This document shows positions 1 to 32,694 of a stretch of DNA of 32,694 nt, piece after piece. Position 1 is the first letter of the stretch. Every line of letters starts with the position of its first letter. The stretch comes from a virus, in the IMG/VR virus record IMGVR_UViG_3300026488_000042, positions 1 to 32,694 of that record; one strand, 5' to 3'. A program made the translations under genes and the position numbers. The notes beneath the pieces are model-generated. The model made no database searches. It was not told where the DNA came from and saw only the letters and a program-made list of their open reading frames with translations.

Positions 1-395
1 CTTTTATGCCCACCATCGTAAGGAACTGCCAAACCACTTTTTAAAAGCTCACTCGCATAAGATACATTATTATCAAGATAAACATCTGCAACTATTCTAA
101 AATACTTACCTCTTTTAATATTTCTTAATTCTATTACTTTACTATTAAAAAGCAACTCTTTAGCTATTTCTTTAGCTTTATATCCTAAAAGTTTTTCGCA
201 CTTTTTTCGTGTTCTAAGCTCTGGCGTATCTATTCCCCTTACTCTTATAGATATTTTTTTACCTACAATACTAGGATAGCTATTTATATTCACTTTAAAA
301 GTATCTCCATCATAAACACTTACTAACTTACTTACATTTACATCATCATAAGAAAATAGACTTACATACATTAATAACAATAATAATTTTTTCAT
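1..395 (-). CDS. Secreted thermonuclease (SNase family), 3' end outside window
   Basis: A reading frame starts at ATG 395 and runs off the left edge after 131 codons without a stop. Residues 1-15 are a Lys-Lys start plus a Leu-rich stretch, consistent with a Sec signal peptide. The body has the staphylococcal nuclease signature: DGDT at 29-32, then R51, D56, T57 and E59 in the RVRGIDTPE block, and R100 in KYFRIVADVY. These match the calcium-binding and catalytic Asp/Arg/Glu/Arg set of the family, so a Ca-dependent sugar-nonspecific nuclease acting outside the cytoplasm is likely. An AAGG lies 11 nt before the ATG, and an extended -10 (TGC-TATAAT, 429-437) lies further upstream. It is divergent from the phage early operon. 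It could be a host gene next to a prophage or phage cargo; the shared operator-like palindromes favour joint control. Confidence 0.88.
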   Translation of the reverse strand, partial: MKKLLLLLMYVSLFSYDDVNVSKLVSVYDGDTFKVNINSYPSIVGKKISIRVRGIDTPELRTRKKCEKLLGYKAKEIAKELLFNSKVIELRNIKRGKYFRIVADVYLDNNVSYASELLKSGLAVPYDGGHK

Positions 396-428
396 TTTAA
401 ATTATACCTTTTTTTAATTTCAAAAAGA

Positions 429-437
429 ATTATAGCA
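429..437 (-). promoter_or_regulatory. Extended -10 promoter for the nuclease gene
   Basis: Reading the minus strand gives TGCTATAAT, a perfect TATAAT with an extended TGn. The expected -35 window (about 452-457) falls on the right half of the palindrome at 442-456, so a protein bound there would block this promoter. The predicted leader is about 26 nt. Confidence 0.55.
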
Positions 438-441
438 TAAA

Positions 442-456
442 GTAAGAATATCTTAC
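442..456. promoter_or_regulatory. Operator-like palindrome 1
   Basis: GTAAGAATATCTTAC is a perfect inverted repeat with 6-bp arms and a 3-bp centre. A near-identical copy starts 34 bp downstream. It sits over the -35 region of the minus-strand nuclease promoter and just upstream of a plus-strand TATAAT (467-472). The paired layout is typical of a dimeric repressor, but no repressor gene is visible in this window. Confidence 0.55.
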
Positions 457-466
457 ATATTTAAAC

Positions 467-472
467 TATAAT
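467..472 (+). promoter_or_regulatory. Plus-strand -10 between the two palindromes
   Basis: A perfect TATAAT lies in an AT-rich stretch, 10 bp after the first palindrome and 3 bp before the second. The start point would be about 479, inside palindrome 2, so occupancy of either site should repress it. No clear -35 is visible. The transcript would enter the 480-859 region, which lacks a convincing plus-strand gene before 860. Confidence 0.45.
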
Positions 473-475
473 TAA

Positions 476-490
476 GTAAGTATATCTTAC
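476..490. promoter_or_regulatory. Operator-like palindrome 2
   Basis: GTAAGTATATCTTAC differs from palindrome 1 at one base (T for A at position 6), leaving 5-bp perfect arms. It overlaps the predicted start point of the plus-strand promoter at 467-472. Confidence 0.55.
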
Positions 491-681
491 AATTCTCTTA
501 ACAAAACGAAAAACAGCTTTTAAAAGTTGGCTTCGCTTTGAGTTCTAACAAGTTCGATTATGAAGAATGAAGTAAGAGTGTGCTTATGCGTTAAGTCTCT
601 TTGCTTGTTGGAATTGTTTATATTGTCGCTAAATCGGAAGCCCTGCATCTTGTGGCTCACTAGCTTGTGTCTAGTATAAAA
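491..681. other. Non-coding, locally GC-richer stretch
   Basis: This part of the 464-bp gap between the nuclease and the first early ORF has no convincing gene. Base composition is visibly richer in G+C than in flanking genes. A minus-strand frame (520-747) ends here in QSEANF, but its start is poorly supported. A 39-codon plus-strand frame (560-679) is Cys/Leu-rich with no ribosome binding site. It may be a regulatory RNA, an attachment region or a gene remnant. Confidence 0.4.
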
Positions 682-726
682 CGGACAAAAGAGTTTATAT
701 AACCATATAATAAAGTCGTTCACCAC
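520..726 (-). CDS. Doubtful small ORF, 68-75 aa
   Basis: An open frame could start at GTG 726 or 723, or at an upstream GTG at 747. The minus strand has a very strong Shine-Dalgarno match (AAGGAGGTG), but it overlaps the GTG codons and leaves almost no spacer, and no ATG lies at a usual distance. The predicted protein (VNDFIIWLYKLF at its start, RTQSEANF at its end) shows no recognisable domain. The frame is punctuated by the palindrome at 695-710. It may be a real small protein, a remnant, or chance within a structured non-coding region. It is included because the SD match is exceptional for this sequence. Confidence 0.2.
   Translation of the reverse strand: MVNDFIIWLYKLFCPFYTRHKLVSHKMQGFRFSDNINNSNKQRDLTHKHTLTSFFIIELVRTQSEANF
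682..711 (+). promoter_or_regulatory. Early operon promoter (predicted)
   Basis: CGGACA at 682-687 (GACA of the -35 consensus) is separated by 18 bp from a perfect TATAAT at 706-711. The -10 overlaps the right arm of the quasi-palindrome at 695-710, so it is probably regulated there. The start point would be near 718, giving a leader of about 140 nt before the first early ORF. Confidence 0.5.
695..710. repeat. 16-bp inverted repeat, left copy
   Basis: TTATATAACCATATAA is the exact reverse complement of positions 775-790. Each copy is itself a quasi-palindrome (TTATAT, a 4-bp asymmetric centre, ATATAA). It overlaps the predicted early -10 box, so it is a candidate operator. The two copies could also pair in RNA across a 64-nt loop. 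Confidence 0.6.
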
Positions 727-774
727 CTCCTTTTTTAAATTTCGCACGTTACAAATAGGTAGAGAACTAGCCTT

Positions 775-790
775 TTATATGGTTATATAA
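775..790. repeat. 16-bp inverted repeat, right copy
   Basis: TTATATGGTTATATAA is a perfect reverse complement of 695-710. It lies in the predicted leader of the early operon, inside a potential CCTTTT/AAAAGG pairing (771-776 with 804-809). A second operator site and an RNA stem are both possible. Confidence 0.6.
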
Positions 791-815
791 GCCCTCGTGC
801 TTAAAAGGAATAGTT

Positions 816-850
816 GCCGATGGCAGTCGGCTAAATCAATACAAAAGAGG
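816..850 (+). promoter_or_regulatory. Leader hairpin plus ATCAATACAAAAG motif before the first early ORF
   Basis: GCCGA (816-820) and TCGGC (827-831) form a 5-bp stem with a 6-nt loop. It is followed by ATCAATACAAAAGAGG, which contains the ribosome binding site of the ORF at 860. Related leader motifs precede three minus-strand virion genes, so this is probably a translation or mRNA-stability element rather than chance. There is no U-tract, so it is not a canonical terminator. Confidence 0.5.
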
Positions 851-859
851 TACAAAATT

Positions 860-967
860 ATGAGTATAAAAAGAATAAATAAGCTTTTAAAAATAGCTTT
901 AGAATTTGATGAGAAAATAACCGTTGCAGAGTTTGGAAAAATGGTTAAGGAGTTAAAAAATGATTAA
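860..967 (+). CDS. Small early protein, 35 aa
   Basis: ATG at 860 follows AGAGG with a 10-nt spacer. The protein starts MSIKRINKLLKIALEFDEK, is Lys-rich and is probably helical; no domain is recognised. Its stop overlaps the next start: the 80-aa ORF begins at 960, inside its last codons (ATGATTAA). This argues for translational coupling and supports both as real. As the first gene of the early operon, downstream of two possible operator sets, it could be a small regulator or an anti-host peptide, but nothing in the sequence assigns a function. Confidence 0.5.
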   Translation: MSIKRINKLLKIALEFDEKITVAEFGKMVKELKND

Positions 968-1202
968 TTTTAAAAATGAAGATGAATTTTTAGCCCACTT
1001 CTGTAAGGAAGACGAAACAGTAACAATTAAAGCTATTGATTTACAGAGATACATGATTGATAAAAATAAACTTGAACGAAAATTGAAAATGCAAAATAAA
1101 GTCATTGAAGATTTAAAATATAAACTAGACTTGAAAAGTGCGAAAATAGCTTCTCTTGAACTTGATAGCTTTTCAACTTATACACTTGATTTGAGTGCAT
1201 GA
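960..1202 (+). CDS. Hypothetical early protein with coiled coil, 80 aa
   Basis: The start codon overlaps the end of the 35-aa ORF, and AAGGAG lies upstream within that ORF. Residues about 25-66 are rich in Lys, Leu and Glu with heptad-like spacing (KNKLERKLKMQNKVIEDLKY), suggesting a coiled coil and dimerisation. The N-terminal 25 residues are acidic and could form a small separate domain. No enzyme motif or DNA-binding helix is recognised. Its place in the early operon ahead of recE-recT suggests a role in early takeover or recombination, by context only. Confidence 0.65.
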   Translation: MINFKNEDEFLAHFCKEDETVTIKAIDLQRYMIDKNKLERKLKMQNKVIEDLKYKLDLKSAKIASLELDSFSTYTLDLSA

Positions 1203-1210
1203 GGTGTTTT

Positions 1211-1312
1211 ATGAGTAGCTTAATAATTATTTTGATTGTATGTGCTGCATCTGTGATTATAATCGTGGATGTTTATACTTCATATAATAGAAAATGGGGA
1301 GAAAATGAATAA
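1211..1312 (+). CDS. Single-pass membrane micropeptide, 33 aa
   Basis: ATG 1211 follows GAGG with a short spacer, 8 bp after the previous stop. About 20 consecutive hydrophobic residues (LIIILIVCAASVIIIV) form one membrane segment. A short polar, basic and acidic tail (YNRKWGENE) follows. The end overlaps the next tiny ORF, which starts at 1305, so the set looks coupled. Size and layout resemble small phage inner-membrane proteins such as superinfection-exclusion or lysis-timing peptides, but no family is recognised. Confidence 0.5.
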   Translation: MSSLIIILIVCAASVIIIVDVYTSYNRKWGENE

Positions 1313-1388
1313 TTTGCAAAAAGATGCTGTGTACTATGAAAATGCAGTTAAGAATTTTAGAAAACAATTTAAGGAGATGAAAAAATGA
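1305..1388 (+). CDS. Micropeptide of 27 aa between membrane peptide and recE
   Basis: ATG 1305 overlaps the end of the 33-aa ORF (ATGAATAA) and sits behind GGGGAGAA, a good ribosome binding site. The stop overlaps the start of the exonuclease gene (ATGA at 1385-1388). The peptide is Lys/Asn-rich and helical (MNNLQKDAVYYENAVKNF). It may simply be a coupling leader that carries ribosomes to the recE start: its last codons contain AAGGAG, the exonuclease Shine-Dalgarno. Confidence 0.45.
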   Translation: MNNLQKDAVYYENAVKNFRKQFKEMKK

Positions 1389-2185
1389 GTGCAATTCCTA
1401 AAATAATAAATAAGATGAGTGATAAAGAATATTTTGCGGTTGATGCTTTATCAAATAGTGATTTCAGATTGCTAAAAGAGAGTGTTTTACACTATGAAAA
1501 TAAGGAACTTTTTAAACTAGAAAGTACATCATTAACACTCGGTAGTGCTGTTCATAAGTTAGTTTTAGAGCCTGAAACTTTTAATGATGATTTTATTATA
1601 GAAGACTTTGAGGGTGCGGACTTAAACAAAAACACAAAGCTTTATAAAGAGGCTAAAACTAAATGGCTTGATAGTGTAGGAGATAGAGAAGTTTTATCTA
1701 AAGATTTATTTGAGCAGGTTGTAAAAATGGCACGAAATGTTAAAGCCATTGCGGGTGGATTACTTCAAGGCGGATTAGCTGAAAGAGCATTTTTTAGTGA
1801 GTTTGATAATGTTCCTGTAAAGTGTAAAGCTGATTATTACATAGAGAGTGCAGGTGTTGTTATTGATTTGAAAACAACTAAGAGTATTAAGGACTTTAAA
1901 AAAGCTGTTTTAGAGTATGGATATGGTACGCAGTCGGCTTTTTATACAGATGTTATAAGCTCACTTGGTTATAGAGCTGAAAGATTTGTTTTTATACTTG
2001 TTGAAACTACTAAGCCTTACATGGTTAGTGTTCAAGAGATGGAATTTGTGGGTATTGAAGAGGGTCGTGCAATTTATAGCGAATTGCTTGAAACTTGGAA
2101 GAGTTATAAAAAAGATAATGTCGTCAATGTGATTAAAACTACAAACTACCCTGAATGGTGGCTTGAAAAAAGAAGAGGTGTTTAA
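1385..2185 (+). CDS. RecE-like exodeoxyribonuclease (PD-(D/E)XK superfamily)
   Basis: This 266-aa protein resembles the nuclease domain of exodeoxyribonuclease VIII and related phage enzymes. These degrade the 5' strand of double-stranded DNA to make 3' overhangs for an annealing partner. Visible motifs in order: the LTLGSAVHKLVLEP block with H57, E133 in LAERAFF, D150 in KCKADYY, the catalytic D161-L-K163 of VIDLKTT, and the Q183/Y187 helix (YGTQSAFYTD). These match the expected H, E, D, ExK and QxxxY layout. It lacks the long N-terminal region of E. coli RecE, as phage versions often do. The recT-like gene starts one base after its stop, the standard partner arrangement. Confidence 0.88.
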   Translation: MSAIPKIINKMSDKEYFAVDALSNSDFRLLKESVLHYENKELFKLESTSLTLGSAVHKLVLEPETFNDDFIIEDFEGADLNKNTKLYKEAKTKWLDSVGDREVLSKDLFEQVVKMARNVKAIAGGLLQGGLAERAFFSEFDNVPVKCKADYYIESAGVVIDLKTTKSIKDFKKAVLEYGYGTQSAFYTDVISSLGYRAERFVFILVETTKPYMVSVQEMEFVGIEEGRAIYSELLETWKSYKKDNVVNVIKTTNYPEWWLEKRRGV

Positions 2186-2186
2186 A

Positions 2187-3011
2187 ATGGGTGCATTAGT
2201 AAATTTAGATAAAGAAGAGAGACTTTTAGAGTTAGAAGTAAAAAGATTTGAACTTGAACAGCGTAGAGCTATGGCACTAAGTAAAAGTGCCTTTTTTCCT
2301 GATAATTTAAAGGGAGATGTTGCAAGTGCAGTAATTATCTATGACTTAGCAAGTCGTATGAATGTAAGTGTGATGGAGATAGCACAAAGTATCTATATTA
2401 TCTATAACAAACCGTCTTTTTCAACAAGCTACTTAGTAGCAAGGCTTAATACAAGCGGTCGTATAAAAGGTAGTTTAGTGACTGTAATAAGCGATGATAA
2501 ACAGAGTGCTTACTCTTATGCTATTGATGCAGAAACAGGCGAGAAACTTATAGGAATGACTTACACAATAGAGATAGCAAAAAAAGAGGGATTATTATCT
2601 AAAAAAGGTAGTAAGTGGCTAACAATGCCAGAATTGATGCTTAGAAAAAGAAGTCAATCAAGCTTCATTAATGAGTTTTTTCCAGAAGTAAAATTTGGTA
2701 TGCAAACAGTTGAAGAGATTGAAGATACACATATTATTGAAACATCAGTACCTACGAATAATGATACAGTAGATTTAAACAAAATGATTGTTAAAGATGC
2801 AGAAATTGAAGATGTAAAACCTAAAAAAACAAAAGTAAAAAAATCTCCTGCACCTAAACAAGAAAAAGATTTACTAGATGGTGTTGATGTAGAAATAAAC
2901 TATGAAACAATAAATCAAGAAACTGGAGAAGTAAAACCTTATAAGCCTAATATGGATTTACTAGATGGTGTTAATGCTGACGGTACATCTAATAGTGAGA
3001 TGGGGGATTAA
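2187..3011 (+). CDS. recT: RecT-family single-strand annealing protein
   Basis: The 274-aa protein anneals complementary single strands and probably works on ends made by the adjacent exonuclease. The core (about residues 25-170) has the RecT pattern: FFPDNLKGDVASAVIIYDLA, an IYIIYNKPSFSTSYLVARLN block and a MLRKRSQSSFINEFFPE segment. The C-terminal third is low in complexity, Lys/Pro-rich (KPKKTKVKKSPAPKQ) with the phrase DLLDGV twice, and is probably a flexible tail for partner binding. I chose ATG 2187 because AAGAAGAGG precedes it at a good distance and it leaves a one-base gap to recE; a TTG at 2163 in the same frame would add eight residues inside recE. Confidence 0.88.
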   Translation: MGALVNLDKEERLLELEVKRFELEQRRAMALSKSAFFPDNLKGDVASAVIIYDLASRMNVSVMEIAQSIYIIYNKPSFSTSYLVARLNTSGRIKGSLVTVISDDKQSAYSYAIDAETGEKLIGMTYTIEIAKKEGLLSKKGSKWLTMPELMLRKRSQSSFINEFFPEVKFGMQTVEEIEDTHIIETSVPTNNDTVDLNKMIVKDAEIEDVKPKKTKVKKSPAPKQEKDLLDGVDVEINYETINQETGEVKPYKPNMDLLDGVNADGTSNSEMGD

Positions 3012-3014
3012 ATT

Positions 3015-3428
3015 GTGAGTAGAGAGATTAAATTTAAAGTATGGGATGAAGAGTATGAAGAGTTTATTAATGAAGACGAGTGTGTGTTTTCAAATGGAAC
3101 ACTTTTTAGAAATCACAAAGACTACATGAATTTGATAAGCGATGATTTAACAATCTTGCAATACACAGGCTTAAAAGACAAAGCAGGTGTTGAGATTTAT
3201 GAGGGGGATATTTTTTATGATGATGCAGATAATCATATAGGAGTTGTTACATTCTTAAACGGAGCATTTGTTTGTGAAAGCTATTTTGATGGGTTTGAGA
3301 AAGAAGAATTAGAACCGTCAGATAATAGATGTTTTTTAGCAGAAAGGTTAATTAGAGATTATGGAAACGTGTTTGAAGTTATCGGTAACATTTACGAAAA
3401 TAAGGAACTTCTAAATGAAACAGATTAA
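3015..3428 (+). CDS. YopX family protein
   Basis: A 137-aa protein with GTG start, four bases after the recT stop and behind GGGGGA. It has the YopX signature: REIKFKVWD at the start, LQYTGLKDKAGVEIYEGDI in the middle, a short loop with NGAFV, and EVIGNIYENKELL at the end. YopX proteins are frequent in phage early and lysogeny regions. Their biochemical function is not established, and the fold is a small beta-barrel-like hexamer-forming domain. The stop overlaps the next ORF by 14 bases. It probably has an early or regulatory role, by context. Confidence 0.85.
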   Translation: MSREIKFKVWDEEYEEFINEDECVFSNGTLFRNHKDYMNLISDDLTILQYTGLKDKAGVEIYEGDIFYDDADNHIGVVTFLNGAFVCESYFDGFEKEELEPSDNRCFLAERLIRDYGNVFEVIGNIYENKELLNETD

Positions 3429-3564
3429 ATGGCTATTGTATGGAAAAGAGAATTTTGGTCAAAGATTTAAACAGTTTATTGATGATATTGAAACAGCAAA
3501 AATTGAACTCCATCTCTTACGAAAAAGTGGTGGGGATGGGTTTATTTATAGGATTGTTGTATGA
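3415..3564 (+). CDS. Small early protein, 49 aa
   Basis: The frame starts at ATG 3415 inside the end of the YopX gene, with AAGGAACTT upstream as a plausible ribosome binding site. It ends in TGA, overlapping the next start (ATGA at 3561-3564). The peptide begins MKQIKWLLYGKENFGQRF and ends GFIYRIVV: basic, mixed hydrophobic, with no recognised motif. The strings of overlapping starts and stops on both sides support translation. Function unknown. Confidence 0.5.
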   Translation: MKQIKWLLYGKENFGQRFKQFIDDIETAKIELHLLRKSGGDGFIYRIVV

Positions 3565-3647
3565 ATAAATGTGAATGTGGAGATTTAGGGGCTTTTAAAT
3601 TACATGGTCGATGGTGGTGTAATTGTTGTTTTATTGAAGTGATTTAA
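3561..3647 (+). CDS. Possible zinc-ribbon micropeptide, 28 aa
   Basis: ATG 3561 overlaps the previous stop. The peptide has Cys at 4 and 6 and a cluster at 20, 22 and 23 (CECG then WWCNCCF), with His15 between. Two pairs of Cys about 15 residues apart suggest one small metal-binding knuckle. Five Cys in 28 residues is far above the level in neighbouring proteins. It precedes the excisionase-like gene by 12 bases. It may be a DNA- or protein-binding accessory, but its size makes it uncertain. Confidence 0.45.
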   Translation: MNKCECGDLGAFKLHGRWWCNCCFIEVI

Positions 3648-3659
3648 AGGAAAGTTAAT

Positions 3660-3869
3660 ATGTATAAATCCTTAACAAGCATAGCTAAAATGTTTGATAT
3701 AAGCACAAACTACATAAAAAAACATTTTTCAAATGATTTTAAAGAGGGAGTGCATTATATTTATGTTGGAAATTTAAAAAGATTTAATGTTGATGAGATG
3801 CGAAAACTCTTAACAACTAAAAAAGAAAATCATAATGAAAATCCTATTATAGAAAGATTTTTAATTTAA
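3660..3869 (+). CDS. Excisionase-like DNA-binding protein, 69 aa
   Basis: AAAGGAAAG precedes ATG 3660. The first 50 residues read as a small winged helix-turn-helix: TSIAKMFDISTNYIKKHF (helix-turn-helix) followed by EGVHYIYVGNLKRFNVDEMRKLL, the usual pattern in which the element specifies its own wing strand before a final helix. It lies directly upstream of the integrase on the same strand, the common position of a recombination directionality factor. An AlpA-type regulator is an alternative. The C-terminal 17 residues are polar and probably unstructured. Confidence 0.7.
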   Translation: MYKSLTSIAKMFDISTNYIKKHFSNDFKEGVHYIYVGNLKRFNVDEMRKLLTTKKENHNENPIIERFLI

Positions 3870-3901
3870 AGGTGTTATGATGTTATCTCATAGTATATGT
3901 G

Positions 3902-3920
3902 CCACTCTAAAAAGGAGTGG
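3902..3920 (+). promoter_or_regulatory. Hairpin covering the integrase ribosome binding site
   Basis: CCACTC (3902-3907) pairs perfectly with GAGTGG (3915-3920) across a 7-nt loop. The Shine-Dalgarno AGGAG (3913-3917) is partly in the 3' arm, so the fold should reduce ribosome access to ATG 3928. This could be a translational brake on integrase. Confidence 0.45.
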
Positions 3921-3927
3921 TAAAAAA

Positions 3928-4980
3928 ATGGCATCACATTATAAAAGAGGTACTAAAATTTGGATTACTTACTTTGTCGATAAAATAAGACATCGTAAAT
4001 CAACAGGGCTTGAATATACAAAAGAAAATATCAAACTTGTTGAAAAAGAGATTATACCTCAATTAATGAGAAAAATTGCAACAGGTGAAATATACAAACA
4101 AAAGCCTAAAAGTTTTGAATACTACGGCAGTATATTTTTAAAACAGAAAAGTATAAATAGAAGCTACTTTACAGCAGTTGGATATTACAAAAGAGTAATT
4201 GAATACTTCAAAGGTAGAAATATTGATACTATTACAAGACTTGATATTAAAGAATATTTAATATCACTTAATATAAAAAATGTATCACGAAATAAGTATA
4301 AAAGTTGTGTTAAAGAAATATTTGAATTAGCAGTTGATGATGGAGTTATACCTACTAACCCTGCAATTAATATTAGATTTCCACAAAACAAAAAAACTAA
4401 AATTGAATACTACACTCGTGAAGAAGTAGAAAAGTTGTTAAATGTTGCAAACGGTGTAATGAAAGCTTATCTTGAAATAGCATTTAATACTGGTATGCGT
4501 ACTGGTGAAATTCTAGGCTTACAATTATCTGATTTCAAAAATGATGGTTATATTCATTTAAAGCGAACTAGAACACTTGGAATTGTTGGGGATGGTAAGA
4601 ACTACAATGCTAAAAGAAATGTGCCTTATAATGCTTATATGTATGAATTAGCTAAGTCAATACAGCCTAAAGACAACTTATATCTATTTGGAAATATTGA
4701 TGATGCTAGGAAACTAAGGTTTATGTGGAGTAATGTTTGTAAAGATGCAGGTGTTAAAAAACATAAACTCTACGCATCACGGCATACTTTTGCAACTTTA
4801 ATGCTTCAAGAAAGCATAGTTAGTATAAATGAGCTATCGGGTCTATTAGGACACTCTAGCCCTAAAGTTACACTTACTCATTATGCTAGTGTTATAGAAA
4901 GTAAAAATATTGATTTAGGGTCAAACTTTGCACTTTTTAGACACAATATAGACACAGTACGAAATAAAGATGCTCTGTAA
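3928..4980 (+). CDS. int: Tyrosine recombinase / phage integrase
   Basis: A 350-aa site-specific recombinase for phage integration. The N-terminal about 55 residues look like an arm-binding domain (basic RHRKSTG), residues about 60-150 a SAM-like core-binding domain, and 160-330 the catalytic domain. Catalytic residues are R191 (GMRTGEILGL), K230 as the likely beta-hairpin Lys, R285-H286 (ASRHTF), H309 (GLLGHSS) and Tyr319 (THYASV). The first His of the usual HxxR box is replaced by Tyr282, a variant known in this family. I prefer ATG 3928 because AAGGAGTGG precedes it; in-frame ATGs at 3877 and 3880 would add up to 17 residues with no family match. It sits last in the early operon and converges with the lysis cassette. 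Confidence 0.93.
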   Translation: MASHYKRGTKIWITYFVDKIRHRKSTGLEYTKENIKLVEKEIIPQLMRKIATGEIYKQKPKSFEYYGSIFLKQKSINRSYFTAVGYYKRVIEYFKGRNIDTITRLDIKEYLISLNIKNVSRNKYKSCVKEIFELAVDDGVIPTNPAINIRFPQNKKTKIEYYTREEVEKLLNVANGVMKAYLEIAFNTGMRTGEILGLQLSDFKNDGYIHLKRTRTLGIVGDGKNYNAKRNVPYNAYMYELAKSIQPKDNLYLFGNIDDARKLRFMWSNVCKDAGVKKHKLYASRHTFATLMLQESIVSINELSGLLGHSSPKVTLTHYASVIESKNIDLGSNFALFRHNIDTVRNKDAL

Positions 4981-5110
4981 TAGCCTATATAAGGCACTTT
5001 TGAAGTAGTTAGGTACAAGCTAAGCCGAGTTGCTCATAGCCCTTTTTTAGGGGATTATATCATAAATTGTGGCACATATACTATGTACTTAGTCACAATA
5101 TGGACACAGT
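4942..5110. repeat. 17-nt direct repeat flanking the end of integrase (possible arm-type sites)
   Basis: Positions 4942-4958 (CACAATATAGACACAGT) and 5094-5110 (CACAATATGGACACAGT) match at 16 of 17 bases, 152 bp apart. Each contains two CACA-type hexamers 11 bp apart, one helical turn. An inverted ATTGTG lies at 5066-5071. Arrays of short direct repeats around int are typical integrase arm-binding sites in attP regions. The first copy also encodes part of the integrase C-terminus. Confidence 0.45.
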
Positions 5111-5121
5111 GAATTTATGAT
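5040..5121. terminator. Convergent spacer with inverted repeat between int and lysozyme
   Basis: ATCATAAATT (5059-5068) is a perfect inverted repeat of AATTTATGAT (5112-5121), the latter overlapping the lysozyme stop. CCCT/AGGG (5040-5052) forms a small stem with a T-rich loop. Neither is a textbook terminator, but the spacer separates two convergent operons and must stop both. It may instead be part of the attachment site. Confidence 0.35.
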
Positions 5122-5516
5122 GCCTTACTCATTTTTTCTACAAGTCTTTTAGCTCTGTTTCCTACTTGATAATACCACTTACTATTTATCATCTCTTTTG
5201 ATGCTTCTTTATAATCTTCTTCTTCTAGTGCTGCAAACATTTTTTTAAATTTCATAATTCTTGGAACTCCCATATTATATGACATATTCAAAATAACTTC
5301 TTGTGCATCTTCTGCAAGTTCATCAAAAAAACTAACATTATTTTTAACTTCTATAAGCGTATCATTAAATCTTTTTTCAAGTAGTAATGTAGCTTCTGTT
5401 TTATCAAGAGGTAATTTAGTTCCATATCCAATAGTGGGTATTCCTAAATTATCATCATAAGGCATACCTATAAAATCTTCATCCTTTTTTAACTCTTCTA
5501 ATAATTTATCATACAT
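5115..5516 (-). CDS. Endolysin, T4-type lysozyme (GH24)
   Basis: A 133-aa muramidase that cleaves peptidoglycan between MurNAc and GlcNAc to release progeny. The E-D-T catalytic triad is visible as E13 (KKDEDF), D22 (PYDDNLG) and T28 (PTIGYGT), with the same spacing as E11-D20-T26 of T4 lysozyme. The C-terminal SKWYYQVGNRAKRLVEKM matches the conserved WYxQxxNRAKR block. It is shorter than T4 lysozyme (164 aa) and lacks part of the C-terminal lobe. There is no signal peptide, so it needs the holin for access. It is the last gene of the late transcript, and its start shares a base with the holin stop. Confidence 0.93.
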   Translation of the reverse strand: MYDKLLEELKKDEDFIGMPYDDNLGIPTIGYGTKLPLDKTEATLLLEKRFNDTLIEVKNNVSFFDELAEDAQEVILNMSYNMGVPRIMKFKKMFAALEEEDYKEASKEMINSKWYYQVGNRAKRLVEKMSKAS

Positions 5517-5980
5517 TATTTAATATCCTTTGTATCTACTTTGTTTTTTTTATCAAAACTTCTCATAGCTCCCACTCCTAAAATTGACATTAACAAACCT
5601 AAAATGTCAGCATTTCCCATATCAGGAAATTTTGGTAAATCTGGAACTTCTGCAATTATCTCTGGATGGTATGTTAAATAAACTGTATAACACCATACTA
5701 AAGTCATAACAATAGCTTTTGGAACATACATAAAAAATAAAGATATAACACCCACCCATCCAACGGCAGGTCTCCATCCTGCAACGAATAACATAGGACT
5801 TTTTGCCTCTTCTTCATTTATTTTCAACTGTCCTTTTGTTAAATCATTTTGAAGTTGTTGCAACTGTAAGTCAAGTTTTGCCAGTTCTGTTGGGTCTTTT
5901 ATCTTTTCACCAGTTATCGCTTCTCTTGCACTTGTTAAAATATTCCCAATATCACTTAAATTAAAATCTAATAATCCCAT
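5516..5980 (-). CDS. Holin, three-transmembrane family
   Basis: A 154-aa protein that forms inner-membrane holes to release the lysozyme. Residues 1-60 are a polar, helical N-terminus. The signature FVAGWRPAVGWVG follows at about 66-78, leading into a first hydrophobic segment (VISLFFMYVP), a second (AIVMTLVWCYTVYL) and a third near 125-140 (ILGLLMSILGVGAM). The tail is basic. The GWRPxxGW motif and arrangement match the phage Holin_3TMs family. It lies directly before the lysozyme, the standard cassette. Confidence 0.88.
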   Translation of the reverse strand: MGLLDFNLSDIGNILTSAREAITGEKIKDPTELAKLDLQLQQLQNDLTKGQLKINEEEAKSPMLFVAGWRPAVGWVGVISLFFMYVPKAIVMTLVWCYTVYLTYHPEIIAEVPDLPKFPDMGNADILGLLMSILGVGAMRSFDKKNKVDTKDIK

Positions 5981-5982
5981 TT

Positions 5983-6300
5983 TTAATTTCCTAAAGATAA
6001 TAAGTGCATTTTTGATAATAATTCAATAACAACTAATGCACCCATTCCCATATACATAATTCTTTCAATTTTTAAAAGTCTATTATCTATACTTCCGTAT
6101 TTTTCCATCTCATTTTTATCATGCTGTACAAAATTATCTTTGTGAGAAATCATTGTTTTATCAATCATTTCAAGCTTATCATAGATATTTTTATCTACCA
6201 TCTCCATTCTTGTAACTGAATCTTTAATATCATAAAACTCATTTTTGATTTTTTCAAGTTCTATAATCTTGCTTTCAATTACTATTATTCTGTTTTCCAT
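5983..6300 (-). CDS. Coiled-coil protein with C-terminal membrane segment, 105 aa
   Basis: Residues 1-80 are polar and highly helical with heptad spacing (ESKIIELEKIKNEFYDIK). Residues about 82-98 form one hydrophobic segment (MYMGMGALVVIELL). The first gene of the lysis cassette, it sits two bases from the holin start and behind a predicted promoter at 6324-6362. A tail-anchored coiled-coil protein here could be a second holin, an antiholin or an i-spanin-like protein (orientation would be inverted for a classic i-spanin). No family is recognised. Confidence 0.7.
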   Translation of the reverse strand: MENRIIVIESKIIELEKIKNEFYDIKDSVTRMEMVDKNIYDKLEMIDKTMISHKDNFVQHDKNEMEKYGSIDNRLLKIERIMYMGMGALVVIELLSKMHLLSLGN

Positions 6301-6323
6301 AATTACCCTAAACTTTTATTTTT

Positions 6324-6362
6324 ATTATATTAAAAACATCACTTTAAAATAATGCTATTTTA
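6324..6362 (-). promoter_or_regulatory. Late promoter copy 4 (lysis cassette)
   Basis: The minus strand has a perfect TATAAT (6324-6329) behind a T5 tract. The upstream element (6340-6362) matches 16 of 23 bases with the copy before the capsid gene, at exactly the same spacing to the -10. It begins at the stop codon of the giant gene and would give a leader of about 17 nt to the 105-aa ORF. Confidence 0.55.
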
Positions 6363-9300
6363 GTTTTTCTCTTCTTATTTTTTTTCTTTGTTCACTTTTT
6401 CTAAAACTTGCTGTGTTTAATCCTAAAGTGTTTAAAATATTTTGAGGGGTATTTTTTGGATTATAGACTTTATGACTTCTTCGTGCTTTTTCACTTCTTG
6501 CCAAAGAGGATATAAGGCTTATTCCACTATCTACTATGTCTGGAGTAATAAATCCACTAGCTAAACTGCCTAAAATATCTAATTTGCCTTTAACACCTTT
6601 TCTGTGTGTAATCTTTCCACCAAAGTAAGGACTATAACCTCCGTTGTCGTCTGCAAGACCTGTAATAGCACCACCTAAAGATATATAAGGATTTCCTCCC
6701 CATAAAGTATCTATTGGCATCTTATATATCTTCATTAAGTCTAAGTGTGGTAGCCATCTATCATATTTAACTCCATAAACATTGTCTCCACTTTTCATAA
6801 ATGGAGCATAAGACTTTCTAAATCTTTCTGGTGCATCTTTTTCATCAAACATATTCATTCCTTGTGCTTGATAAAGTCCATATATCATTGCAGCCAAAGT
6901 CATAGGTCTAGTTGGTCTTTCTGCAATTTGTCTCATCATAATAGGTGTTGAATAATAAGGAAATGCTATAAATGGGGCTACTCCATATCTTCTTAGCCAG
7001 TTAGCAACTTTACTCATAGGTTTTGAATAGTCTGGTATTATCTTACCTATCTCTCTAATGGCATTAATTGAGTCGTGACCCTCTTCCTTAAACTGTTTAT
7101 ATAATGCAAACCTTACAATATCATCTTCAAAGCTATAAACATCCTCTGCTTTTTTTTGTATCTTACTTCCTAACCCATCTACTTTTTTTATTGTTGGCTT
7201 CATATAAGAGTTAAGCGTATCATTAAGTTTATTTCCACCGAATAAACCGTCTTTTTTAGCTTCCGTCCATAATTTAACATCATTATCAACTTCTAATTTA
7301 GCTAATTTTTCTAACTCTTCTTCTGTTGCTGTTCCTACCATTTTCTTAGCATTTAAAGCAATTAATGCTTCTGATTTTGCTTTTGTCGTTACTGCTTTAG
7401 GAAAAAAACCTTTTCCAACTTCTGGTGCAACTGTTTTAAGAGTTTTTAAACCTCTTCCCTCCATAAATGCAAAACCTACAAGATTACTCATTATATTGTT
7501 AAAGTGAGTTTTTGGATTATAAATAGTATGTATAGATTTATACCATTTCATATATTCAGATATTGCTTCTTTTACCGAGCTATCAGTTCCATTTATTTGA
7601 GTATCTAATTCTTGAATATCATTTGCTACACTTCTTTCTACATATTGTCCATCTAATGCTCCGTACTTCTCCCCGCTTAGTTTTATATAACCTGCATTTT
7701 CTATCTGCTTAGGTGTATAATTCTCTATCTCTTTAGGGCTTAAAACATATTTACCTGCAACTCTTTTTAATAATTTTGCGTGAGCTACCATCTCATCAAG
7801 ATGTGAAAGAGTATCAGGAATAGAAAATGCAGCATCTTTTATCTCTCCCATATTTTTACGCTCTTCTGGTGTCCAATCTCTGCTAAACTCAAATTTTCCA
7901 TTCGGTAACTCTTTGGCTTCTATCTTCCCATCTGTAAAATTTCCTATTTCATTATTTTTAAGTAGTTTTTCATACTCTGACTGTGTACCTTTCCAATGTT
8001 TACCTCTTGCTATTATCGGATTTACTGTTTTGCCTTTTACTGCATAAAAAGCATTTTTTGCACTTCCCATTTTAGATGCGTATCTTCTTTTTAAATAAGC
8101 ACCTTTCCATCTGTTAAATGCTTCTTGTGATAATATTCCATCATCAACTAGCTGTTTACCTCTATCGTCAATATCTTTTATATACTTATCGCCTAATTTT
8201 TTAACCCCATCACTAATATTTACATTTTTATTGCCAGTCATATAGTCGTAGAGTCCTACTCTAGTGTCTTGTGGTAACTCTGATAACTGCTTGTGTAAAC
8301 TTTCAAGTTCTAACCCTCTGGAACTTCTCTCTCTTAGTGCATCATCTCGCCACTTCATATAATCTTTTTTCTCATAAATCTTATGACCTATGATATTATC
8401 CACTATCTCTTTTTCTTTTAAATCTTTATATACTCCACTTATTTTATTATCACTTAAATCGTCTATACCTTTAGCAACTGCTTTTACACCTTTATTTATA
8501 GCTCTATCGACCATATTTCCTTTAAGTTCTTTTTTCTTAGCTTCTTTTACTTTTTCTTTAAATGGTTTTTCTTCGCTATTCATCATTCCATTAGCTAAAC
8601 TATCATCTGGCCTAAATTTATTTATTGCATCTTCTGGTGCGATATTTTCACTACTATAAGGTGCAATTTTTTCTCTTTGTTCTGGTGTATAATTCATTCT
8701 CGCTTGAACATCTCTAGCCTCTATCTCTCCTGATAATCTTTGATATTTTTTAAATGCTTCTTCTTTCCCACCATTTTTATAAGCTGTTTCTATCTCACTA
8801 AGTTGTTTTAATTTTTTATCTCTTATAAAATCGTCTGGCTCAAATTCTAACTCATATTTAAGTAAATCTATTTTACTTTTTGCATCATTGTAAAATTCTT
8901 GTGCTGACCCACCTCGCGCAAAGCCCTCTTTATTTTGAATAGCATGTTGTATCTCGTGGAGTAGTGAAGATTTTATATCTTCTTTATTCATCGCTGAATT
9001 TAAAACTATTTCGTTAGCTTTCGCATCATAATAGCCATTCGCACCTTTTGGCATATCTGTAAAAGTTAATTTAGCGTCAAATAAAGTAGGATAATTGTCG
9101 TATAGTTCTTTGTGGTCTAGTACATCACTTAGGTTAAAAGCTCCATTGTTTCCTTTTGGTAACTCTAAGAAATTTTTATCAAGAAGTTCTAATGCTTCCT
9201 TTTCGCTAAATGCTCCGCTTTCATATTGTTCTCTAATATCATCGGCTTGTTTGTTAAGTCTTTCCCTCTTTATACTATTTAACTCTTTGGCTGTTGCTTT

Positions 9301-12300
9301 TATATTTGCTTTACTATCATCTATCTCAAACCGCTCCAAAGTATCATATTTACCCTCGAATTTTTTTCCTGCTTTCTCTGCCTCTTTAAAACCTTTAGCT
9401 TTGCTTCCTGCAAACAGTCCTGCTTTAAATCCTCCCTCTTCTTCTTCAAAAAGTTTAGGTGCTGCTTTTTTAAGTGCATTTATACTTATCGTTCCTGCTA
9501 CAACTCCTGCAAGTAAATCTTTATAATCATATTTTCCGTCACCGTTATAATCTCTCTGATTTATAAGGCTGTCTGTACCACCTGCAAAACCTCCTGCCAT
9601 TGAGTGCATACCATTTGCCATAAGTTTAGTAGGTTTTGTATGTGGGTCATATCCCCATTCGTGTATTGAGTTTCCATCAGTCCATAAATCTTTAGCTTTT
9701 ACTTTTTTTTCTACGATTTTATAGTTTCCATTAAGTACATTTTCTCCGTGAGTTTTAGCATATTCCTTGCTAATTGTTACCCAATCTTTAGAGTTTATTC
9801 CTGCATCAACATCCTTTGGAATTGCCCTATAAATCGTAACCTCTGCATCTGGATTATTTTTTACCTTGTTTATAACTTCTATGCTCTCTTTATCCATTTT
9901 AGGACTTCCGTGTCCGTGAAGTCTTTGAGCATCTTTTGAATAAATATCATCACTAAAAGAGTTTGTAACATCATCTGCTCGTGAGTTTACCTCGTCTGCT
10001 GTTGGTGCTGTATGTTCCATTTTATAACTATCTTCTTTTTGTGTTATTTCTGTTTGTTTAAAAGATTTATTAAACTCTGCATCTTGTTCTAGTCTTTGAG
10101 CTTTAAATTTATTTGTTCCTATTTTTGCTATCGTATGTATGTCGTTTCGTATCTCTTCATTAGGCATTTCTCTATATGTTCCATTGCCTCGCTTAAAGTA
10201 AACAGTTCCACTATCTCCTAAGTAATACTCTCGCTCTCTTAATGGATGATATACTTTTCTGCCTTTTTCTGGCAATCCCTCTAATCTTTTTTGTTCTGCA
10301 ACTCTCGCTAAAAGTCCTTTTTGTTTTTCTTCTTTTTGTGGTATAATTGCTTTATCAAAGTCGGCATTAGAAGCTTCTTTTTTGAAGTAGGTGTCATTGT
10401 GACCAACTGTCGGCTTTTTTCTATTAGTATAAAAACTAACAATAAAATCATTTCCATTTTTCTTATGCTCATCTACAATAACTTTTAACCTTGTATTATC
10501 TGCGTCGTAATATGTATATTCTCTTCTTGTAGGAGTTATGTTTTCTACATCTGCCTTTCTTATAATATCGACAATATCAATAAGTTCATCTGGTGTTAAA
10601 CTATCTCTTTTTTCTCCAAAGTGTTTAAATATAATATGTTTAGCTCCTACTTTTACATTTCCTTTTGTTAAATGTAATGTATTCTGAATTGTACTTATAT
10701 CATCAGTTTTCAACTCTGCCATATTTCTTTTTCCTAAATATACATTAGCTATTTTCTGTTGTTCTGGATTAAGTTCTTTACCCTCTAAATGTTTTTTTAG
10801 TACATCTATTTTTTTAGAGTATTTTTCTTTGCTTGATACACTCATTTCGCTTACATCACCATCATACTTAATAATAGGCTCTTTATACTCTCCCTCAACT
10901 CTTTTAAGCGTACCTTGCCAGCTCTCTTTTTGTCGCTCTTGTGGTGTCATATCTTTACGATATTGTGTCGCTCTTGCTTGTTGTTCTCCGTGTAGTCGTT
11001 TATAAGTATCATATTTTAATGCTTCAATACCACCATAATTGCCTGATGCAATATTTATAATTTTTTCATACATTTTGTTTTCAGTCGGTATTTTTCCATT
11101 CAAATAATCTTTTTCTATTCTTTCTATTACAGGTAAATTTCCGTATCTTTCAATAATTGTTTCATACATATCTTTAGGATGTATATTATCAGGACTTCCA
11201 CCTCTCGCCCATCCCTCTTTAGCTTGTATTGAGTGTTGTATTTCGTGTAACAATGAAGATTTATTTATATTTTTTGTTTTTGTATCGTACCCTACGATTA
11301 TTCTGTTTGCATCAGCATCAAAACTTGCACCTTGCATATCTGGTTTTAAGTGAACTATTGTATTTTTTAATTCTGGGTATTTTTCAAAAAGTTCTTTGTG
11401 GTCCAATATCTCATCAAGTTTTGCAGTTGTTGAATTACCTGCTTTTATATCTTCGGATGTTCCCCAGGTTCCATTAGATACTTTAGCCTTACTATCATCT
11501 ATCTCTTTCATAGTCTTTTTAGTAGCCACATCACTAAAAGCACCTTTTTCTATCCCTTTTCTCCACTCCATATTTAAGCTACTGCCATTCTCTTTAAAAG
11601 CTTTTATTGCATCTTCTACTGATAAATCTTTATTAAAAGTAGGTCTAAAACCATTTTTATAGAAAAATTTTACTGAATTTTCATTAGATGCTTGTGCCGA
11701 AATATTATCATACTCATTTTTAGCCTTATTAAGTAATTCTGTTCCTTTTCCACTTCTTCTTAAATTGTCTGGTACTTCTATGTGATTTATAGAGTTTCTA
11801 CCTTGTGCATAAGGACTTTTTTCAAATATTTCAAGTTGTCCGTTTTTATCTCCATAATTTGCTTTTGTAATATCGTGTCCGCCTAAATCTACTACTGATT
11901 TTTTAGCGTAACTTTTAGCATAATTTTTGCTATTAGTTCCAACAAACATAGAATTAAAACTATTACCCTCTTTTTGTATTTCTGGATTAAAATTAACCTT
12001 GTTTATAGCATCTGTTGCGTACTCTTTTAACTTCCCTCTTATTGTTCCATTTTTAAGTGCGTGTTTAACTGCTGTATATCCACCTAAGCCTAAAATAAAT
12101 TTCTCTGGGTCAAAGGTCATATTTCCGTTTTCATCTTCTCCAATACCTGCATAAGTTCCTACTACTAAGTTATCTATCCCTTTGCTAAATAGCTCGTTTG
12201 CTTCTTTCCAATCGTCACTATTCATTTTTATATCTGTATCATCAAGCTTCGCTAATTCTGCTTTATAATCAATATTATTTTCACTATTAAATGACTTCGC

Positions 12301-13698
12301 ATAGTCTGGGTGATTATCTAAAGTGCTTAAATCTGTTTCAAGTTTACTTAGTAAGTTATCGTCATATTGCCCTCTATAAAGTTGCCCTATGTCTTGCTTT
12401 GTTAAGTGAAAATCAGTTGCATAGTTTTTTTCATAAAGTGCTTTATCGTATGCGTGTTTGTTTTCTCCACCATTTCCGTTAAGTTCTCTATAACCGCCTT
12501 TGCTAACTACTCTCTGTGGACTTTTTGCATCTTTTGCACTTATGTTTTCTCTCATGCTTAAAAGCTCTTGTAATCGTGGGTGTGATGCTACTTGTTGGTA
12601 TCTCTGCATTAACTCTGCATTTGCATTATATGGTACTGGAATATTATTGTTAAAATCTCCACTTACAAAGTTTGGATTATATGGCTGTTCTGGTTGTTGT
12701 GGATAAATACTCTCTTTTGCATATTGTGGCTGTACTTCGTACTTATGTTGATAAATAGGCTCTAAACCTTGTGCTACCCTCTTCTTGTCTGCTTCTCTTG
12801 CCAATACTGATAAAGCCTTGTTCATATCCATTGTTACTGGTGGATGGTTTGGTTTCATTTGGAAATTTGGCTCGTATTGTTTTCTAAATCCTGCTTGTTC
12901 TATTTTAAATTCATTTGGTACTTTTGGATATTTACCTTGTAAAATCTCTCCACTAATTGCTTGTGTTTCTTGTGGTGATAATCCCATCGCATCTGCATTA
13001 TTTAAGATTGCATTTGCTATGTCTTCATCACTTTTTGCACCTTGTATCATTTCTGGCTTAATTACATTATTAACTCTACCTTTTGTTAAGGCGGATATAA
13101 GTCCGTTTACACCTGCAACTATTCCTGCTCCCCACTCCATATTGTTTATTTTTTCATCTGTTGTTAAGCTATCATTTCCATAGTCTTTGATTGCTGTTGT
13201 TGCTGTACCAATACCTGCACCTAATCCCATACTTGTAGCTATTGCTCTAGGTTTCGTTTTGGTTGCACCAACTGCTAATTTTTCAATTAAGCTTCCTGCC
13301 TTACCTATTTTTTGCCCTTTAGATACTATTCCAGCAGGTGTAACATTTGCAGGGTCAAGTATCATTTGCCCTGCAAAATTATAATATGGGTGGTTTGATG
13401 TTTCTAGTGAGTTAAGCTTACTTTGTTTGTTCCAATAATCTTTATTGTCTTCAAAAAACTTAGTATCTCTACCTGTTACTGTATCTGCTACATAGTCTAA
13501 CCCTTTATTAATACTTGCACTATATTCATCTACATTTTTAGTAAATCCTTTTAAAAAAGACATTGTTCTTCCACTATCTGCATTTAATGCTTCTAATAGT
13601 TCTGGGTCTGTTACTTCTTGCATAGGTTTTTGCTTAGGTTGTTGTGTAGTATTTGAATTGAGCATTGCTAAAATTTTAGGGTCTGTTACTTCTTGCAT
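6355..13698 (-). CDS. Giant polyvalent virion protein, 2447 aa
   Basis: This is the largest gene, before the lysis cassette. Residues 1-40 repeat a MQEVTDP motif. About 640-690 has GNAT-like RRSGKGTELL and FFYKNGF. A module with HEIQH at 818-822, then ARGGS and a GEQQAR/MTPQER block near 905-920, recurs with HEIQH at 1581-1585 and GEIEAR/YTPEQR near 1655-1675. These are metallopeptidase-like associated domains (LPD23-like). About 1010-1085 (GAKHIIFKHF, then FYTNRKK) resembles phage BECR/RelE-like nucleases. About 1285-1350 (VTIYRAIP, DWVTISKEYA, DGNSIHEWGY) is a domain common in phage polyvalent proteins, perhaps ADP-ribosyltransferase-like. An EF-hand-like DYNGDGKYDYKD lies near 1380. Residues 1960-2280 resemble LPD38 (NPKTHFNNIMSN, YSFEDDIVRFALY, PFIAFPYY). 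Such proteins are thought to be packaged and injected with the genome to counter the host. Domain names are by eye. Confidence 0.8.
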   Translation of the reverse strand: MQEVTDPKILAMLNSNTTQQPKQKPMQEVTDPELLEALNADSGRTMSFLKGFTKNVDEYSASINKGLDYVADTVTGRDTKFFEDNKDYWNKQSKLNSLETSNHPYYNFAGQMILDPANVTPAGIVSKGQKIGKAGSLIEKLAVGATKTKPRAIATSMGLGAGIGTATTAIKDYGNDSLTTDEKINNMEWGAGIVAGVNGLISALTKGRVNNVIKPEMIQGAKSDEDIANAILNNADAMGLSPQETQAISGEILQGKYPKVPNEFKIEQAGFRKQYEPNFQMKPNHPPVTMDMNKALSVLAREADKKRVAQGLEPIYQHKYEVQPQYAKESIYPQQPEQPYNPNFVSGDFNNNIPVPYNANAELMQRYQQVASHPRLQELLSMRENISAKDAKSPQRVVSKGGYRELNGNGGENKHAYDKALYEKNYATDFHLTKQDIGQLYRGQYDDNLLSKLETDLSTLDNHPDYAKSFNSENNIDYKAELAKLDDTDIKMNSDDWKEANELFSKGIDNLVVGTYAGIGEDENGNMTFDPEKFILGLGGYTAVKHALKNGTIRGKLKEYATDAINKVNFNPEIQKEGNSFNSMFVGTNSKNYAKSYAKKSVVDLGGHDITKANYGDKNGQLEIFEKSPYAQGRNSINHIEVPDNLRRSGKGTELLNKAKNEYDNISAQASNENSVKFFYKNGFRPTFNKDLSVEDAIKAFKENGSSLNMEWRKGIEKGAFSDVATKKTMKEIDDSKAKVSNGTWGTSEDIKAGNSTTAKLDEILDHKELFEKYPELKNTIVHLKPDMQGASFDADANRIIVGYDTKTKNINKSSLLHEIQHSIQAKEGWARGGSPDNIHPKDMYETIIERYGNLPVIERIEKDYLNGKIPTENKMYEKIINIASGNYGGIEALKYDTYKRLHGEQQARATQYRKDMTPQERQKESWQGTLKRVEGEYKEPIIKYDGDVSEMSVSSKEKYSKKIDVLKKHLEGKELNPEQQKIANVYLGKRNMAELKTDDISTIQNTLHLTKGNVKVGAKHIIFKHFGEKRDSLTPDELIDIVDIIRKADVENITPTRREYTYYDADNTRLKVIVDEHKKNGNDFIVSFYTNRKKPTVGHNDTYFKKEASNADFDKAIIPQKEEKQKGLLARVAEQKRLEGLPEKGRKVYHPLREREYYLGDSGTVYFKRGNGTYREMPNEEIRNDIHTIAKIGTNKFKAQRLEQDAEFNKSFKQTEITQKEDSYKMEHTAPTADEVNSRADDVTNSFSDDIYSKDAQRLHGHGSPKMDKESIEVINKVKNNPDAEVTIYRAIPKDVDAGINSKDWVTISKEYAKTHGENVLNGNYKIVEKKVKAKDLWTDGNSIHEWGYDPHTKPTKLMANGMHSMAGGFAGGTDSLINQRDYNGDGKYDYKDLLAGVVAGTISINALKKAAPKLFEEEEGGFKAGLFAGSKAKGFKEAEKAGKKFEGKYDTLERFEIDDSKANIKATAKELNSIKRERLNKQADDIREQYESGAFSEKEALELLDKNFLELPKGNNGAFNLSDVLDHKELYDNYPTLFDAKLTFTDMPKGANGYYDAKANEIVLNSAMNKEDIKSSLLHEIQHAIQNKEGFARGGSAQEFYNDAKSKIDLLKYELEFEPDDFIRDKKLKQLSEIETAYKNGGKEEAFKKYQRLSGEIEARDVQARMNYTPEQREKIAPYSSENIAPEDAINKFRPDDSLANGMMNSEEKPFKEKVKEAKKKELKGNMVDRAINKGVKAVAKGIDDLSDNKISGVYKDLKEKEIVDNIIGHKIYEKKDYMKWRDDALRERSSRGLELESLHKQLSELPQDTRVGLYDYMTGNKNVNISDGVKKLGDKYIKDIDDRGKQLVDDGILSQEAFNRWKGAYLKRRYASKMGSAKNAFYAVKGKTVNPIIARGKHWKGTQSEYEKLLKNNEIGNFTDGKIEAKELPNGKFEFSRDWTPEERKNMGEIKDAAFSIPDTLSHLDEMVAHAKLLKRVAGKYVLSPKEIENYTPKQIENAGYIKLSGEKYGALDGQYVERSVANDIQELDTQINGTDSSVKEAISEYMKWYKSIHTIYNPKTHFNNIMSNLVGFAFMEGRGLKTLKTVAPEVGKGFFPKAVTTKAKSEALIALNAKKMVGTATEEELEKLAKLEVDNDVKLWTEAKKDGLFGGNKLNDTLNSYMKPTIKKVDGLGSKIQKKAEDVYSFEDDIVRFALYKQFKEEGHDSINAIREIGKIIPDYSKPMSKVANWLRRYGVAPFIAFPYYSTPIMMRQIAERPTRPMTLAAMIYGLYQAQGMNMFDEKDAPERFRKSYAPFMKSGDNVYGVKYDRWLPHLDLMKIYKMPIDTLWGGNPYISLGGAITGLADDNGGYSPYFGGKITHRKGVKGKLDILGSLASGFITPDIVDSGISLISSLARSEKARRSHKVYNPKNTPQNILNTLGLNTASFRKSEQRKKIRREKLK

Positions 13699-13732
13699 TT
13701 TGATAGCCTATTTTTTATGATAGCCTATCAAA
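13699..13732 (-). promoter_or_regulatory. Hairpin abutting the start of the giant gene
   Basis: TTTGATAG (13699-13706) pairs with CTATCAAA (13725-13732). After a G-G mismatch a further CTAT/ATAG pairing closes an 8-nt loop, 12 bp in all. The only Shine-Dalgarno-like sequence (ATAGG) is in the stem. Upstream read-through messages would fold it, while a transcript from the promoter just upstream (predicted start near 13715) would lack the 5' arm. This could favour translation from the dedicated promoter. Confidence 0.45.
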
Positions 13733-13760
13733 TATTTATTTTTAAAATAAGTGGGTTTTA
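13722..13760 (-). promoter_or_regulatory. Late promoter copy 1 (giant gene)
   Basis: The 23-nt element at 13738-13760 starts right after the stop of the 279-aa gene. On the minus strand it reads TAAAAC, variable CCCA, CTTATTTT, AAAAAT. TTTG follows with its G exactly 9 nt further (13729), as in copies 2 and 3, then a weak -10 (TAGGCT, 13722-13727). It is 21/23 identical to copy 3. Confidence 0.6.
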
Positions 13761-13761
13761 A

Positions 13762-14601
13762 TTATTGCATAAACCATTTTCCGTTTTTGTCTTGAACATA
13801 TGTTTTATTTCCTGCTGTTTTTTGATTTATAAAATTAGTGTTTGGTGCTTGTTGAGTAGGCTTACTGCTTGGTGCTTGTTGTGATGTTCCTATTGTGTAG
13901 CCATCTCCAAACCATCCACCGCTACCCTCTATTTTTGGAACTGTGCCTGTGTTTATATAATGTTGCATAACTTGTTTTTTTTGTGCATCTTCTAAATCAC
14001 TCCACTCTGGTACTATTGATGTAGGGTCTTTAGTAAATAATTTAGTTCTATCTATTTTATATTTCTCTGCATTGTTTGTTTTTCCAATAGGGTGTAAATA
14101 CTTTTGCATCTCAAAATCGTGTGTTTTATCAAACTTTTGTGCATTAAAGTCATAAGTTTTGTTAAATTGCCCTTGCTGTTGTGCTAGTCTTTTGTTTTGT
14201 AAAGATTCTTTCTCTAGTCTGTTTTGGCTTGATTGAAATTTAGAGTTTTTAAGAGTTTGGATAAATTGATTATTTTTCATATTTAAAGTATCGTAATTTT
14301 GTTGCATATTTGCATTTCTTTTATCTGCTGAATACTGTAAGAAATTACCTATTTTATTTGTATTCTCTTCGCCTGTTTGTAAGTGGACCTGTGGAGGTTT
14401 TATGCCATTTGGATAATTATTTGGAAATTGAGATTTTTGTGATTGTGCTAGTGAATTAACTATACTATTTTTTGGTTTTGGTGGATTAAAATTCATAGTA
14501 ACACCATCGCCATAACTTCCGTCTGGTTTTACTAATCCCTTCCCCACTTGTCTTGACTTTGTACCTATTTTTGTACTATTATCATCATACATAAATGCCA
14601 T
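13762..14601 (-). CDS. Gln/Asn-rich virion-associated protein, 279 aa
   Basis: No family is recognised. The N-terminal 75 residues are Gly, Pro and Asn-rich (DGSYGDGVTMNFNPPKPK) and probably extended. Residues about 80-175 are helical and rich in Gln, Asn and Lys (NKRLAQQQGQFNKTYDFN), coiled-coil-like. About 190-225 is a compact, less biased segment (WSDLEDAQKKQVMQHYINTG), and the tail ends in a short KTYVQDKNGKWFMQ motif. It has its own late-type promoter (copy 2) and sits just upstream of the giant gene, so it may be an internal virion partner of that protein. ATG 14601 follows TAGGG. Confidence 0.65.
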   Translation of the reverse strand: MAFMYDDNSTKIGTKSRQVGKGLVKPDGSYGDGVTMNFNPPKPKNSIVNSLAQSQKSQFPNNYPNGIKPPQVHLQTGEENTNKIGNFLQYSADKRNANMQQNYDTLNMKNNQFIQTLKNSKFQSSQNRLEKESLQNKRLAQQQGQFNKTYDFNAQKFDKTHDFEMQKYLHPIGKTNNAEKYKIDRTKLFTKDPTSIVPEWSDLEDAQKKQVMQHYINTGTVPKIEGSGGWFGDGYTIGTSQQAPSSKPTQQAPNTNFINQKTAGNKTYVQDKNGKWFMQ

Positions 14602-14622
14602 AATATCCCTACTTTTTATGTA

Positions 14623-14661
14623 AGATTAGCAAATAATCATTTTCAAAATAAGAGAGTTTTA
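14623..14661 (-). promoter_or_regulatory. Late promoter copy 2 (279-aa gene)
   Basis: The 23-nt element at 14639-14661 begins at the stop codon of the 453-aa gene and matches copy 1 at 20 of 23 bases. TTTG ends at 14630 (9 nt from the element), followed by TAATCT (14623-14628) as a weak -10. The predicted leader of about 15 nt carries TAGGG before ATG 14601. Confidence 0.6.
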
Positions 14662-16020
14662 ATCTCCTATCTTATTTATTCCTCTGTTTATCATGTCGTG
14701 TTTAGCAAATAATTCCCCTAAATCACTTCTAGGTATTTGATAACCCCATTTATTTATTTTAAAAGCTTGTATTGTATCTGCACTAATGATATAAATAAAA
14801 TCTTCAAAATTTGCAATTCTATAATAAATATATCCTGATATTTTATGCCCTACTGCTTCTATCCCTGTATCTTTATAGTTTATGTAATCTTTCGTATAAT
14901 ATATTTTACTTCCGTAACTTATTGAAAAAAAAGCCTCTTTGCTATCTTCTAGATATTCAGTTCCATAAGATGGAATACTAGCAATTGGGTAGTTGTGAAT
15001 ATTATGCTTTTCGTTAAAATGGATAAAAGAACTTCTTGCATTACTATCTAAATAATCAAACCTAACTTTAGCACTTGCATTAAAAAGAGAAGCATCGCCA
15101 TTTATTTTTTTAATAACTCCATTTTCTACATAATAAGTGTCTAACCCTGCCACAAAGTAATTATATGCGTATGCTGTTGCTCTATTCCCTGCTTCCAAAC
15201 GAGATGCTCTAAAATCACTTTCTATTACATTGCCACTATCTACATCTTGTAACGATGCTTTAGCATTCATGCCAACTATATAGATTCTATCATTATCCAT
15301 TATCATAAAATCTACTACTTCACCAATTGAAACTGTTAGTAATTCTGTAAATCCTGCATCGCTATACTCATAAATCTTTTCACCTGCTTTAAAAAAGTTT
15401 CTCTTTCCTATTGAATATACAAAATATGGAGTTCCGTAATCATCTACTGATACATCAAATAGTTTAGTTTTTTCAAGTCCTACAAATTTATAAAAAGTAT
15501 AAATATCCCCATCTGTGTTTTGTGAACTACTCCCATCGTCTGTCTTTTCAAAAACAACTAAAAACTTATTTATCCCATCATCATATCTTGATACATTTCT
15601 ATATAAACCTCGTTGAAGTTCTGTATCTCCTAAATACTCTATATCTTGCGGACACATTGCCTCTGATACTATAAGAGGCTTTTCTTGTCCTACATCTATT
15701 TTAATCGGTAAAACTGCATCCTCTAATGATTTATTTCTATCATAGACAATAGGATTATCATCTATCGCATTAACATTTGTTGCATCTGGCTCGTTGCTTG
15801 TTTCAAGTTTTTTTATGATGTCTGGGCTATCTGGTACATTTACATAACGCTCCTCGCCAGTTTGTGAGTTTTGTATCATCATGCTTATTGATGCCATATA
15901 AGTACCATTTATTAGCTCTTTAGCTAGTAAATCATCATCATAGTTTGGGTATGGGTATGGTATGCTTATTTGCTCTGCCATTGCTAAAACTCCTAAAATT
16001 AAAAGTAAAAAAGATTTCAT
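14659..16020 (-). CDS. Virion-region protein with Sec signal peptide, 453 aa
   Basis: The first 16 residues are a clear signal peptide: MK, a Leu-rich core (SFLLLILGVLAMA) and an AxA-type cleavage site before EQ. Phage virion proteins assembled in the cytoplasm normally lack one. The rest (NGTYMASISMMIQN; many FxVxxx and IYxxG strands such as DNDRIYIVGMNAKA, YAYNYFVAGLDTYYVENG) reads like repeated beta-strand blades, possibly a beta-propeller, but no family is recognised. AAGGAG precedes the start. Its place among tail genes suggests either an envelope-located function during infection or an exported receptor-masking protein. Confidence 0.75.
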   Translation of the reverse strand: MKSFLLLILGVLAMAEQISIPYPYPNYDDDLLAKELINGTYMASISMMIQNSQTGEERYVNVPDSPDIIKKLETSNEPDATNVNAIDDNPIVYDRNKSLEDAVLPIKIDVGQEKPLIVSEAMCPQDIEYLGDTELQRGLYRNVSRYDDGINKFLVVFEKTDDGSSSQNTDGDIYTFYKFVGLEKTKLFDVSVDDYGTPYFVYSIGKRNFFKAGEKIYEYSDAGFTELLTVSIGEVVDFMIMDNDRIYIVGMNAKASLQDVDSGNVIESDFRASRLEAGNRATAYAYNYFVAGLDTYYVENGVIKKINGDASLFNASAKVRFDYLDSNARSSFIHFNEKHNIHNYPIASIPSYGTEYLEDSKEAFFSISYGSKIYYTKDYINYKDTGIEAVGHKISGYIYYRIANFEDFIYIISADTIQAFKINKWGYQIPRSDLGELFAKHDMINRGINKIGD

Positions 16021-16051
16021 AACATACTCCTTAAAAATATGTTATATTATA
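16021..16051 (-). promoter_or_regulatory. Promoter -10 and RBS hairpin for the signal-peptide gene
   Basis: A perfect TATAAT lies at 16046-16051 on the minus strand. Downstream, AACATA (16038-16043 on the minus strand) and TATGTT (16021-16026) form a 6-bp stem just before the ATG, with AAGGAG displayed in the 11-nt loop. No 23-nt late element is present, so this promoter may be under different control. Confidence 0.45.
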
Positions 16052-16059
16052 CTACAATA

Positions 16060-17103
16060 TTATGCAAAATTCCTTATTGCCATTATGTAAATATCTATAC
16101 TATCAAATAGAACATCTACCATTACTATACTCTGTGAACTGTCTATTGTTTTATCTCCCATAGCATCAAAGGCTAGTGTTATATCGTGTCCGTTTGGTAT
16201 AAATTCAATAGTGTATAGCTTACCTAGTTCTATTTCATAATTACCGTCACCATCTTTTGAAATATCAAAGCTTAAATCATCATTTACATCTACATAAAAA
16301 TAGTTGCCTACTATCTCATTGAAATTCTTTGCTATGTTTCCACTTACTCCGTCTAATCCATCAAAGGGTTGTTCTGCTGTTCCCCCAGTTGGTGCATCTA
16401 TCATTACTATTGCATTTCCATCACTATTTACTGCTAGAACTTTATCTGCTGTGTATTCAGTCGGTGTATCTGCTAAGTCTAAAAATGAAGATACTCCATC
16501 TCCATTATCTCCTTTTTCTCCAACAAATTTAATCGCATCACTAAAAACACCGTCCCCTTGTTTAAAAGAGATGTAAATATCTCCGTCTTGATAATTATCG
16601 TGCCATTCTGTACCATCGCTTGAATATCTAAAAAAGATTGTTTCTGTATAACTTGTATCTGTTTCTCGCTCTGCAAAATAATCACGCATAATATCATCAA
16701 AGTTAGCATAAATCGCATCTGCATCACTTGCGTATGAACTGTAACCATTCCATAAAAAAGATAAAGCTTTATAAATTACTGCAAACGATAAACCCTCGTC
16801 AATATCTAAATTTCCGTCTGCTGTTGGCTCGTTTGGAACTCTTACAAATTCAGTAGTAGAGATTTTTTTAAATTCAGTTGCACTACTTGTATTGTTTTCC
16901 AACAATTTTAAAGGTATTGTGCTTAATGTAGCATCTCTTAATCCAAAGTATAAAGCCTCTAGTTTATTATCATCTGTTTTGTTTTCTAGTGGGTGTGTAA
17001 TATAATTATCTTCGCTATCTTTGCTATCTTCTGTGAGCTTATACACATCTATTGTATTTTTAATAATTGTGTTTATATATTCTAGTGCTTTTGATACTAA
17101 CAT
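16060..17103 (-). CDS. Appendage protein with connector-like N-terminus, 347 aa
   Basis: Residues about 45-140 look like a paralogue of the 140-aa protein encoded at 26054-26476. Both have LRD (55-57 against 36-38), IP (63-64 against 44-45), DIDE (100-103 against 93-96), A-[IV]-IY (108-111 against 101-104) and a YAxxAxxI helix. After about residue 155 comes a beta-rich part with WHDNYQDGDIYISF and a short collagen-like VGEKGDNGDG (194-203), a common hinge in tail fibres, then a C-terminal sandwich-like region. It probably docks an appendage by the same fold used at the head-tail interface. The gap to the next gene is 8 bp. Confidence 0.7.
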   Translation of the reverse strand: MLVSKALEYINTIIKNTIDVYKLTEDSKDSEDNYITHPLENKTDDNKLEALYFGLRDATLSTIPLKLLENNTSSATEFKKISTTEFVRVPNEPTADGNLDIDEGLSFAVIYKALSFLWNGYSSYASDADAIYANFDDIMRDYFAERETDTSYTETIFFRYSSDGTEWHDNYQDGDIYISFKQGDGVFSDAIKFVGEKGDNGDGVSSFLDLADTPTEYTADKVLAVNSDGNAIVMIDAPTGGTAEQPFDGLDGVSGNIAKNFNEIVGNYFYVDVNDDLSFDISKDGDGNYEIELGKLYTIEFIPNGHDITLAFDAMGDKTIDSSQSIVMVDVLFDSIDIYIMAIRNFA

Positions 17104-17111
17104 TTTATTCC

Positions 17112-17837
17112 CTATGCTTTATAGATTTTAGCTATTTTGATATTTGTAAGATTTTTATTATCTTCTATCTCTTTGTTTAGTTCGCCTGCTTTTTGAATAG
17201 CTTTAAGCTGTGCTAGTTTATATTGTACTTCTGTTGCTGATACTCTTACTTGTTGTCTAGTTAAGCCTATTTTTGCTCTTTCTGAATCTGTTTGAGCCTG
17301 CATTAAAGGTATTTTTTCCGCTTCTATACCTATCTGTTGCTCTTTGAGTGAAATGTCTTTATCTGCTATCTCTAGTTGTTTTGTTTCTGTCTCTATTTGT
17401 TTTGATTTAAACTCTATATTTTTTTGTATCTCTTGGATTTGAGTTGGCATAAGCGTTTCAATTTCTGCTTTTGCTTTTGCCACGTTTACCGCACTATTAT
17501 TCAAGTTTGCTTTATCGTCATTTTGCATACTGATAACTTTTTGCACGCTCTCGTTTGTTTTGTTTATTGTTTCTTGCTGTATTTCTGCTATTTGAGCATC
17601 TTGTAATGGTGCTTGTCCTGCAACCATGATAGCTTGAACAGTTACATTTGTAATAGTGTTCGTAAAAAAATCTGATATTCTTTTAGCTTTTTCATCATCA
17701 CTTATTGATGTATGCTCTGATAAAAATTCCCCTAAATCTGTTTTAGCTTTATATAATATTGATGTTTCGTTTCCGTCTGCATCTTTTTCAAAGGCTACTG
17801 TATTTAAAATCTCATTGAGGGTTTCTTTTACACTCAT
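17112..17837 (-). CDS. Long coiled-coil virion-region protein, 241 aa
   Basis: Residues 1-70 form a small helical start. Residues about 85-235 are almost continuously helical and rich in Gln, Glu, Lys, Ile and Ala (QTDSERAKIGLTRQQVR, EIEDNKNLTNIKIAKIYKA), with heptad-like patterning. No family is assigned. Similar QxxSExAKIxL proteins occur near tail-fibre genes in phages of this kind, which I recall only loosely. A role as a fibre-assembly adaptor, chaperone or internal rod is possible. It starts one base after the 202-aa gene stop, so the pair is probably co-translated. Confidence 0.65.
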   Translation of the reverse strand: MSVKETLNEILNTVAFEKDADGNETSILYKAKTDLGEFLSEHTSISDDEKAKRISDFFTNTITNVTVQAIMVAGQAPLQDAQIAEIQQETINKTNESVQKVISMQNDDKANLNNSAVNVAKAKAEIETLMPTQIQEIQKNIEFKSKQIETETKQLEIADKDISLKEQQIGIEAEKIPLMQAQTDSERAKIGLTRQQVRVSATEVQYKLAQLKAIQKAGELNKEIEDNKNLTNIKIAKIYKA

Positions 17838-17838
17838 C

Positions 17839-18447
17839 TTAATACTCCGTTATATTTGTGTCTGCTAGTGTTGCATTTAATGTTATGTCTTGTAAAGTAA
17901 CATCACCTAAAGACACATCACCTAAAGTTGCATCAAGTGTTATATCATCAAGTGAAATATCTTGTAAAATACCATCGCCTAAAGTTACATCATAATTCAT
18001 TTTAGCCATTAAATCTTTCACTATAAACCTTTTTTTTAGTGTTTCTATTACTGTAATATCACTATTAATTTCACAATAATAAAAACCATCAATTATGTTT
18101 ATAAAATTATCACTCTTTGTTTCTATCCCATCTTCATTAAAAAGTTTATATGGAACTGTGTAATTTTCTTTGTATCCTATTAAAAAATGTAAAGTTGGAT
18201 TTCCTATTTTCTTAACAAGTATTGATTTATTATTTATTTTAGCTAATAAGTAACCATTAAAATAAGGTGCTTTTGATAATGCTTTATAAAACACTCCGCT
18301 TTGTTCGATTGTATAATCCAACACCTCTGTTTCGTGAGATGCTGAATTAAAAGCATAGAGTGATATAGTAGGCTCTTTATCCGTTTGGATTAAAACACTA
18401 AATTCAAGTCCTCTAGTGAGGTTTGTCGTATCAACTCTTACTATCAT
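17839..18447 (-). CDS. Appendage protein with pentapeptide-like tail, 202 aa
   Basis: Residues 1-150 are beta-rich with a baseplate-like start (MIVRVDTTNLTRGLEF) and a possible Ig-like fold (GYLLAKINNKSILVKK). The last 47 residues consist of Leu-anchored pentads (LGDGI, LQDIS, LDDIT...). They form two 19-residue units, 156-174 and 175-193, both with the 5-5-5-4 Leu spacing and ending LDAT or LNAT, then a partial third. This looks like a short beta-helix or pentapeptide-like extension. It probably binds a neighbouring fibre. No family is recognised. Confidence 0.65.
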   Translation of the reverse strand: MIVRVDTTNLTRGLEFSVLIQTDKEPTISLYAFNSASHETEVLDYTIEQSGVFYKALSKAPYFNGYLLAKINNKSILVKKIGNPTLHFLIGYKENYTVPYKLFNEDGIETKSDNFINIIDGFYYCEINSDITVIETLKKRFIVKDLMAKMNYDVTLGDGILQDISLDDITLDATLGDVSLGDVTLQDITLNATLADTNITEY

Positions 18448-18456
18448 TGCATATTC

Positions 18457-19023
18457 TTAGTATGCTACTGCTACATCGCTATAAACTGGTGCATCTGGGT
18501 CGATAACTTGCTCTACTGTACTATCAATAGCTCTTATTCTATCTTCAACGATAATACCGTGTTCTGGTGCTTTAATCGTTACAAGATATTCTCCCTCTGC
18601 TGCAATAGCAAATTCTGGTGTAGAATATACGCCCGTGTTTCCAACTTGTGTGAGTGTATCTCCATCTGCTAGTGATGCTCTTAGTTTTGTTCTAAGATAA
18701 AGTTTTGTATCTGTTGCTTTTGTAACAAAAACATATTTACCACTTGTGTACTCGATTGAATCTCCGCTTACAACATTGTGTCCACTAGCTACTTTGATAT
18801 AAGATGCTCCATAAGAGACGCCACCATCTACTGTTGCTGTGTGTGCATCATCTGAATTGATAGCCTCTACGATTTCACTTAGTCCACCGCTTACTGCTGT
18901 AACATTTGTAAGGTCGTTTGTTGGTGCATATTCTATTGTAAAATCACCTGAAACTGCACCTAAAAGTGTAGCTTTTGTAGAAACTACTACATCGAAATTT
19001 TGCCCTATTTCGTAAGTCTTCAT
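18457..19023 (-). CDS. Beta-rich virion protein, 188 aa
   Basis: No family is recognised. The protein starts MKTYEIGQNFDVVVSTKATL and is rich in Val, Thr, Gly, Ala and Asp, without Cys. Alternating hydrophobic strands (YIKVASGHNVVSGDSIEY, EGEYLVTIKAPEHGIIVED) suggest an all-beta or Ig-like decoration or fibre-base protein. The ATG follows AAGGAG in the conserved AATCAATACAAAAGG leader with a hairpin upstream, perhaps a sign of high expression. It lies between the 491-aa fibre-like gene and the 202-aa appendage gene. Confidence 0.65.
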   Translation of the reverse strand: MKTYEIGQNFDVVVSTKATLLGAVSGDFTIEYAPTNDLTNVTAVSGGLSEIVEAINSDDAHTATVDGGVSYGASYIKVASGHNVVSGDSIEYTSGKYVFVTKATDTKLYLRTKLRASLADGDTLTQVGNTGVYSTPEFAIAAEGEYLVTIKAPEHGIIVEDRIRAIDSTVEQVIDPDAPVYSDVAVAY

Positions 19024-19029
19024 AACTTA

Positions 19030-19070
19030 CTCCTTTTGTATTGATTATTTATACCGCCCTATTGAGGGCG
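19030..19070 (-). promoter_or_regulatory. Hairpin plus leader motif before the 188-aa gene
   Basis: On the minus strand, CGCCCT-CAAT-AGGGCG (19055-19070) is a GC-rich 6-bp stem. ATCAATACAAAAGGAG (19030-19045) follows and holds the ribosome binding site. There is no U-tract in the direction of transcription, so it reads as a 5' leader or processing structure. Confidence 0.55.
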
Positions 19071-19076
19071 ATATTT

Positions 19077-20552
19077 TTAAAATCTAAATAAATAGTCGTC
19101 TGTGTCGTGACTTGTTTCTGGTGTAGAAAAGTTCTTTTTACTTGAATTAAATGCAATAAACTTTCCACCTTGATTAACTGTATATACAGCATTAAAACCG
19201 TTCCCATCAGTATTTTGTAAAACTTGCTTTTCTAATGTACTTCCTGAAACTTTGTAATATTCACCGTTTGTATCTGTAACTAGAATAGAAACACCTGTAC
19301 CAACATTCATACATACTGACTGTTTAAAACATAGTGAATTGCTAGTAGTGTTTGAATTTTCACCACTTCCTGCCCATCCGCAATTTGGTAAACTTTGATT
19401 ATCGTACCATGAAGTATAAGCATCTTTCCAACTATCTTGAACACCTGCTTTTGAAAATACACTTAATGCTTCTTTCTTAGCTAATTCTGTTTCTGTTCCT
19501 GCTTTTCCTAGCATCAAACCTTGAGGATGGCTTTGTGAAAATAACCCTAGTGATATAATATTGTTTGCTATAACATTTCCATCGTATAACAATTCTTTAT
19601 CTCTATTAATAGAGTAAGCTCCAACACTTCTAACAATTTTTGAAACACCGTTATCTAGTTTTATTTCAATTATTCCACCATTTCCATTCGGCATAATATC
19701 TACTACATCATTTTCACCAATTGCTACTGCTTTTCCGTCATCTGTTAAAATAGCTTTCTCTATAACACCAACTTTTGCTTGTTTTAACATTTGCCCCGAT
19801 GCTACTCTAATTACACCATTTGTTATAGTTCTATGAGTAAAATAGTTTCCGCTAGAATATGGTGCATATACTTCAACTGCATGGTTATAAATATTTCTAC
19901 AAATAAAAGTATTGTTATCACTTTTTACTGTAAACTCTGTTATATCAGGGTCTGATACATTTTTACCCATATTAAAACGTGTATTTATACTTGCTCCATT
20001 TTGAACGATATTTACATATCCCTCTAAATCAAGATAAGCATATCCATAATGATAAGTAAATAATTGTACTGCATTAATAAGTATATTATGAGGTACTGCA
20101 CCAGTAAATAACGATATACCTTGTGAGTTTAAAGTTCTTCCACCATGAGAAGCTACATTTTTTATCCCTGTTGCTTGATATTCTCCATTAGTATAGCCGT
20201 CTATCTTGAAGCCATTTAATTTAGGCATCGTTACTTCTGTTGTTTTTCCGTCTGCATCTGTGAAACTTTCGTCTACTGTTTCAACACTTCTAAAGAGTTT
20301 TACACATCTTTTAGGAACTGGTGTTATTTGATATGCGTGTTTTTCTTTACTATCTGACCCTATCACTCTTTTTATAGTGTCTGGTGGGTTTTTAGGGTCA
20401 AAGGTAAAAGTAGCATCACCTAACCCTATTTTAACTTTAGAACAATCTGAATTATTAACAGTTGGATAAATTGTTACTTTACCATTACTTACACTTGCTC
20501 TGTAACCACAGCCTGCTGATACACTAGGCTCATTGTGAATTGCTCTACTCAT
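19077..20552 (-). CDS. Fibre- or spike-like protein, 491 aa
   Basis: No family is recognised. The first about 90 residues are a compact Cys-containing start (HNEPSVSAGCGYRAS). Residues 150-330 are rich in short beta strands with N, G and D turns (NGVIRVASGQML, NGNGGIIEIKLDNG), compatible with a beta-helix or beta-sandwich spike. The C-terminus (NCGWAGSGENSNTT, SVCMNVGTGVSILVTD, GGKFIAFNSSKKN) could be a receptor-binding tip. The Shine-Dalgarno AGGAGG is embedded in the last codons of the 802-aa gene, three bases before the start region, so the two are translationally linked. It is probably a tail appendage, by context. Confidence 0.65.
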   Translation of the reverse strand: MSRAIHNEPSVSAGCGYRASVSNGKVTIYPTVNNSDCSKVKIGLGDATFTFDPKNPPDTIKRVIGSDSKEKHAYQITPVPKRCVKLFRSVETVDESFTDADGKTTEVTMPKLNGFKIDGYTNGEYQATGIKNVASHGGRTLNSQGISLFTGAVPHNILINAVQLFTYHYGYAYLDLEGYVNIVQNGASINTRFNMGKNVSDPDITEFTVKSDNNTFICRNIYNHAVEVYAPYSSGNYFTHRTITNGVIRVASGQMLKQAKVGVIEKAILTDDGKAVAIGENDVVDIMPNGNGGIIEIKLDNGVSKIVRSVGAYSINRDKELLYDGNVIANNIISLGLFSQSHPQGLMLGKAGTETELAKKEALSVFSKAGVQDSWKDAYTSWYDNQSLPNCGWAGSGENSNTTSNSLCFKQSVCMNVGTGVSILVTDTNGEYYKVSGSTLEKQVLQNTDGNGFNAVYTVNQGGKFIAFNSSKKNFSTPETSHDTDDYLFRF

Positions 20553-20554
20553 AA

Positions 20555-22963
20555 CTAATTTCCTCCTGTTGGTATTAAAACTTTTTTATCGCCTATTGTA
20601 AAGAATTTAGCATCAATATCACTTCCATTACTCCATGTAATGTCTATACTTCCATCTTCATTTTTTGAAATATCGTATGTTACTTTTTTAGGCTCTAAAT
20701 CTGGGTCTGGTGTAGGAAAATCTGGCTCTCCAACAACTTCTATAACATTTTTATCATCATTCCATCTAGTTTCAATAATTTTTACATTATCAACAACTTT
20801 TTCGTATGATAATTCACCATCAACATAAAATAATCTATAAGATAAAGATACATTTTCGCTATCAAGTGCATCATCTGTAATTACATTATCAAAAACATAA
20901 AATACTGTTTTGCCATCAATCTTATCGCATTTTTTACTGTTAATATAAAAATCCATACTACTATGAGAATACATTACATCATCTGTATAAGCAGACCCTA
21001 GTGTAGTTCCGATTCTATAAAAATTTTCAGTTAAACAGTCGAAACACGGTTGTTGTTCTATTTTATCTCCTGTTACATCTAATAAACTAACATAACATTC
21101 TCCATTAGATAAAAGCTTAGAGACAACATCAAGACCTCCTAAAGATATATTGTTAATACCATAAGAATTAATATCGGTGCTAATTTCACCATGCAGCATA
21201 CTAGATACATCTACAATACATCTATCTCTTTTCGTCATAAGAAAATTAGTTAAATCACCACCATATCCTTTATATTTTTTATTATATGTTAAATGGTATG
21301 GTATTTCTTTTCCGTTTTCATCTTTTTCAAAAACATAAGAATTTACTTTAGTGTTAATTTCTATATCTCTTGTTGCTTTCGCTCCGAATATTTTTTCATC
21401 AGATGTATATTTTATAACTTCAAAATTCATCACTTCTATTGTCTCATTAACATTAGAATTGTTAAGGAATCCACTAAAAAATATTGGCATTTCGTGATTA
21501 ATTACTTTTACATCTAATACATCTAAAATCTCTTCTAGTGGTGTATCTTCTTCTATCACCAATGTTCTTGTAAAACTTTCGTTTTTAATATAATGACAAT
21601 ATCTTGTAACTACTTCTCTAAAACCCTCTGGAATTGTTTTTTTTAAAAAACCTGTATGATTTATACTGTGGGCTTTATCATAGATTAATTTCTTTCCTTT
21701 TAAGTCTGTTAGTGTTTTTAGATAATCTAAATTTTGGAAAAAGTATTCACTATCTCCTACAATTATTTCATCACTTAAATAAGTGTTTAAGTAACTTTCA
21801 TCATGGTTAAACCAACCGCCACTAGGGTTTGAGCCATAAGAGCCTGCTATAAAAGTTATATTACTAGAATTATCTATAAAGCTACTATATGGCATGAAAT
21901 CATTTACATATCCATCAAATTCGTTAGCAAATTTATAAAAGCTATTTATTACATTTCCGTCTTCATCTTCAACGTCCCATTTAATCATATCATCTTTAAA
22001 AACACTATAAAATGCTTTCTTTAAAAAATCAAATTCTTCTAGGCTAATTTCGTGATTAACAATAGAATATGTAATAACTATTTCGTTATCTTTTACCACT
22101 ATATGAGCAAATAATTCAGATGAAAATCTTTCGTCTTTATTTTTTAAAACAATGTCAATAGAGCTTAAATTATTGATATATTTTAATGATAATATAGCTT
22201 TAACTATCGACTGTGTATCTGGTTTTGAGACAATTCTTATCCCATCTTCACAAGAAAAAGCATCCAAATAGCTTGGTAAAAAATACAAATTTGTATTATT
22301 GTTAAAGTTAATTCTCAATGATGTTTTTGTGTTTTTGTCTCTTCTTAGGATTGAGTTTTTTATAATAAACAATTCTTCTGAACTTCTAATGCTTGTTGAA
22401 ATACTGGCATGGTTACTATCATTAAAATAACTATATGCAATATAAACTTCATTAGCATCAAAATAAAACCATGTAGTATTGTTAAATTTTTTTGAATCTT
22501 CTTCAATTTTATTAATAAGCAAATTTAATTCTAATTCTGATAAATTATCTAAACTAAAATTATAATGAATATAATGTACTTCTTTAATAGCATCTTCATC
22601 TGGATAATCGCATCCATAAGAACTATACATATTCAAAAAATATAAAGCTCTATCCCTTTCAATAAAAGGCTTATCATAAGTAGCATCATATTTGCACTCA
22701 TAGCTTTCTTTGTTGTTAAATGTAGCTAATTCATCTGTTATTGTATGTACTTTTAAAGTTTTATCTTTACAAATACCATTTATAAACAATTTCCCATCTT
22801 CAATAGAAAAAGAATAAATGTTACCATTAATAACGACGCCTGCTTTACCGTCGCTATTAAACTCACATTCTTTTTCAGTTTCAGTTTCTATACTGCTACT
22901 TTCAATTTTATTTTCATCTTCACTACCACTATTTCCACCAATTTTAAGTTTAATCTTTTTCAT
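20555..22963 (-). CDS. Large appendage protein, 802 aa
   Basis: Unrecognised. The start is Lys-rich (MKKIKLKIGG), followed by an acidic Ser/Glu linker to about residue 35. The body has many Tyr, Asn and Asp residues and strand-turn patterns (YECKYDATYDKPFIERDR). A run of Leu-rich helix-strand segments near 110-350 (LSELELNLLINKIEEDSKKF) is weakly repetitive. The C-terminus has a Pro-rich spacer (FPTPDPDLEPK) followed by a short Ig-like or fibronectin-like end domain (DGSIDITWSNGSD). The length and place between two other large proteins suit a tail spike or receptor-binding protein. Its MKK start resembles the MKKK of the upstream 469-aa protein. Confidence 0.65.
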   Translation of the reverse strand: MKKIKLKIGGNSGSEDENKIESSSIETETEKECEFNSDGKAGVVINGNIYSFSIEDGKLFINGICKDKTLKVHTITDELATFNNKESYECKYDATYDKPFIERDRALYFLNMYSSYGCDYPDEDAIKEVHYIHYNFSLDNLSELELNLLINKIEEDSKKFNNTTWFYFDANEVYIAYSYFNDSNHASISTSIRSSEELFIIKNSILRRDKNTKTSLRINFNNNTNLYFLPSYLDAFSCEDGIRIVSKPDTQSIVKAILSLKYINNLSSIDIVLKNKDERFSSELFAHIVVKDNEIVITYSIVNHEISLEEFDFLKKAFYSVFKDDMIKWDVEDEDGNVINSFYKFANEFDGYVNDFMPYSSFIDNSSNITFIAGSYGSNPSGGWFNHDESYLNTYLSDEIIVGDSEYFFQNLDYLKTLTDLKGKKLIYDKAHSINHTGFLKKTIPEGFREVVTRYCHYIKNESFTRTLVIEEDTPLEEILDVLDVKVINHEMPIFFSGFLNNSNVNETIEVMNFEVIKYTSDEKIFGAKATRDIEINTKVNSYVFEKDENGKEIPYHLTYNKKYKGYGGDLTNFLMTKRDRCIVDVSSMLHGEISTDINSYGINNISLGGLDVVSKLLSNGECYVSLLDVTGDKIEQQPCFDCLTENFYRIGTTLGSAYTDDVMYSHSSMDFYINSKKCDKIDGKTVFYVFDNVITDDALDSENVSLSYRLFYVDGELSYEKVVDNVKIIETRWNDDKNVIEVVGEPDFPTPDPDLEPKKVTYDISKNEDGSIDITWSNGSDIDAKFFTIGDKKVLIPTGGN

Positions 22964-22970
22964 AATAAAC

Positions 22971-24380
22971 CTACACTATTTTAAATTCTATCGAATAGTC
23001 TGTACCATCAAGTAATGAAGTATCATAATCAAGTACATAAGCATTTCTTTCTTCGTCATAAGTTAAGTTACTTGTGATTTCATCGCCATTTTTAGCAACG
23101 ATTGCTAATCTAATTTTTTCCATTACTGCATTAGATAATGATGCTAATAGTGTTTCATTTGAAATGATGCTATTTGTGATTTCTTCTGGTGCAAAATCAT
23201 TTTTAATTTCATTTGGAATATCTACTGCTAATTGCTCAACTCTTTGTGAAATAGCATTAATACTTGTATTTGTATTATCAATCTTAGAATTTGTATTATC
23301 AATTTTTCCATTAATTAAATCAACAACCTCTTTACTAATACCACCTGCAATTTTAGATATACTAAAGCGCTCTACAAGTCCATCACCTACAAAGTTTGTT
23401 TTGTCAGTTTCTATACCATTAATGCTGTATTCATATACTGGAAATTCGCTTGGTTGAACTGGTTTGCTTATTTGCATGATTCCGTTTTCATCATAAGTAA
23501 CGATTGGTAAATAGCCATTTTCGCTATCGCATAAAGTAACACCACCAACAGCCATGTATCTAACTACGCTTTCAATACCATCTGCTTGTAATTCGTCTAT
23601 TGTTTGGACTACAAATTCACTTTCTTCACTCTCACTTTCTTCACTCTCACTTTCTTCACTCTCACTTTCAATATTTAAGCTTCTTACTAGCTTTGAAGTC
23701 TTACCATCAATAAATTTATAATGTTTTCCATCATATACAAATTCAAAGGCTTTTTTACCATCTTCGCCTATTTCGTCAGTTGTATTAACTGTTATTGTAA
23801 CAGGCATTAATCTATCATTTGAGCTAATAATATGAAAAACATTAATATAACCATGATAAGTATCATTTTTGTTAGGAAATGAAATTATAAAGTTTTCTTG
23901 CTCATTCATTTTTGATGTTTCATTTAAAATGAACTTTCCTGCGTCTTTAGAATAATTCATAATGTTTCTTGTGAAAAAAGACATCTCCGTATCTTCACTA
24001 TAATAATCTTTAACCATTTCTAAAAGTTCATCAGAAAGCGCTAAAACGACAATAGTTTTACTTATATCTAGTGGAATTTCTGTTTGTTCTCCTGCTTTTA
24101 GTCTAAAGTATGTTGGTGCTTCTTTTTGTGAGACATCAACTATATCGCCATTATCATTGATGGGGTCTCCACGTTCACCATTTAGATAGTATTTGTAATC
24201 TCTTGTAATATAAAAAATATCAAAATTGCTTCTTTTTGTTTGCCCTATTTTTAAATCTGCTCCAAAGATAACAGTTTCTTGATTAAGTGCATCTTCGCCT
24301 AGTTCACTAAGAATTTTGCTCTTGATTAAAGCATCACTTGAATTGTTATTATCCACTATAAAATTTAATTTCTTTTTCAT
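22971..24380 (-). CDS. Appendage protein with acidic repeat linker, 469 aa
   Basis: Unrecognised. Residues 1-235 form an N-terminal domain (MKKKLNFIVDNNNSSD start, YKYYLNGERGDPINDNGDIV). A strictly repeated acidic linker of ESESE units follows (about 239-255, coded by a 15-bp tandem repeat). A C-terminal part has a helical neck with two SKIDNTN/GKIDNTN copies (about 365-380) before a small end domain. The layout of N-domain, flexible linker, coiled-coil neck and tip is typical of trimeric tail fibres. Its start overlaps the previous stop by one base. Confidence 0.65.
   Translation of the reverse strand: MKKKLNFIVDNNNSSDALIKSKILSELGEDALNQETVIFGADLKIGQTKRSNFDIFYITRDYKYYLNGERGDPINDNGDIVDVSQKEAPTYFRLKAGEQTEIPLDISKTIVVLALSDELLEMVKDYYSEDTEMSFFTRNIMNYSKDAGKFILNETSKMNEQENFIISFPNKNDTYHGYINVFHIISSNDRLMPVTITVNTTDEIGEDGKKAFEFVYDGKHYKFIDGKTSKLVRSLNIESESEESESEESESEESEFVVQTIDELQADGIESVVRYMAVGGVTLCDSENGYLPIVTYDENGIMQISKPVQPSEFPVYEYSINGIETDKTNFVGDGLVERFSISKIAGGISKEVVDLINGKIDNTNSKIDNTNTSINAISQRVEQLAVDIPNEIKNDFAPEEITNSIISNETLLASLSNAVMEKIRLAIVAKNGDEITSNLTYDEERNAYVLDYDTSLLDGTDYSIEFKIV
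23619..23669. repeat. 15-bp tandem repeat, 3.4 copies
   Basis: The unit ACTTTCTTCACTCTC occurs at 23619-23633, 23634-23648 and 23649-23663 and then partially. It encodes ESESE repeats in the 469-aa protein. Copy number can change by slippage in steps of five residues without a frameshift, so linker length may vary between isolates. Confidence 0.85.
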
Positions 24381-24751
24381 TATATTACTACCGCCTCCGC
24401 TTGATATACTATGTTCCCCATAGCCTCGATTTGCTCATTTGCTTGTTCTACTGTTGTATCTATTGCATTAATGCTCTCATTGATTTGTACTTTATCTAAA
24501 ATATCAAACTCCAATGTGCCCATACTGTACTTATCTTTACATGCTTCCGAAAAAACTCTATAAATGTTCCCTGTTCTTGCATCGAAAACATCTGCGAAAA
24601 AATAGTCAATATAATTTCCGTCTGCATCTTTGTTGCTATCTACTTCTTGAAATGTATCTCTCATCCAATTAGTAGCAAAGTCTTTAGCACCTTGCACCGT
24701 GATTGTTGATACTGGTCTAATCAGTACCTCTTTTTTGTATAATCCTGCCAT
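24380..24751 (-). CDS. Hypothetical virion protein, 123 aa
   Basis: No family is recognised. It starts MAGLYKKEVLIRPVSTITVQ, with mixed alpha/beta character (NWMRDTFQEVDSNKDADGNY). The C-terminal third is helical with Gln/Glu-rich spacing (NESINAIDTTVEQANEQIEAM), like the oligomerising end of a small fibre-base or chaperone protein. The leader contains ATCAATACAAAGG. It lies between the coiled-coil 325-aa protein and the 469-aa fibre-like protein, and its stop overlaps the start of the latter, suggesting a connected assembly step. Confidence 0.6.
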   Translation of the reverse strand: MAGLYKKEVLIRPVSTITVQGAKDFATNWMRDTFQEVDSNKDADGNYIDYFFADVFDARTGNIYRVFSEACKDKYSMGTLEFDILDKVQINESINAIDTTVEQANEQIEAMGNIVYQAEAVVI

Positions 24752-24840
24752 ATTATTACCTTTGTATTGATGTTAGAGCTTGTACTCACTATAACCCTCC
24801 AAAGAGGGCTACATGAACACAAAAAAATGTTCTTAATGCA
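24752..24840 (-). promoter_or_regulatory. Hairpins plus leader motif before the 123-aa gene
   Basis: On the minus strand a GAACA/TGTTC stem with a T7-containing loop and a CCCTC-TTTG-GAGGG stem follow the 325-aa gene. ATCAATACAAAGG then precedes ATG 24751. The first stem is a possible weak terminator; the rest matches the leader module seen at three other genes. Confidence 0.45.
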
Positions 24841-24845
24841 ATAGT

Positions 24846-25823
24846 CTAAACTACTGCACCGTCACCGTCACCGCCTGAATTTCCACCTGAACAGTCTTTA
24901 TCTGCTAAACCTAGTGATGCACGGAATTTATTGTGAATACCGCACATATCCATAGAAGATGCTTTAAGAGTGTTTGCATCTGTATATGCTTTAGCTTGTG
25001 CCAACATATCTGCTTCTGCTTGTACTGCTCTTGCTGCTTCATTTGTTAAAGCTGTTTCAACATCACCAACACGAGTAACAATACCTTTAACAAGGTTATC
25101 ATCTTCATCAGTTGTGTCTGCCAAAGTGTTTTCAACTTCGCCTAAACGACCATCAAGACCCTCTACTGTTGTAGCTGTATCTCCTGTGATTGCTTCGATT
25201 TGTTCATCTGTATAAGCTTTTGCATCATCTGTTGCACCTGCTTTAGCTGTTGCGATTGCTGAATTTGTACGAGCTGTTTCATCTGCAATTTTTTTAGCGA
25301 TTGACCCCTCTACTGTTTCATCTCCAGTAAGAGTAGAAATTGCACCCTCTGCACCTGCAACACGACTTTCAACATCTGCATTTACTGTATCTTGTGCTGA
25401 TTTGTTCGCATCAACTTTATCTGATAGATTACCTAATGCTGTTTCATTTGAATTTGATTTGTTTAAGTTAGAAGTGATTTGTGATTGTAAATCTGCTTCT
25501 GCTGCTGTTGCTCTTGAAACTTCATCTAATACTGATTGTTTGTTCTCTAGGATTTTTCCTAAGATGTTTTGAACAACACCATCTCCATCAGAAATAACAG
25601 CGTCAATAGCTTGGATTTTTTCTGCTAGTGATTCTGCACCATTATCTGCATCAAGTTCCACAATAGCTGTGATTTGTGCTTGTAAGTCTGCTTTAGAAGT
25701 TGTAAGCTCTTCAACTGTTGCATAACCTAAACTCTCTACATACTCCTTAACGGATAAACCCATCTCATTTGCTAAGTCTTGTAAAGCCTGTTCTAATTCG
25801 TCTGTTGTTACATTATCTGCCAT
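24846..25823 (-). CDS. Coiled-coil tail-fibre-like protein, 325 aa
   Basis: After a short helical start (MADNVTTDELEQALQDLANE), residues 30-290 are Ala, Asp, Glu and Thr-rich and nearly all helical. Repeated phrases include KADLQAQI, AEADLQSQI, DAKAYTDEQI and QAKAYTDAN, the usual vocabulary of phage fibre stalks. The C-terminus switches to SSMDMCGIHNKFRASLGL with two Cys, then a Gly/Asp tail (GGNSGGDGDG), probably a tip or docking element. Its G+C and Ala content exceed neighbouring genes, which may reflect composition of the coil or separate acquisition. ATG 25823 follows AAAAGG. Confidence 0.72.
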   Translation of the reverse strand: MADNVTTDELEQALQDLANEMGLSVKEYVESLGYATVEELTTSKADLQAQITAIVELDADNGAESLAEKIQAIDAVISDGDGVVQNILGKILENKQSVLDEVSRATAAEADLQSQITSNLNKSNSNETALGNLSDKVDANKSAQDTVNADVESRVAGAEGAISTLTGDETVEGSIAKKIADETARTNSAIATAKAGATDDAKAYTDEQIEAITGDTATTVEGLDGRLGEVENTLADTTDEDDNLVKGIVTRVGDVETALTNEAARAVQAEADMLAQAKAYTDANTLKASSMDMCGIHNKFRASLGLADKDCSGGNSGGDGDGAVV

Positions 25824-25831
25824 AATATAAA

Positions 25832-25868
25832 CCTTTTGTATTAATTTTTTGAGCTATGCTCATCAAAA
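25832..25868 (-). promoter_or_regulatory. Hairpin plus leader motif before the 325-aa gene
   Basis: TGAGC-ATA-GCTCA (25850-25862) is flanked by T and A runs that can extend the stem. It is followed on the minus strand by TTAATACAAAAGG, which carries the ribosome binding site. This is the same arrangement as at the 188-aa gene and the first early ORF. Confidence 0.5.
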
Positions 25869-25893
25869 AGCTTTAAAAAAGCCCTTTAATAAA

Positions 25894-26061
25894 CTACCTA
25901 TTAAATTCTAAAAAAATAACTACTATAACTATGATTATTTGTATAAATAACATTACATTACTTACTATCTTTTTATTGTTTTCTCTGATTTCTTCTCTGA
26001 TTTTTTCATCAATATCTTTTCCCATATTTGAGACTAGATGTTTAATTTCTGTTTCATTCAT
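25894..26061 (-). CDS. Tail-anchored membrane micropeptide, 55 aa
   Basis: ATG 26061 overlaps the last eight bases of the 140-aa gene. Residues 1-32 are charged and helical (EKIREEIRENNKKIVSN); residues about 36-52 are a strong membrane segment (VMLFIQIIIVIVVIFL), then a short basic end. The overlap with the connector gene and clean hydrophobic pattern support it as real. It could be a second holin-type or membrane-channel protein used at lysis or DNA entry. No family is recognised. Confidence 0.6.
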   Translation of the reverse strand: MNETEIKHLVSNMGKDIDEKIREEIRENNKKIVSNVMLFIQIIIVIVVIFLEFNR

Positions 26062-26476
26062 ATTGTGATAAATCTACACTATTTGAGTTATAGTAACTAA
26101 TAATATCTTGAGCATTTTTTGCATAATCTATATTTTTCTTATTCGTAAGATAACTACACATATAATAGATAATAGCTTGTGTAAGCTCTTCATCAATATC
26201 TATTACTGCATCATCTTCAATGCTTACAACTGCATTTCTAATATACCAATGGTTATAGACTTCATCAATATCGTTGTAAGTGCTGTATATCCTACGAAAA
26301 ATATCTGTTTTTGTATCATCATAAGGTGCTACTAATTGAGAGGGAATACATCTAAGCATCACATCTCTTAATGCCATAGCTAAGTAAGTATCATCACTTG
26401 TTAAAAGTTCTTCTGATTTAGAGTTATCCCCTCTTAAAAGTCCTACAACTGATTTTCTTACTTGGCTATAAGTCAT
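26054..26476 (-). CDS. Head-tail connector/adaptor-like protein, 140 aa
   Basis: It sits right after the major capsid gene, where podovirus-like phages place the adaptor that joins portal and tail. The sequence is helical, with LRDVMLRCIPSQL (36-48), a middle loop, VIDIDEELTQAIIYYM (91-106) and a YAKNAQDIISYY helix near 118-129. The pattern recurs in the N-terminus of the 347-aa appendage protein at 16060-17103. Family identity is not certain; the call rests on position, size and helical pattern. Four bases separate it from the capsid gene stop. Confidence 0.6.
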   Translation of the reverse strand: MTYSQVRKSVVGLLRGDNSKSEELLTSDDTYLAMALRDVMLRCIPSQLVAPYDDTKTDIFRRIYSTYNDIDEVYNHWYIRNAVVSIEDDAVIDIDEELTQAIIYYMCSYLTNKKNIDYAKNAQDIISYYNSNSVDLSQYE

Positions 26477-26480
26477 TTAA

Positions 26481-27419
26481 CTATTTCCACCCTTTAGATG
26501 AAGCGAACATATCTCCGTTTTTAACCTCTAAAGTTAAATCTGAATAGTAACGACCATATTTAGCTGTTTTTGAAGTAGGAACATCTTTAAATGAAGTTTG
26601 AGAAACATACATCGCTCTTGCTTCTTTAAATTTACCTGCCATCATTTTATCTTTAAGTGCATCACCTGCAAAGTGTCTGTGTAGTTGAAATTCTACCTCT
26701 CCAAAGTCTGTAACAATACGTGTAACTGTTGGGTCAATTTTTCCTGCGTGTGCTTGGTTATATTTGATAATATAATCTTTACATACCGCATTAACTTTTT
26801 GCTTTAGTTTTGAGCCTAAAAGAATTTTAAATGTATCATCTTCCATTGCTCCACGTTTCCACAAAGGCTCTAAGAAGTTATGAAGTTCATCTAGTGAAAA
26901 ATCCACAAAGGTACTATCATCACTTGCATCGTAACCATCTGGAGTGTATCTATGCTCGTTTGGTACAAAGTAAAATAAACCTGCCATTCTTGGTGCTTTA
27001 GATGCTGTTGCTGAAACTGGTGATGCTTCTATGTCGCTGTTACCTAAACCTAAAAGTGCATACTCAATATCTTTAAGATGTTCTTTACCTTTTTTACCTA
27101 CTTGATAAGCCCACTCTTTGCCACCATATTGGCTCATTTGCATTTGTCTTTGTGTTACACCTACCTCGTTTTTAATGATTTGTGCGACATTGGCTGTTTT
27201 TGTTTTTGTTGGTACTGTGTTTTCGTCTAAGTCTGTTAGTTCAAGATTTGCATTATCTTTTGCATCTGCATATCTATCGTTAATCCAACTATGACTAGGT
27301 GCTGAAATACTACCTGTGCCAATAAGTTGTAAAATCGGTGCTGTTGCTACACCCTGCTTAATAATCGCATCGACTATCGACGGCTTTTGTGTTAATTGTG
27401 TGTTTAATGTTGTTAGCAT
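26481..27419 (-). CDS. Major capsid protein, SU10-type
   Basis: A 312-aa HK97-fold subunit that builds the procapsid shell. The pattern matches the SU10 major-capsid family: SWINDRYADAKDNANLE near 44-60, a NVAQIIKNEVGVTQRQ block near 77-92, and QVGKKGKEHLKDIEYALLG near 106-125. The central part has strand-helix segments of an A-domain-like nature (FKILLGSKLKQKVNAV, TRIVTDFGEVEFQLHRHF), and it ends YYSDLTLEVKNGDMF. Length is within the usual range. It follows a strong terminator and its own late promoter (copy 3), which would let it be made in excess of the portal and terminase. GGGAAGAG precedes the ATG. Confidence 0.88.
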   Translation of the reverse strand: MLTTLNTQLTQKPSIVDAIIKQGVATAPILQLIGTGSISAPSHSWINDRYADAKDNANLELTDLDENTVPTKTKTANVAQIIKNEVGVTQRQMQMSQYGGKEWAYQVGKKGKEHLKDIEYALLGLGNSDIEASPVSATASKAPRMAGLFYFVPNEHRYTPDGYDASDDSTFVDFSLDELHNFLEPLWKRGAMEDDTFKILLGSKLKQKVNAVCKDYIIKYNQAHAGKIDPTVTRIVTDFGEVEFQLHRHFAGDALKDKMMAGKFKEARAMYVSQTSFKDVPTSKTAKYGRYYSDLTLEVKNGDMFASSKGWK

Positions 27420-27456
27420 TTACTCTTCCCTTTCTCTGTTTTTTAAAAGTATCCGT

Positions 27457-27495
27457 ATTCTTACAAAAAAAGATTTTTAAAATAAGGGAGTTTTA
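27457..27495 (-). promoter_or_regulatory. Late promoter copy 3 (major capsid gene)
   Basis: The 23-nt element at 27473-27495 is followed, 9 nt on, by a T7 tract ending in G (27464) and then AAGAAT (27457-27462). TTTTTTTG before a -10 is the form described for sigma-70 promoters in Campylobacter. It lies directly after the terminator at 27499-27540, so it would restart transcription for the capsid gene. Confidence 0.62.
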
Positions 27496-27496
27496 G

Positions 27497-27540
27497 AAAA
27501 AACCCTACTTTGTCTGTAAATTAATACTAAGTAGGGTTTT
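27497..27540 (-). terminator. Rho-independent terminator after the scaffold gene
   Basis: On the minus strand AAAACCCTACTT pairs perfectly with AAGTAGGGTTTT over an 18-nt loop, 12 bp in all, and the stem leads straight into a run of T. It is 7 bp after the scaffold stop and before the capsid promoter. It would insulate terminase-to-scaffold transcription from the capsid unit. Confidence 0.85.
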
Positions 27541-27547
27541 GTAGTTG

Positions 27548-28021
27548 TTATGCGTTTAAGATAAAATCGCCTAAATCAATTTCGTTAGCTGTGCCTTTTT
27601 CAATTTTCTTGTTAAAGTCGCTGTTTTCATTACCACCATTGTTTCCACTATCTGTTATATCGTCTGGCTTGTCTATTGGTTGCATTGATGTTTTAACTTT
27701 AGAAAATAACATCTCTATCCCCTCTGGGTCTGATTTTAAAGCTTCTGCCATTTGTGGCTTAGTCTCTGCTAATTTTAAAAGCTCTTTTTGTACTAAGTCT
27801 GGGTCGATATCTTCATACTTCTTGCTTACCTCTTCAAAGATAGCTTTATCCTTACTCTCTTGTAGTTGTGATTGCATCTGTGCTAGTTGTTGCTCATAAG
27901 TATCTAACCCTAAAGCCTCTTTAGCCATTTGAACATCATCTTGTGGCTGTTGTTGCATTTGTTGTTGTGGTTGTTGCATCATTTGTTCTTGTTCTTGTTC
28001 TTGTATCATTGGCGCTTGCAT
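27548..28021 (-). CDS. Capsid scaffolding-like protein, 157 aa
   Basis: It lies directly before the major capsid gene, the usual position of the scaffold. The N-terminal 30 residues are Gln/Met-rich (QQPQQQMQQQPQ), then residues about 30-105 are strongly helical and acidic (YEQQLAQMQSQLQESKDKA), and the C-terminus is acidic and Gly/Asn-rich with a short DLGDFILNA end. Small, helical, charged proteins of this type drive procapsid assembly and are lost on maturation. No catalytic protease triad is visible. The Met/Gln tract resembles the end of the portal protein. The start shares a base with the upstream gene stop. Confidence 0.68.
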   Translation of the reverse strand: MQAPMIQEQEQEQMMQQPQQQMQQQPQDDVQMAKEALGLDTYEQQLAQMQSQLQESKDKAIFEEVSKKYEDIDPDLVQKELLKLAETKPQMAEALKSDPEGIEMLFSKVKTSMQPIDKPDDITDSGNNGGNENSDFNKKIEKGTANEIDLGDFILNA

Positions 28022-28281
28022 TATTTTGTCTCCTCGACTTCTTTTGTATTGTTTTCATTGTTGGGTACTGCCATACCATCATCTGCTGTAATTAAAGGAA
28101 CTGCATACTCATTAAGTATCGTTTCGCCTAGTGTAAAATCTTTATCAAACTCTGCTCTTGATACTGTGTAAGTCTCATGCTGTTTGTTTACATCTTGAAG
28201 TAACACTTGATGCTCTGTTGCATCTATTACCTCTACTGCTGTTGTTTTTACGAACTTTTTACCTACTATTGCTGTTGCCAT
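28021..28281 (-). CDS. Small head-region protein, 86 aa
   Basis: Unrecognised. It starts MATAIVGKKFVKTTAVEV and has about four beta strands in the first 65 residues (EHQVLLQDVNKQHETYTVSR), then an acidic Asn/Glu tail (NNENNTKEVEETK). The compact size, strand pattern and position between the 120-aa protein and the scaffold suggest a head decoration or completion protein. Its stop and the scaffold start share one base. The upstream gene ends two bases before it. All are read from the same transcript. Confidence 0.6.
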   Translation of the reverse strand: MATAIVGKKFVKTTAVEVIDATEHQVLLQDVNKQHETYTVSRAEFDKDFTLGETILNEYAVPLITADDGMAVPNNENNTKEVEETK

Positions 28282-28282
28282 C

Positions 28283-28645
28283 TTACTTCTCCATCTCTAA
28301 AATTTCATTGCCGATTAAATCTGCATCATCTTTAAGCCTAATAATCAAGTTATCTAGCACTTTCATTGCCTTACCTATACCTTTCATCTCTTCAAGTGCA
28401 TATTTAGCTTTATGAGCATCTTCCGTGCTGTATGCTATACTAAAACAACTCTGATACATACTGTTTAAATCATCTTGCATTAACAAATATACATCACTAC
28501 TTAATAACTGATTTGCTTCTGCTAAAACTCTTTCAGTATCTCTTAAAAAAGTTCTTTTGTTTTCAATTTCTATGCTGATATTTTCATCTTCTATTACCTC
28601 CTCTGGTGTGATTACTTCTTCTTTTGTTTGTTCATTAGCTATCAT
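28283..28645 (-). CDS. Helical head-region protein, 120 aa
   Basis: Unrecognised. After a Glu-rich start (KEEVITPEEVIEDE), residues 30-118 are almost all helical (ERVLAEANQLLSSDVYLLM, KAKYALEEMKGIGKAMKVLD) and could form a small helical bundle. The start overlaps the portal stop by four bases (ATGA), so it is translated with the portal. A position immediately after the portal and before the scaffold suits a head assembly factor, but no evidence is specific. Confidence 0.6.
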   Translation of the reverse strand: MIANEQTKEEVITPEEVIEDENISIEIENKRTFLRDTERVLAEANQLLSSDVYLLMQDDLNSMYQSCFSIAYSTEDAHKAKYALEEMKGIGKAMKVLDNLIIRLKDDADLIGNEILEMEK

Positions 28646-30261
28646 TGCATTACCTCCTGTTGTGGTTGCATCATTGCTTGTTGTTGCTGTTGCATCATCT
28701 CTTCTTGCTCTTCTGCCTCTTCTGCACTCTCTATAATGCTATCTTGTCCTAAAAGCTTCAATTTCTCTATGTTTAAGCTATCTAGCATTGTTATATACTT
28801 TTTAACCCTTGCCATATCCTGCATCTGCATAAATAGCTGTAAGCTTTGTGTTACTGTTACTGTTGCTTTATCAATACTATCTATCTGCATCATCTTATTA
28901 ATTGAGCCTATGCCTACATTTATGATTATCTTTTGTTTAAGAGGTCTTTTACGATTAATATCTATAAAGTTCTCACTCACTTTATATTTATAAATAAGCA
29001 AGACTATTCTCTGGATAAGTGGTCTAAAAAAGTTCTCATTAAATGCTCTTGAAATATCATCTATTACATTGCTACCCTGCATCTGTAAAGCCTCTATCTC
29101 TGTGGCTGTTTTATTGCCCATTCCACCCATTCCCTCGCTTAACTTAGAAATACCGCTTATCTCTTCTGCTTCTCTTGATAACTGTTGAACATCAAATATA
29201 CTATCGTTCAATCTTGGTATTGGTAACTCTCTAATATTTGCGATATTATCAACTACAATCTTTTTACGATTAGATATAAGGTCGTCTTCTCTTACTCCAC
29301 TCTCTTTAGTAGTAATAAATCTTTGATTAAGTTGTATATCTGTTGCATCTATTTGCTGATTACGCTTAATAGTGTTCTCGTTTTGTAAAGACATAAGAGG
29401 AGCGATAAAAGCACCACCATATGCACGGACTGGATTGACTGGTTCATTTATCATCACGAATTGAGGGTCAAGCGTTCCAATTATAAAAGGTAAACCATCT
29501 TTGAGATATTTATCAGCTCTTAATACTACATCATCATTTAATATTGTAGATACATACCACTTGCCATTTTTCTTACGATACACTTCGTGAAACTCTACTC
29601 TCTGAAACTTACCAATATCTGTAAACTGATTTTGATTAGTTTGAGCATTGAGCGATGCGTTTACATATTGCTTCCAATCTACATTTAACTTTGCATATTG
29701 TTTCTCTACATCTGCAATAGTCATACTTGCTACCCTATGCACTAAGTAATTTATATCTTGTGTAGTCGGTGCATAAGGGTCAAGATATACATCATCAAGC
29801 CTACATCTCTCTAACTTGATATTATTCTCTTTTGAACTCCAATATATTTTTTGTACTGCTGTTCCATATACTAAAGCCTCTTTGGCTACTGGTCTTAAAT
29901 TTGTGTATAGATTTTTATCTCTTCCATACTCTTTAAGTTCTTTTTTGAGTGCTTGTGATACTTTTGCATCTTCTTCACTCTCTTTGTTATCTGCTTTAAT
30001 AAGTGCTAATTCATCATTACCGAAAAATGACTTCATTAAGTCTCTTACTATCTTATCTACTTTAGGCTTGATAAGATTTGGTGTTAATGCACTCTTTCGT
30101 CTGTTTGATAAACTCTTTCGCTGATTATGTGATAGCTCATTAATATAAGCCATTTCTAATGCTATAAAGTCGTTCTTATGTTGCATATAACCATTTATCG
30201 CATCATCTCGTATGGCTACTAACTCTGCTACTAATTCATCATTAAAATTTTCGTTTGCCAC
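28642..30261 (-). CDS. Portal protein (podovirus/P22-like)
   Basis: A 539-aa protein that forms the dodecameric DNA channel at one capsid vertex and seeds head assembly. Visible blocks are the N-terminal NRRKSALTPNLIKPKVDKIV, the ALVYGTAVQKIYW strand region, DPYAPTTQDINYLVHR, a YRKKNGKWYVSTIL wing, INEPVNPVRAYGGAFIAPLM, and a SGISKLSEGMGGMGNKTATE segment typical of the crown/stem part. The last 30 residues are acidic then Met/Gln-rich (EEMMQQQQQAMMQPQQ). It follows the small 97-aa ORF, overlapping it by 20 bases, and lies in the usual terminase-portal-scaffold-capsid order. Confidence 0.9.
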   Translation of the reverse strand: MANENFNDELVAELVAIRDDAINGYMQHKNDFIALEMAYINELSHNQRKSLSNRRKSALTPNLIKPKVDKIVRDLMKSFFGNDELALIKADNKESEEDAKVSQALKKELKEYGRDKNLYTNLRPVAKEALVYGTAVQKIYWSSKENNIKLERCRLDDVYLDPYAPTTQDINYLVHRVASMTIADVEKQYAKLNVDWKQYVNASLNAQTNQNQFTDIGKFQRVEFHEVYRKKNGKWYVSTILNDDVVLRADKYLKDGLPFIIGTLDPQFVMINEPVNPVRAYGGAFIAPLMSLQNENTIKRNQQIDATDIQLNQRFITTKESGVREDDLISNRKKIVVDNIANIRELPIPRLNDSIFDVQQLSREAEEISGISKLSEGMGGMGNKTATEIEALQMQGSNVIDDISRAFNENFFRPLIQRIVLLIYKYKVSENFIDINRKRPLKQKIIINVGIGSINKMMQIDSIDKATVTVTQSLQLFMQMQDMARVKKYITMLDSLNIEKLKLLGQDSIIESAEEAEEQEEMMQQQQQAMMQPQQEVMQ

Positions 30262-30535
30262 TTTCTAACTCCTCTCTAAGTCTTTTAACTCTGTATATGT
30301 TAATCTTGTGTTCTTCACTACTTAAATGCTCTACGATGCTTTCATCATCAAGCCCTTTATCTTCTATGCACTCTAAAATCAAATATCTTTCTATACTCTT
30401 AGGTGTAAGCGTTACTTTCATTTGTGGATAGCGTCTTGATACCCTTAATGCTTCTGCTCCATCTCCACCGAATATTTTATTTATCAAAAAATAAGTATTG
30501 ATTTCATTTCCGCTTGGTGTTACTTCATCTACCAT
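30242..30535 (-). CDS. Small protein between terminase and portal, 97 aa
   Basis: Overlaps TerL by seven bases and the portal start by 20, so the three are coupled. The sequence is basic and helical at its C-terminus (EEHKINIYRVKRLREELESG) with a mixed N-terminal half (INTYFLINKIFGGDGAEALR). A helix-turn-helix-like segment may exist around 45-75 (TPKSIERYLILECIEDKGLDD). No family is recognised. Small proteins between terminase and portal are common and may be packaging accessories. Confidence 0.6.
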   Translation of the reverse strand: MVDEVTPSGNEINTYFLINKIFGGDGAEALRVSRRYPQMKVTLTPKSIERYLILECIEDKGLDDESIVEHLSSEEHKINIYRVKRLREELESGKRKF

Positions 30536-31944
30536 GATGCAAAATCTCCCTCTTGCTCTTCTAAAAAAACATCTCTTTCGTGATATTCTTCTATCTCATC
30601 TGGTGTTGCTATGACTGTATTACTTGCTAGTGCCATTGCATCACTAATATCTGGACTTCTTCCTAATGCTTCTTTTATATCCTTTTTGCTTATGATTTGG
30701 ATTACTCCTTTTTCTGTGATTTTAAATCTCTGTGCTGATAACTCGCCAATAGCGCTATCATCATCAAACATTTTTCCCTCGTCTTCAAGTATATTTTTTA
30801 ACTTGTAATAGAGTTCTGCTCTAAGATTGAGATAAATATCTGGTCGTGATGATTTCTCGCTTACTTTGCAGCTTATAGCGGGTATATGATAGAATTGAGG
30901 CTCATTTAATGCACTCATTAAACCGCTGCCCTCTCCGATACTATCTACAAATATTGCTTTAGGCTCTCTTCCTTTCTCTTTTGCTTCAAGATAGATACTC
31001 GCTAACCATCTGGCTGTATTCACTTGTCTATGCTTCCCTGTAATAGGACACTCTACTTTTTCATAAAAATAATGCCCTACTCTCTTGACTAGCATAGTTC
31101 TATCATCTCCAGCATCTGCATAATCTAATCCCCATACTTCCGCACCGTAATCGTTGTAATCATCTCCTATGTTAATTGCATCTTCAATAACATACATCGG
31201 AATAACTGCATCGCTTGAAGTTCTTGGAAACCTACCTAAAACACGAACACGATAAGCATCACTATCCTCGCCATACTCTTTCTTTTTTCTCTCTATACTC
31301 TCTCGTGATACATTCTCACTAAGTTCTGCATTAAATGTATGGCACTTCCATAACTCCCTATTCTTATGCTGTGAGTTGTAAAAATAACCATCGGTCCTAG
31401 TTGGATTTGCTGTTAATAGTCGTAAGTGTTGATTACCTGTTAAACTACCCTCGATTACTTCAAAGATTGTGTTAGGAACTCCACTCGCTTCGTCAATAAT
31501 CCAACACAAAAAAGTAGCGTGAAAACCTTGTAAACCCTCTGGTGCTTCTTTTCTTGCTGTTCTTGCTACACATTGATTATTATTACAAAAAGCTACGCTA
31601 TCATTCTTGACTGTTACACACTCTTTTAATTCTTTTGGTAACTTCTCTCGCCATTTTCTAACTTCTGGTAATAATAATCTTGTGAGCTGTGGTGCTGTTG
31701 GTGCTGTCGCTGGTATTTTCGCATCATATTTGAATAAGCCTACCCACAAAATAACCCACGATAATAGAGTAGATTTTCCAGTTCCGTGTCCTGACGCTAT
31801 GCTTATATCTTTAACACCTGCGTCTATGTCTTGCAGCACTGCTTTTTGTTGGCTTGATGGCTTTCTATCACTCTTTGCAAACAAACACTCATCTACAAAT
31901 AGCTCTATGCTTGAAGCCCATCTATCAAGGACTTTAGTTGTTTT
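30529..31944 (-). CDS. terL: Terminase large subunit
   Basis: A 471-aa motor that cuts concatemers and pumps DNA into the head. The ATPase domain has Walker A SGHGTGKST (51-59) and a Walker B strand ending in IIDEA with D151 and the catalytic E152; LLTANPTRTDG (176-186) is the coupling motif. The RNase H-like nuclease domain shows the GLDYADAGDDRT start (D274), FVDSIGEG (D334) and SPDISDAMALA (D432, D435) for metal binding. I chose ATG 31944; a TTG at 31986 gives 14 more residues but lies deep in terS. It overlaps terS by 11 bases. Confidence 0.93.
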   Translation of the reverse strand, partial: KTTKVLDRWASSIELFVDECLFAKSDRKPSSQQKAVLQDIDAGVKDISIASGHGTGKSTLLSWVILWVGLFKYDAKIPATAPTAPQLTRLLLPEVRKWREKLPKELKECVTVKNDSVAFCNNNQCVARTARKEAPEGLQGFHATFLCWIIDEASGVPNTIFEVIEGSLTGNQHLRLLTANPTRTDGYFYNSQHKNRELWKCHTFNAELSENVSRESIERKKKEYGEDSDAYRVRVLGRFPRTSSDAVIPMYVIEDAINIGDDYNDYGAEVWGLDYADAGDDRTMLVKRVGHYFYEKVECPITGKHRQVNTARWLASIYLEAKEKGREPKAIFVDSIGEGSGLMSALNEPQFYHIPAISCKVSEKSSRPDIYLNLRAELYYKLKNILEDEGKMFDDDSAIGELSAQRFKITEKGVIQIISKKDIKEALGRSPDISDAMALASNTVIATPDEIEEYHERDVFLEEQEGDFASW

Positions 31945-32434
31945 CATTCTTTTTTGCCATCTGTCTATTATAAAAATCTTCTGCAAAGTCTGCTAATGAT
32001 ATATCACTTGCTTTTTGCTTGTTGTCTTTCTCAAACATTCCTAAGTGTTTCGCTATGTTTGTGAGTGCTGTGTTTACTGCTGTTAAGTTTGTATCTCTCA
32101 TCTCAACTTCAAGAGTGTTAGATATTCCCTCTCCTGCACCCTCTGTTACAATGTGACTACTAGCTTTATCTCCTAATCCAATCTCTATAACTTTTGTATA
32201 AGTATCAAGCACCTTTTTAACATTCCATTGACTCTCTTCTTCTGCTTTGGCTTGTAGCTCTTTTAACCTTGCGGTAATATTGTGGTTACTTAAAAGCTTT
32301 GATGCACTTTCTATAATCGTTTTATCTTTCATTCTTGAAGTAGAATAAGCATACTTATAAGCCTCTGTTGCATTTCCACATTCAAAGTATTTGAGTACGA
32401 ATTTCTCTTGCTTTACTGTTAGCTTTTTACTCAT
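31934..32434 (-). CDS. terS: Terminase small subunit
   Basis: A 166-aa DNA-recognition subunit. The start MSKKLTVKQEKFVLKYFECG followed by NATEAYKYAYS matches the Terminase_2 type N-terminus, and SASKLLSNHNITARLKELQ is the end of its DNA-binding helix-turn-helix domain. The middle (WNVKKVLDTYTKVIEIGLGD) is the oligomerisation region, and the tail near 110-150 (LTAVNTALTNIAKHLGMFE) probably contacts TerL. Of two adjacent ATGs (32437 and 32434) after AGAGGTTTT, the second has the better spacer. A third ATG at 32452 has no clear site. Confidence 0.87.
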   Translation of the reverse strand: MSKKLTVKQEKFVLKYFECGNATEAYKYAYSTSRMKDKTIIESASKLLSNHNITARLKELQAKAEEESQWNVKKVLDTYTKVIEIGLGDKASSHIVTEGAGEGISNTLEVEMRDTNLTAVNTALTNIAKHLGMFEKDNKQKASDISLADFAEDFYNRQMAKKNENN

Positions 32435-32505
32435 CATAAAACCTCTTTTCATTGTTAATCATACTTCTATCAAAGATGGAGTGCAAAACACTCTCTATCT
32501 TCTCT

Positions 32506-32694
32506 TTAATAATCTGTATCATCAATATCTCCATTAACAACACCTGCACCATCTCTAAGCTTTAAATCTTTTTTTCGCTCTTCAACCGCTCTAATTAAAA
32601 AGTTTCTCGCTCTTCCTACAATATTACTTACTGCTAAGACTCTTTCAAAATCTTCTAACTCTTTAGCTCCCATATCTCTAATATCTTCTATCTT
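32506..32694 (-). CDS. Partial small gene upstream of terS
   Basis: An open frame enters from the right edge and ends in TAA at 32506-32508, 71 bases before the terS start region. The visible 62 residues are helical and charged (DIRDMGAKELEDFERVL, GRARNFLIRAVEERKK), then acidic (GDIDDTDY). No domain is recognised. The N-terminus is outside the window. As the gene just upstream of terS on the same strand it is probably a packaging-region or regulatory protein. Confidence 0.6.
   Translation of the reverse strand, partial: KIEDIRDMGAKELEDFERVLAVSNIVGRARNFLIRAVEERKKDLKLRDGAGVVNGDIDDTDY

Follow-up and report, generated by a model that had tools for sequence, protein, structure and literature searches.

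Three predicted late promoters of a probable Sulfurimonas phage lineage share a 23-nt element that may serve as an activator site

The locus raises the question of how a temperate phage could switch on several late genes together. The window, by which we mean the whole stretch of 32,694 nt that was analysed, encodes a tyrosine integrase, exonuclease VIII, RecT, a small and a large terminase subunit, a portal/head-tail adaptor, a holin and an endolysin, and judged by this gene content it is a temperate tailed phage cut at both ends. The head genes, together with the lack of a recognised tape measure, suggest a podovirus type. Related capsids (78-97% identical) were found in ten IMG/VR contigs, and one (89%) in a contig of a Sulfurimonas MAG; the ends of the MAG contig seem to overlap inside recT, which suggests that this genome is circular and complete, at about 37.9 kb. 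Sulfurimonas is therefore probably the host, an assignment made by binning. The only Sulfurimonas phage that we found described in the open-access literature, SNW-1, has a tape-measure protein and baseplate genes (PMC11290706), and so is apparently of another type than the window phage.

In the window the late genes are encoded on the minus strand, and on this strand a 23-nt element with the consensus TAAAACNCNCTTATTTTRAAAAT occurs three times. The features discussed below are, in the order of transcription:

27499-27540, minus strand: intrinsic terminator that separates the capsid element from the gene before it (-15 kcal/mol, z -4.1, followed by a T run)
27473-27495, minus strand: 23-nt element of the predicted capsid promoter, TAAAACTCCCTTATTTTAAAAAT (pattern match)
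27457-27467, minus strand: putative extended -10 of the capsid promoter, TTTG-T-AAGAAT
26481-27419, minus strand: major capsid gene, the first gene past the element at 27473 (phrog_1328, E 2.4e-46)
14639-14661, minus strand: 23-nt element of the predicted promoter of the 279-aa gene, TAAAACTCTCTTATTTTGAAAAT (pattern match)
14623-14633, minus strand: putative extended -10 of the 279-aa gene, TTTG-C-TAATCT (comparison of 14 sites)
13762-14601, minus strand: 279-aa late gene (no PHROG match; homologues in the related genomes G001, G003, G005, G006 and G013)
13738-13760, minus strand: 23-nt element of the predicted promoter of the giant gene, TAAAACCCACTTATTTTAAAAAT (pattern match)
13722-13732, minus strand: putative extended -10 of the giant gene, TTTG-A-TAGGCT (comparison of 14 sites)
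6355-13698, minus strand: giant late gene (2447 aa), with the element at 13738-13760 upstream
6324-6362, minus strand: claimed fourth copy ahead of the lysis genes (element part 6340-6362, 14-16 of 23 matching; TATAAT at 6324-6329)

The three copies are identical to one another at 20-21 of 23 positions, and they are the only zero-mismatch matches to the pattern TAAAACNCNCTTATTTTNAAAAT in the window. In 100 dinucleotide shuffles of the window this pattern gave a mean of 0.07 matches at up to 3 mismatches, and no shuffle reached three, so the copies are real and far above chance. An earlier, sequence-only reading of this DNA had described them, and its coordinates, identities and spacings were all reproduced here. 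Its statements that the copies precede the capsid, 279-aa and giant genes, and that each begins at or near a stop codon or terminator, also agree with the gene positions: the capsid copy follows the terminator, and the copies of the 279-aa and giant genes start at, or 1 nt past, the stop codon of the upstream gene (the first three bases of the element at 14639-14661 are that stop codon). The product of the giant gene matches, at residues 1192-1358, a PHROG named ParB C-terminal domain, and the remainder is mostly without a match.

Each copy is followed by TTTG, with the G as the 9th base downstream of the element, and by a hexamer at positions +11 to +16, as the sequence-only reading had noted. 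Comparison of the window with its relatives yielded 14 distinct sites in 11 contigs, which read YAAAAYNYNCTTATTTTR. TTTG was present in all 14, at the same spacing in 13 and one base farther in L011, the contig whose capsid is 78% identical; because TTTG had been left out of the search query, the constancy of its placement was obtained independently. The TG stands one base ahead of the hexamer (TTTG-N-hexamer) at every site (14/14), and the hexamers match TATAAT at only 3-4 of 6 positions in all 14, bearing out the earlier description of the -10s as poor. If the hexamer is taken as the -10, the element spans about -45 to -23, and the -35 position, across a 17-bp spacer from the hexamer, is occupied by TTATTT, part of the invariant CTTATTTT; at every site this hexamer shares only 2 of 6 positions with TTGACA. 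Position 10 of the element is an invariant C. Activator-dependent promoters typically show this combination of a weak core and, over the -35, a conserved element specific to the phage. An alternative description of the element as an inverted repeat, TAAAA-N8-TTTTA with covarying ends, reached only p = 0.09 and was set aside.

The element is found at the same genes in related phages, which is the outcome of the search that the sequence-only reading had proposed. It lies ahead of the capsid gene in every relative whose capsid is at least 87% identical, ahead of the 279-aa gene or a small gene just before it in G003, G005, G006 and G013, and ahead of the giant gene in G001, G003, G005, G006 and G013. 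Conservation at the capsid site is sharply bounded: a 39-nt block is 0.81-0.94 identical between relatives, whereas its flanks are mostly 0.3-0.5 identical. Copies scattered at random within the relatives' genes, named beforehand as evidence against the idea, did not occur. Since sites at the same gene share descent, they are not independent of one another, and what counts as independent evidence is the occurrence at three gene positions, the sharp limits of the conservation, and a single copy that is both relocated and degraded. The latter, at L011:4295-4334, has a perfect TATAAT at the L011 spacing and precedes the homologue of the window gene at 24846-25823, which in the other relatives has no element ahead of it. 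Two observations count against a late-promoter role: the homologue of the 279-aa gene in G001, which differs at its N-terminus, has no element upstream, and two relatives with 58% identical capsids have none before the capsid gene. No convincing repeated upstream element was seen in the more distant relatives, namely the Campylobacter phage PP935708, Sulfurimonas G124, L012 and L013.

Outside this lineage the combination of element and spaced TTTG is absent from the collections searched. A scan for AAAAYNCNCTTATTTTRAAAA in 2.9 million viral contigs returned 32 stretches; those from the lineage all carry the spaced TTTG ahead of a late gene, and the others lack it, most of them lying inside genes. 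The pattern occurred five times in 228 genomes of the host family, three times in a single phage contig and twice without the spaced TTTG. A host regulon was accordingly discarded, there being no spaced site outside the phage contig in these 228 genomes; confinement to the phage lineage indicates a phage-specific element and not a host regulatory site.

Taken together, we consider it likely that the three copies mark coordinated late promoters of a Sulfurimonas phage lineage, with a predicted phage activator over the -35 and the host sigma-70 on the extended -10. The host sigma-70 RNA polymerase would contact the weak extended -10, whose TTTG-N-hexamer form is the normal Campylobacterota type. 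An activator encoded by the phage, presumably expressed from the early operon, would bind the element and replace the -35 contact, and the capsid operon, the 279-aa gene and the giant gene would thereby be switched on together late in infection. The sequence-only reading had likewise proposed an activator site that replaces the -35. In its favour are the shared element, the fixed spacing, the position over the -35, the retention at the capsid, 279-aa and giant genes and the absence from the host family; that an activator binds there is what we infer from these, and the lysis promoter, which had been counted among its targets, is not supported as a member.

The main competing possibility is that these are ordinary constitutive host sigma-70 promoters, duplicated and kept by RNA polymerase contacts alone, with no activator involved. 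In Campylobacterota, sigma-70 promoters have TGxTATAAT behind upstream DNA that is A/T-rich and periodic (PMC3656092), and the element is A/T-rich with T- and A-tracts and places TTATTT at the normal -35 distance. Against it speak the invariant C at position 10 and the long sequence-specific identity across three gene positions; the -10 hexamer is weak at every site, and no spaced-TTTG copy exists outside the phage contig in the 228 host-family genomes, so that we regard this explanation as unlikely. The normal -35 distance and 17-bp spacer of the invariant CTTATTTT could also mean that a phage-encoded sigma, or a factor that appropriates sigma, reads this sequence as its -35. Such a factor seems highly improbable, given that searches of the window proteins and of early proteins of G013, an apparently complete genome, recognised nothing sigma-like and no RNA polymerase, and that the -10 retains the host-type TG, although the hexamer itself varies between sites. 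A small factor resembling T4 MotA might still be at work, and would then be a variant of the activator explanation.

The overlap with the -35 is also a place where a repressor could act, and the element might then be the operator of a phage repressor that silences late genes in the lysogen. This is very unlikely. The cI-cro regions of G013 and G006 lack the element and have unrelated dyads, the same element is kept in relatives with different CI and Cro, and the underlying promoters are weak, a property that a repression model does not call for. Because the element is unchanged where CI, Cro and the cI-cro operators differ, the immunity repressor does not read it, and a CI/Cro operator was rejected; a separate repressor, other than CI, may still act there. 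Elsewhere in the window, the dyads GTAAGAATATCTTAC and GTAAGTATATCTTAC at about 440-510 resemble those of the G013 cI-cro region, which suggests CI-type operators ahead of the recombination genes of the window.

The sequence-only reading had included a fourth copy, at 6340-6362 before the lysis genes. The TATAAT behind it does stand at the same spacing, but its membership in the family was not upheld. With a 23-nt weight matrix built from ten real sites it scores 2.5, as against 27-34 for the real sites; about 12 equally good matches are expected by chance in a Markov-simulated window, and two decoys outscore it in an 18-nt scan of the window. In relatives the matching lysis region scores -5.7, with TACAAT one base farther. 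The best reading of the site is that of an ordinary promoter whose -10 is good. Descent from the element is possible, because TAAAATAGYATT is common to the relatives and because a 16-of-23 match at one fixed position is itself uncommon (probability 0.0005-0.0009 in AT-rich random DNA). The proposed inverse relation between element quality and -10 quality holds in part: full elements always come with hexamers of 3-4/6 (14 distinct sites), but the only strong -10s are those at 6340, where an element is not demonstrable, and at L011:4295, where it is degraded.

Which protein might act on the element can be judged from the relatives, since the window itself lacks the early region. The best candidate, put forward as a guess and more doubtful than probable, is an 81-aa early protein resembling ribbon-helix-helix regulators. 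It is kept in the early operon across relatives with different immunity genes, including the diverged contig L078 (58% identical). In a PDB profile search its best match was ParG (E 0.12), and a structure search with its model (pLDDT 69) returned TacA, CopG, Arc, CdbA and ParG, none significant (best E 0.93); these signals for a ribbon-helix-helix fold are weak but consistent. Two other small genes were considered and dropped: a 70-aa gene beside terS, which was modelled as one long helix and had no PDB match, and a 75-aa early gene, for which L078, the diverged early contig, showed no homologue.

A shared element at fixed spacing and a weak core lacking a consensus -35 are features of activator-dependent phage late promoters, and both are found here. 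Known systems differ in the site itself: the P2 activator site lies farther upstream than the -35, whereas the present element overlaps it, and the Mu C site is a TTAT-N6-ATAA dyad, different in sequence from the element. P2 has four Ogr-dependent late promoters with the activator site TGT-N12-ACA, and in P2 and 186 (Ogr and B, respectively) there is likewise one activator site per late operon, upstream of a weak sigma-70 promoter (PMC3931495). Mu, similarly, has four late promoters that depend on C; their -10 and -35 depart from the consensus, and the activator site is found at or beside the -35 (PMC4461284). The P2 consensus TGT-N12-ACA is absent from the element sequence; the P2 activator is a zinc-finger protein with CX2CX22CX4C, and neither this Ogr-type family nor the Mor/C family was recognised among the window and G013 proteins searched. 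The present promoters thus belong to neither group and are a new example of a known principle. They share with Campylobacterota sigma-70 promoters the TG-N-hexamer, the A/T-rich periodic upstream DNA and the lack of a classical -35 (PMC3656092), but differ in their weak hexamers (3-4/6) and in a sequence-specific element of 18-23 nt that is absent from host genomes. The late-promoter signal itself looks new in sequence: in keeping with the sequence-only reading, we found no Campylobacterota phage late-promoter family described in open-access papers.

The strictly spaced motif offers a searchable handle on the timing of virion-gene expression in these phages. With it, three transcription starts can be predicted with an accuracy of a few bases, and only a few early genes are left as candidates for the late activator.

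Some further features were observed in the window and its relatives. The dyad GATAGGCTATC (window 13719-13729, minus strand) overlaps the -10 of the predicted giant-gene promoter, and a near copy, TAGGCTATCA (13702-13712, minus strand), overlaps the ribosome-binding region of the giant gene; both are kept in G001 (22152, 22169) and partly in G003, G005, G006 and G013. The large terminase of G013 (L033:8440-10866, 808 aa) carries an intein-like insert with Hint and LAGLIDADG domains, which the 485-aa terminase of the window apparently lacks.

More speculatively, and with the odds against it, these Campylobacterota temperate podovirus-type phages might use a late system of new sequence in which the small early protein resembling ribbon-helix-helix regulators activates extended -10 promoters of host type from a position over their -35, and distant Helicobacter pullorum relatives may have an unrelated element at the same two genes. 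If so, the layout would be conserved between Sulfurimonas and Helicobacter pullorum phages and the recognition sequence replaced. The H. pullorum prophage BK070136.1 (L083:13576-13605 and 19874-19903) carries a different 30-nt element, ATTTTAAAGRRAAAAGGCAGGGTAGTTTTT, in copies identical at 28-29 of 30 positions, and it is also present at L084:13530 and 19831. The two genes that it precedes are exactly the capsid gene (29% identical to that of the window) and the giant gene; as a -10-like TATTATA is found on its upstream side, this element may work differently.
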